DNA of 64,000 bases from Ornithinimicrobium murale (GTDB taxonomy: Bacteria; Actinomycetota; Actinomycetes; Actinomycetales; Dermatophilaceae). The stretch covers positions 1 to 64,000 of the forward strand of contig NZ_QLVD01000023.1 in the NCBI RefSeq assembly GCF_003352835.1. Direction: 5' to 3'. How positions within the stretch are numbered: position 1 is the first letter of the stretch; each line of letters starts with the position of its first letter. Below are positions 1-64,000 of this stretch, one piece after another. Made by a program: the position numbers and the translations under genes. The notes under the pieces were generated by a model that had not been told where the DNA came from, did not search any database, and was given only the letters and a program-made list of their open reading frames with translations.

Positions 1-150
1 CTGCGCCAGCGCAGCCTTGGCGGTCTCGAAACCGGTGCCGACGAAGACGGCCGACGGCTCACCCAGGCGGGCTGCGGCGGTCAGCAACTCGGCCGTGGTC
101 TTGCGGACATTCCCGTCGACGTGGTCGACCAGAACCAGAACTTCAGCCAT
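1..150 (-). CDS. etfA: Electron transfer flavoprotein alpha subunit, N-terminal part (cut by window edge)
   Basis: First 50 codons of an EtfA/FixB protein; the rest lies left of the window. EtfA carries the FAD of the EtfAB heterodimer, which takes electrons from acyl-CoA dehydrogenases and passes them to ETF:quinone oxidoreductase. The visible N-terminus MAEVLVLVDHVDG, followed by an FVGTGF strand-turn, matches the first Rossmann-like domain of the family. The start is ATG at 150 with a GGAG about 9 nt upstream. It lies 29 bp downstream of etfB on the same strand, the usual etfBA order, so the pair is almost certainly co-transcribed. The FAD-binding C-terminal domain cannot be inspected. Confidence 0.88.
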   Translation of the reverse strand, partial: MAEVLVLVDHVDGNVRKTTAELLTAAARLGEPSAVFVGTGFETAKAALAQ

Positions 151-179
151 GGTGATTTTCTCCTTCTCTCTGGTCGGAC

Positions 180-962
180 TCAGACGAACTTGCGGGAGGC
201 CAGGAACTCGGCCAGGGCCTTGCCGCCCTCGCCCTCATCGGTCACGATCTCGCCCGCTGCGCGCGGGGGACGTGCCTCGACACCCTCCACGGTGGTCCAC
301 GCCGCCGCCAGCCCAACCTGGCCGGCGTCGATCCCCAGGTCGGCCAGACCCCAGGTGTCAACCGGCTTCTTCTTGGCCGCCATGATCCCCTTGAAGGAGG
401 GGTAGCGCGGCTCGTTGATCTGGTCGGTCACCGACACCACGGCCGGCAGCGTCGCCTCGATCGTATCGGAGGCGGTGTCGCCGTCCCGGCGGATCCTGGC
501 GGTGCCGCCCTCGACGGTCAGCTCGGAGGCGAAGGTCACCTGCGGCAGGCCGAGGCGCTCGGCCAGCATGGCCGGAACCACGCTCATCGTGCCGTCGGTG
601 GAGGCGATGCCGGTCAGCACCAGGTCCACCGGCCCGATCTTCTTGATGGCCTCGGCCAGGACCAGCGAGGTCGCCGGCGCATCCGACCCGGCGATCGCGT
701 CGTCCAGGATGTGCACGCCCTTGTCGGCGCCCATCTGCAGGGACTTCTTGATCGCGTCCGCGGCGTCATCCGGCCCCATGGTCAGGACCGTCACCTCACC
801 GCCGTCACCCGCCTCGTTCAGTGCCAGGGCCGCCTCAACGGCATACTCATCGAGCTCGGAGAGCAGGCCGTCCACGGCCTCACGGTCCGTGGTGTTGTCG
901 GCCTCGAAACTGCGGTCGGACTGGGCGTCCGGCACGTACTTGACACACACGACGATGTTCAC
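180..962 (-). CDS. etfB: Electron transfer flavoprotein beta subunit
   Basis: 260-residue EtfB/FixA protein, full length for the family (about 250-265). It binds AMP and completes the EtfAB electron carrier of beta-oxidation and branched-chain acyl-CoA oxidation. Visible hallmarks are the N-terminal MNIVVCVKYVPD strand, the mid-protein segment DLVLTGIASTDG, and the conserved C-terminal stretch DQINEPRYPSFKGIMAAKKK near residues 180-200, which is part of the ETF-beta signature region. The start is ATG at 962. It leads the etfBA pair; several acyl-CoA enzymes lie elsewhere in this window (enoyl-CoA hydratase, thiolase, 3-hydroxyacyl-CoA dehydrogenase), consistent with a fatty-acid/branched-chain catabolic role. 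Confidence 0.96.
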   Translation of the reverse strand: MNIVVCVKYVPDAQSDRSFEADNTTDREAVDGLLSELDEYAVEAALALNEAGDGGEVTVLTMGPDDAADAIKKSLQMGADKGVHILDDAIAGSDAPATSLVLAEAIKKIGPVDLVLTGIASTDGTMSVVPAMLAERLGLPQVTFASELTVEGGTARIRRDGDTASDTIEATLPAVVSVTDQINEPRYPSFKGIMAAKKKPVDTWGLADLGIDAGQVGLAAAWTTVEGVEARPPRAAGEIVTDEGEGGKALAEFLASRKFV

Positions 963-1042
963 GTGTCGATCCTCATCGTTGGGGGCGGGTGGTTACCTAG
1001 TAGTCATCTTTGCACTGCCCCGCGGGGGGACACCAAACCGGG

Positions 1043-1798
1043 TCAACCCACTGCGCGATAGATCACGTCCATCCCCAGCACCAGCACAGTGAGGAAGGGG
1101 AAGATGAAGGCGGTCAGCCACTGCAGTGCGGTCCGGCCGGGTGCGGGCTGACGCGGGTCGATCAGCTGATCCGGCTCGGCGAAGTCGGCCCAGGTCAGCA
1201 CCACCTGCAGCGCGAGCGCCACCACACCGATGGCCGCGACTGTGCCCCAAGCAAACTCAGCCACACTGCCCCGCAGTAGGGCCTGCGGCACGATCAGCGC
1301 GATCAGCACCACGAAAGGCAGGGTGAAGGTCGTCCACCGGTGCCGCACCAACAGGGCCAGCGCCGGACCGGGCCGCAACGCAACCAGGAGGGTCAGCACG
1401 AGTGCGGCCGCGACCGCGACGAGGTCACCCTGGGAGACAGCGACCCGCGTCCCCTCGACCCAGGCGTCCACGGCGCGGGGCACCGCGACCAGACCGAAGA
1501 GCCCGAGGACCAGACCGATGACCGTGGCCGGCCGGAGGCGGAAGGTGCGCGCAGGAGTCCCGTCCACCAGGGACCGTGAGTATGCCGTGGGGTCGCCGAA
1601 GGCGTCCGGTGCGCTCTCCCCCGACTCGGCACAGTGGGCGTCGACGGTGGCGAGCGCGTCCCCGATCTCAGCGCCCGTGCGGTCTGCGAGTCGGTGCTCG
1701 ATGACGAAGGTGTCGCGCCAGGCCCGGTCGATGTGTGGGGTGCTGATGTCGACTCCGCCCGTCGCGGTGGTGTCGGGGTCGCTCTGCCTCATGGTCAC
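1043..1798 (-). CDS. PadR-coupled membrane protein
   Basis: About 251-residue integral membrane protein translationally coupled to the PadR gene upstream. Its GTG start (1798) overlaps the PadR TGA as GTGA; an ATG two codons later (1792) is the alternative. The N-terminal about 90 residues are soluble (HIDRAWRDTFVIEHRLADRTGAEIGD..., HAAS-like helical arrangement), followed by about five hydrophobic segments ending in a C-terminal helix. PadR genes are often followed by small membrane proteins with such an N-terminal helical signalling domain; the family match here is inferred from pattern and context only. Function unknown; likely controlled by, or a partner of, the PadR repressor. Confidence 0.7.
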   Translation of the reverse strand: MTMRQSDPDTTATGGVDISTPHIDRAWRDTFVIEHRLADRTGAEIGDALATVDAHCAESGESAPDAFGDPTAYSRSLVDGTPARTFRLRPATVIGLVLGLFGLVAVPRAVDAWVEGTRVAVSQGDLVAVAAALVLTLLVALRPGPALALLVRHRWTTFTLPFVVLIALIVPQALLRGSVAEFAWGTVAAIGVVALALQVVLTWADFAEPDQLIDPRQPAPGRTALQWLTAFIFPFLTVLVLGMDVIYRAVG

Positions 1799-2151
1799 GC
1801 CCGTCCCTTCGAGACGATCTGGTCGGTGAGTGTTCGGGTGATGTCGGTGAACTCGGCCCACCGGCTGGCCTGCCGCTCCGCCTCAGCGGCCCCTGCGGCG
1901 GTCAACGCATAGAACTTGCGACCCGGCCCGCCCTCGCCCGGTCGCCACTCCACCTCGACCCAGCCGGCCTGTTCGAGCCGGCCGAGCAGCGGATAGAGAG
2001 TGCCGCCCTTGACGGTGCCCAGGCCGGCCTCGGCCAGCCGGGTCGCGATGGCATAGCCGTAGGTCGGGCCGTCGCGCAGGATCCGCAGGGTGCACACGCT
2101 CAGCACACCCCGGAGCCACTCGCTGGGCCACTCCTGCTCTGCGTTCACCAC
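1795..2151 (-). CDS. PadR-family transcriptional regulator
   Basis: 118-residue winged-helix regulator of the small PadR (subfamily 2) type. The diagnostic stretch LRDGPTYGYAIATRLAE followed by GTLYPLLGRLEQAGWVE (residues about 26-65) is the PadR DNA-binding helix-turn-helix and wing. It is followed by the typical GPGRKFYALTAAG segment and a C-terminal dimerisation helix. The GTG start at 2151 sits just downstream of a 12-bp perfect palindrome (2164-2175), so autorepression is likely. Its stop overlaps the start of the membrane protein downstream by 4 nt, implying a two-gene operon. The inducer is unknown. Confidence 0.92.
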   Translation of the reverse strand: MVNAEQEWPSEWLRGVLSVCTLRILRDGPTYGYAIATRLAEAGLGTVKGGTLYPLLGRLEQAGWVEVEWRPGEGGPGRKFYALTAAGAAEAERQASRWAEFTDITRTLTDQIVSKGRA

Positions 2152-2163
2152 TAGATCATGTCA

Positions 2164-2175
2164 CTGACTAGTCAG
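2164..2175. promoter_or_regulatory. Candidate PadR operator palindrome
   Basis: CTGACTAGTCAG is a perfect 12-bp palindrome between the divergent padR (start 2151) and VOC (start 2234) genes, within about 15 bp of the padR start. A larger imperfect inverted pair (ACTAG...CTAGT) surrounds it. The position fits autoregulation by the adjacent PadR protein. Not tested. Confidence 0.5.
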
Positions 2176-2233
2176 GCACGTCAACTAGCTTCAGTGGGGG
2201 GTGACCGTCAGTGCCCGCTCCTAGCGTGTGGTC

Positions 2234-2593
2234 ATGGCACCGACACACCACGCAATCGACTACATCGAGATCAACGCCGCCGACCTGGCCACAGCTCGCG
2301 ACTTCTACGCCCGGGCCTTCGGGTGGACGTTCAACGACTACGGCCCGACCTACAGCGGCATCCGCACGCCCGACGGCCAGGGAGAGGTCGGCGGGCTCAA
2401 CGGCACGGGACAACCCGGCCCCGGCGGGCCGCTCGTCCTGCTCTACTCCGACGACCTCGATGCCTCTCTCGCGGCGGTCGAGGTCGCCGGCGGTCGCATC
2501 CTCCAGGCGCCCTACGAGTTCCCGGGCGGGCGGCGGTTTCACTTCGCCGATCCCGGCGGCAACGAGTTGGGGGTCTGGTCCGCCGACGCGTGA
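2234..2593 (+). CDS. VOC-superfamily (glyoxalase/bleomycin-resistance-like) protein
   Basis: 119-residue single-domain vicinal-oxygen-chelate fold protein. It has the VOC pattern: IDYIEINAADLATARDFYARAFGW at the N-terminus (strand, then the F-Y-x-x-A-F-G-W helix), a central VGGLNG, and the C-terminal FADPGGNELGVWS, which supplies the last metal-ligand region. Small VOC proteins of this kind include isomerases, dioxygenases and drug-binding proteins; the substrate cannot be predicted. ATG at 2234 is chosen over an in-frame GTG two codons earlier because a -10-like TAGCGT ends 6 nt before the ATG, giving a leaderless message. It is divergent from padR. Confidence 0.88.
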   Translation: MAPTHHAIDYIEINAADLATARDFYARAFGWTFNDYGPTYSGIRTPDGQGEVGGLNGTGQPGPGGPLVLLYSDDLDASLAAVEVAGGRILQAPYEFPGGRRFHFADPGGNELGVWSADA

Positions 2594-2742
2594 GCGCCTC
2601 CGTCGGGACGGGCGAGGCCCACCTGCTCGATGGACAGCAACGACACGCGGCCACCCCCTCGGCAAGCGGCCCTGTGTCGGAGCGAGGGGTGTGGGTGCCG
2701 ACGCGCCCGGTCACCCGAAAACTCAGGCGCCGGTGCGCTCGG

Positions 2743-3549
2743 TCAGTTGCCCGTGAACTTCGCCTTGCCTGGACCGTCCTGGACGAACGAGGTCATGCCG
2801 ATCTGCCGGTCCTCGGTGGCGAACACGCCCGCGAACAGCATCGCCTCGATCGCCAGGCCGGTGTCCAGGTCCGTCTCCATCCCCCGGTCGATGGCCTCCT
2901 TGGCCGCCCGCAGGGCGTAGGCCGGACCACTGACGTAACGGGCTGCACGGGCGCGCGCCTCGGCATACACCTGGTCTGGCTCGACCACCTCGTCCACCAG
3001 ACCGATCGACAGCGCCTCCTGCGCGTCGACCATCCGGCCGCTGAAGACCAGGTCCTTGGCCCTGGAGGACCCGACCAGGCGGGGCAACCGTTGCGAGCCG
3101 CCCGCACCCGGGATGACGCCCAGCAGGATCTCGGGCTGGCCGAGCTTGGCGTCGCTGCCCACGACCCGGAAGTCGGCGCACATCGCCAGCTCGCAGCCGG
3201 CGCCCAGGGCATAGCCGGTGATGGCCGCGATGGTCGGCTTGGGGATGTGCGCGACTGCCTTGAAGCACTCCTGGATCACGGCGGCACGGTCGACCATGTC
3301 GGTGTAGGACATGGTCTGCATCTCCTTGATGTCCGCGCCAGCGGCAAACACCTTCTCACCGCCGTAGATGATCACGGCGCGGACCTCGGCGTCGCCGGAC
3401 ACGATGCCGGCTGCCTCCCCGAGCGCGTCCTGGACCGCGGTGTCCAACGGGTTCATCTTGGGACGGTCGACCCGGATCGTGCCGATCCCGTCCTCGATCT
3501 CGACGCGGACGTGCTCGCTTGCCGTCTCGACCGTGCGCACCTGACTCAT
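2743..3549 (-). CDS. Enoyl-CoA hydratase/isomerase family protein
   Basis: 268-residue crotonase-fold protein. Both catalytic glutamates of enoyl-CoA hydratase are present: one in the GAGCELAMCAD segment and one in LGQPEILLGVIPGAGG. The oxyanion-hole segment AAGADIKEM is also intact. It would hydrate trans-2-enoyl-CoA to 3-hydroxyacyl-CoA in beta-oxidation. The ATG start at 3549 overlaps the stop of the upstream gene by 4 nt (ATGA), so translational coupling decides this start over the longer in-frame extension. It is closest in look to EchA-type hydratases; chain-length preference cannot be read from the sequence. Confidence 0.93.
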   Translation of the reverse strand: MSQVRTVETASEHVRVEIEDGIGTIRVDRPKMNPLDTAVQDALGEAAGIVSGDAEVRAVIIYGGEKVFAAGADIKEMQTMSYTDMVDRAAVIQECFKAVAHIPKPTIAAITGYALGAGCELAMCADFRVVGSDAKLGQPEILLGVIPGAGGSQRLPRLVGSSRAKDLVFSGRMVDAQEALSIGLVDEVVEPDQVYAEARARAARYVSGPAYALRAAKEAIDRGMETDLDTGLAIEAMLFAGVFATEDRQIGMTSFVQDGPGKAKFTGN

Positions 3550-4136
3550 GCCTGACCGCCGTCGTCCTCGGGCTTCTGGCGCTTGATGCCCTCCGACAGC
3601 CACGGGCCGACCTTGGGTGCCTCGCCGTCGGTGACCGCATCCTGGTCCCCGGAGACCACGTCACCGGTGCCGCCGGCCGCGATGTCGGCCTCCCGCTTGG
3701 ACTTGGCGGTCACGTTGCGGTGCCACAGGGCCACGGCCTGCAGCAGCATGCTGACCGCGATCTGCACCTTGGGCTTGGGGTTCTCCTTGGGTGCGATCAC
3801 CTGCTCCACGCTGAGGACCAGGTTGCCCGCCGCGATCCCGGCCTTGACCAGGTTGACGCCCAGCGTGATGTCGTTGCAGCCGTTGAGCCGGGTCAATAGG
3901 TCGGCGGGCACGCTGTCAGCGATCTGCCACTGGCCGTAGATGCGCAGGATGTCGACCTGACCGCCGGTCAGTGAGCGCGCGAAGAGCTGCTGCTCCTGGG
4001 CGGTGAACTTGATGTCACCGTCAGAGTCGAGGTCGGGCTGCAGCTTCAGGTCCTGCAACGCATCGAGGACCCGCCCGCGCAGCGGGTGCTCCTCGGGGGG
4101 CGGGGGAAAGTTCGGCAGTGAGGTGGGGTCGGTCAT
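3546..4136 (-). CDS. Hypothetical protein, YbjN-like
   Basis: 196-residue cytosolic protein with no signal peptide or membrane segment. The central part (about residues 20-150) has the alternating helix/strand look of YbjN/type III secretion chaperone-like proteins: an acidic N-terminal half (LQDLKLQPDLDSDGDIKF), then LLTRLNGCNDITLGVNLVKAGIAAGNLVLSVEQV. The C-terminal 45 residues are charged and low in complexity. The YbjN assignment rests on pattern only. It starts with ATG at 4136, preceded by TACGTT 6 nt upstream, and is divergent from glgX; its stop overlaps the enoyl-CoA hydratase start. Confidence 0.65.
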   Translation of the reverse strand: MTDPTSLPNFPPPPEEHPLRGRVLDALQDLKLQPDLDSDGDIKFTAQEQQLFARSLTGGQVDILRIYGQWQIADSVPADLLTRLNGCNDITLGVNLVKAGIAAGNLVLSVEQVIAPKENPKPKVQIAVSMLLQAVALWHRNVTAKSKREADIAAGGTGDVVSGDQDAVTDGEAPKVGPWLSEGIKRQKPEDDGGQA

Positions 4137-4142
4137 GGTTCT

Positions 4143-4164
4143 AACGTAACCGAGTCCCTAGGCT
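4143..4164. promoter_or_regulatory. Back-to-back leaderless promoters of the YbjN-like gene and glgX
   Basis: Only 34 bp separate the two divergent start codons. On the minus strand TACGTT (4148-4143) ends 6 nt before the ATG at 4136. On the plus strand TAGGCT (4159-4164) ends 6 nt before the glgX ATG at 4171. Both fit the actinobacterial -10 pattern TAnnnT with transcription starting at or next to the start codon. The -35 boxes would lie within the opposite gene. Confidence 0.5.
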
Positions 4165-4170
4165 GCGACC

Positions 4171-6291
4171 ATGCCCGTGCCGACCCACCGACCAGATGTG
4201 CCCCCGCCGCTGGGCGTCACCCTCCACAACGGGACGGCGGACGTGTCCGTCCTGGCCACCCACGCCGAGGCCGTCGAGCTGTGTCTCTTCGATGACGACG
4301 GGGCCGAGCGGCGGATCCCGTTGTCCCGCAAGGCCTACGGCATCTGGTGGGACGTCGTGGAGGGAGTCCGACCCGGCCAGCGCTACGGCTTCCGGGTGCA
4401 CGGCCCCTGGTCACCCGAGCAGGGACACCGACACAACCCCGCCAAACTGCTCCTCGACCCGTATGCCGGGGCGATCGCCGGCGACGTCCGCTGGGGCCCG
4501 GAGGTGTTCGGCCACGTCGTGGACCAGGAGTGGAACGGCGACGGTGCCGTCCAAGACGACCGGGACAGTGCGGCATACGTCCCGCGGTCGGTGGTGGTCG
4601 ACCACGGCACCTTCGACTGGGGGCAGGACAGCTCCCCCTCGCGTCGGTGGACCGAGTCGGTGATCTATGAGGCCCACGTGCGCGGGCTGACGATGCGGCA
4701 TCCGGACGTGCCCGAGGAGATTCGGGGCACCTATGCGGCACTGGGGCACCCGGCCGTCCTGGAGCACCTGCGTGACCTGGGTGTCACGACCCTGGAGCTG
4801 CTGCCGATCCATGCGTTCACCCATGAGCCGCACCTGGTGCAGGGCGGGCTGGTCAACTACTGGGGCTACAACACGATGGGCTTCTTCGCGCCCCACGCGG
4901 GCTACGCGGCGGCCCAGGACCCGCAGGGAGTGGTGGACGAGCTCAAGGGTGCGATCAAGGCCCTGCACGGCGCCGGCATCGAGGTCGTGCTCGACGTTGT
5001 CTACAACCACACCTGCGAGCAGGGTGCCAACTCGGGCGCGACGCTGTCCTGGCGCGGGCTGGACAACGCGACCTACTACCGGCTGGACGAGCGCGGCCAC
5101 GACATCGACGTCACCGGCTGCGGCAACACCGTCGACCTGCGAGAGCCGATGGTCGCCAAGATGGTGCTGGACTCGTTGCGGCACTGGGTGACCGAGTTCC
5201 ACGTCGATGGGTTCCGCTTCGACCTGGCTCCGGCCCTCGCCCGCGGCCGAGACGACGCTTATGACCCGGACCACGCCTTCCACGTGGCGCTGCGCACCGA
5301 CCCGGTGCTGTCCCGGGTGATGCTCATTGCCGAGCCCTGGGACGTCGGTGTGCACGGGTGGCGCACCGGGCAGTTCCCGCCGCCGTTCGCCGAGTGGAAC
5401 GACCGCTTCCGCGACGCGGTGCGCACCTTCTGGCTGCCCGACACCGCGCGCGTTCTGCGCGGGGAGACCGGGCACGGCGCACGAGAGCTGGCGACCCGGC
5501 TTGCCGGGTCCGCCGACCTCTTTCACCGGGACGACCGGGGCCCGATCGCCTCCCTCAACTTCGTCACGGCCCACGACGGGTTCACGCTCGCCGACACCAC
5601 GGCATACGAGCAGAAACACAACGAGGCCAATCGGGAGGGGAACCGGGACGGCCACGGCGACAACCGCAGCTGGCACCACGGCGTCGAGGGGCCGACCGAC
5701 GACCTCGACATCCTCGCGGCGCGGCGTCGTTCGGTGCGCAATCTGATGGCGACCAACCTGCTGGCAGCAGGCGTGCCGATGATCACCGCCGGCGACGAGT
5801 TCGGTCGGACGCAGGGCGGGAACAACAACGCGTACTGCCAGGACAACGAGATCAGCTGGCTGGACTGGGCCGCCGCGGACGCCGACCTGGTCGCCACCAC
5901 GGCGCGGCTGCTGGAGCTGCGCCGGGCCCACCGGGTGCTGAGGCCACCGGAGTTCCAGACCTTCGAGGCTGTGCGCGGCCACGTGCGGCTGCGCTGGTTC
6001 GGGGTCGATGGCGAGATCCTGACCGAGGGGCAGTGGTCGGACCCGGCACTGCGCACCCTCGGGGCACTCTTTGATGGCCGCGACCTGGTGGACTCACCCG
6101 CCGACGCGGCAGACCTGGTGCTGGTCGTGGTCAACGGCGCGACCGAGGAGGTCACGGTGCGGTTCCCCGACACCGGCGGCGCCCACCCGTGGCGCCTGGA
6201 GTGGGACAGCACCTGGGAACGGCCGCAGGACCCCGGGCCCGTTGGCAAGGAACTGACGATGGGCCCCGTGTCCCTCGCCGTCCTGTCCTAA
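4171..6291 (+). CDS. glgX: Glycogen debranching enzyme GlgX
   Basis: 706-residue GH13 isoamylase-type debranching enzyme, normal GlgX length. It hydrolyses alpha-1,6 branch points of glycogen, mainly limit branches left by phosphorylase. The N-terminal CBM48-like domain (about 10-110) is followed by the TIM barrel. The four GH13 regions are visible: LDVVYNHT, GFRFDLAPAL with the nucleophile near Asp351, LIAEPWDVG with the acid/base near Glu388, and TAHDGF with Asp469. It is transcribed towards glgP, with the pathway genes glgE-treS-mak/glgB beyond. The stop codon TAA runs directly into repeat element E1. Leaderless start (TAGGCT 6 nt upstream). Confidence 0.97.
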   Translation: MPVPTHRPDVPPPLGVTLHNGTADVSVLATHAEAVELCLFDDDGAERRIPLSRKAYGIWWDVVEGVRPGQRYGFRVHGPWSPEQGHRHNPAKLLLDPYAGAIAGDVRWGPEVFGHVVDQEWNGDGAVQDDRDSAAYVPRSVVVDHGTFDWGQDSSPSRRWTESVIYEAHVRGLTMRHPDVPEEIRGTYAALGHPAVLEHLRDLGVTTLELLPIHAFTHEPHLVQGGLVNYWGYNTMGFFAPHAGYAAAQDPQGVVDELKGAIKALHGAGIEVVLDVVYNHTCEQGANSGATLSWRGLDNATYYRLDERGHDIDVTGCGNTVDLREPMVAKMVLDSLRHWVTEFHVDGFRFDLAPALARGRDDAYDPDHAFHVALRTDPVLSRVMLIAEPWDVGVHGWRTGQFPPPFAEWNDRFRDAVRTFWLPDTARVLRGETGHGARELATRLAGSADLFHRDDRGPIASLNFVTAHDGFTLADTTAYEQKHNEANREGNRDGHGDNRSWHHGVEGPTDDLDILAARRRSVRNLMATNLLAAGVPMITAGDEFGRTQGGNNNAYCQDNEISWLDWAAADADLVATTARLLELRRAHRVLRPPEFQTFEAVRGHVRLRWFGVDGEILTEGQWSDPALRTLGALFDGRDLVDSPADAADLVLVVVNGATEEVTVRFPDTGGAHPWRLEWDSTWERPQDPGPVGKELTMGPVSLAVLS

Positions 6292-6344
6292 TTTTGGGGA
6301 GGTTCGGACCGGCCCTCGCGCGATCTTGGGGAGGTTTGGACCGG
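6291..6344 (+). repeat. Stop-proximal repeat element E1 (two direct units)
   Basis: Two units of the dispersed family with core TTTTGGGGAGGTTCGGACC, at 6291-6312 and 6322-6344, separated by a CCCTCGCGCG-type spacer. The first unit shares its first base with the TAA stop of glgX. E1 faces E2 (7748-7803), which has the opposite orientation next to the glgP stop; together they bracket 1.4 kb. Confidence 0.85.
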
Positions 6345-6367
6345 TCCCGCACCCGTGGCATGGGCTG

Positions 6368-6697
6368 GTGCGGTACATCCGTGCCACGTGGCTGGATCCG
6401 GCTGCCCGCACCGAAAGGCATCTTCCTGGGGACGCCAACGACGCGCGCAGTCTGGCGCTGCGCGAGGCGGTGCGCTCCGAGGCAGAGGACCCGACCTTCA
6501 TCGGTGTCCAGGTGCCCGACGGAGCCGACCGAGCGGCATACAAGAATGCGCTCACCCGGGCCTGCGCATCGGCCGGCCTCCTGGCAGGTGACTTCATCGG
6601 GCAGCCAAGCCTGGGACCACCGGATGATGATTCGATCGACAGCACATGGCTGAGCACGGCGCTCGCTCAGGTGCAGGTGGCCGACGGCGACGAGTAG
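6368..6697 (+). CDS. Hypothetical protein in the E1-E2 insert
   Basis: 109-residue reading frame of unknown function starting with GTG at 6368 (VRYIRATWLDPAART); a TTG inside the repeat would extend it by 14 residues. No membrane segment or known motif was recognised. The composition is ordinary soluble protein (DPTFIGVQVPDGADRAAYKNALTRACASAG), with an acidic C-terminus. It is convergent with the nuclease-like gene, whose stop is 7 bp away, which supports it as a real gene filling the space. There is no clear ribosome-binding site. It might be an accessory partner of its neighbour; this is speculation from location only. Confidence 0.45.
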   Translation: MRYIRATWLDPAARTERHLPGDANDARSLALREAVRSEAEDPTFIGVQVPDGADRAAYKNALTRACASAGLLAGDFIGQPSLGPPDDDSIDSTWLSTALAQVQVADGDE

Positions 6698-6704
6698 CGG
6701 CGGG

Positions 6705-7628
6705 TCACCAGTCCTCGACCTCGGGGCAGATCCACGCATCGAGGCGGGCGTCTCTCCGGAGAGCCTCGGCATGCTGCTCGAGCAGGATCGCCTCGGTCCG
6801 GGGCCGGTCCTCGTTCCAGACCTCGGCGATCGTCATGTTCATACCCCGCAGCCGGGTCGCGCGCTGTTCGTCGAGCTGTCCCGCTAAGTCGACGCGATGC
6901 GGGAAGCCCTGGTACTCCCCCACCAGCCCCGTCTCTGGATCGCACAGGTCCACGCGTGCCACGAAGTGTCCGAGTCGGTCGTAGACCGGCTGGTTCACGA
7001 CGGGTGCGGGCAGCCCTGCTTGGATCCAGTGATAGCGCATCTCGCTCTCTGGCACCGACTCCGCCCGGGCGCTGATGTGCGGAAAGAGCGCGCGGACCTG
7101 GGCCAGCCGGTGCAGGCCACCCAGCGGGTCCAGGAAGTCTGCGAACGGGTCACGCTGGATCATCCCGAACCGCGCGCCCACGTCCAGCATGCCCAGGCGC
7201 GTGCCCGCGGTGGGCGCCCAGCGGGCCAGATCGAGCGTCGTGCGCGGCCCGCTCGTGACGAGGAACCCATCCACCTCCTCCCTGTGGGACTCGGGCACCC
7301 TGGACCGCCGGATGCGCAACCCACGCGTGTCATAGCTGCCGACGTCCGCTGGGACACTGAGGTCGATCGGCTTCAGCGTGCTTCCGTCCGTGGTGCCATC
7401 GAGGAACCTGGGGGTCACCCCGTGCACCACGGCGGCGGCCCAGCCCGACAGCACGGCACCGGCGGGGGCGCGCTCCATTGCGGCCCGCGCCCGCAGCAGC
7501 CGCAGGTCATCCGGCGGGTCTCCGAGCACCCGAACGCCCGGGACACCCGGAACCCGCAGCAGACTGTTCGTCGCCCGCTTGGACATTCCTCTGCTGCGCA
7601 GCTCTGCTGTTCTCGCAACCTCGAACAT
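6705..7628 (-). CDS. AbiEi/DUF559-like protein with putative nuclease-type C-terminus
   Basis: 307-residue protein of a family widespread in actinobacteria and often labelled AbiEi-type antitoxin or DUF559/endonuclease-like. The N-terminal part has a winged-helix-like start (VARTAELRSRGMSKRATNSLLR) and the AVLSGWAAAVVHGV segment typical of this group. The C-terminal part (about residues 215-290) has E in ESEMRYHW, RVDLCDPE and GEYQGFPHR, resembling the E/D...EYxG arrangement of Vsr/PD-(D/E)XK-related folds. Assignment is by pattern; nuclease activity is not shown. The ATG at 7628 has an excellent ribosome-binding site (GGGAGGTGG, 4 nt away), which decides the start. It sits between inverted repeats E1 and E2. 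Confidence 0.65.
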   Translation of the reverse strand: MFEVARTAELRSRGMSKRATNSLLRVPGVPGVRVLGDPPDDLRLLRARAAMERAPAGAVLSGWAAAVVHGVTPRFLDGTTDGSTLKPIDLSVPADVGSYDTRGLRIRRSRVPESHREEVDGFLVTSGPRTTLDLARWAPTAGTRLGMLDVGARFGMIQRDPFADFLDPLGGLHRLAQVRALFPHISARAESVPESEMRYHWIQAGLPAPVVNQPVYDRLGHFVARVDLCDPETGLVGEYQGFPHRVDLAGQLDEQRATRLRGMNMTIAEVWNEDRPRTEAILLEQHAEALRRDARLDAWICPEVEDW

Positions 7629-7747
7629 GTGCCACCTCCCGCCAGGCAGCATGGGGTGGGCACGGCAGATGGCGCCAGCACCCCGGAGGGTCCTGTGGAC
7701 AACGTCCAGTCGCCGGGGAGGCTGGGGACGACGGGTCCAGGGTTGCG

Positions 7748-7803
7748 GCGGTCCAAACCTCCCCAAAAAGGCGCGCGAGGCGGTCCAAACCTCCCCAAAA
7801 ATG
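7748..7803 (-). repeat. Stop-proximal repeat element E2 (two direct units, minus orientation)
   Basis: Units at 7748-7769 and 7781-7803 (33 bp pitch), reading away from the glgP stop codon: on the minus strand TAA is followed directly by CCCATTTTTGGGGAGG. The spacer has the GCGCGC core seen at E1 and E6. A weakly similar stretch in the opposite orientation lies at about 7711-7738. Confidence 0.85.
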
Positions 7804-7805
7804 GG

Positions 7806-10388
7806 TTAGGCGTTGGCGACCAGGCCGAGTTCGGCGTCGGAGGCCAGCAACGGGTGCGCGGGCAGCACGCGGACGGTCCAGCCGAGCGACCCGGTGCGGG
7901 TCAGCGCCAGCTCGCCGTCGAACCGGTGGCGACCACCGTCGTAGGACTCCACGGGCTGCAGCAGGCTGGTCTCGACCTCGGTCAACTCGTCGGTCTCCGA
8001 GGCCCGACCGAAGGCCACCTGCACGCTCACATCCTCCGGGGAGAGGTCGCCGAGCGCGAGGTAGGCGTGCACGCGCACCGTCTCGCCGATCTGCGGACTG
8101 TCGCTGACGCCCTCGGCCTCCACGTGCTCGACCCGCACCGACGGCCAGGCGGCCCGGAGCCGCTCGACCGCCGTCGCGAGGTCGCGGGCACCGGCGTAGT
8201 TGTCGTCGCGGACCGCCCAACCGGCCCGGGCCGCGGGCAGGTACAGCGCCCGGGTGTAGTCGCGCACCATCCGGTCGGCCATCACCTTGGGCCCGAGGGT
8301 TCCGAGGGTGTGTTGGATCATCTCCAGCCAGCGCGTGGGCAGCCCCGCCTCGTCGGTGTCATAGAAGGTCGGCACGACGCTGTTCTCCAGCAGGTCATAC
8401 AGCGCCGCGGCCTCCAGCGCGTCCCGCCGGTCGTCGTCGACGCCGTCAGCGGTCGGGATCGCCCAGCCGTTCTCACCGTCGAACCACTCGTCCCACCAGC
8501 CGTCCAGGATCGACAGGTTGAGAGCCCCGTTCAGGGCTGCCTTCATGCCGGAGGTGCCGCACGCCTCGAACGGGCGCAGCGGGTTGTTGAGCCACACGTC
8601 ACAGCCCGGGTAGAGACGCTGCGCCATCGCGATGTCGTAGTTGGGCAGGAAGACGATCCGGTGCCGCAGTGTGGGGTCGTCGGTGAAGCGCACCATCTCC
8701 TGGATCAGCCGCTTGCCGGTGTCGTCGGCCGGGTGGGCCTTGCCGGCGATGACCAGCTGCACCGGGCGGTCGGGGTCCAGGAGGATCTTGGCGAGACGCT
8801 CGGGGTCGCGGAGCATCAGGGTCAGCCGCTTGTATGTCGGCACTCGCCTCGCGAAGCCGATCGTCAGGATGTCTGGGTCCAGGACGTCATCGATCCACCC
8901 CAGCTCCGCTGGGGTGGATCCGCGGGTGCGCATCGACTTGCGCAGGCGGGTGCGGGTCTCGGTCACCAGCTGGTCGCGCATCTCGCGCTTGGTGGCCCAG
9001 ATCCGGTCGACGGGCACCGCGGCGATGCGGTCGAAGGCGGTGCCGTTGACGAGCGCCTCGGCACCCATGAACTCGGCTGCCAGCCCGAAGACCTTGCGGT
9101 CCACCCAGGTGCCGGCGTGCACCCCGTTGGTGATCGAGCCGATCGGCACCTCGGACTGGTCGAAGCCCGGCCACAGGCCCTGGAACATGCCGCGGCTGAC
9201 CTCGCCGTGCAGCACCGAGACACCGTTGGCCCGCTGTCCCAACCGGAGCCCCATCACCGCCATGTTGAAGACGTTGCTGTCCCCACCGTCGTAGGTCTCG
9301 GCGCCGAGCTCCAGGAGCTGTGGCAACGGCACCCCGGGCAGTTCGGAGCCGCCGCCGAAGTGCTGCGACATCTGGTCGACGCCGAAGCGGTCGATGCCCG
9401 CGGGCACCGGGGTGTGCGTGGTGAAGACCGTCGAGGCCCGCACGGCACGCAGCGCCTCCTCGAAGGACAGTCCGGCGCCGGAGACCAGCTCACTGATCCG
9501 CTCCAGCCCCTGGAAGCCCGCGTGGCCCTCGTTCATGTGATAGACGTCCGGCTCGGGGGCGCCGGTCAGTCGCGACCACAGCCGCAGCGCCCGCACGCCA
9601 CCGATCCCGAGCAGCATCTCCTGCTGCAGCCGCTGGTCGCCGCCCCCGCCGTAGAGACGGTCGGTCAGGTCGCGCTTGCTCGCGTCGTTGGTCTCCACGT
9701 CGGAGTCCAGCAGCAGCAGCGGCACGCGCCCGACCTGGGCCCGCCACACGTGGGCGTCCAGGTGGGCACCGCCGGGCATCGCCAGGGAGATCACCGCGGG
9801 ACTGCCGTCCTGCTCACGCAGCAGGGCCAGCGGCTGGTTGTCCGGGTCCAGCACCGGATAGGACTCCTGCTGCCAGCCCTCGGCGTTGAGCCGCTGCCGG
9901 AAGTAGCCGCTCTTGTAGAACAGGCCGATGCCGACGATCGGCACCCCCAGGTCGGAGGCGCTCTTGAGGTGGTCACCGGCCAGGATCCCCAGGCCGCCGG
10001 AGTACTGCGGCAGCGCGGCGGTGATCCCGAACTCCGGGGAGAAGTAGGCATAGGCCTGCCCGAACCCACCGGCCGCGGCACCCGCCTCGGCCTCTCGCTG
10101 ATACCAGCGCGGCTCGGTCAGATAGCGCTGCAGACCCTCGCCTGCCTCGCGGACCCGCTGCACGAAGGCAGGGTCGCCCGCCAGGCGCTCCAGCTCGTCG
10201 GGTGTCAGCGCGCTGAGCATGGCCAGCGGTTCGCGGTTGCCATCGGCCCACTTCTGCGGGTCGATGCTCTCGAAGAGGTCGAGCGTCGGCGGGTGCCATG
10301 ACCAGCGCAGATTGAGAGCGAGGTGGTGCAACGGGGACAGCGCGTCGGGGAGAACAGTGCGCACGTGGAGTCTGCGGATGGCCTTCAC
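7806..10388 (-). CDS. glgP: Alpha-glucan (glycogen) phosphorylase
   Basis: 860-residue GT35 phosphorylase of the bacterial/archaeal-type alpha-glucan phosphorylases (TIGR02094-like, with an N-terminal region about 100 residues long beginning VLPDALSPLHHLALNLRWSWHP). It releases glucose-1-phosphate from alpha-1,4-glucan ends. The pyridoxal-phosphate signature EACGTSGMKAALN is present with the PLP lysine at about Lys616; the EGHAGF histidine motif near residue 290 is also typical. GTG at 10388 gives VKAIRRLHVRTVLP, matching family N-termini, and is preferred over the longer frame. It is divergent from glgE (69 bp). The product feeds Pgm at 18125. Confidence 0.96.
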   Translation of the reverse strand: MKAIRRLHVRTVLPDALSPLHHLALNLRWSWHPPTLDLFESIDPQKWADGNREPLAMLSALTPDELERLAGDPAFVQRVREAGEGLQRYLTEPRWYQREAEAGAAAGGFGQAYAYFSPEFGITAALPQYSGGLGILAGDHLKSASDLGVPIVGIGLFYKSGYFRQRLNAEGWQQESYPVLDPDNQPLALLREQDGSPAVISLAMPGGAHLDAHVWRAQVGRVPLLLLDSDVETNDASKRDLTDRLYGGGGDQRLQQEMLLGIGGVRALRLWSRLTGAPEPDVYHMNEGHAGFQGLERISELVSGAGLSFEEALRAVRASTVFTTHTPVPAGIDRFGVDQMSQHFGGGSELPGVPLPQLLELGAETYDGGDSNVFNMAVMGLRLGQRANGVSVLHGEVSRGMFQGLWPGFDQSEVPIGSITNGVHAGTWVDRKVFGLAAEFMGAEALVNGTAFDRIAAVPVDRIWATKREMRDQLVTETRTRLRKSMRTRGSTPAELGWIDDVLDPDILTIGFARRVPTYKRLTLMLRDPERLAKILLDPDRPVQLVIAGKAHPADDTGKRLIQEMVRFTDDPTLRHRIVFLPNYDIAMAQRLYPGCDVWLNNPLRPFEACGTSGMKAALNGALNLSILDGWWDEWFDGENGWAIPTADGVDDDRRDALEAAALYDLLENSVVPTFYDTDEAGLPTRWLEMIQHTLGTLGPKVMADRMVRDYTRALYLPAARAGWAVRDDNYAGARDLATAVERLRAAWPSVRVEHVEAEGVSDSPQIGETVRVHAYLALGDLSPEDVSVQVAFGRASETDELTEVETSLLQPVESYDGGRHRFDGELALTRTGSLGWTVRVLPAHPLLASDAELGLVANA

Positions 10389-10457
10389 ACCGCACAGGGT
10401 ATGCCGTGGGGCCGGTGTGCCGTGCACGCGCACCTCCCGACCGGTAGCGTCGGGATC

Positions 10458-12517
10458 GTGAGCCAGACATCAGGGAGCGGCATCAACCAGTCCGTGCTCG
10501 ACCTCGTGGGTCAGCGACCGATCGGGCGGATCCCCGTGCAGGAGGTCCGCCCGGCCGTCGACGGGGGTGACCGACCGACGAAATCCGTGGTGAACGAACT
10601 GTTCCCGATCACCGCCACGGTCTTCCGCGAGGGCCACGACAAGGTCAGCGCGACGGTCGTGCTGACCGACCCGGACGGTGCCGAGCACCACCTCCGCATG
10701 CACCTGCTCAACCCCGGCCTGGACCACTGGGGCACCACGGTCTTCGCCGACCGCGAGGGCGTCTGGTCCTATCGGGTCGAGGGCTGGTCCGACCCCTATG
10801 CCACCTGGCACCACGACGCCCCGATCAAGATCGAGGCCGGGGTGGACGTGGAACTGATGCTCGAGGAGGGCGCCCGCGTCATCGAGCGTGCCCGCGATGA
10901 GGTCGAGCGGTCTCCCGAGGACGCTCAGCTGCTCACCGAGGCGGTCGCCGCACTGCGCGACACCGAGCGCCCGGTCGGTGAGCGCCTGGCGGCTGGCACC
11001 GACCTGCGCGACATGCTCACCCACGCGCCGTTGCGGGACCTGGTCAGCCCGAGCCGCGAGCACACCTGGTGGGTGGAGCGACAGCTGGCCCTGCACGGCG
11101 CCTGGTATGAGATCTTCCCCCGCTCGGAGGGTGCCACCCAGGACCCGGAGACCGGTCTGTGGACGAGCGGCACCTTCGCGACGGCGGCGCAGCGGTTGCC
11201 CGCGGTCGCCGACATGGGCTTCGACGTCGTGTACCTCACGCCGGTGCACCCGATCGGGCGGACCAACCGCAAGGGTCGCAACAACACCCTGGATGCGCAG
11301 GAGCACGACCCCGGCAGCCCCTACGCGATCGGCGCCGCGGAGGGCGGGCACGACGCCCTGCACCCCGACCTGGGCGACTTCGACGACTTCGACGCCTTCG
11401 TCGCCCGGGCGCAGGAGCTGGGGCTGGAGGTGGCGCTGGACCTGGCGCTGCAGGCTGCGCCCGACCACCCCTGGGCCACAGAGCATCCCGAGTTCTTCAC
11501 CACGCGGGCGGACGGGTCCATCGCCTACGCCGAGAACCCTCCGAAGAAGTACCAGGACATCTATCCGGTCAACTTCGACAACGCCCCGGAGACCATCTAC
11601 GCCGAGGTGCGACGGGTCGTCCAGGTCTGGATCGACCACGGCGTCACGCTCTTCCGCGTCGACAACCCGCACACCAAGCCGGTGGAGTTCTGGCAGTGGC
11701 TGATCGCCGATGTGGCCCTCGACCACCCGGAGGTCATCTGGCTGGCCGAGGCGTTCACCAAGCCGGCCATGATGCACACGCTGGCCAAGGTCGGCTTCCA
11801 GCAGTCCTACACCTACTACGCATGGCGCAACGAGGCGGCCGAGCTCAGGGAGTACGTCACCGAGCTCTCCGGGAAGGCCGCGACCTACATGCGGCCGTCC
11901 TTCTGGCCGACCACGCACGACATCCTCACGCCCTACATGCAGTACGGCGGCCTGACCGCCTTCCAGGTGCGCGCTGCCCTGGCCGCGACCCTGGTCCCCA
12001 CCTACGGGATCTACGCCGGCTACGAGCACTGCGAGAGCGTGGCCCGCCCGGGGGCCGAGGAGCACATCGACAACGAGAAGTATGAGTTCAAGAACCGCCG
12101 CTGGGACCTGGACACCCCGGACGGCGGCCGCGACGAGGCGCACGGACGGCCCAACCTGGCCCCGTTCCTGAAGCGGCTCAACGAGATCCGCCGCGAGCAC
12201 CCGGCGCTGCACTGGATCCGCAACATCACCTTCCACAACGCCGAGGACGAGAACTTCCTGGTCTTCTCCAAGCGGGGCGGTGGGGCGCACGACGGCTCCG
12301 AGTCCGACGAGATCATCGTGGTGGCCAACCTGGACCCGCACGCCGTCCGGGCCACCACCGTGCACCTGAACATGCCGGCCATCGGCCTGGGCTGGCAGGA
12401 CCGTTTCGTGGCCCATGAGCTGCTCACCGGGGCCCAGTGGCACTGGGGCGGAGCCAACTTCGTGCAGCTCGGCCCCGGCAGCCTGCCGGTCCACATCATC
12501 GCGGTCAGGAAGTTCTG

Positions 12518-12518
<1 letters not shown>
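10458..12518 (+). CDS. glgE: Alpha-1,4-glucan:maltose-1-phosphate maltosyltransferase GlgE
   Basis: 686-residue GH13_3 enzyme that extends alpha-1,4-glucan with maltose units from maltose-1-phosphate, the key step of the GlgE pathway. Three catalytic residues are found at Asp402 ([10 protein letters not shown]), Glu431 (WLAEAFT) and Asp488 (TTHDIL). Each is offset by +8 from the Streptomyces coelicolor enzyme (394/423/480), strong support for identity. The start is GTG at 10458, with TAGCGT ending 7 nt upstream (leaderless). It begins a four-gene operon: the stop overlaps the treS start as TGATG. Acceptor and donor come from the downstream TreS and Mak. Confidence 0.97.
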
Positions 12519-14224
<1,706 letters not shown>

Positions 14225-14225
14225 G

Positions 14226-17200
14226 ATGCCCACGCTGACACCGTCGTTCGCGGAGTTCCTCCCCACCTGGGTCGCCTCCCAGCGCTGGTTCACCGGCAAG
14301 GGCCGCACCCCCTCGTTGCGCCGGGTCGGTGGCTACCGTCTGGAGGACCCGGCCGGCGAGGTCGGCATCGAGATCCACCTCGTGGTCGACGAGTCCGGCC
14401 CGGCGCCGGTGACCTACCACGTGCCACTCACCTACCGCAGCGCGGCGGACCCCGAGCTGCACACCGCCCTGGTGGCCACCACCGAGCACTCCGAGCTGGG
14501 CACCCGGTGGGTCTACGACGGCTGCCACGACCCCGTCTATGTCCAGGCCCTGGCCGACCTGATGCACTCCGGGGCCACCGTGAGCGGCGACGCGGACACC
14601 GAACTGACCGGCAGCGCCACGACGACCCGGTCGCAGGGGCCACGGCCGCTGGTGCGCCGCAGCGCCGTCCTGGTCGGCGAGCAGTCCAACACCTCGATCA
14701 TCGTGGAGACCGGCGAGCCGGGCCAGTCCGCGCCGGTCATCATCAAGGTCTTCCGGGTGCTGCAACCCGGCGAGAACCCCGACGTCGCGGTGCAGAGCGC
14801 GCTGGCCGAGGCCGGGAGCACGCTGGTCCCGCAGCCGGTCGGCTGGGTCACCGGCACGTGGCACGCGGGCGACACGCTCGCCCAGGGGCACCTGGCCTTC
14901 GCCCAGGAGTTCCTCCCCGGTGTGCAGGACGCCTGGCGCATCGCCCTGGTCGCCGCGCGGGACGACACCGACTTCACCTCCCGGGCCCGTGAGCTGGGCA
15001 CCGCTACGGCGCAGGTGCACGCCACCCTGCGCGAGGCCTTCGGCACCGAGGAGCTCACCCCGCAGCGGCGCGCGGGCCTGCTGGCGCGGTTGCGGGAGCG
15101 GCACGCGGAGGCCCGGGAGGCTGCCCCGGAGCTGCAGGAGTATGACGCGCAGGTCACCTCGGTCTTCGAGGCCGCCGAGTCCGCGGCCTGGCCGCCCCTG
15201 CAGCGCGTGCACGGGGACTACCACCTGGGTCAGGTGCTCGACGTCCCCGACCGGGGGTGGGTCCTGGTCGACTTCGAGGGCGAGCCGCTGCGACCGCTGG
15301 ACGAGCGCTCCCTGCCGGACGTCGCGCTGCGCGATGTCGCGGGCATGCTGCGCTCCTTCGACTACGCCGCGGGATCCCTGGCCCAGGACCACTCGGTCGA
15401 CCGGAGCCGCTGGTCCCGCGCGACCCGCGAGGCCTTCCTGGCGGGGTATGCCGAGGCCTCCGGAACGGACCTGTCCGCATCGGCCGCGGTGCTGGCTGCC
15501 CTGGAGCTGGACAAGGCGCTGTACGAGGTGGTCTACGAGACCCGCAACCGGCCCGGCTGGGTCGCCATCCCGGTGGCCGCGGTCCGCGAGCTGGTGGGAG
15601 ACTCCGTGACCAACGGGCCGGCTCACCCCCATTTTGAGGGAGGTTCGGATCGCGCTGTGACCATTTTTGGGGACGATCGGACCGGGTCTGACTCGCTCAG
15701 TCCGGTCGGCCCCGAGAGCGGGAGCGAGGGTGCGGGCGACGTCGGGAGCGAGCCAAACCTCCCCAAGAATGCGCATGAGGCGGTCCGAACCTCCCCAAAA
15801 ATTGGGGAGAGGCCGCTCGCGGAGGGCGAGGTGGAGCTGCTGCTGCGGGGGCTGCACCGCGACCCGCACTCCCTGCTGGGTGCCCACCCGCACGACGGCG
15901 GCATCACCATCCGGGCGCTCCGCCCCCTGGCCGAGTCGGTCACGGTCCTGCTCTCCGGGGGCGAGCGTCACCCGATGCGCCACGAGACCCACGGCATCTG
16001 GACGGCCGTGCTGCCGCGCACCGACATCCCCGACTACCGGCTCGAGGTCACCTGGGGCGACGGGGTGGGGCACCAGCAGGACGACCCCTACCGCTTCCTG
16101 CCCACCCTCGGCGAGATGGACCGGCACCTGATCGGCGAGGGCCGGCACGAGCAGCTCTGGACGGTGCTCGGCGCGCACCTGCGGACCTACGACGGCCCGC
16201 TGGGGCAGGTCCGGGGCACCAGCTTCGCCGTCTGGGCCCCCAACGCCCGAGGCGTGCACGTGGTCGGTGACTTCAACCAGTGGGACAACACGGCACACCC
16301 CATGCGGGTCCTCGGCGAGAGCGGGATCTGGGAGATCTTCCTGCCCGATGTCTGGGCCGGCAACCGCTACAAGTTCGACATCACCGGACCGGACGGGCAC
16401 CGGCGGCTCAAGGCCGACCCGATGGCCCGCGCCGCGGAGGTGCCGCCGAGCTCGGCCTCGATCGTCACCCACGACTGGCACGAGTGGGGTGACCAGGACT
16501 GGATGGAGCGACGCGCCAGCACGGACCCGCACACCGGGCCGATGAGCATCTACGAGGTGCACCTGGGCTCCTGGCGCCAGGGCGCCTCCTACCGCGACCT
16601 GGCCGAGCAACTGACCCGCTACGTCACCCAGATGGGATTCACCCATGTCGAGCTGATGCCGGTGATGCAGCACCCCTACGCCCCGTCCTGGGGCTACCAC
16701 GTGACCGGCTACTACGCCGCCGACTCCCGCTTCGGCTCCCCCGACGACCTGCGCTACCTGATCGACCGGCTGCACCAGGCCGGCATCGGGGTCATCCTGG
16801 ACTGGGTGCCCGGGCACTTCGCCACCGACCCTTGGGCACTGGCCCGGTTCGACGGCACCCCGCTCTACGAGCACCCGGACCCGCGCCGCGGCTGGCAGAA
16901 CGAGTGGGGCTCCTACATCTTTGACTTCGGTCGACCCCAGATCCGCAACTTCCTGGTGGCCAACGCCCTGTTCTGGCTGGAGGAGTTCCACGCCGACGGA
17001 CTGCGCGTGGACGGTGTCGCCTCGATGCTCTACCTCGACTACTCACGCAACGAGGGCGAGTGGCTGCCCAACAAGCACGGCGGCCGCGAGCACCTCGAGG
17101 CGGTGGCGCTGCTGCAGGAGACCAACGCCACCGCCTACCGCCGCAACCCCGGCGTGGTCATCATCGCCGAGGAGTCGACGTCCTGGCCGGGGGTGACGCG

Positions 17201-18122
17201 CCCGACCTCATCAGGCGGGCTGGGCTTCGGCTTCAAGTGGAACATGGGGTGGATGCACGACTCGCTGGACTACATCGCCCGGCAGCCGGTCCACCGGCAG
17301 TACCACCACCACCAGATGACCTTCTCGTTGATGTATGCCTTCTCCGAGCAGTTCGTGCTGCCGATCAGCCACGACGAGGTCGTCCACGGCAAGGGCTCGC
17401 TGCTGCGCAAGATGGGCGGCAGCGACCGGTGGCAGATGCTGGCCAGCCTCCGTGCCTACCTGGCGTTCATGTGGGCCCACCCCGGCAAGCAGCTGTTGTT
17501 CATGGGCCAGGAGTTCGCCCAGATCGCGGAGTGGGCCGACGGACGCAGCCTGGACTGGTGGCTGCTGGACCAGCCGGCGCACGTCGGCGTCCAGCACCTG
17601 GTGCGCGACCTGAACCTGACCTACCGGGAGACGGCCGCCCTGTGGCAGCTGGACCACCAGAGCTCGGGCTTCCAGTGGCTGGACGCCGACGACGCGCGGG
17701 GCAACACCTTCAGCTTCGTGCGCTACGGCACCGAGGACGAGGCCGGGCACCGCCCGGTGCTCGTCGCGGCCGCCAACTTCGCCGGGACCCCCCGTGAGGT
17801 CCGTCTCGGGGTCCCGCGACCCGGCCGCTGGCAGGAGGTGGTCAACACCGACGCCCACGCCTATGGCGGCTCCGGCGTCGGCAACCTGGGCTCGGTGACC
17901 GCCACCGACCAGCCGCACCAGGGTCAGCCCCACTCGCTGACCCTGACCCTGCCGCCGCTCGGGGTGCTCTGGCTCGTGCCCGAGGCGACCGGTGCGACGA
18001 CCACCGTCGATGCCCTGCCCACCGACAGGCCCGCGGAGGTGACCGCCCGGAAGCAGCCGGCTGACGGCATACCGGAGCAGTCACCTGCGGACCACACCGC
18101 CCCGTCCACCACCAAGGAGTAG
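14226..18122 (+). CDS. Fused maltokinase / 1,4-alpha-glucan branching enzyme (Mak-GlgB)
   Basis: One 1298-residue frame. Residues 1 to about 465 are maltokinase (Mak/Pep2), which makes maltose-1-phosphate: a maltokinase N-cap, then the kinase [10 protein letters not shown] (Asp331) and VDFEGEP (Asp349). Residues about 530-1260 are GlgB: N-terminal CBM48 modules, a GH13 barrel with [10 protein letters not shown] (nucleophile Asp929), IIAEEST (Glu982) and [11 protein letters not shown] (Asp1050), and a C-terminal beta domain. Residues about 468-528 are translated from repeat element E3, so the linker is repeat DNA in an open frame. An internal GTG at 15831 with GGAGG 5 nt upstream could also give free GlgB. 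In most actinobacteria these are separate genes. Confidence 0.93.
15629..15805. repeat. Repeat element E3 inside the mak-glgB frame (two plus two inverted units)
   Basis: Plus-orientation units at 15629-15652 and 15661-15684, a 64-bp GC-rich spacer, then inverted units at about 15753-15771 and 15781-15805. The pitch within each pair is 32 bp. The architecture is identical to E4 between convergent genes, but here the frame stays open and the element encodes about 60 residues. At other loci the first unit abuts a stop codon; here the equivalent position reads CAC/CCC and no stop is present. Confidence 0.85.
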
Positions 18123-18124
18123 CC

Positions 18125-19765
18125 ATGGCCACCCACGAGCGCGCCGGCCGGCCCGCGCAGCCGGAGGACCTGATCGACGTCGCCCACCTGGTGACGGCCT
18201 ACTACACCCGCACGCCCGACGCGGGGCAGGTCGACCAGCAGGTCGCCTTCGGCACGTCCGGGCACCGGGGCAGCGCGCTCGACACGGCCTTCAACGAGGC
18301 CCACATCCTGGCCACCACGCAGGCGATCTGCGACTACCGCGCGGGGCAGGGCACCGAGGGGCCGCTATTCATCGGGCGGGACACCCACGCGCTCTCCGAG
18401 CCGGCCTGGGCCAGTGCGCTGGAGGTGCTGGTCGCCAACGGCGTCGACGTCATGGTCGACAGCGACGACCGCTACACCCCCACCCCGGCGGTGAGTGTTG
18501 CCATCCTGCGGGCCAACGCCGGCGACCCGGCGGCGCAGGCCGACGGCATCGTGGTCACCCCGTCGCACAACCCGCCACGCGACGGCGGCTTCAAGTACAA
18601 CCCGCCCCACGGTGGGCCAGCCGACACCGACGCGACCGGCTGGATCGCGGACCGGGCCAACGAGCTGCTACGGACCGGGCTGGACGGGGTGCGCCGGGTG
18701 CCGTTCGTCCAGGCGCGCGAGGCGGCCGAGGAGTTCGACTTCCTGGGCACCTACGTGGCGGCGCTGCCCGAGGTGGTCGACCTCGAGGCGATCCGCGACG
18801 CGGGCATCCGGATCGGCGCCGACCCGCTGGGTGGAGCGGCCGTGGACTACTGGGCGGCGATCGCCCAGACCCACGGTCTGGATCTGACCGTCATCAACCC
18901 GCTGGTCGACCCGACCTGGCGGTTCATGACCCTGGACTGGGACGGCAGGATCCGGATGGACTGCTCCTCCCCCCATGCGATGGCCAGCCTGATCGAGAAC
19001 CGCGGCCGGTTCCAGATCAGCACCGGCAATGACGCCGACTCCGACCGGCACGGCATCGTCACCCCCGACGGCGGGCTGATGAACCCCAACCACTACCTCG
19101 CCGTGGCGATCGACTACCTGTTCGGTGGCGCCCGCCCGGACTGGCCCGCCACCGCCGCGATCGGCAAGACCCTGGTCTCCTCCTCGATGATCGACCGGGT
19201 GGCCGAGGGCGTGGGACGCGAGCTGGTCGAGGTGCCGGTCGGGTTCAAGTGGTTCGTGCCGGGGCTGCTGAACGGCTCGATCGGCTTTGGCGGCGAGGAG
19301 TCCGCAGGGGCCTCCTTCCTGCGCCGGGACGGCTCCGTGTGGTCCACGGACAAGGACGGCATCATCCTGGCGCTGCTGGCCGCCGAGATGCAGGCCGTGA
19401 CCGGCAAGTCCCCCTCTCAGCGGTATGCCGAGCTGGTCGCTGAGCACGGTGACCCCGCCTATGCCCGCATCGACGCCCCCGCCGACCGCGCGCAGAAGGC
19501 GAAGCTCAAGGGGCTCTCCCCCGCCGACGTCACCGCAACCTCGCTGGCCGGCGAGGAGATCACCGCGACCCTCACCGAGGCTCCCGGCAACGGGGCCGCC
19601 ATCGGGGGGCTGAAGGTGCAGACCGCCAGCGCCTGGTTCGCCGCCCGCCCCTCGGGCACCGAGGACGTCTACAAGATCTATGCCGAGTCCTTCCAGGGGC
19701 CCGAGCACCTGGCGCAGGTGCAGCAGGAGGCCCAGGCCCTGGTCGACGCCGCGCTGGGCAGCTGA
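18125..19765 (+). CDS. pgm: Phosphoglucomutase (alpha-D-glucose phosphate specific)
   Basis: 546-residue alpha-D-phosphohexomutase of the Pgm (TIGR01132-like) type, interconverting glucose-1-phosphate and glucose-6-phosphate. Motifs in order: FGTSGHRG near residue 40, the phosphoserine loop VVTPSHNPP (Ser147), metal loop [10 protein letters not shown], sugar-binding GGEESAG, and phosphate-binding RPSGTED near the C-terminus. It follows the mak-glgB stop by 2 bp (TAG CC ATG) with AAGGAG ahead, so it is the last gene of the glgE operon. It links glycogen phosphorolysis by GlgP to glycolysis and glucose-1-phosphate to glucan synthesis. Confidence 0.96.
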
Positions 19766-19874
19766 CTGGCCGGGTGCCGGCCGGCTCCTCGCACGGACAG
19801 GAGGACAGGACGCGGTATGCCGAGGCGCGCCGCCGCGTGGGCGAGTCCGCTGAGCGCTCCGGCCGGGTCGTGAC

Positions 19875-20879
19875 CTAGAAGAGTGCGCTCATCAGCGAGC
19901 CACGCGCCTTGACGACACGCGGGTCGGTGCCGCCCACCACCTCGAACTGGCCGAGGAGGTGCTTGCGGGCGGTGTCCCGCTCGTCGCCGGAGGTGTTGCG
20001 GACCAGCTCGATGAGACGTAGGAAGGCGTCCTCGACGTGCCCGCCGACCAGGTCCAGGTCACTGGCCTGGATCTGGGCCTGCACATCGGTCGGGTTCGCC
20101 GCAGCCGCGTCCCGGACGGTGTTGAGGTCCAGCCCGGCCGTGCGGCGCAGGAGCTCGACCTGCCCCAGGCCCAGACGGGCGTCCTCGTCCTTGGGGTTGT
20201 CCTGAAGTGCCTGCTCATAGGCCTGTGCCGCGGTGTCCAGGTCGCCCCGGTCGATCGCGTCGTAGGCCTTCTGGTGCAGCGGCGGGAGCTCCTGCTCGTC
20301 ATCCTCCCCTGCCGCGGCGGCGTCCGCCACACCCTCGACCCGGCCGGAGACGCCGTTGGCGACGGCGGCCGACAGGAACTGCTCCAGCAGGGCGCGCAAC
20401 TGCTCCACGGGCTGCACGCCGAGGAAGAACGGCACCGGCTGACCCTGCAGCAGACCGACCACCACCGGCAGCGAGCTGACCTGTCCGAAGGCCTCCTGCA
20501 GCACCGGGGAGAGCGCCTGCACGATGCCCGGGTTGGCCGCCAGGTCGACGGCGATGACGCGGAACCGGCCCTCCTGGGCCACGGCCTCGTCGACCATGGT
20601 CTGGACGAACTGTGCCGACTCGGGGACCTGGTCGGTGTAGAGCACCAGCACGGCCGGCACGTTCATCGAGCCGGTCACCAGGGAGTTGAAGTCCGCGTCG
20701 GTGCCCTGCACCAGGACGCCCTCGGCGCCTTGGGGCGCAGCGCCGGCTGTGGCCCCTGCGCCCGGGGCTCCGGCGCCGGCAGCTCCCGATGGCGTCTGCT
20801 GGGGGGGCCGCGAGAGGGCCGAGAGATCCACGGCACCGCGCAGGGCGGCATTGAGCGACTGAGGGGTCGGCTGTGTCAT
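19875..20879 (-). CDS. CnoX/YbbN-like thioredoxin-fold co-chaperone with TPR domain
   Basis: 334-residue two-domain protein. Residues 1-70 are an Ala/Gly/Pro-rich tail. Residues about 75-185 are a thioredoxin fold beginning VPAVLVLYTDQVPESAQF, where the usual CxxC is replaced (no cysteine). Residues about 215-330 are tetratricopeptide-like helices (AYDAIDRGDLDTAAQAYEQALQDNPKDEDARLGLGQ). This is the architecture of CnoX/YbbN chaperedoxins, which hold oxidised or unfolding proteins for DnaK/GroEL; loss of CxxC is common in the family. ATG at 20879 (MTQPTPQSL) is preferred, with CACAAT ending 6 nt upstream. It is divergent from the small membrane-anchored gene (53 bp). Confidence 0.85.
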   Translation of the reverse strand: MTQPTPQSLNAALRGAVDLSALSRPPQQTPSGAAGAGAPGAGATAGAAPQGAEGVLVQGTDADFNSLVTGSMNVPAVLVLYTDQVPESAQFVQTMVDEAVAQEGRFRVIAVDLAANPGIVQALSPVLQEAFGQVSSLPVVVGLLQGQPVPFFLGVQPVEQLRALLEQFLSAAVANGVSGRVEGVADAAAAGEDDEQELPPLHQKAYDAIDRGDLDTAAQAYEQALQDNPKDEDARLGLGQVELLRRTAGLDLNTVRDAAAANPTDVQAQIQASDLDLVGGHVEDAFLRLIELVRNTSGDERDTARKHLLGQFEVVGGTDPRVVKARGSLMSALF

Positions 20880-20932
20880 GTCTCTATTGTGACCTGTCGC
20901 CCGCCGCGGAGCGGAACCGGCAGGATGGACCC

Positions 20933-21400
20933 ATGGATTCACCAGGCTCCATCAGCCAACCCGCCGCCCCGGTGCCCGGCCGTCGCAGCGTGATCCCAGT
21001 GGTCATCGTGGCCGGCATCGCGCTCGGCCTGGTCGCCGTCGGGATCATTGTCTGGCAACTGCTGAACCGCCCGGCCAGCGCCCAGGACGTGGCGCACGAC
21101 TTCGTCGTGGCGACCTACGAGGGCGACGTCGAGGGCTTCTGCTCGCTGGCTGCCCCGGCCCTCATCGATCCGGTGCTGGAGGAGTATGAGGCGGCCGACT
21201 GCGGCAGTCTCGCTGTCACGCTGCGCGACGACCCGACGATCGACACGTCCCAGGAGGCAGCCGATATCGAGGTGCTCGAGTCGACGGAGAGCGGTGACAC
21301 CGCGACCATCCGGCTGAGCGACCCGTCGGGCACGCCGGGTGTATGGACCGAGGTGAACCTGGAACGCTTCGACGACGCGTGGCTGGTGACGGACTTCTAG
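20933..21400 (+). CDS. Small membrane-anchored hypothetical protein
   Basis: 155-residue protein with a short proline/serine N-terminus, one strong transmembrane helix (residues about 20-45, VIPVVIVAGIALGLVAVGII) and an extracytoplasmic C-terminal domain of about 105 residues with two cysteines (FCSLAAPA and ADCGSLAV) that could form a disulfide. The domain has an NTF2/DUF4878-like look (a helix AQDVAHDFVVATYEGD, then strands ending in WTEVNLERFDDAWLVTDF), but this is pattern-level only. ATG at 20933 has CAGGAT ending 6 nt upstream, suggesting a leaderless message divergent from the CnoX-like gene. Confidence 0.75.
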   Translation: MDSPGSISQPAAPVPGRRSVIPVVIVAGIALGLVAVGIIVWQLLNRPASAQDVAHDFVVATYEGDVEGFCSLAAPALIDPVLEEYEAADCGSLAVTLRDDPTIDTSQEAADIEVLESTESGDTATIRLSDPSGTPGVWTEVNLERFDDAWLVTDF

Positions 21401-21513
21401 CAACGCACAGCCCGGTGGGTCGGGCGAGCCAGCCTCCCGGCCCTCGGTTGGGGTTCTCGCACCCTTCCGGAACCTGCAAGGGCCCTGGCCAGGAGGCCGC
21501 TAACTCGTGACGG

Positions 21514-22734
21514 TCAGCTGCCGGAGGCGCCGACGACCTGCTCACGGGCGGCGATGACCTCGGGGTCGCCGCCGTCCGCGCGGACGTGCACCGCGAGGAA
21601 GACCAGCGTCGTCATCTCGGCGCTGTCGGTGATCGTGTCGTCCTCGGCGAAGTGGACGAACGCGGCCGGCGGCTCCAGGATCATGCCGTCCCTGACGTCG
21701 AAGGTGCTCTTGCGCTCCAGGACGGGGAAGATGATCGCCGACCCGTCGGCCAGCTCGATGGTGCGCAGCGTGCCGGACCGCAGGGAGTGCTCCTGGCTCA
21801 GGGCGGCCTGGTCGCTGACGCTGGCGGCCTGCTCCTCGGCGGCCGCACGGACCTGGGGGCCGTAGTTGTTCGTGCGGAAGTCCGGGCGCTCCTCGCCGAA
21901 GGGGTAGTCGAGGATCTGGAAGAGCATGTCCACCACATAGCTGGGGTAGTTGCTCAGGTCGGCCCGCCCCTCACGGATCACGGGGGAGCCCTCGGAGCGC
22001 GGGTCGAAGGTGCCGACCTCGGTGCCGGCCAGCATCGGGGCACTCCAGCCGATCCGCCACTCGGCGCCGTCCTCCTCCTGCACCATCAGGTGCAGTTCGG
22101 GCAGGCCGGACTCCGGGACGGTCTGGACGACCATGTAGGCCGGGAACTGCTCGTCCTCGCGGCTGATCGCCAGGATGTTGGCCCCGGTCGGGTGGTAGTC
22201 GATGACCGGGGTGACGCCGATGTCGCGCAGCGAGGTGGCGGCCACGGCGGCGCGCAGCTCGGAGCCGACGAAGGCCGCCTCGTTGAGCTCGGCAGCCTCC
22301 TCGGCGTCCGCATTCTGCGAGTTGGCGGCGTGGCGCAGCAGCTCGTCGACGATCTCCTGGCCCTCGTCGACCGAGAGGACCCCGGCACCGGCCGGGGGGG
22401 CGGTGACCACACCGTCGTCGGTGGAGGCGTCCTCGTCGTCGCCGGGCGCCGAGGTGCTCTCGCTGTCGTCGCCGGCCGGGGCGGAGGTGCTCGCCGCGTC
22501 ATTGTCGGCGGTGGACCCGTCGGCGTCGCCGGTCGAGTCCGCGGAGTCTCCTGTGGTGTCCGCGGAGTCATCGGCGGCATCGGCGTCACCGGTGCTCTCC
22601 CCCGTGTCGGGGGAGGCGTCAGCGGCCGTGGAGGAGGTGTCGGTGCTCTCCTCGGGCTCGTCGGATCCGCTGCAGGCAGCGAGGAGCAGCGACGAGCTGA
22701 GGGCAAGGGCGAGCGCAGTACGGGGCAACTTCAT
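21514..22734 (-). CDS. Secreted lipoprotein of unknown function
   Basis: 406-residue lipoprotein. The signal peptide has Lys/Arg at positions 2-5, a hydrophobic core ALALALSSSLLL and lipobox LLAAC with the lipid-bearing Cys at about 21. Residues 22-125 are an extended Ser/Thr/Asp/Glu/Ala-rich linker; the C-terminal about 270 residues form a folded domain (IVDELLRHAANSQNADAEEA..., DIGVTPVIDYHPTGANILA...). A DUF8094-like identity is possible but not provable here. ATG at 22734 is chosen because it gives the signal peptide. It is convergent with the gene at 20933 and precedes no obvious operon partner. Confidence 0.82.
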   Translation of the reverse strand: MKLPRTALALALSSSLLLAACSGSDEPEESTDTSSTAADASPDTGESTGDADAADDSADTTGDSADSTGDADGSTADNDAASTSAPAGDDSESTSAPGDDEDASTDDGVVTAPPAGAGVLSVDEGQEIVDELLRHAANSQNADAEEAAELNEAAFVGSELRAAVAATSLRDIGVTPVIDYHPTGANILAISREDEQFPAYMVVQTVPESGLPELHLMVQEEDGAEWRIGWSAPMLAGTEVGTFDPRSEGSPVIREGRADLSNYPSYVVDMLFQILDYPFGEERPDFRTNNYGPQVRAAAEEQAASVSDQAALSQEHSLRSGTLRTIELADGSAIIFPVLERKSTFDVRDGMILEPPAAFVHFAEDDTITDSAEMTTLVFLAVHVRADGGDPEVIAAREQVVGASGS

Positions 22735-22865
22735 AACGAAATGGTAAACCTCAGACTGCAGGTTCAACCAAATCCATCGTCCCAGGAAGCTCACACCCGG
22801 GGGTGGTATTCACGCCGCCCACGCACGGAAAGAGGGTGATGGACATCTCACCCGGGCAGCACGGA

Positions 22866-24614
22866 TCAGAAGCGAGCCGGCTCGCGGTAGACGCCCCACT
22901 CCTCGCGCAGTGCGTTGCAGATCTCGCCCAGGGTCGCCTCGGCGCGCACGGCCTCGAGCATGCTCGGGATCATGTTCTCGCCGGTGCGGGCCGTGGCCAG
23001 CATGGTCTCCAGGGTGGCCTGCACGCGGCCCAGGTCACGTCCCTCGCGACGCGAGGTGAGCAACGAGACCTGATCGCGCTCGACCTCGTGGCTGACGCGC
23101 AGGATCTCCAATTCGTGGCTGACCGACTCGGTGTGCACGTTGACGCCGACGATCTTCTTGTCGCCCTTCTCGAGGGAGACCTGATACTGGAAGGCCGCCT
23201 CGGCGATCTCGGACTGGAACCAGCCCTCCTCGATGCCGCGCAGGATGCCGCTGGTCATCGGTCCGATCGGGTGGTCGTAGGTGCCGTCCTCGTTCGGGGT
23301 GCGGTCCCGCTCGCCCATCCGCCTGATGGTCTCGAAGATCTTCTCGGCCTCGGCCTCGATCTTGTCGGTGAGCGCCTCCACATACCAGGAGCCGCCGAGC
23401 GGGTCGGCGACGTTGACGACGCCGGTCTCCTCCATCAGAACCTGCTGGGTGCGCAGCGCGACCTCGGCGGACTGCTCGGACGGCAGCGCGAGGGTCTCGT
23501 CGAGGGCGTTGGTGTGCAGGCTGTTGGTGCCGCCGAGCACACCGGCCAAGGCCTCGACGGCGGTGCGCACCACGTTGTTGAGCGGCTGCTGGGCGGTGAG
23601 GGAGACGCCCGCGGTCTGGGTGTGGAAGCGCAGCCACTGCGCCTTCTCGTCGGTGGCGCCGTAGGTGTCGCGCATCCAACGGGCCCAGATGCGGCGGGCG
23701 GCGCGGAACTTGGCGATCTCCTCGAAGAAGTCGAGGTGGGAGTCGAAGAAGAAGGACAGACCGGGGGCGAACTGGTTGACGTCCATGCCGCGGGACTGGC
23801 CCAGCTCGACGTAGCCAAAGCCGTCGGCAAGGGTGAAGGCCAGCTCCTGCGCGGCGGTCGACCCCGCCTCGCGGATGTGATACCCGGAGACCGACAGCGG
23901 CTTGTAGGCCGGGATGTTGGTGTTGGTGTACTCCATCAGGTCGCCGATCAGGCGCAGGTGCGGCTCCGGCGGGAAGAGCCACTCCTTCTGGGCGATGTAC
24001 TCCTTGAAGATGTCCGTCTGCAGCGTGCCGTTGAGGGCGCCGAGGTCGACGCCCTGCCGCTCGGCCGCGACCAGATACATGCAGAAGACCGGCACGGCGG
24101 GCCCGCTGATCGTCATCGAGGTGGTGACGTCGGACAGCGTGATGTCGGAGAACAGGATGTCCATGTCGGAGGCGGAGTCGATGGCCACACCGCAGTGGCC
24201 GACCTCGCCCCGGCTCACCGCCTCGTCGGAGTCGCGGCCCATCAGCGTGGGCATGTCGAAGGCCACCGAGAGGCCACCGCCGCCGCGCGCCAGGATCATC
24301 TTGTAGCGCTCGTTGGTCTGCTGGGCGTTGCCGAAGCCGGCGAACTGCCGGATCGTCCAGGTGCGCCCGCGATAGCCCGTCGGGTAGAGGCCGCGGGTGA
24401 ACGGGAAGACGCCCGGCCAGCTGATGCGCTCCATGCGCTCGTCGACGGCCTCGACCTCGGGGCTGGGCCCGTAGACGGGGTCGACCTCCATGCCGGAGAG
24501 GGTCGTGAAGTCCGCGTCCCGCACCTGACCCTTGGCGACCGCAGCCTCATAACGCTGCCGCCACCGGTCACGGCCGGAGGTCTGGGAGGAGTCTGGGACA
24601 ACGCTGTCGGTCAT
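22866..24614 (-). CDS. icmA: Isobutyryl-CoA-mutase-type acyl-CoA mutase, large (catalytic) subunit
   Basis: 582-residue catalytic subunit of a B12-dependent acyl-CoA mutase lacking the C-terminal B12-binding domain, so it needs a separate small subunit not in this window. Two specificity positions point to isobutyryl-CoA mutase (isobutyryl-CoA to n-butyryl-CoA) and not methylmalonyl-CoA mutase. TIRQF has Phe91 where methylmalonyl-CoA mutases have Tyr89, and YIAQKEW has Gln209 where they have Arg207. The rest ([35 protein letters not shown]) is collinear with Streptomyces IcmA. Leaderless start with TACGCT 6 nt before the ATG. MeaB, methylmalonyl-CoA epimerase and PduO are encoded nearby. Confidence 0.88.
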
Positions 24615-24620
24615 ACCTGC

Positions 24621-24646
24621 AGCGTACCGGTTGACGTCGCGTCAAC
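24621..24646 (-). promoter_or_regulatory. icmA promoter with inverted-repeat operator
   Basis: On the minus strand TACGCT (24626-24621) ends 6 nt before the icmA ATG. Immediately upstream lies the inverted repeat GTTGAC-5nt-GTCAAC (24630-24646), in the -35/-10 interval, where a TetR- or GntR-type repressor would block transcription. No candidate regulator is adjacent. Confidence 0.5.
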
Positions 24647-24656
24647 TCCGAGTCGA

Positions 24657-25472
24657 TCAGACCGTATGCCGAGGCGCACCGCGCGTGCTCTGCTGCGCCC
24701 TGGTCTTGTCCTGGGTGCGCACTCCCTGCTCATCGGCCGGGCCGCTGACGATCCGCTCGACGAGGTGGTAACCCAGCACCAGCGCGGCGAGCACGACCGT
24801 GACGTGGAGCAGGAAGGCCAGTGCGACGCCGGTGATGATGCCAGCCGCCCGGAAGCGCCCCCAGGAGAGGCCGAGCAGGGCCGGGACCACGACGGCTCCG
24901 GCCGCTCCCCCGAGCAGCTCCCACCACCAGCGGGTGTCGGCCCCGCCCATCCAGGGCAGGACGTTGATCAGGTCGAAGAAGTCGAGGGTGGCCAGGACGC
25001 CGAGCAGCAGCACCGCGCCGAGCACCCCGACCAGCAGCGCGCGGGGCAGAACCCGGCCCGCGTGCCAGATCGTGCTCAGGGTGACCGCGGACCACATCAG
25101 CCAGGCGCGCACCGTCCCCGTGCCCAGCCCGACCATCGCCTCGCGGAAGATGCGGTCAGCCTCGGGGCGGGCGAACGGCTGCCCATCGCGGTCGGTGTCC
25201 GGACCGAGGAAGGCACCGGGTCGGACCAGCGCGTCGTGCAGCACCGCCGCCGGCAGGAAGTCGCCACTCTTGGGCACCAACCAGGTGAACAGGGCGGGCA
25301 CCGAGGCCAGGTCGGTCCGGAAATGCCGCAGGTCCGCGGGCACCACGAAGCACTCGGCGTAGTGGTCGCTCCGGAAGGCGATCTGGCGCAGCAGCGTGAA
25401 GTCGCGGCCGTCGATGCTGCGCAGCTCGAGGCGCAGTGGCCCGCCCTGCTCGGCGTCGAAGAACTCGCCCAT
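24657..25472 (-). CDS. DUF1353 domain protein with C-terminal membrane segments
   Basis: 271-residue protein. Residues about 25-125 match the DUF1353 pattern: FRTDLASVPALFTWLVPKSG, then LPAAVLHDALV, a helix-rich fold found in phage and bacterial proteins of unknown function. The C-terminal half has three to four transmembrane helices (ALLVGVLGAVLLLGVLATL; GAAGAVVVPALLGLSWG; IITGVALAFLLHVTVVLAALVLG) and a charged tail. The combination of DUF1353 with a membrane domain is not one I can name. It follows the GNAT gene by 11 bp on the same strand, so a two-gene operon is likely. The octamer GTATGCCG overlaps its 3' end. Confidence 0.75.
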   Translation of the reverse strand: MGEFFDAEQGGPLRLELRSIDGRDFTLLRQIAFRSDHYAECFVVPADLRHFRTDLASVPALFTWLVPKSGDFLPAAVLHDALVRPGAFLGPDTDRDGQPFARPEADRIFREAMVGLGTGTVRAWLMWSAVTLSTIWHAGRVLPRALLVGVLGAVLLLGVLATLDFFDLINVLPWMGGADTRWWWELLGGAAGAVVVPALLGLSWGRFRAAGIITGVALAFLLHVTVVLAALVLGYHLVERIVSGPADEQGVRTQDKTRAQQSTRGAPRHTV

Positions 25473-25483
25473 GGCACCGCGGC

Positions 25484-26038
25484 CTAGCGCCGCACCATGC
25501 GCAGCTCGACCAGCCCGTCGTCCCGGTCAGTGGTCTGTGCACCGTCGAGGCGGAAGCTGTTGCGCTCGTAGAAGCGGATGGCCCGGTCATTGCCGTCCGC
25601 CACCCACAGGTAGGCGGGGCGGTCGGCCAGGACCCGGCTCAGCAGCTGCTGGGCCACCCCGGTGCCGAGGTGGTCGGAGACCACGTTGATCGCCCACAGC
25701 TGGGTGTCGGTCGGGGCGTCCTCGTCACGGGCCGGGCCGACGCTGATGAAGCCGACCAGTTCCCCGTCGTGCTCGGCGACCGCCACCTGCTCACCACGGG
25801 CGCTGTGTCCGTCGCGCAGGAGGTTGGGATTCTGATCGGCCTCCGCGACGCCCTCCTCCGGGCGCAACCGCCGTCCCCAGGTCTGCGCGAAGCGCTCCGG
25901 TGTCAAGGCGGCAAAGGCCTCCTCGTCCATCAGCCCGACATACGCTTCCTGCCACACCCGGCAGTGCACCGCGCCCAGCGCCTCGACGTCCTCCCCGCGG
26001 GGCGGACGGATCAGGTATGCCGACTCCTCCTCAGCCAT
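25484..26038 (-). CDS. GNAT-family N-acetyltransferase
   Basis: 184-residue GCN5-related acetyltransferase. IRPPRGEDVEALGAVHCRVWQEAYVGLMDEEAF at the N-terminus resembles RimI/YjdJ-like GNATs. The acetyl-CoA-binding region is LWAINVVSDHLGTGVAQQLLSRVL (motif A, with G-T-G-V-A in place of Q/RxxGxG/A), and NDRAIRFYERNSFRLDG is the motif B helix with the F-Y-E-R-N signature. The substrate is unknown. The ATG at 26038 has TAGGTT ending 6 nt upstream, so it is probably leaderless and starts a GNAT-DUF1353 operon. A 52-bp tandem repeat lies upstream. Confidence 0.88.
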   Translation of the reverse strand: MAEEESAYLIRPPRGEDVEALGAVHCRVWQEAYVGLMDEEAFAALTPERFAQTWGRRLRPEEGVAEADQNPNLLRDGHSARGEQVAVAEHDGELVGFISVGPARDEDAPTDTQLWAINVVSDHLGTGVAQQLLSRVLADRPAYLWVADGNDRAIRFYERNSFRLDGAQTTDRDDGLVELRMVRR

Positions 26039-26154
26039 GCGCCTAACCTACGACGGATCACCGACGGTGGCTACGGCTCCGCCCGCACCCCGACACCGGG
26101 CCCGTGATGGCCAGGACCGGGAAGCCCCGCCCGGGAGGCGCACCACCGGGTCAC

Positions 26155-26422
26155 GGGCACGGAGACGACTTCTACCCACCGCCTGGCGAGACCCTGGGCA
26201 GGACCCGGGCACGGGGACGACTACTACCCACCACCGGGCGAGACCCTGGGCAGGACCCGGGCACGGGGACGACTACTACCCACCACCGGGCGAGACCCTG
26301 GGCAGGACCCGGGCACGGGGACGACTACTACCCACCACCGGGCGAGACCCTGGGCAGGACCCGGGCACGGGGACGACTTCTACCCACCACCTGGCGAGAC
26401 CCTGGGTAGGACCCGGGCACGT
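26155..26422. repeat. 52-bp tandem repeat, about five copies
   Basis: Copies begin at 26185, 26237, 26289, 26341 and 26393 (exact 52-bp spacing), preceded by a degenerate partial copy from 26155. The unit starts GGCGAGACCCTGGGCAGGAC and ends with GACTACTACCCACCACC. Three inner copies are near-identical; the outer ones carry substitutions. 52 is not a multiple of three and no frame has sensible protein, so it is noncoding. It fills most of the 424-bp gap between the meaB stop and the GNAT start. A likely variable-number locus. Confidence 0.93.
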
Positions 26423-26462
26423 GCCGGGCTGGCTGAACCGTTCAGAGGGGGCGACGACGCGT

Positions 26463-27419
26463 TCAGAGGGCGGCGACGACTCGGTCGGCGGCCGCGTAGG
26501 GGTCGGTGTCACCGGCGACGACCTGCTCGGCCGCCGTGGTGATGTCGTCCCCGCGTCCGAGGTCACCCATGCGCTCGCGCAGGTGCGCGACAGCGATCGC
26601 CTCGATCTCGGCACCCGCGCGGCGCACCCTGCGCTGGTGCAGCTCCCCGTCGGCCATCCAGTCGCGGTGCTTGTCGAGCGCCTCGAGCACCTCGTCCAGC
26701 CCCTCGTTCCGGTCGGCGACGGTCTTGAGCACCGGCGGACGCCACAGCCCGGGCTCGGTGCGGTCCCCCAGGCTGATCATGTGCCGGATCTCGCGGACGG
26801 TGTTGTCCGCGCCCTCCCGGTCTGCCTTGTTGACCACGAAGACGTCGCCGATCTCCAGGATGCCGGCCTTGGCTGCCTGCACACCGTCCCCCATACCGGG
26901 GGCCAGCAGCACCAGGGTGGTGTCGGCCAGACCGGCGACCTCCACCTCACTCTGTCCCACGCCGACGGTCTCGAGCAGGACGACGTCGCACCCGGCCGCG
27001 TCCAGCACGCGCAGGGCCTGTGGCGTGCTCCAGGACAGCCCGCCGAGATGGCCGCGGCTAGCCATGGAGCGGATGTAGACCTCGGGGTCGAGCACGTGGT
27101 CGGTCATCCGGATGCGGTCTCCGAGCAGCGCCCCGCCCGAGAACGGGGAGGACGGGTCCACGGCGAGCACCCCCACCCGTAGCCCACGGCCGCGGAGACC
27201 GCTGACCAGCATGGACGTGCTGGTGGACTTGCCGACGCCGGGGCTGCCGGTGAGCCCGATGATGTGGGCGTGCCCGGTGTGCGGCGCCAGGGCGGCCATC
27301 ACCTCCCGCAGCGCGGGATGGTCGTTCTCGACGAGCGTGATGAGCCGGGCCACGGCTCGCGCCGACCCGGCTCTGGCCTGCTCGACCAGGCTGGAGACAT
27401 CAACCTCACGCCGCGACAT
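26463..27419 (-). CDS. meaB: MeaB/ArgK-type GTPase, chaperone of a B12-dependent acyl-CoA mutase
   Basis: 318-residue G3E-family GTPase that gates adenosylcobalamin loading and protects acyl-CoA mutases from inactivation. The P-loop GLTGSPGVGKST (residues about 55-66) follows the typical N-terminal helix ENDHPALREVMAAL. Downstream are VDPSSPFSGGALLGDRIRM, DVVLLETVGVGQSE (Walker B) and VVNKADREGADN (NKxD), then a dimerisation tail. The ATG at 27419 is supported by CAGGAGG 4 nt upstream. It lies about 1.8 kb upstream of the icmA-type mutase on the same strand and is its probable partner, the same pairing seen in IcmF fusions. Confidence 0.95.
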   Translation of the reverse strand: MSRREVDVSSLVEQARAGSARAVARLITLVENDHPALREVMAALAPHTGHAHIIGLTGSPGVGKSTSTSMLVSGLRGRGLRVGVLAVDPSSPFSGGALLGDRIRMTDHVLDPEVYIRSMASRGHLGGLSWSTPQALRVLDAAGCDVVLLETVGVGQSEVEVAGLADTTLVLLAPGMGDGVQAAKAGILEIGDVFVVNKADREGADNTVREIRHMISLGDRTEPGLWRPPVLKTVADRNEGLDEVLEALDKHRDWMADGELHQRRVRRAGAEIEAIAVAHLRERMGDLGRGDDITTAAEQVVAGDTDPYAAADRVVAAL

Positions 27420-27499
27420 GGTCCTCCTGAACCCGTTCACCAACCGAGCCCCCACCGGGGCAGGACGTTCTCACCAGCGCCCCGACGGGGCGCGAGGGC

Positions 27500-28732
27500 T
27501 CAGGACCGGGCGGGCACGCGCACGATCAGGGCATCGCCCTGGCCGCCGCCACCGCACAGGGCCGCGGCTCCGGTGCCACCACCGCGCCGCTGGAGCTCCA
27601 GGGCGAGGGTCAGCACCAGGCGGGCGCCGGACATGCCGATGGGGTGGCCGAGCGCGATGGCGCCGCCGTTGGGGTTGACCCGCTCGGGGTCCAGGCCCAG
27701 CTCCTTGGTGGAGGCCAGGCCGACCGCGGCGAAGGCCTCATTGATCTCGACCACATCCAGGTCGGCCGGCTCGATGCCGCCCTTCTTGCACGCCGCGACG
27801 ATCGCGTTGGCCGGCTGGCTCTGCAGGGTCGAGTCGGGGCCGGCGACGACCCCGTGCGCCCCGACCTCCGCCAGCCAGGTCAACCCCAGCTCCTGCGCCT
27901 TGGCCTTGCTCATCACGACGACGGCCGCGGCCCCGTCAGAGATCTGCGAGGCGCTGCCAGCGGTGATGGTGCCGTCCTTGGAGAACGCCGGCCGGAGCGC
28001 GCCGAGGGACTCGGTCGTGGTCTGTGCGCGGATGCCCTCGTCGGTGCGGAAGTCGACCGGGTCGCCCTTGCGCTGCGGGACCTGCACGGTGACGACCTCG
28101 TCCTCGAACTTGCCGTCCTCCCAGGCCTTCGCGGCCAGCTGGTGGCTGCGCGCTGAGAAGGCGTCCTGCTCCTCGCGGGTGAACGCCTTGTCGGCGACGT
28201 TGGCGTCCTCGGTCAGGTTGCCCATCGCCTGGTCGGTGAAGGCATCCCAGAGACCGTCATAGGCCATGTGGTCGCGCATCGTGACATCGCCGTACTTGAA
28301 GCCGGCGCGGCTCTTCTCCAGCAGGTGCGGGGCGTTGGTCATCGACTCCTGGCCGCCGGCGACGACGATGTCGAACTCACCGGCGCGGATCAACTGGTCG
28401 GCCAGGGCCACGGCGTCCAGCCCGGACAGGCAGACCTTGTTGATGGTCAGCGCGGGCACGTCCATCGGGATACCGCCCTTGACCGCGGCCTGGCGTGCCG
28501 GGATCTGGCCGGCACCGGCGGTCAGCACCTGGCCCATGATCACGTAGTCCACCTGGTCACCGGTCACGCCGGCCTTCTCCAGGGCTCCCTTGATGGCAAA
28601 GCCACCGAGGTCGGCCGCGGAGAAGTCCTTGAGGCCGCCGGACATCCGGCCCATCGGGGTGCGGGCGCCGGCGACGATGACCGAGACGTTCGCTTCCGGG
28701 GTGGTCTGCGGGGCGTCAGGTGTTGCGGTCAT
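27500..28732 (-). CDS. Acetyl-CoA C-acetyltransferase (thiolase)
   Basis: 410-residue thiolase. The acyl-enzyme nucleophile is Cys101 in [14 protein letters not shown]. The remaining signatures are [21 protein letters not shown] (Asn-His loop region), [16 protein letters not shown] and the second active cysteine in [15 protein letters not shown]. Biosynthetic and degradative thiolases cannot be separated by eye; length and GQESM fit the acetoacetyl-CoA thiolase (AtoB/FadA6-like) group. ATG at 28732 follows a TTGGAGG ribosome-binding site. It is 80 bp upstream of meaB and probably co-transcribed with it, within the acyl-CoA block. Confidence 0.95.
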
Positions 28733-28810
28733 GGGGTCCTCCAACGACTTCGGTGATGAGCAGCAGTCCTGTCCCCATCCTACCGAGCAGCAGCGCCTGA
28801 CCCGAACGGC

Positions 28811-30367
28811 CTAGCCACCGTGCACCAGGTGACCCCCGATCACCGTCGCCTCCACCGTCATCTCTCGCAGCACCCTGGCCTGCTCGGCCGCCCGGAGCGG
28901 TTCGGGAGCTGCCCCGGGCAGCCCGCCCTCGGCATACGGGTCCTGGTTGAGCAGCACCAGGTCCCCCGGTTCGCCGACGGTCAGCCGCCGACCGTCGACC
29001 GAGGCGGCGAGCGCCTCCCCGGGGGTGAGCGAGAGCTCCGGGTGCCACGCCGCGCCTCCGGCCGGCCCGCGCCACACCGCGGCGGCCATGGCCAGCCACG
29101 GGTCGAGGGGTGCGACCGGGGCGTCCGACCCCAGGGTGAGAGGGATGCCGGCCTCCAGGAGCGGGCGGTAGGCGAAGGCGTTGCGGGTGCGGTCGGGCCA
29201 GCAGTGCTCCGTGGCCGCGCGGTCGTCGATCAGGTGCGCCGGCTGGATGCTGGCCCGCACCGGCAGGCCCGCCCAGTGCGGCACGTCGCCGGGCGCCACG
29301 AGCTGGGCGTGCTCGACGGACCCCGTGGCTCCGGTGGCGCGAAAGACATCCAGGGCCTGCCGGACGGCACGGTCACCGATCGCGTGCAGCGCCGTCTCCA
29401 GGCCGTGCGCGTGGGCCGTGCCGACCAGCTGGGTCAGCTCGTCCTGGGTGAAGTTGGGCAGGCCGTGGGGGTCGGCGAGGTCCTCGGAGTCCGCGTAGGG
29501 GTCGCAGCACCAGGCGGTCCGGGTGTTGAGCGAGCCGTCCGAGATGATCTTGAGCGCACCCATCCGGGCCCACCCGTCGGTGCCGGGGAGCGGGTCGCCG
29601 GTCGCCCAACCACGCGCGGTGATCTCGCCCAGACGACTGGCATAGACGCCGGTACGCACCCGGAACGGCCCCCGTGCCGCCATCCGTGCCGGCCACAGGT
29701 CCCAGGCCGGGCTGAACTCCAGGTCCACGATGCCCACCACGCCCTGCGCCCGGGCGGCCGTGATCGCCTCCAGGACAGCGGCCTCCGCCTGATCCGCAGC
29801 TCCCGGCAAGGAGCCCAGCCGGTCATAGGCGTCGAACCACTCGTTCTCGGAGACCACGCCCTCCCGGGGTGGGCAGTCCAGCAGGCGCAGGGCCGAGGAG
29901 TTGAGCCACCCGTGGTGACCGTCGCCTGAGATCAGCACCACGGGCCGACGGGGGCTGACCGCGTCCAGGTCGGCCACGGTGGGCTGGCGGGCCCAGCCGG
30001 CGGTGCGGTGGCCCCAGCCGATCAGCGGAGCCGTCAGCGCGTGGTCGGGACCGGGTGACTCGGTCGTGTCCAGCGCGGCCCGCACTCGGTCCACGACCTG
30101 CTCCACGCCGTTGGTCCCGGAGACGTCGAGCCGGGAGCGCACCAGGGCCCACTGGACCATGTGGACGTGCTGGTCCCACAGGCCGGGCACCACCCAGCGC
30201 CCCTCCCCCCGCAGCTCGGGCACGCCCGCGTCGGGCAGGTCCGTCCCGACCGCGGCCACCTGGCCGCCCCGGATGAGTATGTCGAGTGGCTGGCTTCCCG
30301 AGGTCCCTCCGGGAGCGTCTCGGTCCAGTGGCACGGGACGCACCGCGCGCACCAACAGATCGGTCAT
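28811..30367 (-). CDS. Amidohydrolase family protein (YtcJ-like)
   Basis: 518-residue metal-dependent amidohydrolase of the YtcJ/LAF3 group (amidohydro_3). The metal-ligand motif HxH is in PGLWDQHVHM (residues about 62-70). Later signatures are KIISDGSLNTRTA, ETALHAIGD (His ligand) and LTLGSDAPVAPLDPW (Asp ligand). Such enzymes hydrolyse exocyclic amide or related bonds of small molecules; no substrate can be named. ATG at 30367 has TAGCGT ending 6 nt upstream (leaderless), divergent from the epimerase gene across 143 bp in which I see only the two promoters. Confidence 0.88.
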   Translation of the reverse strand: MTDLLVRAVRPVPLDRDAPGGTSGSQPLDILIRGGQVAAVGTDLPDAGVPELRGEGRWVVPGLWDQHVHMVQWALVRSRLDVSGTNGVEQVVDRVRAALDTTESPGPDHALTAPLIGWGHRTAGWARQPTVADLDAVSPRRPVVLISGDGHHGWLNSSALRLLDCPPREGVVSENEWFDAYDRLGSLPGAADQAEAAVLEAITAARAQGVVGIVDLEFSPAWDLWPARMAARGPFRVRTGVYASRLGEITARGWATGDPLPGTDGWARMGALKIISDGSLNTRTAWCCDPYADSEDLADPHGLPNFTQDELTQLVGTAHAHGLETALHAIGDRAVRQALDVFRATGATGSVEHAQLVAPGDVPHWAGLPVRASIQPAHLIDDRAATEHCWPDRTRNAFAYRPLLEAGIPLTLGSDAPVAPLDPWLAMAAAVWRGPAGGAAWHPELSLTPGEALAASVDGRRLTVGEPGDLVLLNQDPYAEGGLPGAAPEPLRAAEQARVLREMTVEATVIGGHLVHGG

Positions 30368-30510
30368 GACTGCACGCTAAGGCCAGGCCCGCCCCGGATC
30401 ACGCACCACCCCGCTGCGTGGCGCGGGCCGGGCTCGGCCGGCCCCTCCGCATACGAGCTGGTCGGTGCGGTGTGGGCAGGTCTGTCGCCGCCGATCGGTA
30501 GGCTCGGTGC

Positions 30511-30999
30511 ATGACTGGCCTGCCCGACTCCGTGACCCCGCTGCTGCTCGCCATCGACCACGTGGGGATCGCCGTGCCCGATCTCGACGAGGCCATCGCC
30601 TTCCACCGGGACGTGCTCGGCCTCGTCGTGTTGCACGAGGAGACCAATGAGGAGCAGGGGGTGCGCGAGGCGATGGTCGGTGCCCCCGGGGCACCCGAGG
30701 GATCGGCACTGCTCCAACTGCTCGCGCCGCTGTCCCCCGAGTCGACGATCGCGAAGTTCATCGACCGTTCCGGGCCGGGCCTGCAGCAGCTCGCCTACCG
30801 GGTGGCGGATGTCGAGGCGGTCTCGGCGGTGCTGCGGGAGCGCGGGCTGCGGCTGCTCTTTGACGGCCCCCGGCGCGGCACCGGCGGCAGCAGGATCAAC
30901 TTCGTCCACCCCAAGGACACCGGTGGCGTGCTGGTCGAGCTGGTCGAGCCGGCGGTCGGTTCCGGTGCGGCTGATGGTGGACCCACTCCTCATGGGTGA
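30511..30999 (+). CDS. mce: Methylmalonyl-CoA epimerase
   Basis: 162-residue VOC-fold enzyme interconverting (R)- and (S)-methylmalonyl-CoA in propionate/odd-chain and branched-chain catabolism. Family marks: AIDHVGIAVPDLDEAIAFHRDVLG (metal-binding His), the segment with NEEQGV, the central LQQLAYRVADVEA (the usual LHHIAF has Q-Q-L here), and HPKDTGGVLVELVEPA (metal-binding Glu), all in the expected order. TAGGCT ends 6 nt before the ATG. The last codons overlap the AI-2E-family gene downstream. It implies the organism handles methylmalonyl-CoA, although no true methylmalonyl-CoA mutase is in the window. Confidence 0.93.
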   Translation: MTGLPDSVTPLLLAIDHVGIAVPDLDEAIAFHRDVLGLVVLHEETNEEQGVREAMVGAPGAPEGSALLQLLAPLSPESTIAKFIDRSGPGLQQLAYRVADVEAVSAVLRERGLRLLFDGPRRGTGGSRINFVHPKDTGGVLVELVEPAVGSGAADGGPTPHG

Positions 31000-32641
31000 T
31001 GATGGGCCGGTGAGCGAGGGAGAAGCCACAGCAGGCTCGGGGGACGCCGGTCGGTCGTCAGGGAGCACCGGTCGGGCTTCCGGGGGCGCCGGCCAGGCAT
31101 CAGAGGAGACCGGTCAGGGCACGGGGGGCACTGGTCGGCGACGACTACGGCTGCCTTCCCTAGGGCGCGGCGACGACGGCGTGGGCGTGCGCGGGCGGGG
31201 CCGTGAGGCGGTGGAGAGCTGGCGCCGCTACCGCGAGACCCAGCTGAGCGAGCTGGCCGAGAGCAACCGGCTGCAGCGGGAGATGGTCGAGCGCCGACAC
31301 CTCGCCCCACCCCCACAGACCACGCTGCCCGGGCTGGCCGGGACCGGGTCGGACCGGGCGGCCGCGGACGCGACGGGGGCGAGCACGACGACGGGAGCCA
31401 GCACGGCGGGGGCGAGCACGACGACGGGAGCCAGCACGGCGGGGGCGAGCACGACGACGGGGGCGAGTCAGACGGGGACGAGCACAACGGGGACGAGCGC
31501 AGAAGCTGGCGGGGCGACGACCGGGGAGGGCACCGGGAGGGCACCGGGAGCGCCCGGGGGCCCGCAGCCCGAGGAGCCGATCGTCGAGCGGCGACGCGAG
31601 ATGATGATGGTGACCTCGCCGTTCATGTTCGGCTTCTTCGGCGCGCTCGGCGTCCTGGTGGCCTGGTGGCTCGCCCAGAACGTCTCCCAGCTCAGCTCGG
31701 TGATCACCTTCGTGGTGATCGCGATCTTCCTCACGCTGTCGCTGAACCCGATCGTGGAGAGCCTGACCCACCGCGGGATGAACCGGTCCAGCGGCGTCTT
31801 CACGGTCTTCGTCGGGCTGATCCTGGTGCTCGGCCTGTTCAGCTGGCTGGTCGTGCCGACCATCGTCTCGGAGACCTCGACGCTGATCGAGCGGGCGCCG
31901 CGCTATGTCGAGGACCTGGGCAACCAGGAGTGGGTGACGCGCCTGGATGCGGAGTATGACGTCAGCAGCCGCCTCGAGACCGAGTTCGAGAACCGCCTGC
32001 AGGACACCACGTTCATCTCGACCATCTTCGGGGGCGTGCTCGGCGCGGCCGGAGCGCTGGCCGGTGGCCTCATCGGCGCCTTCACGGCGCTGGTCCTGAC
32101 CCTGTACTTCCTGGCCGCGCTGCCGACCGTCAAGGACGCCGCCTACAAGATCGTGCCGCTGAGCCGGCGGGCGCGGGTCATCGGGCTCGCCGAGGAGATC
32201 ATGCGCCGGGTGGGTGGCTATGCCCTGGGTCAGGTCGCGGTGGCGACCATCAACGGCACCTGCTCGTGGATCATGATGCAGCTGCTCGGCGTGCCCTACG
32301 CGATTGTGCTGGCCGTCCTCGTCGGGATGCTGGGGCTGATCCCCCTGGTCGGTGCCACCCTCGGCGCGGTCATCGTGGCCCTGGTGGCCCTGAGCCAGGG
32401 CTGGGTCATCGCCCTGGTCGTCTGCATCTACTACCTCGTCTACCAGCAGTTCGAGAACTACGTGATCGTGCCGCGCATCATGGCGCGGACCGTCTCGGTG
32501 CCCGGAGCGGTCACTGTGGTCGCGGTGCTGGCCGGGGGCACCCTGATGGGCGTGCTCGGCGCGCTCGTGGCGATCCCCGTCGCGGCGGGCATGCTGCTGC
32601 TCTACAACGAGGTCGTCGTCCCCCGCCAGAACCGCCTCTGA
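30992..32641 (+). CDS. AI-2E/PerM-family transporter with long low-complexity N-terminus
   Basis: About 549-residue protein. The C-terminal about 360 residues have seven to eight transmembrane helices and family signatures: TFVVIAIFLTLSLNPIVESL, TLYFLAALPTVK, GYALGQVAVATINGT, GLIPLVGATLGAVIVAL and QFENYVIVPRIMARTVSVPG. AI-2E-family exporters handle autoinducer-2 or other small solutes or ions; the substrate is unknown. The first about 200 residues are cytosolic, Gly/Ser/Thr-rich and contain an 11-residue repeat (GASTTTGASTA) encoded by a 33-bp minisatellite. The start is uncertain: ATG 30992 or GTG 31010, both overlapping or abutting the mce stop. The stop codon abuts repeat E4. Confidence 0.88.
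   Translation: MGDDGPVSEGEATAGSGDAGRSSGSTGRASGGAGQASEETGQGTGGTGRRRLRLPSLGRGDDGVGVRGRGREAVESWRRYRETQLSELAESNRLQREMVERRHLAPPPQTTLPGLAGTGSDRAAADATGASTTTGASTAGASTTTGASTAGASTTTGASQTGTSTTGTSAEAGGATTGEGTGRAPGAPGGPQPEEPIVERRREMMMVTSPFMFGFFGALGVLVAWWLAQNVSQLSSVITFVVIAIFLTLSLNPIVESLTHRGMNRSSGVFTVFVGLILVLGLFSWLVVPTIVSETSTLIERAPRYVEDLGNQEWVTRLDAEYDVSSRLETEFENRLQDTTFISTIFGGVLGAAGALAGGLIGAFTALVLTLYFLAALPTVKDAAYKIVPLSRRARVIGLAEEIMRRVGGYALGQVAVATINGTCSWIMMQLLGVPYAIVLAVLVGMLGLIPLVGATLGAVIVALVALSQGWVIALVVCIYYLVYQQFENYVIVPRIMARTVSVPGAVTVVAVLAGGTLMGVLGALVAIPVAAGMLLLYNEVVVPRQNRL
31376..31474 (+). repeat. 33-bp coding minisatellite in the AI-2E-family gene
   Basis: Three units begin at 31376, 31408 and 31441 (about 33 bp), followed by decayed units to about 31500. 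They encode GASTTTGASTA repeats in the cytosolic N-terminal region. Because the unit is a multiple of three, copy-number change would alter length without a frameshift. Confidence 0.85.
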
Positions 32642-32773
32642 CCCATTTTTGGGGAAGTTCGGACCGCTTCAAGCCCATTTCTGGGGAGGATCGGACCGCA
32701 CGCATCCACCGGGAGGTGGTCCAGACCTCCCCAAAATCATGCCGGGCGTGTTCCAAACCTCCCCAAGAATGGG
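32642..32773. repeat. Repeat element E4 between convergent stops (two plus two inverted units)
   Basis: Plus units at 32642-32666 and 32674-32698; inverted units at about 32718-32740 and 32751-32773. The element fills exactly the gap between the TGA of the AI-2E-family gene (32639-32641) and the TGA of the convergent membrane gene (32774-32776): both stops are followed directly by CCCATT-C/T-TTGGGG. This is the cleanest example of the family. Transcripts from either side could fold into a long hairpin, so bidirectional termination is one reading. Confidence 0.9.
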
Positions 32774-33226
32774 TCAGGCGACGGGGACCCAGCGGGACAG
32801 CTCGACGAGCGCGATGTGCCGCGCCTGCGGTGTGCCGGTCAGCGCGACGATCCCCCAGCCGTTCCTCAGGTGGACCGTCAGCATCGTGGGATGCGACGGA
32901 TCCGGCGTCCCGACTCCGCTGATCTCCTCGTAGGGCAGATGCTTGGGGCCCCGCAGGGCGCGCGTGTACCGCAGGCCGTCGGGGGCGACGGTCAGGGTGC
33001 CGCGCACGGCATACTGCGCGAGCGCGAGCCACGGCAGGCCCGAGCGCACGACCGAGATCTGCCGGGTCGGGATCGTGGCAACCGGCCCCTGCGGCCCGGG
33101 CACCACCGTCGGCTCCGGAGTCGGTTGGCGGTGATAGCGCAGGATGAAGAACCCGACCCCGGCGATGAAGGCCCCCACGGCCACGAGGATGCCCACCACC
33201 AGCAGGACCAGGGCGGTGTCACTCAT
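32774..33226 (-). CDS. Small membrane-anchored hypothetical protein
   Basis: 150-residue protein with one N-terminal transmembrane helix (residues about 5-30, LVLLVVGILVAVGAFIAGVGF), a proline-rich stalk (HRQPTPEPTVVPGPQGP) and a C-terminal domain of about 90 residues with strands VRGTLTVAPDGLRYTRAL and HPTMLTVHLRNGWGIVALTG, resembling a PH-like (bacterial pleckstrin homology) fold. That resemblance is structural guesswork. The ATG at 33226 overlaps the stop of the upstream zinc-ribbon-like gene by 4 nt. The stop abuts repeat E4. Confidence 0.75.
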   Translation of the reverse strand: MSDTALVLLVVGILVAVGAFIAGVGFFILRYHRQPTPEPTVVPGPQGPVATIPTRQISVVRSGLPWLALAQYAVRGTLTVAPDGLRYTRALRGPKHLPYEEISGVGTPDPSHPTMLTVHLRNGWGIVALTGTPQARHIALVELSRWVPVA

Positions 33227-33534
33227 GCCCAGGCCTCCCCCGGTCGGCGACGGTCACGAGCGTTCCAGCAGGTGGTGTGCCAGTGTCGCCGGTTCTCCAC
33301 GCCGTGCATCCCCGCGGTGGGCCAGGCGACGGTATGCGGAGTGGTCGCCGGCAGTTCCTGGAGGCACCCCGGGCACAGGTAGGCGCGGCCGGAGTCGTTG
33401 CCCCCGACCTGCCGCGCCGCCCACGCCTGGCCGCCGAACTCCACCTCGTCCAGGACCGGCCGACGCTCGACCGGTGGGCCGTTGCGCCGCGGCTGGACCC
33501 GCCCGCCGCGCCGCTTCCGGTTGGACCGGCCCAC
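33223..33534 (-). CDS. Small zinc-ribbon-like protein (actinobacterial conserved hypothetical)
   Basis: 103-residue basic protein. A disordered, Arg-rich N-terminus (RSNRKRRGGRVQPRRNG) precedes a domain with YLCPGCLQELPATTPHTVAWP and later HWHTTCW; CxxC plus HxHxxC looks like a zinc-binding treble clef or ribbon. Such proteins are frequent in actinobacterial genomes and often mis-labelled ATP/GTP-binding. The start is GTG at 33534, 4 bp after the 3-hydroxyacyl-CoA dehydrogenase stop; the stop overlaps the next gene (ATGA), so the three genes form one operon. Function unknown. Confidence 0.8.
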   Translation of the reverse strand: MGRSNRKRRGGRVQPRRNGPPVERRPVLDEVEFGGQAWAARQVGGNDSGRAYLCPGCLQELPATTPHTVAWPTAGMHGVENRRHWHTTCWNARDRRRPGEAWA

Positions 33535-33538
33535 AGGA

Positions 33539-35194
33539 TCACCGTCCGGTGAGGAACGGCTCGTCCAGCAGGACGTGCTCCACCAGCAGGGGTGAGGGCG
33601 CCAGGTGCGTCTGGAACCCGGCGGTGCCGGTGTAGAGCTCCTCGGCCACGGCGAGCACCTCGTCGGCGCCGAGCCGGTCGATCATCGCGAACGGTCCGAC
33701 CGGGTAACCCAGGCCGAACTGGAGCGCGGTGTCGATGTCCTCGGCACTGGCATAACCCTCGTCGAGCATCCGGACGCAGTCGTTGAGGTGGGTGACCAGC
33801 AGGGCGTCGACCACCAGGCCGGTGCGGTCCTTGCAGACGACCGGCGAGGCGTCGATCGCGGTGATCGCCGAGCGCACGGTGGCGAGGGTCTCCTCGGACG
33901 TCGTGATGGTGCGCCCGGCCTCGATGACCTGGCCGTTGGGGGTCGGGGCGTGCACCCGCAGCACCACGGTGTCCTCGGGGCGGCCGCTGATGGCCGCGAG
34001 CGCGACGGCGGAGTAGGTGTTGACGGTGGCCAGGATCGTGCCCGGCGCGGTGATCTCGCCGAGCTCGGCGAACAGGTGGTCCACGTCGCGCAGGGACTCG
34101 GCCGCCTCCTCCTCGACGTTCTCGTCCTGGGCCTCGATGACCAGCCCCACCGAGGCCAGCCCGGAGAGGTCGTCGGAGGGGTCGGCCAGGTGCGTGACGG
34201 CATACCCGCCCTCCTGGAACCGACCCACCAGCTCCTCGGCGAGGGCCCCCGCGCCGAGGACGGCGACCGACTGCAGGTCCCGCCCGGCCGCGGCTGTGGG
34301 AGTGAGCTCATCGTCGACGACCTGCCCGCTGCCGGGCTTGGCGAAGGTGTAGAAGCCCTGCCCGCTCTTGCGGCCGAGGCGCCCGGCCAACACCATGCGC
34401 TCGAGCATCGTGCTGGGGGCGTGCTCCTGGCTGCGGCTGTGGCCGTAGATCACGTCCGAGATGTGATGCAGGACGTCGAGCCCGACCAGGTCGCCCAGGG
34501 TCAGCGGCCCCATCGGCAGACCGATGCCGACGCGCACCGCGGTGTCCAGGTCCTCGCGGCTGACGTGGCCGGTCTCATACATCCGCAGGGCGGCGCTGAA
34601 GTAGCCGTAGAGCAGGTAGTTGGCCACGAACCCGGCACGGTCGCCGATCACGACCGGCTTCTTGCCCATCGTCTCCGACAGTGCGCGCACCGTCTCGGTG
34701 GTCTCCGGGGCGGTCAGCGGGGTGGTGATGACCTCCACCAGTTTCAGGATCGGGGCCGGGTTGAAGAAGTGCATGCCGATGATCCGGCCAGGCACCTTGG
34801 CCGGCGCGGCGATCTCGGTGATGGACAGGCTGGAGGTGTTGGTCGCCACGATCGCGTCATCGGCCAGCACGTCCTCGAGCTTGCCGATCACCTCGTGCTT
34901 GAGGTCCATGATCTCCGGCACCGCCTCGACCACCAGGTCGGCGGGGGCCAGGTCGGCATAGTCGGTCGTGATGGTGATCCGGCCCAGGATCTCGGACTGC
35001 CCCGCCTCGTCCAGCTTGCCCTTGGCCACCGCGCGGTCGGTGGAGGCCTGCAGGATCCCCCGGCCTCGCTCGGCATACTCCTGGCTGCTCTCCACCCCGA
35101 TCACGGTGAGCCCGCCCCGGGCGAACACCTCCACGATGCCGGCACCCATGGTGCCCAGTCCGATCACTCCGATGGTTCCGATCTCACGTGCCAT
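33539..35194 (-). CDS. 3-hydroxyacyl-CoA dehydrogenase, tandem-domain
   Basis: 551-residue protein. Residues 1-185 are the NAD-binding domain ([40 protein letters not shown]; the catalytic His in [16 protein letters not shown]). Residues 186-285 are the first 3HCDH C-terminal domain ([15 protein letters not shown]...[17 protein letters not shown]). A degenerate second Rossmann-like half follows ([16 protein letters not shown]) and then a second C-terminal domain ([19 protein letters not shown]). This duplicated form resembles PaaH/FadB-like dehydrogenases. It oxidises 3-hydroxyacyl-CoA to 3-ketoacyl-CoA. ATG at 35194; GAGGAT lies 6 nt upstream. Divergent from nucS. Confidence 0.94.
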
Positions 35195-35231
35195 GCCCCG
35201 ATCCTCTCACCCGACGCTTAGGGTGTGGCAC

Positions 35232-35927
35232 GTGCGTGTTGTGATCGCCCGGTGCAGCGTTGACTACGAAGGGGCCCTGCAGGCCCACCTCCCCCTGGCC
35301 ACCCGTCTGTTGATGGTCAAGGCCGACGGATCGGTCCTGATCCACTCCGACGGGGGGTCCTACAAGCCGTTGAACTGGATGGCTCCGCCCTGTCGGATGG
35401 CCGAGCTGGAGCCCGATGAGGAGGAGCAGGAGCAGGGGGTCGAGTCGATTTGGCTGGTGCAGCACGCCAAGCGCGAGGACCACCTGCGGATCCGTCTGCA
35501 CGAGGTGATCTCGGACTCCTCGCACGACCTGGGGATCGACCCCGGTCTGGTCAAGGACGGGGTCGAGGCACAGCTGCAGGCGCTGCTGGCCGAGCACATC
35601 GCCACCCTCGGTGAGGGCTACACCCTGTTGCGTCGGGAGTACGCCACCGCCATCGGACCGGTCGACATTCTGTGCAAGGACAGCGCGGGCGCGACCGTCG
35701 CCGTGGAGATCAAACGGCGGGGCGACATCGACGGGGTGGAGCAGCTGACCCGCTACCTCGAGCTGCTCAACCGCGACCCGCACCTGGCCCCGGTGCAGGG
35801 AGTCTTCGCCGCCCAGGTGATCAAGCCGCAGGCGCGGGTGCTGGCCACCGACCGCGGCATCCGCTGCGTGACGCTGGACTATGAGGCTCTCCGCGGGCAG
35901 GACGACACGACCTCGCGCCTCTTCTGA
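35232..35927 (+). CDS. nucS: Mismatch endonuclease NucS/EndoMS
   Basis: 231-residue NucS, the actinobacterial/archaeal mismatch-specific endonuclease that replaces MutS/MutL in non-canonical mismatch repair. The N-terminal DNA-binding domain starts [21 protein letters not shown] and contains [11 protein letters not shown]. The C-terminal RecB-like nuclease has GPVDILCKD and [22 protein letters not shown], giving the D...ExK catalytic set. Length is standard. The GTG start is supported by TAGGGT ending 7 nt upstream. It would act with the beta clamp; the tail DDTTSRLF could serve as the clamp-contact C-terminus. The stop TGA abuts repeat E5. Confidence 0.95.
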
Positions 35928-35984
35928 CCCATTCTTGGGGAGGTTTGGAACGCCCTGTGCGCATTTTTGGGGAGGATCGGATCG
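35928..35984 (+). repeat. Stop-proximal repeat element E5 (two direct units)
   Basis: Units at 35928-35952 and 35962-35984. The first follows the nucS TGA with no gap. The spacer CCCTGTGCG is of the same type as in E1/E6. No inverted partner is nearby; the ggt-family ATG is 24 bp further on. Confidence 0.85.
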
Positions 35985-36007
35985 TCCGGTCGGGGCACAA
36001 TCACCCC

Positions 36008-37555
36008 ATGACCCGCCGCGCCGCGATCGCCGCCCCCAACTCCTCGGCCACCCAGGCGGGGGTGCACGCCCTGGGCAGCGGGGGCAACGCGATCGATGCG
36101 GCCATCGCCGCCATGATCACGGCCACGGCGACCGAGCCGGGCATCGTCAGCCCGCTGGGCGGGTGCTTCATCAACGTGTGGCCGATGGACGGCAGCCCGG
36201 TGGTGGTGGACGGCAATGTGGAGATGCCTGGACGCGGCGCCGCCCCGGAGCGCTTCGGCGCGGGGCTGATCGAGTGCGTGACGACCTATGGCGGCGGGCT
36301 GACCACCCACGCCGGGCCCGGGTCGGTCGCGATCCCTGGCATGTTCGCGGGGATGGGTCTGGCGCACGAGCGGTTCGGCGCCGCGCCGTGGAGCGAGCTG
36401 TTGGAAACGGCGGCGACGATCGTGGCCGACGGCTTCCAGCTCAGCCACACGGCCGCCTCCTACTTCGAGCTCGTGGCCCACACGATCTTTGCCTGGGACC
36501 AGGACACCCGGCGGCTCTACACCGACGACGGCCGGGCGTGGCAGCCCGGCCACCTGATCCGGGACGACAACCTGGTGGCCACCCTGCGCCAGATCGGTGA
36601 GGAGGGCGCGGGCAGCGTCTACACCGGCGACCTGGCGGCCCGGATCGTGGCTGATCTGAGCGAGCGCGGCGGCCTGATCACCGCCCGGGACCTGGCGGCC
36701 TACCGTCCCGCGGTGCGCACCCCGTTGCGGACCAGCCTGGGCGGCTGGGACCTGGCGTGCAACCCGCCACCGGCCATCGGCGGACCGGTGCTGACGGCGA
36801 TGCTGCGACTCATCGGCGACGTCACCGGGCCGGTCTCCCCCGGGCACGCCGCGCGGGTGATGAAGGACGTCCTGGACCTGCGCCTGCACCGGGTCGACAT
36901 CGCCGACGACCTGGAGGCTGCCGGGCACGAGCTGCTGCAGACGATCGCCTCGATGGGCGCGGTCGGGCTGCCGACGTCCCCGGACACCGCCCATGTGTCG
37001 GTGGTCGACAGCGACGGCACCGCCTGCGCCATCACGGCCTCGGCCGGCTACGGCTCCGGCATGTACGTCGCCGGGACCGGCCTGCTCGGCAACAACGCCC
37101 TGGGCGAGCCCGAGCTGAACCGCCGCGGCCTGCACGCGCTGGCACCCGGCACGCGGATGGCCTCCAACATGTCCCCCACGACGGCGCGGCACCCGGACGG
37201 GACCGTGCTGTCGGTCGGCACGCCGGGCGCGGACCGCATCACCACGGCGCTGCTTCAGGTGCTGCTCCACTTCTGCCTGCACGGCGAGACGCTGCAGTAT
37301 GCCGTGGACGCACCTCGGTTGCACGTGCGCCACCTGGACGACGGGACAGTCCGCATCGACCACGAGGAGTCGGACACCCTGCGCGGGGCCCTCACTGATC
37401 TGCGGACGGCCGGGTCGGAGGCTGTAGTGCCGCTGCATGCGCACGCGCCGCACGCGATGTACTTCGGCGGGGTGGGTGCCGCTCTGCGGACCGCCGACGG
37501 TGAGCTCACCGCGGTGTCGGATCCGCGTCGCGACGCGGCCACCGTGGTGGGCTGA
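36008..37555 (+). CDS. Gamma-glutamyltransferase (Ntn-hydrolase) family protein
   Basis: 515-residue GGT-family protein without signal peptide, hence cytosolic. The N-terminal pattern GVHALGSGGNAIDAAIAAMITATATEPGIVSPLGG is the family's standard start, and the autoprocessing/nucleophile threonine is Thr327 in SPDTAHVSVVDSDG, where the precursor would be cut into two subunits. Later NNALGEPELN and NMSPTTARHPDG match the substrate pocket region. Family members act as gamma-glutamyl hydrolases, transpeptidases or cephalosporin acylases; the substrate is unknown. ATG at 36008 lies directly after E5; CACAAT is 6 nt upstream. Confidence 0.88.
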   Translation: MTRRAAIAAPNSSATQAGVHALGSGGNAIDAAIAAMITATATEPGIVSPLGGCFINVWPMDGSPVVVDGNVEMPGRGAAPERFGAGLIECVTTYGGGLTTHAGPGSVAIPGMFAGMGLAHERFGAAPWSELLETAATIVADGFQLSHTAASYFELVAHTIFAWDQDTRRLYTDDGRAWQPGHLIRDDNLVATLRQIGEEGAGSVYTGDLAARIVADLSERGGLITARDLAAYRPAVRTPLRTSLGGWDLACNPPPAIGGPVLTAMLRLIGDVTGPVSPGHAARVMKDVLDLRLHRVDIADDLEAAGHELLQTIASMGAVGLPTSPDTAHVSVVDSDGTACAITASAGYGSGMYVAGTGLLGNNALGEPELNRRGLHALAPGTRMASNMSPTTARHPDGTVLSVGTPGADRITTALLQVLLHFCLHGETLQYAVDAPRLHVRHLDDGTVRIDHEESDTLRGALTDLRTAGSEAVVPLHAHAPHAMYFGGVGAALRTADGELTAVSDPRRDAATVVG

Positions 37556-37591
37556 CGTCGCAGGCGGGGGTCAGCGAGGCTGACCAGGGGG

Positions 37592-38002
37592 TCAGCGAGG
37601 CTGCCCGGGGATCGAGGACATGGCGGCAATGCTCGCCCCGGCCTGCAGGCGTGGCGGACCGGCGACGTGCAGGCCCTCCACACGGGCCAGCACGAGGTGC
37701 AGTCGGGTGATGCGCATGAGTCGCTCCAGCCGCTCGGAGGCCTCGGCGATGACGAGGCGGCGGTTCTGGCGGCGGGCCCGCTGGTGCAACCCGACGAGCA
37801 CCCCCAGCCCCGTGGCGTCGGCCACCTCGGCCTCCCGCAGGTGCAGCACCAGGTCACCCTCGCCCGCAGCGAGGATGCGTTGCAGCTGTGCACGCAGCTC
37901 AGGCACGGTGCTCACCCCGAGCTGTCCCCGAATGGTTGCTTCACGCCCCGGCGAGTCCACGAACAACTCGATGCCCGGCCCGGTCCAAGCCACTGCAGTC
38001 AT
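37592..38002 (-). CDS. STAS-domain protein (anti-sigma factor antagonist-like)
   Basis: 136-residue protein whose residues about 10-115 form a STAS domain: TIRGQLGVSTVPELRAQLQRIL, then DLVLHLREAEVADATGLGVLVGLHQRA. The phosphorylatable residue of the D-S-x-G motif is Thr (DATGLG), a permitted substitution. A C-terminal tail of about 30 residues follows. SpoIIAA-like antagonists free sigma factors by binding an anti-sigma kinase when dephosphorylated; no kinase, phosphatase or sigma gene is adjacent, so it is an orphan. A perfect 10-bp inverted repeat sits 29 bp upstream of its ATG. It is convergent with the ggt-family gene. Confidence 0.85.
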   Translation of the reverse strand: MTAVAWTGPGIELFVDSPGREATIRGQLGVSTVPELRAQLQRILAAGEGDLVLHLREAEVADATGLGVLVGLHQRARRQNRRLVIAEASERLERLMRITRLHLVLARVEGLHVAGPPRLQAGASIAAMSSIPGQPR

Positions 38003-38030
38003 TCCGGCCTCCGCCCACGTGCCCCTGAGT

Positions 38031-38061
38031 GTCCGACAACGCTCGGTGAGTGTTGTCGGAC
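38031..38061 (-). promoter_or_regulatory. Perfect inverted repeat upstream of the STAS gene
   Basis: GTCCGACAAC (38031-38040), 11-nt spacer, GTTGTCGGAC (38052-38061), lying 29-59 bp upstream of the STAS start codon. It could be an operator (10-bp half-sites about two helical turns apart) or, if transcribed, a 5'-UTR hairpin. There is no T-tract, so it is not a conventional terminator. Confidence 0.55.
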
Positions 38062-38167
38062 AGTGTCTAACCAGGTAACGCCATGGAACCAGGATTGGTT
38101 GCCCGGAACTTGGTCACAGTTTCGTAAATTCTCAGCCTCGCGCTTGTAGCACTCGGTCCACGTGGCG

Positions 38168-38824
38168 TCAATCCTTCGGGGCTGAGCCACCGCGCTGCTT
38201 GACCGGCTGCTCCGCACGACCGCCACCGGGCTGCCACAGAACGTCACCGCCCGCCTCGAGGTTGGCGACGCGCGCCAGGATGAACAACAGGTCCGAGAGC
38301 CGGTTCAGGTACTTGGCGGTGAGCAGGCTGACTCCCCCGACGCCGCGCTCCGCGTCCTCGGCCGCGGGCTGGTCACCGTGGGTCTCCACCGCCGCCCAGG
38401 CCGACCGCTCGGCACGCCGGACCACCGTGCGGGCCACGTGCAGGTGGGCTGAGCCCGGCGTTCCTCCGGGAAGGATGAACGACCGGAGCTTCTCCAGCTC
38501 CTCGTTGTAGCGGTCGCAGTCGGCCTCCAGCTCATCGATCCACGCGGCCTCGACCCGCAGAGGCGGGTACTCATAGGACGCGCGCAACGGGGCGCAGAGG
38601 TCTGCACCCACATCGAAGAGGTCATTCTGGATGCGGACCAGGGTGTCCTGGACGTCCTGGCGCAGCCCTCCGGCTGCCACCGCCACACCGATGGCGGAGT
38701 TGGCCTCGTCCGTATCGGCATAGGCCACCAGGCGCGGGTCGTTCTTGCTCGTGCGGCTGAAGTCGCCCAGAGCCGTGGTGCCGTCGTCGCCGGTGCGGGT
38801 GTAGATCCGATTGAGGATGACCAT
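38168..38824 (-). CDS. ATP:cob(I)alamin adenosyltransferase, PduO type
   Basis: 218-residue PduO-type adenosyltransferase that converts cob(I)alamin to adenosylcobalamin, the cofactor of the IcmA-type mutase. The N-terminal ATP-binding motif YTRTGDDGTTALGD is followed by the DEANSAIGVAVA helix, the R-V segment HVARTVVRRAERSAW and the C-terminal YLNRLSDLLFILARVAN, all family hallmarks. A Gly/Lys-rich tail ends the protein. ATG at 38824, with GAGGAT 6 nt upstream. Its place beside the DUF2550 and atp genes matches the Rv1314c neighbourhood of mycobacteria, so linkage is ancestral and not specific to the mutase. Confidence 0.94.
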   Translation of the reverse strand: MVILNRIYTRTGDDGTTALGDFSRTSKNDPRLVAYADTDEANSAIGVAVAAGGLRQDVQDTLVRIQNDLFDVGADLCAPLRASYEYPPLRVEAAWIDELEADCDRYNEELEKLRSFILPGGTPGSAHLHVARTVVRRAERSAWAAVETHGDQPAAEDAERGVGGVSLLTAKYLNRLSDLLFILARVANLEAGGDVLWQPGGGRAEQPVKQRGGSAPKD

Positions 38825-38836
38825 AGCGGCATCCTC

Positions 38837-39265
38837 TCAGGCGACGTTGGCGTTCCAGCCCGGGGGCACCGACTCCAGCCAGGAGCGCAGTGCCGTGTAG
38901 TGCTCCAGCCCGAGCGCGAGCTCGAACCGGTCCTGTCCGTAGGTGCACGGCACCGCCAGCACCGGTCCGGTGAGCCAGGAGAACGCCGCCGGGTCCTGCG
39001 ACCGGGCGATCCCGAACTCGAGACCGGCGCGCTGCCACCGGTGCACGGGGGAACGGAACGGACCGCCCCGACCGTAGTGGTCGAGACGGCCCGAGTGGTA
39101 GGTCAGTTGCCCACGGCGCCAGTCTGCGGACTCGTCCGCGCGGAAGGCGCACGGGAAGCTGTGGTGACTGCCGGCATACCGAGAGAACAGAAAGAACCCG
39201 GCGGCCATCACCAGGACAGCCGCCACCATCGCGAGCACGATGAGGAGGATGCCACCGGTGTCCAT
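38837..39265 (-). CDS. DUF2550 family membrane protein
   Basis: 142-residue protein with one N-terminal transmembrane helix (residues about 5-28) and a C-terminal domain with SFPCAFRADESADWRRGQLTYHSGRLDHYG, ending in ALRSWLESVPPG. This is the actinobacterial DUF2550 family (Rv1312-like), consistently encoded directly downstream of atpC. Here its ATG lies 7 bp after the atpC stop, so it ends the atp operon. No biochemical role is established; constant linkage suggests a membrane function tied to the ATP synthase or the cell envelope. Confidence 0.88.
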   Translation of the reverse strand: MDTGGILLIVLAMVAAVLVMAAGFFLFSRYAGSHHSFPCAFRADESADWRRGQLTYHSGRLDHYGRGGPFRSPVHRWQRAGLEFGIARSQDPAAFSWLTGPVLAVPCTYGQDRFELALGLEHYTALRSWLESVPPGWNANVA

Positions 39266-39272
39266 GGTCAGC

Positions 39273-39542
39273 TCAGGCGGTCAGACCGGAAGCATCCACC
39301 TGGGCGGCGACGATCGTCACCCGGTCGTGGTCGACGGACAGGAAGCCCGAGTCGATGGTCACGCTCTGGTGGCCGCTCTCTCCGTCGAAGCTGACGTCAC
39401 CGGCGACCAGCACACCCAGCAGCGGGGAGTGCCCGGGCATGATGCCGAGGTCACCGTCCGTGCTGCGCGCGCGCACGAAACTAGCCTCGCCCTTCCAGAC
39501 CATCCGGTCGGCGGCGACGAGCTCAACCTGCAGTGCACTCAC
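39273..39542 (-). CDS. atpC: F1Fo ATP synthase epsilon subunit
   Basis: 89-residue epsilon subunit of the F1 central stalk. It consists only of the N-terminal beta-sandwich (LQVELVAADRMVWKGEASFVRARSTDGDLGIMPGHSPLL...); the long C-terminal helical hairpin that inhibits ATP hydrolysis in many bacteria is missing. Short epsilons of this kind are usual in actinobacteria. The ATG at 39542 follows an unusually large 114-bp gap after atpD that contains a strong hairpin (39600-39627). Confidence 0.95.
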   Translation of the reverse strand: MSALQVELVAADRMVWKGEASFVRARSTDGDLGIMPGHSPLLGVLVAGDVSFDGESGHQSVTIDSGFLSVDHDRVTIVAAQVDASGLTA

Positions 39543-39599
39543 GTGCTGTGTCCTCTCGGTGATGACGTGTTGTCCAGTCTAGTCCAGTGGTGATCCGGA

Positions 39600-39627
39600 A
39601 CGGGCGGCGGCCGCAGCCGCCGCCCGT
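39600..39627 (-). other. Intercistronic hairpin between atpD and atpC
   Basis: ACGGGCGGCGGC and its exact complement are separated by CGCA (12-bp perfect stem, 4-nt loop). It lies 29 bp after the atpD stop and 57 bp before the atpC start. No T-tract follows, so partial termination, RNA-end protection or processing are the options; any of these would set epsilon expression apart from beta. Confidence 0.65.
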
Positions 39628-39656
39628 CCGTGGACCCATCGGTCAGTGGTGCCCGA

Positions 39657-42031
<2,375 letters not shown>

Positions 42032-42078
42032 GCCTCGCCTCTCTTGTCAGCCGTACGGGTGGTGGTTTGGTCGTGCCT

Positions 42079-42107
42079 GCCGCGCGACCGGTGAGCGGTC
42101 GCGCGGC
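42079..42107 (-). other. Intercistronic hairpin between atpA and atpG
   Basis: GCCGCGCGACCG and its exact complement flank a 5-nt loop (12-bp stem), a few nt downstream of the atpA stop. There is no T-tract. It is the same kind of GC-rich intercistronic stem as at atpD-atpC; it may stabilise or terminate part of the transcripts and tune subunit stoichiometry. Confidence 0.65.
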
Positions 42108-42113
42108 GGGCGG

Positions 42114-43763
42114 TCAGCGCTTCTGGCGCTGGATCTGCTCCTGGTTGACGTCCTCGACCTCGAGCGCGTCACGGTTCTCGTCGTCCTCGTCACTGCCGGG
42201 CTGGATGCCGCCACCCTCGGAGGCCCGGAACTGCTCCTTGAACGCCTTCATGCTGTCGTCCAGAGCGGCCAGGGTGTCATCGCCGAGCTTGCCGGTCTCC
42301 CGGATGCCGGCGAGCATGTCGCTCTTCTCGCGGCGCAGGTAGTCGACGAACTCGCGCTCGAAGCGGCGGATGTCCGCGACGGCGACGGTGTCGAGCTCAC
42401 CGGTGGTGCCGGCCCAGATGATGGCGACCTGCTCCTCCACGGGGATCGGCGAGGACTGCGGCTGCTTGAGCAGCTCGACCATGCGGGCACCGCGCTCCAG
42501 CTGGGCCCGCGAGGCGGCGTCCAGGTCGGAGGCGAACATCGCGAAGGCCTCCATCTCACGGAACTGCGCCAGGTCGACCTTGAGTCGTCCGGAGACGCTC
42601 TTCATGGCCTTGACCTGGGCGGCACCGCCGACCCGGGACACCGAGACACCCACGTCGATCGCGGGGCGGACGTCGGAGTTGAACAGGTCGGCCTGCAGGT
42701 AGATCTGGCCGTCGGTGATGGAGATGACGTTGGTCGGGATGTAGGCCGACACGTCACCGGCCTTGGTCTCGATGATCGGCAGACCGGTCATCGAGCCCGC
42801 GCCCATGTCGTCGGAGAGCTTGGCGCAACGCTCGAGCAACCGGCTGTGCAGGTAGAAGACGTCACCGGGGTAGGCCTCGCGGCCCGGCGGGCGACGCAGC
42901 AGCAGCGAGACGGCGCGGTAGGCCTCGGCCTGCTTGGACAGGTCGTCGAAGACGATGAGGACGTGCTTGCCCTGGTACATCCAGTGCTGGCCGATCGCCG
43001 AGCCGGTGTAGGGGGCGAGGTACTTGAAGCCGGCCGGGTCCGAGGCCGGGGCCGCGACGATGGTGGTGTAGTCCATCGCGCCGCCCTCCTCGAGGGTGCT
43101 GCGGACCGACGCGATGGTTGAGCCCTTCTGACCGATCGCGACGTAGACGCACATGACCTGCTTGTCCGGGTCGCCGGACTCCCAGTTCTGCTTCTGGTTG
43201 AGGATCGTGTCGATGGCGACGGTGGTCTTGCCGGTCTGGCGGTCACCGATGATCAGTTGACGCTGGCCGCGGCCGACGGGGATCATCGCGTCGATGGCCT
43301 TGATGCCGGTCTGCAGGGGCTCGTGCACCGACTTGCGCTGCATGACGCCGGGAGCCTGCAGCTCCAGAACGCGGCGGCCCTCGGCCTCGATGTCGCCGAG
43401 ACCGTCGATCGGGTTGCCCAGCGGGTCAACGACGCGGCCCAGGTAGCCGTCGCCGACGGGGACGGAGAGCACCTCGCCGGTGCGCTTGACCTGCTGGCCC
43501 TCGTCGATGCCGGCGAACTCACCGAGCACGACGACACCGATGTCGTGGACATCGAGGTTCATGGCCAGGCCCAGCGTGCCGTCCTCGAACTCGAGCAGCT
43601 CGTTGGCCATGGCCGAGGGCAGCCCCTCGACGTGGGCGATGCCGTCACCGGCGTCGGCCACGCGCCCGACCTCCTCAGTGGTCGCGGCGTTCGGCTCATA
43701 GGACTGGACGAAGTTGTCCAGTGCGTCCCGGATCTCGTCCGGACGGATCGTGAGCTCCGTCAT
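42114..43763 (-). CDS. atpA: F1Fo ATP synthase alpha subunit
   Basis: 549-residue alpha subunit. The P-loop [22 protein letters not shown], the Walker B region [17 protein letters not shown], the arginine-finger segment ([16 protein letters not shown]) and the N-terminal crown ([27 protein letters not shown]) are present. A C-terminal extension of about 30 residues, acidic then ending EQIQRQKR, goes beyond the E. coli end; mycobacterial alpha subunits have a comparable tail linked to inhibition of ATP hydrolysis. Two adjacent ATGs are possible; the second (43763) has better spacing from AGGAG. Confidence 0.97.
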
Positions 43764-43824
43764 CATCTTCTCCTCGTATGCGGCCCGGTCCGGGCCCGTG
43801 CGGGTGGGTCAGGGGGGTGCGGGG

Positions 43825-44633
43825 TCAGCTGATCATCCTGCGGCGCGCCTCGTCGAGGCGGCTCAGGACGGTGCCGTCGATGACCTCGTCACCGATGGCG
43901 ACACGGATGCCACCGACCACCGTGGGGTCGACGACCTCGTTGATGCGCACCGAGCGGCCATACTGCTGGCCGAGTGCTTGGGTGAGTCGTTCGCGCTGCT
44001 GCCCGGAGAGCCGCACCGCAGTGGTGATCGTGGCGGTCAGTTGCTCCTGCCGCCGCGCCGCGATCGAGAGGTAGCCCTCGACCGCGTGGTCGAACCGGGT
44101 GCTCCGGTGGGTGGCGGCCAGCTCAGCAAGCCGGATCGTCTCCGGGGCGCTGCGACCGTCAAGCAGGCGGTGCACGACCTGGGCCTTGGACTCCACCGGG
44201 GCGCGTCGGTCGGTCAGCGCCGAGCGGAGCTCGGCGGTGCCGTCCACGATGCGCCCGAAGCGGAACAGCTCGTCCTCGACCTGGGTGAGCCGGCCGTTGG
44301 CCTCGGCCTGAGCCAGGATCGACTCCACACCGAAGGCCTCCAGCGTGGCGGTCAGGTCGCTCTCGGACGCCCAGCGCTGGGCAGCGACGGTCGCGGCGAT
44401 CTGCTGCGCGGGCTCGCTGACCTTGCCACCGAACAGGCGGTTGGCCAGCTCGGCCTTCTCGCCACCCTCACGGGACGGGTCGGCCAGCGCGCGCCGGAGC
44501 ACGGCGTTGCCGGCCACCAGGTCGGCGACCTGGAGCAGCTCCTCGCCCAGGGCGCCGCGGTCGGAGGCCTGGTCGAGCACCTGCGAGAGGACCTCGCGGG
44601 AGCCGGCGAGAGCCGATCGTGACGCGCCCTGCA

Positions 44634-44634
<1 letters not shown>
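43825..44634 (-). CDS. atpH: F1Fo ATP synthase delta subunit
   Basis: 269-residue delta subunit, the cap joining the b-subunit stalk to F1. The N-terminal helical domain (SREVLSQVLDQASDRGALGEELLQVADLVAGNAVLRRALADPS) and the C-terminal signature LSGQQRERLTQALGQQYGRSVRINEVVDPTVVGGIRVAIGDEVIDGTVLSRLDEARR are intact. It is longer than E. coli delta (177) because of extra helices, as in other actinobacteria without the full b-delta fusion of mycobacteria. Its ATG overlaps the atpF stop by one base (TGATG). Confidence 0.95.
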
Positions 44635-45296
<662 letters not shown>

Positions 45297-45346
45297 TCAA
45301 CGAGGCAACACCATGTCGAATCTGGTGGGTTCTGGAGAGCCAGCCG

Positions 45347-45553
45347 TCAAAGACGGATGAAGAAGAGCACCAGGGCGAAGATCGCGAGCGCCTCGGCGAG
45401 CGCGAAGCCCAGGATGGCGATCGGCTGGAGGATCTTCTGGGCCTCCGGCTGGCGCGCGACGCCGTTGATGTAGGCGGCGAAGATCAGACCCACGCCGATG
45501 GCCGGGCCGATGGCAGCGAGGCCGTAGCCGAGCAGTGTGATGTCACCAGTCAC
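45347..45553 (-). CDS. atpE: F1Fo ATP synthase c subunit
   Basis: 68-residue two-helix proteolipid of the rotor ring. Helix 1 has the glycine-rich face [20 protein letters not shown], the polar loop is [10 protein letters not shown], and helix 2 carries the proton-binding Glu54 in [15 protein letters not shown]. The loop and glutamate are typical of proton-driven enzymes; the Na+-coordination set of residues is not evident. It lies between atpB and atpF with short gaps on both sides. Confidence 0.96.
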
Positions 45554-45626
45554 GTCAGTTCTCTTTCTGTGTGTTGTCCCGGGCGACTGTCAGCCGCTCG
45601 GTGGCAATGAGCTATTTAGTTGTTGG

Positions 45627-46451
45627 TCAGTGCTCGTCGACCAGGGCGCCGCCGATGTAGGAGGCGGCCAGGAGGACGAAGACGTAGGCCTGCAGGAACT
45701 GGACCAGGGCCTCGAAGACGGTCATCGCGAAGGCCATGATCCAGGCCGGCAGCGAGACGACGCTCAGGAGCCCACCCTGCAGGAAGAGCTCCCAGCCGCC
45801 GATGATGAAGACGACGAGCAGGAGGTGGCCAGCAAACATGTTGCCGAAGAGTCGCAATGCCAGCGTGAGCGGGCGGGTCACGAAGAAGGTCAGCATCTCC
45901 AGGGCCAGGATGGCCGGCTTGATCCAGCCGGGCAGGCCCGAGGGGAGCATGAACTTGAAGTAGCCGATCGCGCCGTGCTTCTTGACGCCGATCCAGTGGT
46001 AGACGACGTAGACCAGCAGCGTGAGGGCGATGGGGAAGCCGATGCGGCCCATCGTGGGCATCTGCACCGGCGGGATGATGCCCATCCAGTTGTTGAACAG
46101 GATCAGCACGAACATCGTGAACAGGAAGGGCACGAATGGCAGGAAGTCGCGGCTGCCGATCATGTCACGGGCGATGCCGTTGCGCACGAAGTTGTAGACG
46201 GCCTCGGTGCCGGCCTGGCCCTTGCTGGGCACGATGGCGGCCTTGCGGGTGGTCGCGACCAGCCACCAGGACAGCAGCCCGACGGTGAGCGCCAGGATCA
46301 CCATGGGGCGGGTGATCGCCAGCGTCATCTCGGAGCCGAACAGGTCGACGGTGCCGAACTTCACCAGCGGCTGCCAGAACAGCGAGGGGTCCGGGGGGAA
46401 GTGGCTCTCGTCCTCGGCCATAGGCAGCAGCATCGCCGCGGTCGGGCTCAC
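45627..46451 (-). CDS. atpB: F1Fo ATP synthase a subunit
   Basis: 274-residue stator proton-channel subunit with five to six transmembrane helices. The essential arginine is in RPLTLALRLFGNMFAGHLL, and the last helix has FEALVQFLQAYVFVLLAASYIGGAL. The start is GTG at 46451, supported by GAGGAGAACC just upstream. It follows the AtpZ-like gene with a 94-bp gap and heads the structural ATP synthase genes. Confidence 0.96.
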   Translation of the reverse strand: MSPTAAMLLPMAEDESHFPPDPSLFWQPLVKFGTVDLFGSEMTLAITRPMVILALTVGLLSWWLVATTRKAAIVPSKGQAGTEAVYNFVRNGIARDMIGSRDFLPFVPFLFTMFVLILFNNWMGIIPPVQMPTMGRIGFPIALTLLVYVVYHWIGVKKHGAIGYFKFMLPSGLPGWIKPAILALEMLTFFVTRPLTLALRLFGNMFAGHLLLVVFIIGGWELFLQGGLLSVVSLPAWIMAFAMTVFEALVQFLQAYVFVLLAASYIGGALVDEH

Positions 46452-46545
46452 AGGTTCTCCTCAGTCGTGCTCGGGCAGGTGGTCGTGCTCAGGTGGTCTG
46501 GAGACGCGCCACATCGCGGCAGCAGCAGCCAGCTCGCGGGGGGCG

Positions 46546-46812
46546 TCATGACGTACCGTACCGGTTCCAGATGACGTACATGGACAGGGTCATCCCCGCC
46601 AGCAGCCCGATGACGATGAAGAACGTCAGGTCGAGCCAACGGTCGAGGAGGAGGCCGGCGCCGCCGAACAGCAGCGGACCGGCGAGCAGATAGGCGATCA
46701 CATCGGTGGCGATGTTGGTCTGCGCTGCATGCCCCGGAGTGTGCTCGGGCTCGGTCGAGCGCTCGGGCTGCTCGGTCATCGGTGGGCTCCCGCCGTTGGC
46801 TCGCGACATCAT
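46546..46812 (-). CDS. AtpZ/AtpI-family small membrane protein of the atp operon
   Basis: 88-residue protein with two transmembrane helices (DVIAYLLAGPLLFGGAGLLLDRWLDL and FFIVIGLLAGMTLSMYVIW) and the G-x-x-L-D-x-W pattern of the AtpZ/AtpI family (PF09527-like). Such proteins sit upstream of atpB and are proposed to help c-ring assembly or carry divalent cations. The ATG at 46812 overlaps the stop of the AtpI-like gene (ATGA), which supports this start; a second candidate is ATG 46779 (MTEQPERST). Confidence 0.82.
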   Translation of the reverse strand: MMSRANGGSPPMTEQPERSTEPEHTPGHAAQTNIATDVIAYLLAGPLLFGGAGLLLDRWLDLTFFIVIGLLAGMTLSMYVIWNRYGTS

Positions 46813-47273
46813 CGCACCTCGCGGGCGGTGGAGTCACCTTCGTCACCGAAGACCAGCTGGCGGGACCCGGTGTAGCCCACGACGGTGCCGACCTGGAAGG
46901 CCATGCCTGCTGCCAGGAAGCCGATCCCGAGCGGGAGCATGTCGATCCAGCCGACGCGGGAGAGCAGATAGAGCACGGCGAAGCCGACGATGATCTGGAG
47001 GCCGAGGAGGGCGAACGCCCCGGCCATCGTGGCGTAGGCGGGTCCGGCCACGACGCCGGTGATGCCGACCAGCCCGGCCAGGAAGATGCTGACTCCGATG
47101 CCGCCGCCGAGGAGCGCGGAGTGCCCGGCCCACTCGTCCCAGACGGCCCAGGCGATGACGCCGGCCAGCAGGGCCACGACCAGTCCGGGCAGGAGGGAGA
47201 AGGTCACCATCCGACGCCGCACGGAGCCGGGCACACGCCGGGGGCGTGGCTTGGGGCTGCGAGTGCGGGGCAT
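46809..47273 (-). CDS. atpI: AtpI-like membrane protein (ATP synthase protein I)
   Basis: About 154-residue, four-helix membrane protein at the head of the atp operon, matching the position of Rv1303 in mycobacteria. A basic N-terminus (PRTRSPKPRPRRVPGSVRRR) precedes hydrophobic segments LLPGLVVALLAGVIAWAVW, IGVSIFLAGLVGITGVVAGPAYA, GAFALLGLQIIVGFAVLYLL and LPLGIGFLAAGMAFQVGTVVGY. AtpI assists c-ring assembly in other bacteria. ATG at 47273 is chosen, though a GTG four codons earlier is possible. A CRP/GlxR-type palindrome lies 68-89 bp upstream. Confidence 0.8.
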   Translation of the reverse strand: MPRTRSPKPRPRRVPGSVRRRMVTFSLLPGLVVALLAGVIAWAVWDEWAGHSALLGGGIGVSIFLAGLVGITGVVAGPAYATMAGAFALLGLQIIVGFAVLYLLSRVGWIDMLPLGIGFLAAGMAFQVGTVVGYTGSRQLVFGDEGDSTAREVR

Positions 47274-47340
47274 CGGCTTCCTCACTGATTGGAGCGGGGG
47301 TCGGTGCTGTCGGAGTTGTCCAGAACACACGGTGAAGTGC

Positions 47341-47362
47341 GCTTGTGAAAGTTATCACAAGC
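47341..47362. promoter_or_regulatory. CRP/GlxR-type operator upstream of the atp operon
   Basis: GCTTGTGA-AAGTTA-TCACAAGC is a perfect palindrome with 8-bp arms containing the consensus TGTGA-N6-TCACA of CRP-family cAMP receptors. It is centred about 79 bp upstream of the atpI start and about 70 bp from the wecA stop. In Corynebacterium glutamicum the CRP homologue GlxR binds such sites and has targets among energy genes including the ATP synthase operon (established knowledge). Activation or repression here is inferred. Confidence 0.8.
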
Positions 47363-47421
47363 ACCCCGCGAAGGGCCAGCCGCCAGTGGTCCGACCCTCG
47401 GTGACCTTGCTCACGCAGGCC

Positions 47422-48519
47422 TCAGGACGCGGTCGTGCGCCTCCCGGGCTGCCAGGTCAAGACCGCCGCCACGAGCAGCAGCGCCACCAGGACCGAGGCG
47501 GTGATCAGCGGCGGGAAGAAGGCGAAGGACACCGCCCCCACGGCCAGGAGGGCGGCCCACAGATACATCAGGGCGACGGCCCGGCGGTGGCTGTGCCCGA
47601 TCTTGAGCAGCTGGTGGTGCAGATGGTGGGCATCCGGCTTCCACGGCACCTGTCCCCGACGGGTCCGGCGCACCACGGCCAGCAGCATGTCCAGGATCGG
47701 CAGCGCCATGATCGCCACGGGCAGGAACAACGGCAGCAGGAAGGCGGTGGTCGCCGACGTCGCCGCGACGCTCGAGCTCGGGTCCACGCTGCCGGTCATC
47801 GAGATCGTGGCGGCAGCCAGCAGCAGGCCCAGCAGGAGGGCACCGGCATCCCCCATGAACAGTCGGGCCGGGTGGAAGTTGTGCGGCAGGAAGCCCAGGC
47901 AGCACCCCATCAGCGCAGCAGTGATGAAGGTCGCCGTGGTGAAGACGTTAGGTGGGTCGAAGTCGTGGCTGACCAGATAGCTCCAGGCGAAGAAGGCCCC
48001 GGCCGAGATGAACACCACGCCGGCGGCGAGCCCGTCCAGCCCGTCGACGAAGTTCACGGCATTGGTGGAAACCACCACGATCATGATCGTCAGCGTGACC
48101 AGCACCGGCTCGGGCAGCACGGTCACGCCGAAGACCGGGATCGACAGCAGCTGGACGCCGAAGAAGGCCATCACGCCACCGGCCAGCACCTGCCCCGCCA
48201 GCTTGGTCAGCCAGTCCAGGTCACGGACGTCGTCGAGCGCTCCCAGCAGCGTGATGATCCCGCCGCCCAGCAGCACACCCAACAGCTCCCGGCTCTCGAA
48301 AAGCCCTGAGAGATAGGGCAACTGGCTGCCGACCGCCACCGCCGCGGCAAAGCCGAGGAACATGCCCACACCCCCCAGTCGCGGGATGGGCACGGAGTGC
48401 ACGTCCCGCGCCCGCACCGGGGTCACTGCACCGATGACGAAGGCGAGGCGACGGACCAGGGTCGTGGCGGCATACGTGAACACCGCGGCGATGAGGAGCA
48501 CGAGGAGGTATTCGCGCAC
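47422..48519 (-). CDS. wecA: WecA/TagO-type undecaprenyl-phosphate sugar-1-phosphate transferase
   Basis: 365-residue polytopic (about 11 helices) glycosyltransferase of the MraY/WecA family. It transfers a HexNAc-1-phosphate to a polyprenyl-phosphate lipid carrier, starting arabinogalactan/teichoic or polysaccharide synthesis. Signatures: RARDVHSVPIPRLGGVGMFLGF, GALDDVRDLDWLTKLAGQ, STNAVNFVDGLDGLAAG (catalytic Asp/Asn), FMGDAGALLLGLLL and the C-terminal DAHHLHHQLLKIGHSHRRAV histidine motif of WecA-type (not MraY) enzymes. Its place between sua5/glyA and atpI matches Rv1302 (rfe). Confidence 0.93.
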   Translation of the reverse strand: MREYLLVLLIAAVFTYAATTLVRRLAFVIGAVTPVRARDVHSVPIPRLGGVGMFLGFAAAVAVGSQLPYLSGLFESRELLGVLLGGGIITLLGALDDVRDLDWLTKLAGQVLAGGVMAFFGVQLLSIPVFGVTVLPEPVLVTLTIMIVVVSTNAVNFVDGLDGLAAGVVFISAGAFFAWSYLVSHDFDPPNVFTTATFITAALMGCCLGFLPHNFHPARLFMGDAGALLLGLLLAAATISMTGSVDPSSSVAATSATTAFLLPLFLPVAIMALPILDMLLAVVRRTRRGQVPWKPDAHHLHHQLLKIGHSHRRAVALMYLWAALLAVGAVSFAFFPPLITASVLVALLLVAAVLTWQPGRRTTAS

Positions 48520-48585
48520 CGCTCACCCCACAGTCCTCACCCGCCGGCCGTATGCCGACGCTCGCGTTGCGTTGAACAGGGCAGG

Positions 48586-49878
48586 TCAGGGCGCCGGGTA
48601 GGCAGGGTAGCTGGTCAGCAGGTCGGTCACCTCGGCGCGGATCGCCCGGGCCCCGTCGTGCTCAGGGTCTCCGTCCGTGGTGGTGACGGCCCGGTGGATC
48701 AGGTCGGCGATACGGTCCATCGCCTCGGTGCCCATCCCCTGAGTGGTGACCGACGGGGAGCCCACGCGGATGCCCGAGGCGACGTTGGGCTTCTCGGGGT
48801 CGAACGGGATCGCGTTCTTGTTGAGCACGATGCCGGCCGCGTCGCACCGAGCCTCGGCATCGACGCCGGTCACGCCCACACCCTGGAGGTCGTGCAGCGA
48901 CAGATGGGTGTCGGTGCCGCCGGTGATCGGGCGGATGCCCCGCTCGCCGAGCCCGCCCGCGAGGGCCTGGGCGTTGGCGATGACGGCCTGGGCGTAGTCC
49001 CGGTAGGCCGGGGTGGCGCACTCCGCGAAGTTGACCGCCTTGGCGGCGACGTTGTTCATGAGCGGGCCGCCCTGCATCATCGGGAAGACGGCGCGGTCGA
49101 TCTTGGCGGCGTGCTCCTCCTTGCAGACGATCGCGCCGCCACGCGGGCCGCGGAGCACCTTGTGGGTGGTGAAGCTGACCACGTCGGCGTGCGGCACCGG
49201 GGAGGGGATCGCCTGTCCGGCAACCAGGCCGATGAAGTGCGCGGCGTCCACCCAGAAGATGGCGCCGACCTCGTCGGCGATGGCGCGCATCCGCTCGAAG
49301 TCGATGAGGCGCGGGATGGCCGAGCCGCCGGCCAGCAGGATCTTGGGGCGGTGCTCCTTGGCCAGGGTCTCCACCTGGTCGTAGTCGATGTCCTCGGTCT
49401 CCCGGTCCACGCCGTAGTGCACCGCGTTGAACCACTTGCCGGAGAAGGACACCTTGAAGCCGTGGGTCAGGTGGCCACCGTGGTCCAGCGACATGGCCAG
49501 GACGGTGTCGCCGGGCTTGGCGAAGGCGCCGTAGACGGCCATGTTGGCGCTGGCGCCGGAGTGTGGCTGGACGTTGGCGTGGTCGGCCCCGAACAGAGCC
49601 TTGGCCCGCTCGACGGCCAGCACCTCGGCCTTGTCGACCTCGGCGCAACCGCCGTAGTAGCGGCGACCGGGGTAGCCCTCGGCATACTTGTTGCTCAGCG
49701 TCGACCCCATCGCGGCCAGCACCGCCGGGGAGGTCTGGTTCTCGCTCGCGATCAACTGGATCCCCGCGCGCTGCCGATCCAGCTCACTGACCAGGACCCC
49801 GGCGATCTCGGGGTCCTGCTCCAGGAGCTGGGCGTAGTTGGGTCCGTAATAGGTGTCGGCCTCGACCTCGGTGCTCAT
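48586..49878 (-). CDS. glyA: Serine hydroxymethyltransferase
   Basis: 430-residue PLP enzyme converting serine and tetrahydrofolate to glycine and 5,10-methylene-THF. Signatures: LIASENQTSPAV, NKYAEGYPGRRYYGGCAEVDKAE, NVQPHSGASANMAVYGA, DAAHFIGLVAGQ, and the PLP-lysine segment VVSFTTHKVLRGPRGG. The C-terminal KNAIPFDPEKPNVASGIRVGSPSVTTQGM is standard. Start ATG 49878 with TACAGT ending 6 nt upstream (leaderless). It sits between sua5 and wecA, where mycobacteria have no glyA; this order is common in other Micrococcales and is likely a separate transcription unit. Confidence 0.97.
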   Translation of the reverse strand: MSTEVEADTYYGPNYAQLLEQDPEIAGVLVSELDRQRAGIQLIASENQTSPAVLAAMGSTLSNKYAEGYPGRRYYGGCAEVDKAEVLAVERAKALFGADHANVQPHSGASANMAVYGAFAKPGDTVLAMSLDHGGHLTHGFKVSFSGKWFNAVHYGVDRETEDIDYDQVETLAKEHRPKILLAGGSAIPRLIDFERMRAIADEVGAIFWVDAAHFIGLVAGQAIPSPVPHADVVSFTTHKVLRGPRGGAIVCKEEHAAKIDRAVFPMMQGGPLMNNVAAKAVNFAECATPAYRDYAQAVIANAQALAGGLGERGIRPITGGTDTHLSLHDLQGVGVTGVDAEARCDAAGIVLNKNAIPFDPEKPNVASGIRVGSPSVTTQGMGTEAMDRIADLIHRAVTTTDGDPEHDGARAIRAEVTDLLTSYPAYPAP

Positions 49879-49882
49879 ACCG

Positions 49883-50701
49883 TCACTGTAGTGAATCGGG
49901 CCCACCCACGGAGCGCAGGTCCCCCGGACGGATGCTCACCCCGCTGGGCCGGATGCCCGTGACGGCGAGCGGGTCGCGCAGCGTGACCAGCCGGGCGCCG
50001 TCGGCCGAGGCCGCCGCGGCCTCCTCGCTGTCCGGTTCCGGGTCCTCGACCGCCGGTGGGGCGTCGTGCAGCACAGTCACCCCGAGCACCTCCCGCAGCC
50101 GGTCGGCGGGGATCGCTCCGTGCCGCAGCACGACGGGCTCCTCCCCCGTGCAGTCCACGATCGTGGAGGCCAGGCTGTCGGTGCGCGGGCCGCCGTCCAG
50201 ATAGAGCGCGACCGCCCCACCGAGCTGTTCCTGCGCCTCCTGCGCGGTGGTCGCCGGCGGCTGCCCGGTGACATTGGCGCTGGTCACGGCCATCGGCCCC
50301 ACCTCGGTGAGCACCTGCAGCGTGAGCAGGTCATCCGGCATCCGCAGCGCGACGGTGCCGTTGGTCTCGCCCAGGTCCCAGGCGAGGGTCGGCTGGGCGC
50401 GCACGATGATCGTCAGGGCCCCCGGCCAGAACTGGCGGACGAGGATCTTGGCATACATCGGCACGTCGGTCGCCAGCCCGTCGACCGTGCGCGTGCTGGG
50501 CACCAGCACCGGTGGCGGCATCTCCCGACCTCGGTGCTTGGCGGCGAGCACCATCGCGACCGCCACGCGGTCGAAGGCATCGGCCCCGACGCCGTAGACG
50601 GTGTCGGTCGGCAGCACGATCACGCGGCCATCGCGCACGACCTGGGCGGCCTGCTCGATGACCTGCTCGCGGGTCTGCGGGTCGGTGGCGTCAACGATCA
50701 C
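49883..50701 (-). CDS. L-threonylcarbamoyladenylate synthase (Sua5/YrdC/TsaC family)
   Basis: 272-residue protein making threonylcarbamoyl-AMP for the t6A37 modification of ANN-decoding tRNAs. The YrdC core is VIVLPTDTVYGVGADAFD, KHRGREMPPPVLVPS and FWPGALTIIVRA, with ALRMPDD and MAVTSANVTGQPPATTAQEA following. Residues about 215-272 are an extra acidic, Ala/Glu-rich stretch ending RLVTLRDPLAVTGIRPSG. The GTG at 50701 (VIVDATDPQTREQ) is chosen; the longer frame runs through a 32-bp tandem repeat and codes for nonsense. It is followed 4 bp later by the glyA start region on the same strand. Confidence 0.9.
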   Translation of the reverse strand: MIVDATDPQTREQVIEQAAQVVRDGRVIVLPTDTVYGVGADAFDRVAVAMVLAAKHRGREMPPPVLVPSTRTVDGLATDVPMYAKILVRQFWPGALTIIVRAQPTLAWDLGETNGTVALRMPDDLLTLQVLTEVGPMAVTSANVTGQPPATTAQEAQEQLGGAVALYLDGGPRTDSLASTIVDCTGEEPVVLRHGAIPADRLREVLGVTVLHDAPPAVEDPEPDSEEAAAASADGARLVTLRDPLAVTGIRPSGVSIRPGDLRSVGGPDSLQ

Positions 50702-50725
50702 CGCACCAGTTTCCCACCCCCACCC

Positions 50726-50850
50726 GACCGAGCGCGCCGGGACTCGAATTTTCACCCGACCGAGCGCGCCGGGACTCGAATTTTCACCCCACCGAGCGCG
50801 CCGACACCCGACTCTCACCCCCACCGAGCGCACCGACACCCGAGACGCCC
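50726..50850. repeat. 32-bp tandem repeat (four copies) upstream of sua5
   Basis: Copies begin at 50726, 50758, 50790 and 50822, exact 32-bp pitch. The first two are near-identical (core GCGCCGGGACTCGAATTTTC); copies 3 and 4 have diverged (ACACCCGACTCTCACC). It lies between the divergent sua5 and pentapeptide-repeat genes and covers half of the 250-bp gap. Pitch and a GCGCGC core recall the E1-E7 family, but the sequence is different. Confidence 0.9.
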
Positions 50851-50951
50851 GCTCACAACCGGGTTCGGCCGCCATTCTGAGTGCCTGAGCACGCTGTTGG
50901 GCGGCCACTAGCCTGGGCATGCCCGTCAGTGCTGCGTGTCAGGATCCTCGT

Positions 50952-51632
50952 ATGCCGACGCTCACCGACCAGCGCCCCTCACCTCCGGAGCTCGACCAGT
51001 TGGCCGACTCCGGCGAGCCCATCGAGCTCGTGCGTTGCGACCTGACGGAGCTGCGACTGCGCGACCTCGATCTCGACGACGCCGTCCTCACTGACTGCGT
51101 GTTGAACGGGGTCGACCTGACCGGATCCCGCCTGTCCGCGGTCCGCGTCACCGGCGGCTCGGCGACCGGTGCGCGCCTGGACCGCTGTGACCTCAGCGAC
51201 GCCCGGTTCGACCAGGTGGACCTGTCCAGCGCCGTGCTCAGCGGTGCGCTGCTGACCGATGCGGAGTTCCGCGGCTGCCGGATGACCGGGCTGGTGGCCG
51301 AGGCGACACGCGGCATGGGGTGCCTCCTGCTCGGCTGCAACGCCTACGGCGCCGAGCTGCCGCAGATCGTGCTGGCCCGGAGGTCGCACACCGGCACCCG
51401 CTTCACGGAGGCCAACCTGGCCGGAACCGACCTGCGCGAGGCAGTGCTGGACGGGTGCGTGCTGCTGCACACAGATCTCTCTGGAGCGGACCTGGACGGG
51501 GCCGATCTGCGTGGCGCCGACCTCGGGCCGTGCACCCGGGAGCGCCTCGATGTGCTGTCAGGGGCGATCCTGTCCAGCGCCCAGGCGATCGCAGCGTTCC
51601 AGGACCTGACCGGCGTCACGGTCACCGACTGA
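50952..51632 (+). CDS. Pentapeptide-repeat protein
   Basis: 226-residue protein built largely of A(D/N)LxX pentapeptide coils: RLRDLDLDDAVLTDCVLNGVDLTGSRLSAVR, RCDLSDARFDQVDLSSAVLSGALLTDAEF, and after a break ANLAGTDLREAVLDGCVLLHTDLSGADLDGADLRGADLG. This folds as a right-handed quadrilateral beta-helix. Some family members (MfpA, Qnr) mimic DNA and protect gyrase; whether this one does is unknown. ATG at 50952 has AGGAT upstream; an earlier ATG at 50919 is only 4 nt from a TAGCCT -10-like box and is less likely. The start codon lies inside a GTATGCCG octamer. Confidence 0.88.
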   Translation: MPTLTDQRPSPPELDQLADSGEPIELVRCDLTELRLRDLDLDDAVLTDCVLNGVDLTGSRLSAVRVTGGSATGARLDRCDLSDARFDQVDLSSAVLSGALLTDAEFRGCRMTGLVAEATRGMGCLLLGCNAYGAELPQIVLARRSHTGTRFTEANLAGTDLREAVLDGCVLLHTDLSGADLDGADLRGADLGPCTRERLDVLSGAILSSAQAIAAFQDLTGVTVTD

Positions 51633-51683
51633 GCCGGCTTGCCTCCCAACCGGACTGGCTCAGGCGAGGGGTCGGTGTTCGAC

Positions 51684-51712
51684 ATGACAACACGTCCGCA
51701 CGCCGCTAGCGT
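51684..51712 (+). promoter_or_regulatory. Promoter of the leader ORF/small membrane protein unit
   Basis: ATGACA (-35, 51684-51689, one mismatch from TTGACA), exactly 17 bp spacer, TAGCGT (-10, 51707-51712). The -10 ends 6 nt before the ATG of a 15-codon leader frame, so transcription should start at that ATG. This is the best-formed sigma-70-type promoter I see in the window. Confidence 0.7.
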
Positions 51713-51718
51713 CGGGGG

Positions 51719-51766
51719 ATGAACGCCGCACCTTCCAACCCGGAAGGGCGACAACCTAGGAGGTAG
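51719..51766 (+). CDS. 15-codon leader ORF (uORF)
   Basis: ATG at 51719 encodes MNAAPSNPEGRQPRR and stops with TAG at 51764-51766, 4 nt before the ATG of a 24-residue membrane protein. The promoter predicts a leaderless start exactly here. Its last two sense codons AGG AGG are the Shine-Dalgarno sequence of the next gene, so a ribosome finishing or stalling on this leader would cover or clear that site. A CCTTCC/GGAAGG stem (51731-51747) sits inside it. Translation is inferred from layout only; it may simply be untranslated leader. Confidence 0.45.
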   Translation: MNAAPSNPEGRQPRR

Positions 51767-51770
51767 TCAC

Positions 51771-51845
51771 ATGCGTGGAAGTGGACTGATCTGGACGATC
51801 GTGGGCATCCTGCTGATCATCGCCCTGTTGATCTTTATCTTCTGA
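51771..51845 (+). CDS. 24-residue single-helix membrane protein
   Basis: A tiny gene: ATG 51771 to TGA 51845, with a near-perfect ribosome-binding site AGGAGGT 6 nt upstream. The product starts MRGSGLIWTIVGILLIIALL and ends IFIF, a single hydrophobic helix of about 19 residues with a short positively charged N-terminus, the look of small hydrophobic membrane proteins that regulate larger complexes. A strong promoter, a leader frame and a terminator hairpin 69 bp downstream make it a stand-alone unit, so it is more than a chance frame. Family not recognised; function unknown. Confidence 0.75.
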   Translation: MRGSGLIWTIVGILLIIALLIFIF

Positions 51846-51913
51846 GCACCACCGGTCGAGACTCCCTCCGACCACAGGGCGCGTCCGCACTGGGCGCGAA
51901 CCGACCGAGTCCC

Positions 51914-51943
51914 GTGGCCCCGGCACACTTGTGCCGGGGCCAC
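51914..51943. terminator. Bidirectional terminator-like hairpin
   Basis: GTGGCCCCGGCAC and its exact complement with a 4-nt loop (13-bp perfect stem), placed between the convergent small membrane protein (stop 51845) and prmC (stop 51969). No T-run follows on either strand, as is common for actinobacterial hairpin terminators. Confidence 0.75.
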
Positions 51944-51968
51944 CTCTGTGTCCGGCTCACACCGGGCC

Positions 51969-52838
51969 TCAGGCCCGGATCGCCCGGGTGACTCGCGGCA
52001 GACCGGTCAGGTCCTCGTGATCGGCGACCTCGGACCAGGCACCCGTCGCCCGCAGCCGCGTGACCATTGCCTCCCCCTGCACGTCGGCGTGCTCCATCAG
52101 GAGCACACCAGCAGGGACCAGCAGCTGCGCAGCCCGTGCCGCCACCGCCAGCGGGACCTGCAGCCCGTCCTCTCCCAGCCCGTAGAGCGCCACCTGCGGG
52201 TCGTGGTCTCGCACCTCAGGGTCGATCGGCACGCTGCCCGGCGGGATGTAGGGCGGGTTGCTGACCACGACGTCCACGCCTCCGAGCAGGTCCTCGAAGG
52301 CGGTCGTCGCGTCGCCCAGTCGCAGATCCACCGGCAGCCCGGTGCCGTCCACATTGGCGGCGGCCCAGGCGTGGGCCTCCTCGGAGAGCTCGACGGCGTG
52401 GACGCGAGCGGTCGGCCACTCCTCAGCCAGCGCGAGGGCGATCGCGCCGCTGCCGGTGCACAGGTCGACGACGACGGGCTGCTCGCGAGCGCTGCGCAGG
52501 TCGGCGAGGGCGAGGTCGACCAGCACCTCGGTCTCTGGCCGCGGCACGAAGACCCCGGGCCCCACCCGCAGTGCGAGGTGCCGGAAGTGCGCGGACCCCG
52601 TGAGGTGCTGCAGGGGCACCCGCGCGGCGCGTTGCTCGACCAGCAGGCGGTATGCCGTGTGGTCGGCTTCTGCGACCTTCTCGCCCAGGAGCAGGGCCCG
52701 GCGGAGATCGGCGACGTCTCGGCCCAGGACGTGGGCCAGCAGGGCCTCGGCGTCGACCCGTGGGCTCGCTACCCCGGCGTTGGTCAGCTCGCGGGCGGCG
52801 GCCCGCACGAGGTCACTCGCCGAACGCATCGGTGCCAT
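51969..52838 (-). CDS. prmC: Release factor glutamine methyltransferase PrmC (HemK)
   Basis: 289-residue SAM-dependent methyltransferase that methylates the Gln of the GGQ motif of release factors, here PrfA encoded just upstream. The N-terminal helical domain (VRAAARELTNAGVASPRVDAEALLAHVLG) is followed by PLQHLTGSAHFRHLALRVGPGVFVPRPETEVLVDLAL, the SAM loop VVDLCTGSGAIALALAEEWP and the catalytic VVVSNPPYIPP. ATG 52838 has GGAG 6 nt upstream; the longer frame runs into repeat E6 and is rejected. prfA-prmC-sua5 is the classic order, here interrupted by the repeat and the pentapeptide/small-protein genes. Confidence 0.95.
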   Translation of the reverse strand: MAPMRSASDLVRAAARELTNAGVASPRVDAEALLAHVLGRDVADLRRALLLGEKVAEADHTAYRLLVEQRAARVPLQHLTGSAHFRHLALRVGPGVFVPRPETEVLVDLALADLRSAREQPVVVDLCTGSGAIALALAEEWPTARVHAVELSEEAHAWAAANVDGTGLPVDLRLGDATTAFEDLLGGVDVVVSNPPYIPPGSVPIDPEVRDHDPQVALYGLGEDGLQVPLAVAARAAQLLVPAGVLLMEHADVQGEAMVTRLRATGAWSEVADHEDLTGLPRVTRAIRA

Positions 52839-52908
52839 CGCGGTCTCCGGCCGGAGAGGGCGCGCCCGCCTGTGCGACGGACCGACCCTCCTGACACGCT
52901 GCGCAGGG

Positions 52909-52997
52909 CGGTCCGAGCCTCCCCACAAAGGCGCGCAGGGCGGTCCGATCCTCCCCAAAAAAGCGCGCAGGGCGGTCCGAACCTCCCCAAAAATTGG
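52909..52997 (-). repeat. Stop-proximal repeat element E6 (three direct units)
   Basis: Units at 52909-52929, 52941-52962 and 52973-52997, pitch exactly 32 bp, oriented away from the prfA stop (minus-strand TGA followed directly by CCAATTTTTGGGG). A decayed fourth unit is visible at about 52877-52897. The spacers are GCGCGCAGGG. It separates prfA from prmC, normally adjacent or overlapping genes. Confidence 0.88.
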
Positions 52998-54089
52998 TCA
53001 CCGGTCGCCGAGCGCGGACATCCGGGCGGCCTCGTCCGCGTCCACGGCGGACTGCACGACCGGGTCCAGGTCTCCGTCGAGCACGTGGTCCAGGTTGTAG
53101 GACTTGAAGCCGGTGCGGTGGTCGGCGATCCGGTTCTCCGGGAAGTTGTAGGTGCGGATCCGCTCGCTGCGGTCGACCGTGCGCACCTGGCTGCGGCGCT
53201 GGGCCGAGGCCTCGGCCTCGGCCTCCTCCACGGCGTGCTGGTGCAGCCGGGCGCGCAGCACGCGCAGCGCTGACTCCTTGTTCTGCAGCTGGGACTTCTC
53301 GTTCTGGCAGGACACCACCACCCCGGTGGGCAGGTGGGTGATCCGGACCGCCGAGTCGGTGGTGTTGACCGACTGGCCGCCGGGTCCGCTGGAGCGGAAG
53401 ACGTCGATCTTGAGCTCGTTCGGGTCGAGCTCGACCTCCTCCGGGTCGTCCAGGTCGGGCATGACCAGGACCCCGGCCGCGGAGGTGTGGATGCGTCCCT
53501 GGCTCTCGGTGACGGGCACGCGCTGCACCCGGTGGACGCCGCCCTCATACTTCAGCCGCGCCCACGGGGCCTCTCCCGGCGCCGGGGTGCCCGGGGCGTT
53601 GATCGCCAGCCGCACGTCCTTGTAGCCGCCGAGGTCGGACTCGGTGGCATCCAGCAGCTGGGTCTTCCAGGAGCGCCGCTCGGCATACCGCAGGTACATC
53701 CGCACCAGGTCGCCGGCGAACAGTGCCGACTCCTCGCCGCCCTCCCCGGCCTTGACCTCCAGGATCACATCCCGGTCATCATCCGGGTCGCGTGGCACCA
53801 GCAGGCGCCGCAGGCGCTCGGACGCCACGTCGGCTCGCTCCTGCAGGGCGGGCAGCTCCTCGGCGAACGAGTCGTCCTCGGCCGCCATCTCGGTGGCGGC
53901 ACCGACGTCGCCCCGGGCGGCCTCCCACTCCCGGAACGCGGCGATCGTCGGCGACAACGCGGCATACCGCTTGTTCAGCCGCTTCAGCGCCACCGGGTCG
54001 GAGTGGGTGGCCGGGTCGGCCAGCTGGGTCTCGATGCCCGAGAACTCCTCGAGCAGCGGCGCCACGGCGCTCGCGTCCACCTCAGCCAT
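52998..54089 (-). CDS. prfA: Peptide chain release factor 1
   Basis: 363-residue RF1 releasing peptides at UAA/UAG. The GGQ motif is in [24 protein letters not shown]. The codon-recognition domain carries [27 protein letters not shown], and [21 protein letters not shown] is intact; [37 protein letters not shown] is the typical C-terminal RF1 region. Length is standard. ATG 54089. It follows rpmE (122 bp including a terminator) as in mycobacteria. Confidence 0.97.
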
Positions 54090-54157
54090 ACCTCACCATT
54101 TTCATCACGGTCTCGGGACCCGACCCACAGCGTCGCAGCGGGCTCCACGGGTCGGGC

Positions 54158-54202
54158 AGAAAGAGCAACGCCGGCCCCACGACTGCTGTCGCGGGACCGG
54201 CG
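54158..54202 (-). terminator. Terminator downstream of rpmE
   Basis: On the minus strand CGCCGGTCCCGCGAC pairs with GTCGTGGGGCCGGCG (15 pairs including two G-U) around a 4-nt loop, followed by TTGCTCTTTCT. It begins 10 bp after the rpmE stop, so rpmE is probably transcribed apart from prfA. Confidence 0.75.
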
Positions 54203-54211
54203 TGCAAAGTT

Positions 54212-54430
54212 CTACTTGCTGGCGGCCTTCTTGCCGTAGCGCTCCTGGAAGCGAGCCACCCGGCCACCGGTGTCCAGGATCTTCTGCTTGCCCGTGTAGA
54301 ACGGGTGGCACGCGGAGCAGACCTCCGCGTGGATCGACCCGGAGGTCGCGGTGCTGCGGGTGGTGAACTGCGCGCCGCAGTTGCAGGTCACCCGAGTCTC
54401 GACGTACTCGGGGTGGATGTTCTTCTTCAC
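54212..54430 (-). CDS. rpmE: 50S ribosomal protein L31
   Basis: 72-residue L31 of the zinc-binding (C+) type: two cysteine pairs, CNC in [12 protein letters not shown] and CSAC in [18 protein letters not shown] at 54430 with GAGGAG 6 nt upstream; ends GKKAASK. Its own terminator (54158-54202) and an upstream CAGAAT box at a distance suggest a monocistronic unit. In mycobacteria rho directly precedes it; here the nitrile hydratase block lies between them. Confidence 0.95.
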
Positions 54431-54588
54431 GGTGTCTCCTCACAGGTGGCGAGTTCCCCGGGTCGGCGCGCGGACGCGCGTCGTGAACCGGAGGGCCAAG
54501 GGATGATTCTGCCAGACACAACAGCATCGCCACAAAATCTGTTCCCGCCCGGGAGGCTCCGCTGACCCCCGAGGCCTACGCTGGCCCC

Positions 54589-55233
54589 ATGGCCACCGAC
54601 GCCGACCACGGTCAGCACCACCACGAGGACCACCCCGAGTTCAGCGAGCTCTCCCCGATGGACGCCCGCGTCCGGGCACTGGAGACGCTGCTGACCGAGA
54701 AGGGCCTGGTCGATCCTGCGGCGCTCGACGCGATCGTGGAGCGCTACGAGACCGAGGTCGGGCCGCACAACGGAGCCCAGGTGGTGGCGAGGGCGTGGAC
54801 CGACCCGGCCTACCGCGAGTGGCTGCTCACGGACGCCACGGCCGCCATCGCCTCCCTGGGCCACGTGGGCCGGCAGGGCGAGCACATGGTCGCTGTGGAG
54901 AACACCGCAGACCGGCACAACATGGTCGTCTGCACCCTGTGTTCCTGCTACCCGTGGCCCGTCCTGGGACTGCCGCCGGTCTGGTACAAGGCGCCGGCCT
55001 ACCGCTCCAAGGCGGTGATCGACCCGCGCGGCGTGCTCGCCGACTTCGGTGTCACCCTGCCCGACGAGACGGAGATCAAGGTGTGGGACTCGACCGCGGA
55101 GGTGCGCTACCTCGTCATTCCCCGTCGCCCCGGGGGGACCGATGACCTCACCGAGGACGAGCTCGCCGCCCTCGTCACCCGCGACTCCATGATCGGCACC
55201 GGCCTGGCCCTGTCCCCGCAGGGGGCGTCGTGA
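54589..55233 (+). CDS. nthA: Nitrile hydratase alpha subunit, cobalt type
   Basis: 214-residue catalytic subunit hydrating nitriles to amides. The metal-binding claw [17 protein letters not shown] has Cys115, Cys118, Ser119 and Cys120; Thr116 in C-T-L-C-S-C marks the cobalt type (iron enzymes have Ser). Cys118 and Cys120 are the residues oxidised to sulfinate/sulfenate in characterised enzymes. The N-terminus is His-rich (GQHHHEDH). TACGCT ends 6 nt before the ATG (leaderless). The stop overlaps the beta-subunit start as GTGA. First gene of a three-gene operon; no amidase is encoded alongside. Confidence 0.95.
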
Positions 55234-55877
55234 ACGGCGTCCACGACCTCGGGGGGCTGCAGTCCTTCGGGCCGGTCCTCCCCGAGCCGGACGAGCCCGT
55301 CTTCCACGAGGAGTGGGAGCGGCGCGCCCTGGCGATCACCCTTGCCCTCGGCGCACTCGGGCAGTGGAACATCGACCAGAGCCGGCACGCGCGCGAGAGT
55401 CTGCCGCCGGCGACCTACCTGTCCAGCAGCTACTACGAGATCTGGGTGCGTGGCCTCGAGACCCTGATCGCCGGCACCGAGATCATGGAGCAGGGTGACC
55501 TGCGGGCGCGGACCGGTGAGGAGCTGCTGGCCGGCGTCTCGGCGCAGGGCACCTACGAGCGACCCACCGCCCGCGAGCCCCGGTATGCCGAGGGGCAGGC
55601 CGTGCGCGCCCGTGACCTCAACCCGGTGGGCCACACGAGACTGCCCCGGTATGCGCGGGGCCGGGTCGGCACGATCGTCGCCGTGCGCGGGGCGCACGTC
55701 TTCCCCGACCGCAACGCGGTGCCCCCGGGTGAGGTCCCGGACCAGGAGCCGGAGTGGCTCTACACGGTCGAGTTCACCGGGCGGGAGCTGTGGGGCGAGG
55801 ACGCCGACCCGACGCTGACCGTGTCGGTCGAGGCCTGGGAGCCCTACCTGCAGCCCGTCCCTCAGGAGCCTCGGTGA
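55230..55877 (+). CDS. nthB: Nitrile hydratase beta subunit
   Basis: 215-residue beta subunit: N-terminus [16 protein letters not shown] is diagnostic, followed by [32 protein letters not shown] and [15 protein letters not shown] (helical half). The C-terminal SH3-like half has [31 protein letters not shown] and [30 protein letters not shown]. It caps the alpha-subunit active site. The GTG start overlaps the alpha stop by 4 nt, and its own stop overlaps the accessory gene in the same way. Confidence 0.95.
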
Positions 55878-56239
55878 CCACCGCCGCCGAGTCCCTGCGA
55901 CAGATCGCGGCCGCCTGCGGGGACACCCTGCCCCTGCCACCGCGCGGCGACGAGCAGGTTTTCGCCGCGCCCTGGCAGGCGCAGGTCTTCGCGATGACTG
56001 TCGCGCTGCACGAGCGCGGTGTCCTCACCTGGCCGGAATGGGCTGCGGCGCTTGGCCGCCGGGTGGCTGACGGCGCACCCGATGGCAGCGACTACTACGC
56101 GTGCTGGGCGGACGCCCTCCAGGACGTGCTCGCCGAGCGGGGCATCGCCTCGACCGGCGACGTGGAGCGCACCACGCAGGCCTGGCACGACGCGGCGGCG
56201 CGGACGCCGCACGGTCACCCGATCAGCCTTGAGCGTTGA
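55874..56239 (+). CDS. Nitrile hydratase accessory/activator protein
   Basis: 121-residue protein of the nitrile hydratase activator family (P14K/NhlE-like), homologous to the N-terminal part of the beta subunit: FAAPWQAQVFAMTVALHERGVLTWPEWAAALG, then DYYACWADALQDVLAERG. In cobalt enzymes it forms a complex with alpha and delivers cobalt by subunit swapping. The GTG start (55874) overlaps the beta-subunit stop as GTGA. Its 3' end overlaps the convergent SRPBCC gene by 17 bp. Confidence 0.9.
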   Translation: MTTAAESLRQIAAACGDTLPLPPRGDEQVFAAPWQAQVFAMTVALHERGVLTWPEWAAALGRRVADGAPDGSDYYACWADALQDVLAERGIASTGDVERTTQAWHDAAARTPHGHPISLER

Positions 56240-56732
56240 GCCGCCGTGCTGCGCCGCGCTGCCGTGCGTCCTCCACGAACTCCTCGCCGCTGAACGCACC
56301 GGGCAGCCCTGACCCCGACTCGATCCGGGCCCGCAGGCTCTGGGTGATGTAGTCCGACCACGCCGTGGAGCACACGTCGTAGCACTCCACCTCGGGCGTG
56401 ATCCCCTCGTGGGTGAACGTGACCTGGGTGCGGCCGCCCACCTCCGCGACGTCGAAGAGCACCGTGGTGCCGGTCCACTCCTCGGGGTCCTTGGTGAACC
56501 CGAGGTAGCTGTCCGTCACGAGCCAGGCGACCCGTCGGGGCGGCTCGAACTCGGTGACCCGAAACGCGGAGTAGTGCAGGTCCGGCACTCGGTAGCTGTA
56601 TTCGTCCCCGACGGCGGTGGTGCTGCCCTCGACACCTCCGGACCACCAGCTCGCGACGTCATTGATGGCGGCGAAGGCCTGCTCGGGGGTCTGGTCGACG
56701 GAGAACGTGATGGTCAGGTCGTTGGTGTTCAT
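56223..56732 (-). CDS. SRPBCC/AHSA1-domain protein
   Basis: 169-residue START-like hydrophobic-ligand-binding protein: LTITFSVDQTPEQAFAAINDVASWWSG at the N-terminus, then VTEFEPPRRVAWLVTDSYLGF and GTTVLFDVAEVGGRTQVTFTHEGI, the standard AHSA1 order. Such genes often pair with small HTH regulators, as here with the divergent HxlR gene. ATG 56732 is supported by AAGGAG 7 nt upstream. The 3' end runs 17 bp into the nitrile hydratase accessory gene on the other strand, suggesting antisense transcription there. Confidence 0.88.
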   Translation of the reverse strand: MNTNDLTITFSVDQTPEQAFAAINDVASWWSGGVEGSTTAVGDEYSYRVPDLHYSAFRVTEFEPPRRVAWLVTDSYLGFTKDPEEWTGTTVLFDVAEVGGRTQVTFTHEGITPEVECYDVCSTAWSDYITQSLRARIESGSGLPGAFSGEEFVEDARQRGAARRLNAQG

Positions 56733-56757
56733 GAAAGGACTCCTTGCCGAACGTGAC

Positions 56758-56816
56758 TTGCATGATGCAACTACCGTAGTACCCAAACTTTCATCACGCA
56801 AGCAACTTGCTACGAT
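56758..56816. promoter_or_regulatory. Divergent promoter with two HxlR-operator-like palindromes
   Basis: TTGCATGATGCAA (56758-56770) is a perfect 13-bp palindrome near the SRPBCC promoter. GCAAG-CAA-CTTGC (56798-56810) is a perfect inverted repeat directly in front of TACGAT (56811-56816), the -10 of the hxlR-type gene. Both share the half-site TTGC/GCAA, so a single regulator, probably the divergent HxlR protein, could bind both. Confidence 0.6.
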
Positions 56817-56823
56817 CGGCACC

Positions 56824-57318
56824 ATGCTGGGCAAGACATACGACAGTCAGGTCTGTTCGATCGCCCGCGCCCTGGAGATCGTGGGCGAGCGGTGGAGTCT
56901 GTTGGTCATCCGCGACGCGCTGTTCGCCGGCGTCACCCGCTTCTCCGACTTCCAGCACAACCTGGGCATCGCGACGAACGTGCTGCAGTCGCGGCTCGAC
57001 AGCTTTGTCGAGGCCGGCCTGATGGAGCGGCCCGGAGAGCCCCGGCAGCGCGACTACGTGCTGACGGAGATGGGGCGCGACCTGGCGCCCGTGCTCGTGG
57101 CCCTGACCGAGTGGGGCGACCGCTGGGCGGCCCCCGGCGAGCCGCCGATCCTGTATCGCCACCAGGGTTGCCCGGAGCCGGTCCACGCGGTGGCCCGCTG
57201 CGCCACGCACGGTGACCTGGCCCCCGCCGACATCACGGTCACGATCGGCCCCGGCATGCCCGCCGACTATCTCGCGGGACGACGACCACGCCGCGACGGC
57301 GCAGCGCAGCCCTCCTGA
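56824..57318 (+). CDS. HxlR-family transcriptional regulator
   Basis: 164-residue winged-helix regulator: MLGKTYDSQVCSIARALEIVGERWSLLVIRDALFAGVTRFSDFQ is the HxlR domain start (VCSIARALEIVGERWSLLVIRD), followed by the wing (GLMERPGEPRQRDYVLTEMGRDL). The C-terminal about 55 residues carry HQGCPEPVHAVARCATHGD, with two cysteines plus histidines that could bind metal or sense redox. Leaderless start with TACGAT 7 nt upstream. It is divergent from the SRPBCC gene and next to the nitrile hydratase operon; it likely regulates SRPBCC and itself. Control of nthAB is unproven. Confidence 0.92.
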   Translation: MLGKTYDSQVCSIARALEIVGERWSLLVIRDALFAGVTRFSDFQHNLGIATNVLQSRLDSFVEAGLMERPGEPRQRDYVLTEMGRDLAPVLVALTEWGDRWAAPGEPPILYRHQGCPEPVHAVARCATHGDLAPADITVTIGPGMPADYLAGRRPRRDGAAQPS

Positions 57319-57322
57319 CACA

Positions 57323-57360
57323 CGTGTGGCCCGGCTCCCCGAGGGGAACCGGGCCACACG
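57323..57360. terminator. Bidirectional terminator between hxlR-type gene and rho
   Basis: CGTGTGGCCCGG (57323-57334) pairs perfectly with CCGGGCCACACG (57349-57360); the inner CCCC/GGGG extends the stem. It starts 5 bp after the regulator stop and 40 bp from the convergent rho stop. Confidence 0.8.
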
Positions 57361-57399
57361 GCATACGAGATCAGGCGGCCGGAGGCCGTCCGGGGGTGC

Positions 57400-59508
57400 T
57401 CAGTCCTCGTCGTCGAGCTTGACCGAGGAGGTCTGCTGCACCTGCACGAGGAACTCGTGGTTGGACTTGGTCTTTCGGAGCCGGTCCAGCAGCAGCTCGA
57501 CGGCCTGCTGGGAGTCGAGCGCCGAGAGCACGCGGCGCAGCTTCCACATGATCTTCAGCTCCTCGGAGCCCATCAGGATCTCCTCGCGGCGCGTGCCGGA
57601 GGGGTTCACGTCGATGGCCGGGAAGATGCGGCGGTCCGCCAGCTGGCGGGACAGGCGCAGCTCCATGTTGCCGGTGCCCTTGAACTCCTCGAAGATGACC
57701 TCGTCCATCTTGGAGCCGGTCTCCACCAGGGCGGTCGCCAGGATGGTCAGCGAGCCGCCGTGCTCGATGTTGCGGGCGGCACCGAAGAACCGCTTCGGCG
57801 GGTAGAGCGCGCTGGAGTCGACACCACCGGACAGGATGCGCCCGCTGGCCGGGGCGGCCAGGTTGTAGGCGCGACCCAGGCGGGTGATCGAGTCGAGCAG
57901 GACGACGACGTCGCCGCCCATCTCGACCAGACGCTTGGCCCGCTCGATGGCCAGCTCGGCCACGGTGGTGTGGTCGTCGGCCGGACGGTCGAAGGTGGAG
58001 GCGATGACCTCACCCTTGACCGTGCGCTGCATGTCGGTGACCTCCTCGGGGCGCTCGTCCACCAGGACGATCATCAGGTGCGCCTCGGGGTTGTTCTGCG
58101 TGATCGCGTTCGCGATCGACTGCAGGATGAGGGTCTTGCCCGCCTTGGGCGGGGAGACGATCAGGCCACGCTGTCCCTTGCCGATCGGGCTGACCAGGTC
58201 GATCATCCGCGTCGTCAGGTTCTTCTGCTCGGTCTCCAGCCGCAGACGGTCCTGGGGGTAGAGCGGGGTCAGCTTGGAGAACTCCGCACGGCCCTTGGCC
58301 TCCTCCGGGGACTGGCCGTTGACAGTGTCGAGACGGACCAGTGCGTTGTACTTCTGGCGGTCGCCGCGCCCCCCGGAGTGCTGCTGCTGGCCGTCGGCCT
58401 TGATCGCACCGGTGACCGCGTCACCCTTGCGCAGACCGTTCTTGCGGACCATGCCCATCGGGACGTAGACATCGCTCGGGCCGGGCAGGTAACCGGTGGT
58501 GCGGATGAAGCCGTAGTTGTCGAGGATGTCCAGGACACCGGCGACGGGGACGAGCACGTCCTCCTCGCTGTAGCTGGTCTCCTGCTCGTCGGCGTAGTTG
58601 TCGTTGTCGCCCCGGTTACGACCGCGCTTGCGGTCCCGGCCCCGCTGACGGCTGCGGCGGCGGCCGCGGCCACCGTCCTCGTCGTCGAAGCGGTTGCCGC
58701 GGTTGTTCTGGCCGCCCTGGCGGTTGTCACCCTGGCGGTTGTCACCCTGGCGGTTGTCGTCGCCGCCCTGCCGGTCCTGCTGACCACCGCGGTTGTCCTG
58801 GCGGTTGTCGTCACGGCCACCCTGCTGGTTGCCGCCCTGGCGGTTGTCGTCACGGCCACCCTGCTGGTTGCCGCCCTGGCGGTTGTCCTGCTGGCCACCG
58901 CGGTTGTCCTGCTGACGGTTGTCCTGGCGGTTGTCCTCACCGCCGCCCTGCTGGTTGCCGCCCTGGCGGTTGTCCTGCTGACGGTTGTCGCGCTGGCCAC
59001 GGCCCTGACGGCCACTGTCCCGGGACTCGTCCCGGCCACCATCGCGGGACTCGTCGCGCGGCTCACGGTCCTGGCGGGGCTGCTGGCTGTCAGAGTCGCT
59101 CGGAGCGTCCTGCGCGGGGGCGCTGTCGTCCTTGCCCGCGGCGCGTGACTGCGGCGCACCGGCCGCAGCTGCGACACGGCGCGAGCGGCGCGGCGCCCGC
59201 TGCTCGGGCTCCGTGGCGCCTGTCCCCTCAGCGGCCTGGGGAGCGGTGGAACGGTCGTTGGTCTGAGGCGTCTCGTCGCGCGCCGCGGCCGGAGCGGCCT
59301 TCTCGGCGGCTGGCGCAGTCTTGCTGGTCGCGGTCGTGTTGCCGCCCTCCCGCCTGGCCCTGATCGCTTCGACGAGGTCCGCCTTACGCATCTTGGGAGA
59401 CACGGTGATGCCCATGCTCCCGGCCAGGGACTGCAGCTCAGCAACGCGCATCGAGCTCAAAGAGCCCCCGGAGCGGCTCGGTGCAGCGGTTTCGGTGGTG
59501 TCTGTCAC
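57400..59508 (-). CDS. rho: Transcription termination factor Rho with large low-complexity insertion
   Basis: 702-residue Rho (E. coli 419). The N-terminus (MRVAELQSLAGSMGITVSPKMRKADLVEAI) is the Rho N domain, with an Ala/Pro stretch after it. Residues about 140-300 are an Arg/Asn/Gln/Gly/Asp insert (GGNQQGGRDDNRQ units), then RRRSRQRGRDRKRGRNR. RNA-binding and ATPase domains follow: GYLPGPSDVYVPMGMVRKNGLRKGDAV, Walker A LIVSPPKAGKT (about 450), MIVLVDERPEEVTDM, GGVDSSALYPPKRFFGAARN (the Q/R-loop region). Actinobacterial Rho proteins carry such inserts, which raise RNA affinity. GTG 59508 is chosen because upstream codons lack Rho homology. Confidence 0.96.
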   Translation of the reverse strand: MTDTTETAAPSRSGGSLSSMRVAELQSLAGSMGITVSPKMRKADLVEAIRARREGGNTTATSKTAPAAEKAAPAAARDETPQTNDRSTAPQAAEGTGATEPEQRAPRRSRRVAAAAGAPQSRAAGKDDSAPAQDAPSDSDSQQPRQDREPRDESRDGGRDESRDSGRQGRGQRDNRQQDNRQGGNQQGGGEDNRQDNRQQDNRGGQQDNRQGGNQQGGRDDNRQGGNQQGGRDDNRQDNRGGQQDRQGGDDNRQGDNRQGDNRQGGQNNRGNRFDDEDGGRGRRRSRQRGRDRKRGRNRGDNDNYADEQETSYSEEDVLVPVAGVLDILDNYGFIRTTGYLPGPSDVYVPMGMVRKNGLRKGDAVTGAIKADGQQQHSGGRGDRQKYNALVRLDTVNGQSPEEAKGRAEFSKLTPLYPQDRLRLETEQKNLTTRMIDLVSPIGKGQRGLIVSPPKAGKTLILQSIANAITQNNPEAHLMIVLVDERPEEVTDMQRTVKGEVIASTFDRPADDHTTVAELAIERAKRLVEMGGDVVVLLDSITRLGRAYNLAAPASGRILSGGVDSSALYPPKRFFGAARNIEHGGSLTILATALVETGSKMDEVIFEEFKGTGNMELRLSRQLADRRIFPAIDVNPSGTRREEILMGSEELKIMWKLRRVLSALDSQQAVELLLDRLRKTKSNHEFLVQVQQTSSVKLDDED

Positions 59509-59854
59509 GAAGGTTTCCTTCTCCCTCGGAGGGGCCCGCACCATGCGTGGCCCAGGGGTAACAAGGGTGATCCGGCTCTTGCCGGCCCGAGTGGGAATCA
59601 CCGACCAGTGCGAGGCGATGTGACCACGCGAGAAGCGCGTGGCTGCACCACATGCATGGTGGTGGGATCACTACACGAGAACCACGGGCTGATCCCGCAG
59701 CGTCATTCGCGAGTGTGTCTTCACGGTATCACTTGTTGGTCCACACCTCGAATACGCGCTCCGACACACCGGTGGCAGGCCACCCCGGGCACACCTGTGG
59801 CAGGCCCGCCGGGGACATCGGACTGGCGGGAGCGTCGGGGCTCCGGTCCGTGGC
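59509..59854. other. Rho upstream region (346 bp, no gene)
   Basis: No convincing frame on either strand. Near the aldehyde dehydrogenase stop are two imperfect direct repeats of about 24 bp (GTGGCAGGCC-type, at about 59769 and 59797). In the middle GATACC on the minus strand (about 59725-59730) could be the rho -10. The remainder would be a leader of roughly 200 nt, consistent with known autoregulation of rho through its leader in other bacteria. Confidence 0.4.
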
Positions 59855-61309
59855 TCAGCCGAGCTTGACGTTGACCTGCTTGATCTGGGTGAACCCTTCC
59901 AGCATGCCCTCCAGGGAGAGCTCGCGACCGATGCCGCTGGTCTTCATGCCACCGTAGGACTGGCCGACGACCTGACCGCCGCCCTGGTTGACCTGGACCC
60001 AGCCGGAGTCGATCTGGTGGGCCATTGTCAGCGCGCGGTCCAGATTCTTGGAGAAGACGAACGCCGCCAGGCCGTAGTGCGAGTCGTTGGCCATCGACAC
60101 GACCTCTTCCTGGCCCTTCCACGGGATGACCGCCAGGACGGGCCCAAAGATCTCCTCCTGCGCGATCCGCCAGTCATTGGAGACCTGGGTGAGGATCATC
60201 GGCGCGTGGTAGAACCCAGGCGGACCGACCTGCAGGGCCGGCCGACCGTCATACGCCACCTCGACGCCCTCCTGAGCGAGGCCGTCCTCGATGTAGCCCT
60301 GCACCCGGTCCCACTGCTTGGCGTTGATGATGCAACCGATGTCGGAGGCCTCCTCGCGGGGGTCGCCCACGACCAGCTGCTCGGTGCGGGCGACCAGCTT
60401 GGCGAGGAACTCATCGTGCACCTCCTCGTGCAGGAACAGGCGTGAGCCGGTGGTGCAGCTCTGGCTCTGCCGGGCGAACCGACTCGCCAGGAGCACCTGC
60501 TCGACGACCTCGTCGGTGCACGAGTCGGCGTCCACGATGCAGGGCGACTTGCCGCCGAGCTCCAGGGAGGTGTGCGCCAGCCGGGCCCCGGCCTTGGCTG
60601 CCACCTGGTGCCCGACGAGCGTCGACCCGGTGAAGGAGACCTTGTCCACGTCCTCGTGCTGGACGAGGGCCTCGCCGATCTCGGCGCCGTAGCCGGTGAC
60701 GACATTGAGCACACCGGGTGGCAGGTGCTCGGCGCAGATCCGGGCGAGCTCCAGGATGGTCAGCGGTGCGTCCTCGGCAGCCTTGAGCACCATGGTGTTG
60801 CCGGCCACGAGGGCGCCGGGCACCTTGAACCCGGCAATCATCAGCGGGCTGTTCCACGGCAGGATGCCGGCGACGACCCCGAGGGGCTGGCGCCTGGTGT
60901 ACTGCAGCTGGCCGTCGGCGGTCGGCAGCACGGTGCCCTTCACCTCGCCCGCGACTCCCGCCATATAACGGAAGCACGCGACCAGGTTGAGCGCCTCCGG
61001 GCGGGCCTGGGTCCGGATCGCGTTGCCGGTGTCCAGGGCCGTCAGCGTGGCCAGGTCCTCGACGTGCTCCTCGAGGGAGTCCGCGATCCGCAGGAGCGCC
61101 CGCTGGCGCTCGGTGAAGGACAACGCGGCCCAAGCCGGGAACGCAGCCCGGGCTGCCCTCACCGCTCGATCGGCGTCCTCGGCCCGGGCACGCGGCGTCG
61201 TGGCGATCACCACGTTGCGGTCGGTCGGTGTGATCACCTCGAGGGTCTCACCGGATGCCGCAGGCACCCACTCGCCGCCAATGTGCATCAACTGCTCGTC
61301 CACGTCCAC
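59855..61309 (-). CDS. Aldehyde dehydrogenase family protein
   Basis: About 484-residue NAD(P)-dependent ALDH. Oxyanion Asn in GILPWNSPLMIAGFK, cofactor segment VSFTGSTLVGHQVA, general base Glu in SLELGGKSPCIV, catalytic Cys in SQSCTTGSRLF, and the EEIFGPVLAVIPW and SGIGRELSLEGM segments are in order. Substrate unknown; the AMxG/betaine-aldehyde-like group is possible. It occupies the place of thrC-thrB between hom and rho. The start is ambiguous: GTG 61309 (used), GTG 61303 or ATG 61288; none has a good ribosome-binding site, and the first abuts repeat E7. Upstream readthrough of the frame translates E7 and is rejected. Confidence 0.9.
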   Translation of the reverse strand: MDVDEQLMHIGGEWVPAASGETLEVITPTDRNVVIATTPRARAEDADRAVRAARAAFPAWAALSFTERQRALLRIADSLEEHVEDLATLTALDTGNAIRTQARPEALNLVACFRYMAGVAGEVKGTVLPTADGQLQYTRRQPLGVVAGILPWNSPLMIAGFKVPGALVAGNTMVLKAAEDAPLTILELARICAEHLPPGVLNVVTGYGAEIGEALVQHEDVDKVSFTGSTLVGHQVAAKAGARLAHTSLELGGKSPCIVDADSCTDEVVEQVLLASRFARQSQSCTTGSRLFLHEEVHDEFLAKLVARTEQLVVGDPREEASDIGCIINAKQWDRVQGYIEDGLAQEGVEVAYDGRPALQVGPPGFYHAPMILTQVSNDWRIAQEEIFGPVLAVIPWKGQEEVVSMANDSHYGLAAFVFSKNLDRALTMAHQIDSGWVQVNQGGGQVVGQSYGGMKTSGIGRELSLEGMLEGFTQIKQVNVKLG

Positions 61310-61310
61310 T

Positions 61311-61367
61311 CCAATTCTTGGGGAGGTTTGGACCGCTCCATCACCATTTTTGGGGAGGATCGGCACG
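61311..61367 (+). repeat. Repeat element E7 (two direct units) between hom and the aldehyde dehydrogenase
   Basis: Units at 61311-61335 and 61344-61367 (33 bp pitch), oriented from the aldehyde dehydrogenase start towards the hom stop (9 bp away), i.e. antisense to both genes. This is the only element not reading away from a stop codon; it resembles one half of an inverted pair whose partner is missing. Confidence 0.85.
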
Positions 61368-61376
61368 GCTCCCGCC

Positions 61377-62375
61377 CTAGTCTCGCGCAGCCACCCTGGA
61401 CCGCGCCACGTTGACCACGTCGCCGAGCACGGCCGACGCGGTCTCATCGCCACCGGCACCGGCACCCGAGAGCCGCAGGCTCCCGGCCGACTCGGCCTCG
61501 ATGATCACCATGTTGGTGCCCTCCCGGGTGAGCCCGAAGGGATGGTCGGCCGCGACCGGGGTCGGCCGCACCGCCACCTCGACGCGCCGCGCGGAGGGAG
61601 GCCCGGAACACCACGCGGACGCGATCAGCTTGATCACCTGGCCGGTGCCGCGAGCGTTCTCGAAGTCGGCGTCGGTCAGTCCGGTGATCCCCTCGCGCTG
61701 CACATCCTCCAGCCCGACGTCCTCGCCCCAGGCAACGCGCGCCAGGAGCACGATCTTGGCCGCGGCGTCCAGCCCGTCGAGGTCCTCCGCGGGGTCGGCC
61801 TCGAGATATCCCAGGTCACCCGCCTGCTGCACCGCTTCCTGGAAGGGCACACCCAGCCGGGCAACCATGTCGAGGATGTAGTTGGTCGAGCCGTTGACGA
61901 TGCCGCTGATCGACAGGATCTTGTCACCGGCCAGCGCCTGGTTCACCGTGCGCATCACCGGCACGGCGGCGACCACGGCGGCCTCGTACTCCAGGGAGCG
62001 CCCGGCCCGGTCAGCCAGGTCCTGCAGCTCGACGCCGTGCTGGGCCAGCAACTGCTTGTTGGCGGTGACCACGTCGGCACCCGCGGCGAGGGCGCGCTCG
62101 ATCAGCCCACGAGCAGGCTGTATGCCGCCCATCACCTCCACGACGACGTCCGCCTGATCGACCAGGGACTCTGGGTCGTCGGTGAGGAGTCCCTGGGGGA
62201 CCCCGGCCAGGTCACGGGGGCGACTCACGTCGCGCACCGCGATGCCGGTCAGCTCCAGCGGAGCCCCGACCCGTTGCTCGAGCAGATCTGCCCGGTCGGT
62301 CAGCCGGCGCGCGACGGCGGCGCCGACGGTGCCGGCGCCGAGGAGCGCGACGCGCACGGCGGGCACGGCACTCAC
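61377..62375 (-). CDS. hom: Homoserine dehydrogenase lacking the C-terminal ACT domain
   Basis: 332-residue NAD(P)-dependent homoserine dehydrogenase: VRVALLGAGTVGAAVARRL, VVEVMGGIQPARGLIERAL, VVTANKQLLAQHG, the catalytic core SISGIVNGSTNYIL, GDLGYLEADPAEDLDGLDAAAKIVLLARVAWG and the C-terminal LSGAGAGGDETASAVLGDVVNVAR. Typical actinobacterial enzymes are about 430-440 residues with an ACT domain that binds threonine for feedback control; here the frame ends exactly after the catalytic part, 9 bp before repeat E7. The GTG start overlaps the argS TGA (GTGA). lysA, thrC and thrB, usual neighbours, are absent. Confidence 0.92.
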   Translation of the reverse strand: MSAVPAVRVALLGAGTVGAAVARRLTDRADLLEQRVGAPLELTGIAVRDVSRPRDLAGVPQGLLTDDPESLVDQADVVVEVMGGIQPARGLIERALAAGADVVTANKQLLAQHGVELQDLADRAGRSLEYEAAVVAAVPVMRTVNQALAGDKILSISGIVNGSTNYILDMVARLGVPFQEAVQQAGDLGYLEADPAEDLDGLDAAAKIVLLARVAWGEDVGLEDVQREGITGLTDADFENARGTGQVIKLIASAWCSGPPSARRVEVAVRPTPVAADHPFGLTREGTNMVIIEAESAGSLRLSGAGAGGDETASAVLGDVVNVARSRVAARD

Positions 62376-64000
62376 ATCCGCTCCGGGGCGGTGACGCCCA
62401 GCAGTCCCAGGCCGTTGGCCAGCACCTGCCGGGTGGCGTCGTTGAGCCACAGCCGGGTGCGGTGCAGGTCGGTGATCTCCTCGTGCTGGTCCGTGGGGCG
62501 GACCCGGCACTCGTCGTACCACTTGTGGAAGGAGGCGGCCAGGGACTCCAGGTAGCGCGCCACCCGGTGGGGTTCCCGCAGGGTCGCGGCCTGAGCCACG
62601 ACCCGCGGGAAGTCGCCGAGCGCCGCGAGCAGAGTGGCCTCGGCCTCGTGGTTCAGCAAGGAGGGGTCGAACCCGTCGGTGCGGTGGACGCCGTCCTCAC
62701 CGGCCAGGCGTGCCACGTTGCAGGTGCGCGCGTGGGCGTACTGCACGTAGAAGACCGGGTTGTCGTTGCTCCGCTTGCGCATCTCCTCGCCGTCCAGGTC
62801 CAGCGGGGAGTCGGCGGGGTAGCGGGCCAGGGAGTAGCGCAGCGGGTCGGACCCGATCCACTCGAGCAGGTCGGTGAGATAGATGGCGTTGCCGCGCCGT
62901 TTGCCCATCCGGGCACCGGCGATCGTGATCAGCTGACCGATCAGGATCTCGATGTTGACCTGCGGATCGTCGCCCGCGCACGCGGCGATCGCCTTGAGGC
63001 GACCAACGTAGCCATGGTGGTCGGCGCCGAGCAGATAGATCTTCTCCGGGAAGCCGCGGTCCTTCTTGCTCAGGTAGTACGCCGCATCGGAGGCGAAGTA
63101 GGTGGGCACCCCGTTGGCGCGGATGAGCACGCGGTCGCGGTCGTCACCGAAGTCGGTGGTGCGCAGCCAGACCGCGCCGTCCTGGTCGAAGACGTGGCCC
63201 TGCTCACGCAGCCGCTCCACGGCCTGCTCCACGGCACCGTCGTGCAGGGTGCGCTCGGAGAACCAGACGTCGAAGTGCACCTGGAAGCTGTCCAGGGTCT
63301 CCTGCATCTGTGCGAGCTGGAGCCGGTAGCCCAGTTCCCGGGCCACCTGGACCTGCTCGTCCGCGGGCAGCTCCAGCAGGTCCGGGCGCTCGGCGAGCAC
63401 TCCGGCGGCCAGCCCCTCGACATACTCACCGGGGTAGCCGCCCTCGGGCACCTCCGTGCCGGCGGCACGGGCCACGATCGAGGCGCCGAAGAGGTCCATC
63501 TGGTGGCCGGCGTCATTGGTGTAGTGCTCGGCGGTGACCTCGGCACCCGAGGCGAGCAGCAGGCGGCGGATCGCGTCGCCGAGTGCCGCCCAACGGGTGT
63601 GCCCGATGTGCAGTGGGCCGGTCGGGTTCGCCGAGACGAACTCCAGGTTGAGGACCCGGCCCTGCATCGTCTGGTTGCTGCCGAACGTCGCACCCGCATC
63701 CACGATGCTGCGAGCCAGCTCACCGGCGCTCGCGGCGTCCAGGGTGATGTTGAGGAAGCCCGGTCCGGCGACCTCCACCGCGGCGATCCCGTCCACCGCA
63801 CCCAGTCGTCCGGCGAGGTCGGTCGCCAGGTCGCGCGGTGGCACACCGGCCGGTTTGGCCAGTTGCAGCGCGATATTCGTGGACCAGTCGCCGTGCTCCC
63901 TACTCCTGGGTCGCTCGACGCGCACCTCACGCGGAACCTCGACGGTGAGGTCGCCGGCGGCGACGGCCTGGTCGAGGGCGGCAATGATGGCTGCGGCGAG
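62372..64000 (-). CDS. argS: Arginyl-tRNA synthetase (5' end outside the window)
   Basis: 542 codons of class I ArgRS, lacking only the first residues; the frame is open to the right edge (IIAALDQAVAAGDLTVEVPRE is the start of the N-terminal Add1 domain). Signatures: HGDWSTNIALQLAKPAG, FVSANPTGPLHIGHTRWAALGDAI (HIGH), TDFGDDRDRVLIRANGVPTYFASDAAYYLSKKDRG, LGADHHGYVGRLKA, the KMSKS-equivalent region MGKRRGNAIYL, and the anticodon-binding DALR end HKWYDECRV...VLANGLGLLGVTAPERM. Its stop overlaps the hom GTG start, so the two are coupled. Confidence 0.96.
   Translation of the reverse strand, partial: LAAAIIAALDQAVAAGDLTVEVPREVRVERPRSREHGDWSTNIALQLAKPAGVPPRDLATDLAGRLGAVDGIAAVEVAGPGFLNITLDAASAGELARSIVDAGATFGSNQTMQGRVLNLEFVSANPTGPLHIGHTRWAALGDAIRRLLLASGAEVTAEHYTNDAGHQMDLFGASIVARAAGTEVPEGGYPGEYVEGLAAGVLAERPDLLELPADEQVQVARELGYRLQLAQMQETLDSFQVHFDVWFSERTLHDGAVEQAVERLREQGHVFDQDGAVWLRTTDFGDDRDRVLIRANGVPTYFASDAAYYLSKKDRGFPEKIYLLGADHHGYVGRLKAIAACAGDDPQVNIEILIGQLITIAGARMGKRRGNAIYLTDLLEWIGSDPLRYSLARYPADSPLDLDGEEMRKRSNDNPVFYVQYAHARTCNVARLAGEDGVHRTDGFDPSLLNHEAEATLLAALGDFPRVVAQAATLREPHRVARYLESLAASFHKWYDECRVRPTDQHEEITDLHRTRLWLNDATRQVLANGLGLLGVTAPERM

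Follow-up and report, generated by a model that had tools for sequence, protein, structure and literature searches.

Repeat arrays at Ornithinimicrobium gene edges change their letters and keep a helix-turn spacing, which points to a putative DNA-binding protein

The repeat arrays of the window

The window, a stretch of 64,000 nt from Ornithinimicrobium murale, carries short arrays of a repeated unit beside glgX, glgP, nucS, prfA and several other genes, as well as within one open reading frame. The seven loci named by the original prediction (E1 to E7) are all present where it placed them, and its estimate of about 19 units holds: the 19-letter core matches 18 units in the window at up to three mismatches (chance mean 0.01), and a nineteenth, at 15750 on the minus strand, is found at four. 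The arrays are as follows.

6289..6344, plus strand: E1, two units 3' of glgX (named from NCBIfam), with the stop codon TAA within unit 1
7748..7805, minus strand: E2, two units with no gap to the stop of the alpha-glucan phosphorylase gene (glgP)
15629..15685, plus strand: E3a, two in-frame units within the maltokinase-GlgB ORF (14226-18122)
15748..15805, minus strand: E3b, two inverted units within the linker that also holds E3a
32642..32699, plus strand: E4a, two units with no gap to the stop of an AI-2E family transporter gene
32716..32773, minus strand: E4b, two units with no gap to the stop of the convergent gene (32774-33226)
35928..35985, plus strand: E5, two units with no gap to the nucS stop; none seen in six relatives
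50715..50852, plus strand: an extra array of about four units at 32 bp, with a different motif (CACCCGACCGAGCGC...), reported by TRF
52908..52997, minus strand: E6, three units with no gap to the prfA stop; TRF period 32
61311..61368, plus strand: E7, two units adjoining the start of an aldehyde dehydrogenase gene (59855-61309, minus strand)

All ten spacings measured in the window are exactly 32 bp, in agreement with the predicted 32 +/- 1 bp, and TRF reports a period of 32 at 52901-52993 and 50721-50843. The two loci said to hold two direct plus two inverted units are E3 and E4. Anchoring to stop codons, as originally claimed, describes five loci (E1, E2, E4, E5 and E6; six arrays) and fails at E3, which lies inside an ORF, and at E7, which adjoins a gene start; the first unit adjoins the stop with no gap at E2, E4 (both arrays), E5 and E6, E1 having its stop within the unit. 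E7 is oriented toward the stop of a homoserine dehydrogenase gene. The extra array at 50715..50852 adjoins the start of a Sua5/YrdC-domain gene, and by eye its motif resembles that of family D (see below). O. cavernae (G008), of the same genus as the window's genome (G000), has a counterpart of E1 at the matching place 3' of glgX, and the E3 double array is in frame in the maltokinase-GlgB ORF of both genomes; one of its arrays (E3b) is also present in G015, with a different motif.

Genome-wide counts and position relative to genes

A search of the whole G000 assembly (3.29 Mb, 75% complete; G008 is 99% complete) with the core, as the original prediction had proposed, returned 106 units at up to three mismatches and none with the reversed control. 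A total of 59 arrays with 145 units was collected from the window, from 20 further G000 stretches and from 20 G008 loci, all but the window chosen for holding hits. A spacing of exactly 32 bp occurs 81 times among 86 (single-unit matches excluded), the rest being 31 (three), 37 and 23. The layout is one of 19-letter cores and 13-letter spacers, the latter variable in letters, near-constant in length and recurring within longer arrays. The outer end of the first unit is distinct, CC[C/A/T]A[T/A]TTTTGGGG, a place where GCGC is commoner in later units; the T run lies before the G-rich part of the unit, and units of the same array show likeness to one another.

With gene calls from a simple, uncurated codon-model caller of our own, which is wrong at some loci (e.g., L031), 33 of the 59 arrays follow a same-strand gene, 23 follow an opposite-strand gene, two lie in an ORF and one has no upstream gene. 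Among the 33, 29 begin within -5 to +6 nt of the stop (p ~5e-28 if placement is taken as uniform across 150 nt, an assumed length), 20 have their start exactly 5 nt ahead of the T run (TGA directly followed by CCCATTTT), so that the unit is flush with the stop, and six have the stop TAA within the unit; convergent sites account for 20. Several of the 23 arrays beyond an opposite-strand gene are reversed against its ribosome site or promoter, and when the 30 arrays without an adjacent stop are viewed on the other strand, about 13 have a ribosome site, promoter or start nearby (by eye), the edge being not evident by eye for the others. The predicted preference for stops thus persists among these arrays as one part of a broader pattern, and we propose the rule that the outer end of an array adjoins a gene edge, whether stop or start, with the array pointing inward. 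Stop-codon anchoring is one case of this gene-edge anchoring and E7 is a start case, while E3, in frame within the maltokinase-GlgB ORF, is an exception and the most telling one.

Motif families and spacing across the genus

Relatives within Ornithinimicrobium have a like architecture with other motifs, and six families (A to F) were counted. Family A, that of the window, gave at up to two mismatches 92 units in G000, 64 in G008, 4 in G006, 3 in G010 and 7 in G015, with none in the remaining 26 of the 31 genus genomes or in 27 genomes outside the genus; its unit-pair pattern found 12 stretches in a collection of named genomes, all of O. cavernae (G000 itself is perhaps absent there). Family B has 61 units in G010 (0-3 elsewhere), family E has 30 in G016 (0-4 elsewhere), and family F has 60 in G002 and 28 in G025 (0-1 elsewhere). 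Family C is spread over G006 (29), G015 (23), G023 (16), G019 (4), G008 and G010 (2 each), and family D over G011 (62), G018 (42), G030 (29), G029 (26), G028 (17), G012 (16) and G021 (14), with reversed controls for D of 1 to 4 in these seven carriers and 0 to 5 overall. Copies of other families also occur in small numbers, such as one B pair in G000, and G008 has a B/C-like array after the AI-2E gene, though its main family is A.

Five families have a pitch of 31-33 bp, about three helical turns; that of F is 22 bp, about two turns and thus one turn shorter. Among neighbours closer than 40 bp in the listed coordinates, B has 12 of 16 spacings at 32 and four at 31, and C has 10 of 10 at 32; D in G011 has 114 of 116 at 32 (loci chosen by hits), E has eight at 31 and five at 32 (read by eye from a coordinate list), and F, with multiples set apart, has 21 of 22 at 22 and one at 23. 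By eye, F begins like D (CCGACCGGACACGCG), the pitch differing by 10 bp. Arrays of D, oriented CCCACCGAGCG, likewise begin at stops: the distance is exactly 1 nt in six of the 22 same-sense arrays, and the scatter is wider than for A; 13 units of this family lie between the NuoB- and NuoC-domain genes of G011. One F array has the stop TGA within its first unit.

In motif-free scans of intergenic DNA, lag 32 ranks first in the window and, over 100 kb per genome, in G006, G010 (where 64 ties with it) and G015; lag 31/32 ranks first in 100 kb of G016, one 20-kb stretch of each of these four genomes having been chosen around glgX. In 80 kb each that was not array-chosen, lag 32 is weaker (G010 4, G015 3, G006 1, G011 1, G012 0), and in G016 lag 31 has a count of 3. 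The 100 kb of G002 gave 8 at lag 22 and 7 at lag 44, and G004, G014 and G025 had no signal at 31-33; G025 nonetheless carries family F by pattern search. In G033, of another genus, there are arrays at pitch 30 that are not tied to gene edges and that may be unrelated to those of Ornithinimicrobium.

Orthologous places and copying

At some loci arrays persist from species to species with a changing motif. Upstream of the cysteine desulfurase gene, at least one unit is present in all seven close species, before a common GATGAT and in equal orientation, each species with its own motif (the unit of G015 is single and degenerate, and the periodicity of G023 is weak), and no units were seen in the other 23 loci. 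By eye, arrays are visible 3' of glgP in 10 of 19 loci, including all seven close species, and 3' of glgX in nine of 30. Arrays follow prfA in four of six readable species (G000, G008, G010 and G006), with none in G013 or G016 (G015 and G019 being not readable), and follow the AI-2E gene in G000, G010 and G008 and are absent in four others. The array 3' of nucS is found only in G000, of seven species, and that at the E7 place in G000 and G006, being absent in G010 and G019. The places are thus in part inherited and in part gained or lost.

Comparison of nine orthologous array pairs of G000 and G008 gave 31 differences over 342 core positions and 16 over 72 spacer positions (p 0.003); unit number also varies between orthologous arrays (2/3, 3/4). 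Identity between loci of G000 is 90% for cores and 44% for spacers, against 28% for random intergenic octamers, and identical 8-letter spacers occur in four locus pairs against 0.5 expected, an excess indicating that some copying occurs. Core conservation is partly built in, since units were found by their likeness to the core; the near-constant spacer length is not affected in like manner.

Discussion

The change of letters under a retained helix-turn spacing points to a putative DNA-binding protein. In the explanation that we favor, at close to an even chance, the units would be double-stranded sites for a putative sequence-specific protein that binds side by side and cooperatively on one face of the helix, forming a lattice of limited length (2 to 8 units in most cases) that begins at a gene edge and runs into non-coding space. 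Its sequence preference would have drifted between species, which would leave one main motif per genome and a pitch still near whole helical turns. We infer a reading of DNA rather than RNA, and from the same face, mainly from family F, which begins like D and differs by 10 bp in pitch; arrays within an ORF and upstream of starts likewise favor action at the DNA level. The likely role of such a lattice would be chromosome organization or the insulation of neighboring genes, and promoters next to reversed arrays may also be affected. Spacings of 32, 31 and 22 bp, kept while spacer letters vary, are near whole turns; against the phased-site explanation stand the pitch of 30 in G033, which does not correspond to whole turns, the several places that are empty in close species (e.g., nucS, with only G000 of seven filled), and the weak lag 32 in stretches of G006 (1), G011 (1) and G012 (0) that were not array-chosen. 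As only two pitch classes were seen inside the genus, the whole turns are possibly a coincidence.

Phased site arrays with repeated sites about three helical turns apart are familiar from oligomeric DNA-binding proteins such as Lrp. The Ornithinimicrobium arrays have sites at a similar distance, but their motif is much longer and different, is placed at dozens of gene edges and differs between sister species. As for a partner gene, a Pfam scan of 10 of the 12 genes flanking six long arrays revealed no common DNA-binding family, the domains being radical SAM, DUF4870, YchJ, peptidase M20, NuoC, NuoB, tRNA-editing, LigD polymerase, AMIN-like and UDG. DUF559 proteins were rejected as partner (none over threshold in G000 and one in G008); at 20 loci considered in that check, repeats at lags 26-36 resemble coding or unrelated repeats by eye. 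Of the three ideas originally offered, a binding array, a terminator and a REP/BIME-like mobile element, the first is the best supported, although no binding protein was found among these genes. What is directly observed is the arrays, their positions, their pitch and the differing motifs at orthologous places.

The main rival, which we hold to be less likely, is a functionless bacterial satellite produced by fixed-length duplication, spread and homogenized by recombination and tolerated where harmless. The differing unit numbers of orthologous arrays, the likeness of units within arrays, the excess of identical spacers, the minor copies of other families and the missing partner protein are all in keeping with it; the position of 29 of 33 arrays within a few nucleotides of a stop, the variation of spacer letters without variation of spacer length, and the retention of places over seven species while the motif changes are not. 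Eukaryotic satellite DNA libraries resemble the present case in that related species have a common repeat set in different amounts and in their likeness within arrays, whereas the Ornithinimicrobium arrays are tiny, dispersed and set at gene edges. Mycobacterial interspersed repetitive units (MIRU) are also actinobacterial tandem repeats at gene junctions, but differ in unit length and sequence. A CRISPR array, already discounted by the original prediction, does not fit the dispersed sites, the 19-letter cores or the 13-letter spacers that repeat within longer arrays. No description of such arrays was found in the open-licence literature, among the matches listed, in line with the original prediction.

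Considerably less probable than a satellite is an RNA-level 3' element, whose units would work at the mRNA level downstream of the stop, as a terminator, stabilizer or translation brake. The precise placement after stops, the 20 convergent sites among 33 and a C-run, AT-rich part and G-run that could pair in the first unit accord with such an element, as does an effect on translation of REPs within 15 nt of a stop, described in the literature (PMC12306157). Nevertheless, E3 lies within an ORF, reversed arrays stand before starts and 13 units separate the NuoB- and NuoC-domain genes of G011, so a terminator, as first suggested, is unlikely as a general rule; an intrinsic terminator is further at odds with the T run before the G-rich part. 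Nor was a compensated stem found: among 138 distinct units, the pair T11-A16 is kept in 68%, and at most one unit is changed on both sides. Folding of whole arrays gave mean z values of -0.9 sense and -0.5 antisense, with 20% and 13% of arrays, respectively, below -2. Rfam 15 at gathering score matched nothing in the window and only two tRNAs at six array-bearing loci. About as improbable, and placed last, is a mobile element of REP or MITE type whose ends face outward and which a transposase would move in trans. Its dispersed, species-specific copies, the like ends facing outward in some double arrays (E3, E4) and the differing presence between close species (nucS, E7) would be expected, but most arrays are one-sided, many places are common to several species, and neither viral contigs (exact 19-mer) nor plasmids and phages (one eight-unit array) held a match. 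The RAYT search called for by the original prediction, which covered the Y1 family alone, detected no PF01797 transposase in any of 31 genus genomes (G000 being only 75% complete), whereas the profile has matches in two of 27 non-genus and five of 14 control genomes. Published work describes REP/BIME elements as many short, intergenic, species-specific copies, often soon after stops and with regular spacing in composites (PMC2817692; PMC12306157); the Ornithinimicrobium arrays are likewise many (106 units), short, intergenic, species-specific and often close to stops (the 29 same-sense arrays within -5 to +6 nt). They differ in having no RAYT found and no conserved stem, and in that their units are mostly direct tandem repeats at 32 or 22 bp that also occur before starts and inside an ORF. 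With neither a Y1 transposase nor a conserved stem found, a REP/BIME origin is disfavored.

Beyond the proposed binding arrays, a wider and more tentative proposal, less probable than the binding explanation, is that Ornithinimicrobium has a gene-edge system in which phased lattices of a putative protein at starts and stops would have their recognized sequence replaced genome-wide between sister species, the spacing shifting only by a whole turn (32 to 22), which would mean simultaneous coevolution of the protein with dozens of its sites. Should selection act on the pitch and leave the letters free to turn over, the functional trait would be the architecture itself. The specificity of one protein would then have changed between close relatives at dozens of positions on the chromosome, making Ornithinimicrobium a tractable bacterial case of genome-wide coevolution between sites and protein and adding a type of bacterial gene boundary that is new. 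For annotators, species-specific intergenic repeats may likewise be one system masked by motif turnover.

Other repeats and arrays

Besides the dispersed family, three further repeated features occur in the window:

26154-26421, tandem repeat with a period of 52, 5.2 copies and 96% matches
31371-31498, tandem repeat with a period of 33 and 91% matches, lying either upstream of the AI-2E transporter gene or within the long ORF that contains that gene
50715-50852, about four tandem units of 32 bp each, forming an array whose motif differs from the main one and which adjoins a Sua5/YrdC-domain gene

At the place matching this last array, two other genomes of the genus (G010 and G019) each carry a lone TGCGTTCGGTCGG-like element. 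Upstream of the cysteine desulfurase gene, a different, GGTGCACAACCTTGCCCAGG-like element is found in three genomes, G026, G007, and G021 (fetched loci L223, L227, and L231), and is inverted in G026. Intergenic arrays of larger size, with a pitch of 30-31 and palindromic units (GGCAC..GTGCC), are present in G033, a genome from another genus of the same family, where they show no tie to gene edges (L100 15940-19921; L125 2843-16325). Separately, the window at about 54640-55850 has 70-71% identity to nitrile hydratase genes from rhizobial and other plasmids.

Possible copying of longer stretches

Three sites in the fetched loci (L026 2234, L026 5767, and L028 2477) have in common both a unit and its downstream flank, which is a sign that longer stretches are occasionally copied.

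What the first reader, a model, noticed from the sequence alone, without database searches (positions are those of the whole stretch)
6291..61367. Dispersed stop-codon-anchored repeat family with 32-bp phasing (E1-E7)
Seven loci (6291-6344, 7748-7803, 15629-15805, 32642-32773, 35928-35984, 52909-52997, 61311-61367) carry about 19 copies of a roughly 24-bp unit with core TTTTGGGGAGGTTCGGACC. Three regularities are visible. (a) At five loci the first unit starts 0-1 nt after a stop codon (glgX, glgP, the AI-2E-family gene and its convergent neighbour, nucS, prfA) and reads away from the gene. (b) Units within a locus are spaced 32 +/- 1 bp, about three helical turns, with a GCGCG-type spacer. 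(c) Two loci have two direct plus two inverted units. This is neither a known IS nor a CRISPR. It could be a bidirectional terminator, a REP/BIME-like mobile palindrome, or the binding array of a DNA/RNA-binding protein. I know of no description.
Basis: partly seen in the sequence, partly recalled or inferred. Interest (0 to 1): 0.88.

Follow-up and report, generated by a model that had tools for sequence, protein, structure and literature searches.

The report
Gene-border tandem repeats with species dialects
A group of related bacteria carries dozens of short DNA repeat arrays parked flush against the edges of genes; the addresses are often kept from species to species while the repeat sequence is rewritten, so something in the cell may read it, but what reads it is unknown.

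Summary
The window (genus Ornithinimicrobium) holds 19 units at 7 loci; all 10 within-run spacings are exactly 32 bp. The held genome has 106 units against 0 for the control pattern. The family is rich in one clade of 7 genomes, with one array in a near outgroup. The dominant core differs between species: TTTTGGGGAGGTTCGGACC (I), TTTTCGTAGNGGTTTTGC (II) or AAAAGATAAAGGTTTCGTA (III). They share a pitch of 31-32 bp, mostly two or more units, and a CCCA-like head close to a coding boundary: a stop in about half the cases, a start/ribosome-binding site in most others. In the Mak-GlgB fusion a pair lies in frame inside the coding linker in all six clade genomes whose linker could be read. Many arrays keep their gene boundary in several species but change dialect. 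Between the two type-I genomes, cores are conserved above neutral spacers. RNA structure is not shared by the dialects; RAYT, Rfam, phage and viral searches were negative. Terminator and REP/RAYT readings are not supported. Best reading: a MIRU-like tandem-repeat family whose cores are read, as DNA, by an unidentified factor. A purely selfish repeat is a serious rival.

The parts
6287..6343 (+). Array E1, 2 units (cores 6292-6310, 6324-6342), stop codon TAA of glgX immediately before the core
   Evidence: orthologous arrays in G008 (type I) and G015 (type II)
7749..7805 (-). Array E2, 2 units (cores 7782-7800, 7750-7768), after glgP stop, TAA CCCAT head
   Evidence: orthologues in G008, G015 and G010
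15628..15684 (+). Array E3 forward pair (cores 15633-15651, 15665-15683) inside the Mak-GlgB ORF linker
   Evidence: seen only in G000 and G008 among the linkers read
15749..15805 (-). Array E3 inverse pair (cores 15782-15800, 15750-15768), in frame in the Mak-GlgB linker, head flush with the GlgB start region
   Evidence: present in all six clade genomes with a readable linker
14226..18122 (+). Maltokinase-GlgB fusion ORF that contains E3
   Evidence: Mak_N_cap, APH, GlgB_N, CBM_48, alpha-amylase domains
32642..32698 (+). Array E4 forward pair (cores 32647-32665, 32679-32697), TGA CCCAT after AI-2E transporter gene
32717..32773 (-). Array E4 inverse pair (cores 32750-32768, 32718-32736), TGA CCCAT after the convergent gene 32774-33226
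35928..35984 (+). Array E5, 2 units (cores 35933-35951, 35965-35983), TGA CCCAT after nucS; not seen within 300 nt of nucS in nine other genus genomes
52909..52997 (-). Array E6, 3 units (cores 52974-52992, 52942-52960, 52910-52928), TGA CCAAT after prfA
61311..61367 (+). Array E7, 2 units (cores 61316-61334, 61348-61366), head at the start/RBS of gene 59855-61309 (-), tail at stop of gene 61377-62366 (-)
   Evidence: single-unit orthologue in G015

Best explanation
A clade-specific interspersed tandem-repeat family of Ornithinimicrobium. Each array is mostly two or more 32-bp units (20-bp core plus 12-bp spacer), lying in DNA that is otherwise little constrained (gene gaps and variable protein linkers), with its CCCA-like head against constrained coding sequence. 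Shown: placement, orientation rule, clade restriction, different dialects at shared addresses, gain at nucS in one lineage, and core conservation above neutral between two genomes. Inferred: the cores are recognised as double-stranded DNA by an unidentified, changing sequence-specific factor that binds neighbouring units; arrays spread MIRU-style to places where they do least harm (the head tolerates a stop codon in one direction and a GGGG Shine-Dalgarno in the other), and the recognised sequence is rewritten per species as the factor or the dominant subfamily changes.
For: 106 type-I units in the host genome, control 0; type II 128 in G023, type III 55 in G010, control hits at most 1. Pitch 32 in 218 of 248 type I/II intervals. 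Runs with two or more units: 166 of 185 for types I and II. Head nearer to a coding boundary than tail in 95 of 130 single-orientation arrays (medians 15 and 81.5 nt, p=7e-8; within 10 nt: 60 heads, 14 tails). 36 ortholog groups with 84 of 185 heads, 18 of them labelled with types I and II both (two of the 18 doubtful). Orthologous G000/G008 cores 0.87-0.89 identical, spacers 0.71-0.73, non-coding flanks 0.73; a neutral simulation with a like detection filter gives cores of 0.76-0.78 and did not reach 0.869 in 2000 draws. Spacers keep locus memory (0.725 against 0.471 between loci), so gene conversion does not easily explain core conservation between these two. RNA structure is not shared by dialects, and one pair is translated in frame, so DNA rather than a terminator hairpin is the likely target.
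Against: No binding factor was found; none was sought genome-wide. Dialect does not follow the PrfA tree (G008 groups with G023/G019 but shares G000's dialect), which fits differential amplification of subfamilies as well as factor co-evolution. The spacers show no more indel resistance than flanks (1.8 indels expected; 2 departures in 20 intervals, one perhaps an artefact), so phasing is not proved to be selected. Dialect III has 12 of 26 spacings at 31 and 9 of 25 runs single by its own consensus, though several of those are followed by a TTTT-type second unit. Single-unit runs are commoner in G015 and G006 (9 of 42 and 4 of 14). Arrays can be absent in relatives (nucS in 9 of 9 others; 14 of 32 G008 arrays had no G000 partner, most of them because no G000 locus was at hand), so single arrays are dispensable.
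Confidence: 0.45

Rival explanations
1. A purely selfish MIRU-like mobile or expanding repeat with no host function, copied by an unknown enzyme into gene borders and variable linkers because insertions elsewhere are lethal; dialects are amplified subfamilies (a 'library' as in satellite DNA).
For: Array after the nucS stop in the host genome only, of 10 compared; arrays lie between prfA and prmC, which abut or nearly abut in many relatives (by eye); depletion from divergent gaps (16 of 157, against 118 of 405 gaps of 70 bp or more in the same loci) fits selection against promoter hits; several dialects coexist in G015, G006, G019; dialect not congruent with the PrfA tree; MIRUs are described as apparently mobile, inserting at start codons (PMC12548453 passage).
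Against: Cores at shared loci are more conserved than neutral spacers between G000 and G008; the same addresses are kept in G015 above chance under an assumed 6500 boundaries (9 against 0.3 expected); no Y1/RAYT and no clade-linked reverse transcriptase.
Confidence: 0.33
2. RNA-level 3' element: terminator, mRNA 3'-end stabiliser or stop-proximal translation brake, as proposed for E. coli REPs within 15 nt of stops.
For: Of heads classed at stops, 63 of 82 have the stop within -9 to +10 nt of the core; 22 of 25 type-III heads face stops; convergent gaps are enriched (48 of 157 against 66 of 405); two type-I units can pair with each other in RNA, with z -3.04 at one locus (L057), and the inverted 2+2 locus of the window folds with z -6.52; type-I-like arrays of G015 have mean z -1.61 (9 arrays); REPs fewer than 16 nt from a stop lower translation (PMC12306157 passage).
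Against: 62 of 144 classed type I/II runs outside ORFs face starts and are antisense to that gene; dialects II and III do not fold better than shuffles (mean z +0.17 in G023, -0.53 in G015, +0.94 in G010); type I means are only -0.73 (G000) and -0.38 (G008); in-frame copy inside an ORF.
Confidence: 0.12
3. DNA-uptake-like or recombination signal with species dialects, as the Neisseriaceae DUS.
For: Species-linked dialects with a small shared core resemble DUS dialects (PMC3630211 passages).
Against: Tens to about 130 copies per genome against thousands for the DUS counts in the passages read; tandem 32-bp arrays; gene-border anchoring.
Confidence: 0.04

Closest known systems
MIRU (mycobacterial interspersed repetitive units)
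   Same: Short repeats dispersed in an actinobacterial genome, mostly between genes, placed at translational boundaries with little harm to the neighbours (passages PMC12548453, PMC2734929, PMC3635867).
   Different: 32-bp rather than 40-100-bp unit; no coupling ORF noted; both orientations with the head toward the gene; dialects at shared addresses. No MIRU sequence was compared.
REP/BIME with RAYT
   Same: Dispersed, extragenic, many copies close after stop codons; inverted pairs at convergent genes.
   Different: Direct tandem units rather than palindromes; Y1_Tnp found in 0 of 31 genus genomes.
DNA uptake sequence dialects (Neisseriaceae)
   Same: Variants of one motif over a clade, linked to species (passages PMC3630211).
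   Different: Tens to about 130 copies instead of thousands, tandem arrays, gene-border anchoring; no receptor known.
Satellite-DNA 'library' evolution in eukaryotes (recalled)
   Same: Related species keep related repeat subfamilies and amplify different ones.
   Different: Runs of 1-8 units at gene borders in a small bacterial genome.

Membership tests
REP/BIME (RAYT-mobilised) | Unit is an imperfect palindrome / hairpin | tested here: not met
   Direct repeats; two-unit stretches do not fold clearly better than shuffles across dialects (single loci vary). The type-I core is quasi-palindromic; types II and III are not (by eye)
REP/BIME (RAYT-mobilised) | REP-associated Y1 transposase in the genome | tested here: not met
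   PF01797: 0 of 31 genus genomes, while 5 of 14 control genomes ring; the host genome is 75% complete
MIRU | Repeats dispersed between genes at start/stop boundaries | tested here: met
MIRU | MIRU sequence | not tested
   no MIRU sequence was compared; unit length differs (32 against 40-100 bp in the passage)
MIRU | Small ORF in the element coupled to the neighbouring gene | not tested
   not searched systematically; none noted
CRISPR | Unique spacers between identical repeats | tested here: not met
   12-bp spacers are alike within arrays of three or more units (means 0.68-0.91 identical)
CRISPR | cas genes next to the array | not tested
   no cas search was made
IS end / MITE | Terminal inverted repeats and target duplications around the element | not tested
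   no systematic test; no inverted ends noted at single-orientation arrays
Intrinsic terminator | Conserved RNA hairpin, sense to the upstream gene | tested here: not met
Known RNA family (Rfam 15) | Match above gathering score | tested here: not met
   0 matches in the window; relatives' loci not scanned
DNA uptake sequence | Very high copy number | tested here: not met
   106 (I, G000), 128 (II, G023), 55 (III, G010) units
DNA uptake sequence | Cognate uptake receptor | not tested
   not searched

The most novel reading that the evidence does not exclude
A bacterial reader-and-repeat system in which a fast-changing DNA-binding factor and several dozen phased, mostly two-unit arrays at gene borders co-evolve, so that species rewrite the set into their own dialect while keeping many of the addresses.
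Probability: 0.3. Interest if true: 0.82.

Novelty: new variant of a known kind. Interest (0 to 1): 0.62.

Why it matters
If the cores are read by a factor, this is a chromosome-wide set of sites whose motif was replaced more than once within one genus while many positions stayed: a directly testable case of motif-factor co-evolution, or of library-like repeat turnover, in bacteria. If selfish, it is a clear example of repeats settling in the least harmful places of a compact genome, including a coding linker. The in-frame GlgB linker copy argues that the arrays are not simply terminators.

Tried and rejected
RAYT/Y1 transposase: 0 of 31 genomes. Reverse transcriptase as mobiliser: PF00078 in 7 of 31 genomes but in only one (G006) of the seven array genomes. 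RNA hairpin between tandem units: looked attractive in type I but not shared by types II and III; rejected as the conserved feature. Selected 32-bp pitch: flanks show so few gap openings (9 per 336 mismatches) that the departures in the spacers are expected; not shown. Phage/viral origin: no match of the 201-bp window stretch in phages and none of the type-I two-unit pattern in viral contigs; types II and III were not searched there, and plasmids were not searched. Replichore polarity: the strand lists look balanced by eye; not computed. The Prevotella hit is an unrelated-looking CCTCCCC...GGGGAGG sequence. A ~350-bp element next to some units is a separate, rarer repeat.

Literature: the searches showed no paper on these repeats in the part of each list that was displayed (for example 10 of 44 papers, 15 of 104); passages only were read from PMC3635867, PMC3630211, PMC12306157, PMC2734929 and PMC12548453. 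The library model of satellite DNA is recalled.

Limits: genes were called with my own codon-usage finder trained on the window, so start positions are approximate and some classes are wrong (for instance L068 is classed 'start' although TGA precedes its head). Loci were chosen because they hold units, so the context null comes from the same loci. For G015, G019, G023, G006 and G010 only part of the units was fetched, and type III was not included in the ortholog grouping. Ortholog heads were matched by flank similarity with up to 60 nt difference in offset; heads with flanks of 150 nt or less were dropped. Of the 18 groups labelled mixed, one (L058/L108) is a labelling artefact and one (L085/L138/L106) rests on a weak single unit. 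The 6500-boundary figure behind the chance estimate is an assumption. The simulation takes present units as ancestors.
Full report
Observation. The core TTTTGGGGAGGTTCGGACC occurs 18 times in the window at up to 3 mismatches, with 0.01 expected from shuffles, and 19 times at up to 5. All ten same-strand spacings in the window are 32 bp. The host genome (3.29 Mb held, 75% complete) has 106 such units, 49 forward and 57 reverse; the reversed control pattern has none.

Distribution. At up to 2 mismatches the unit is in 5 of 117 genomes searched, the host's own included, all of the same genus, and in 0 of 86 genomes outside it. At up to 3 mismatches 8 of 31 genus genomes have a hit, the host included, but single hits are at the level of the control. 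A scan of named GTDB genomes with a two-unit type-I pattern gave 22 stretches: 21 in Ornithinimicrobium cavernae KCTC 49018 and Ornithinimicrobium sp. F0845, and one Prevotella sequence that looks unrelated. Contig lengths identify these two with G008 and G019. The same pattern gave nothing in viral contigs, a window stretch nothing in phages, and the window nothing in Rfam.

Dialects. G023, G019, G015 and G006 hold a second core, TTTTCGTAGNGGTTTTGC (128, 65, 35 and 24 hits at up to 3 mismatches; at most 7 in any other of 31 genomes; control at most 1). G010 holds a third, AAAAGATAAAGGTTTCGTA (55 hits; at most 5 in each of the other eight genomes searched; control 0). An exact two-unit type-II pattern is in 4 of 186 family genomes, all of this genus. 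By eye the dialects share GGTYYNG, an A/T run before it, a C-rich spacer often ending in GCA, and the pitch. Species differ in the dominant dialect rather than each having one alone: G000 and G008 are mostly I, G023 mostly II, G010 mostly III, G015, G006 and G019 mixed. The seven genomes rich in units form one group in a PrfA tree (99/99); the near outgroup G013 has one two-unit type-II array (read by eye). Within the clade dialect does not follow the tree: G008 groups with G023 and G019 but shares the dialect of G000.

Anatomy. In the host genome 51 runs and in G008 35 runs were classed. Heads are mostly preceded by CCCAT, CCAAT or CCTAA; inner units by GCGCAT-like spacer ends. Where the head faces a stop (27 of 51 in G000, 15 of 35 in G008) the core starts exactly 5 nt after it in 15 and 9 cases and 0 nt after it in 6 and 2. 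In types II and III the gene may instead end on a stop inside the first unit (CGTAG, GATAA): 6 of 34 stop-facing heads and 10 of 22 have the called stop at -9 or -6. Over the sets, 63 of 82 stop-facing heads have the stop within -9 to +10 nt of the core. Where the head faces a start (20 of 51 and 13 of 35) the array is antisense to that gene, and by eye the GGGG complementary to the head often lies at or next to its Shine-Dalgarno region. The second set, G023, G015 and G019, follows the same pattern: 67 runs, 34 at stops, 24 at starts, 9 in ORFs, pitch 32 in 79 of 88 intervals, two or more units in 61 of 67. In G010, 22 of 25 type-III runs face stops and 3 starts; spacings are 32 (14) or 31 (12), and 9 of 25 count as single by the type-III consensus. 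Over types I and II in seven genomes 218 of 248 spacings are 32 and 236 are 30-33; 166 of 185 runs have two or more units.

Orientation rule. Of 130 single-orientation arrays with both neighbours called, the head is nearer a coding boundary than the tail in 95 (sign test 7e-8); 60 heads but 14 tails lie within 10 nt. The rule fails in divergent gaps (head nearer in 4 of 16). Arrays lie in co-directional gaps 93 times, convergent 48, divergent 16, against 221, 66 and 118 for all gaps of at least 70 bp in the same loci.

Addresses kept, language changed. Grouping heads by the coding sequence they abut gave 36 groups with 84 of 185 heads; 12 groups have three or more genomes, and 18 are labelled with both types I and II, of which one is a labelling artefact and one weak. 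Examples: glgX and glgP stops and the GlgB linker (types I, I, II in G000, G008, G015). At the AI-2E stop G000 has type I, G010 type III, G015 type II and G008 a further variant (by eye), while G006, G019 and three outgroups show none and G023 could not be read. At nucS only G000 shows an array; nine other genomes show none in the 300 nt printed, which is most simply a gain in the host's lineage. Between prfA and prmC all seven clade genomes carry arrays, in different positions and orientations; none is seen in 22 other genomes (G022 readable for only 37 nt; G009 not readable; G003 not fetched), and there the two genes often abut or nearly so (by eye).

A coding copy. The 1298-aa ORF 14226-18122 is a maltokinase-GlgB fusion. 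In the six clade genomes whose linker could be read, two inverse units lie in the same frame and end flush at the GlgB start region (peptides of the form [16 protein letters not shown]), with no stop in the stretch printed; the match in G006 as a whole is reported with one TGA elsewhere. G023's contig begins inside the last unit and agrees. Linkers of G013, G014 and G002 show no units. A transcription block here would cut the gene, so the arrays are unlikely to be strong terminators.

Selection. For 18 orthologous G000/G008 arrays (20 head pairs) core identity is 0.87-0.89, spacer 0.71-0.73, non-coding flank 0.73, coding flank 0.84. A simulation that mutates units neutrally and applies a like detection filter gives 0.76-0.78 for cores when spacers are at 0.72-0.74; the observed 0.869 was not reached in 2000 draws. 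Spacers at orthologous loci resemble each other more than spacers of different loci (0.725 against 0.471), cores somewhat more (0.892 against 0.856). So between these two genomes arrays appear to have descended in place with the core held. Between G000 or G008 and G015 no locus memory remains in core or spacer (6 and 9 pairs). Against over-reading: spacer length changes are no rarer than expected from flanks, so the pitch may be kept by descent alone.

RNA structure. Two type-I units can pair with each other (z from +0.97 to -3.04 over seven direct arrays, -6.52 for the inverted window locus), but over 47 G000 and 36 G008 arrays the mean z is -0.73 and -0.38, G015 type I -1.61 (9), G006 +0.04, G019 +0.45, G023 type II +0.17, G015 type II -0.53, G010 type III +0.94. 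Structure is not the shared feature.

Interpretation. Core constraint without shared structure, tolerance of transcription and translation, and dialect change at kept addresses point to recognition as DNA by a sequence-specific factor; this factor is inferred, not found. Placement resembles MIRUs (passages in PMC12548453, PMC2734929), and dialects resemble DUS (passages in PMC3630211), but neither membership is met in full. A selfish repeat spreading to harmless borders is the main rival and may also be the origin of a set that was later put to use.

Noticed in passing
L063:6549-6911, L065:2975-3443, L064:3062-3401, L073:2834-2979 (host genome): A separate ~350-bp dispersed non-coding element (GCCTGCTCGTGTGTCATGCGG... 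with CTCTGCA/TGCAGAG parts) downstream of some units; 13 matches in the host genome, the query and short pieces included, and one weak match in each of four other genus genomes.
   Followed up: partly
L355 (G010), Mak-GlgB linker: An in-frame coding tandem repeat (RAHGVATSDPH, three times, about 33 bp) near the array in the same linker (by eye).
   Followed up: no
L256 (G019) after the AI-2E gene; L247 (G015) after nucS: Long inverted-repeat-like elements (GACGTCTTCGAGCGCC...; TCTTGGAGCCGGAAAT...) at sites where other species have 32-bp arrays (by eye).
   Followed up: no
L152 (G013): A lone two-unit type-II array in a near outgroup, suggesting an older origin or transfer.
   Followed up: partly
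L059:3036-3078 and L081:2977-3018 (host genome): Convergent arrays whose innermost units abut tail to tail and make a perfect or near-perfect palindrome of about 40 bp.
   Followed up: no
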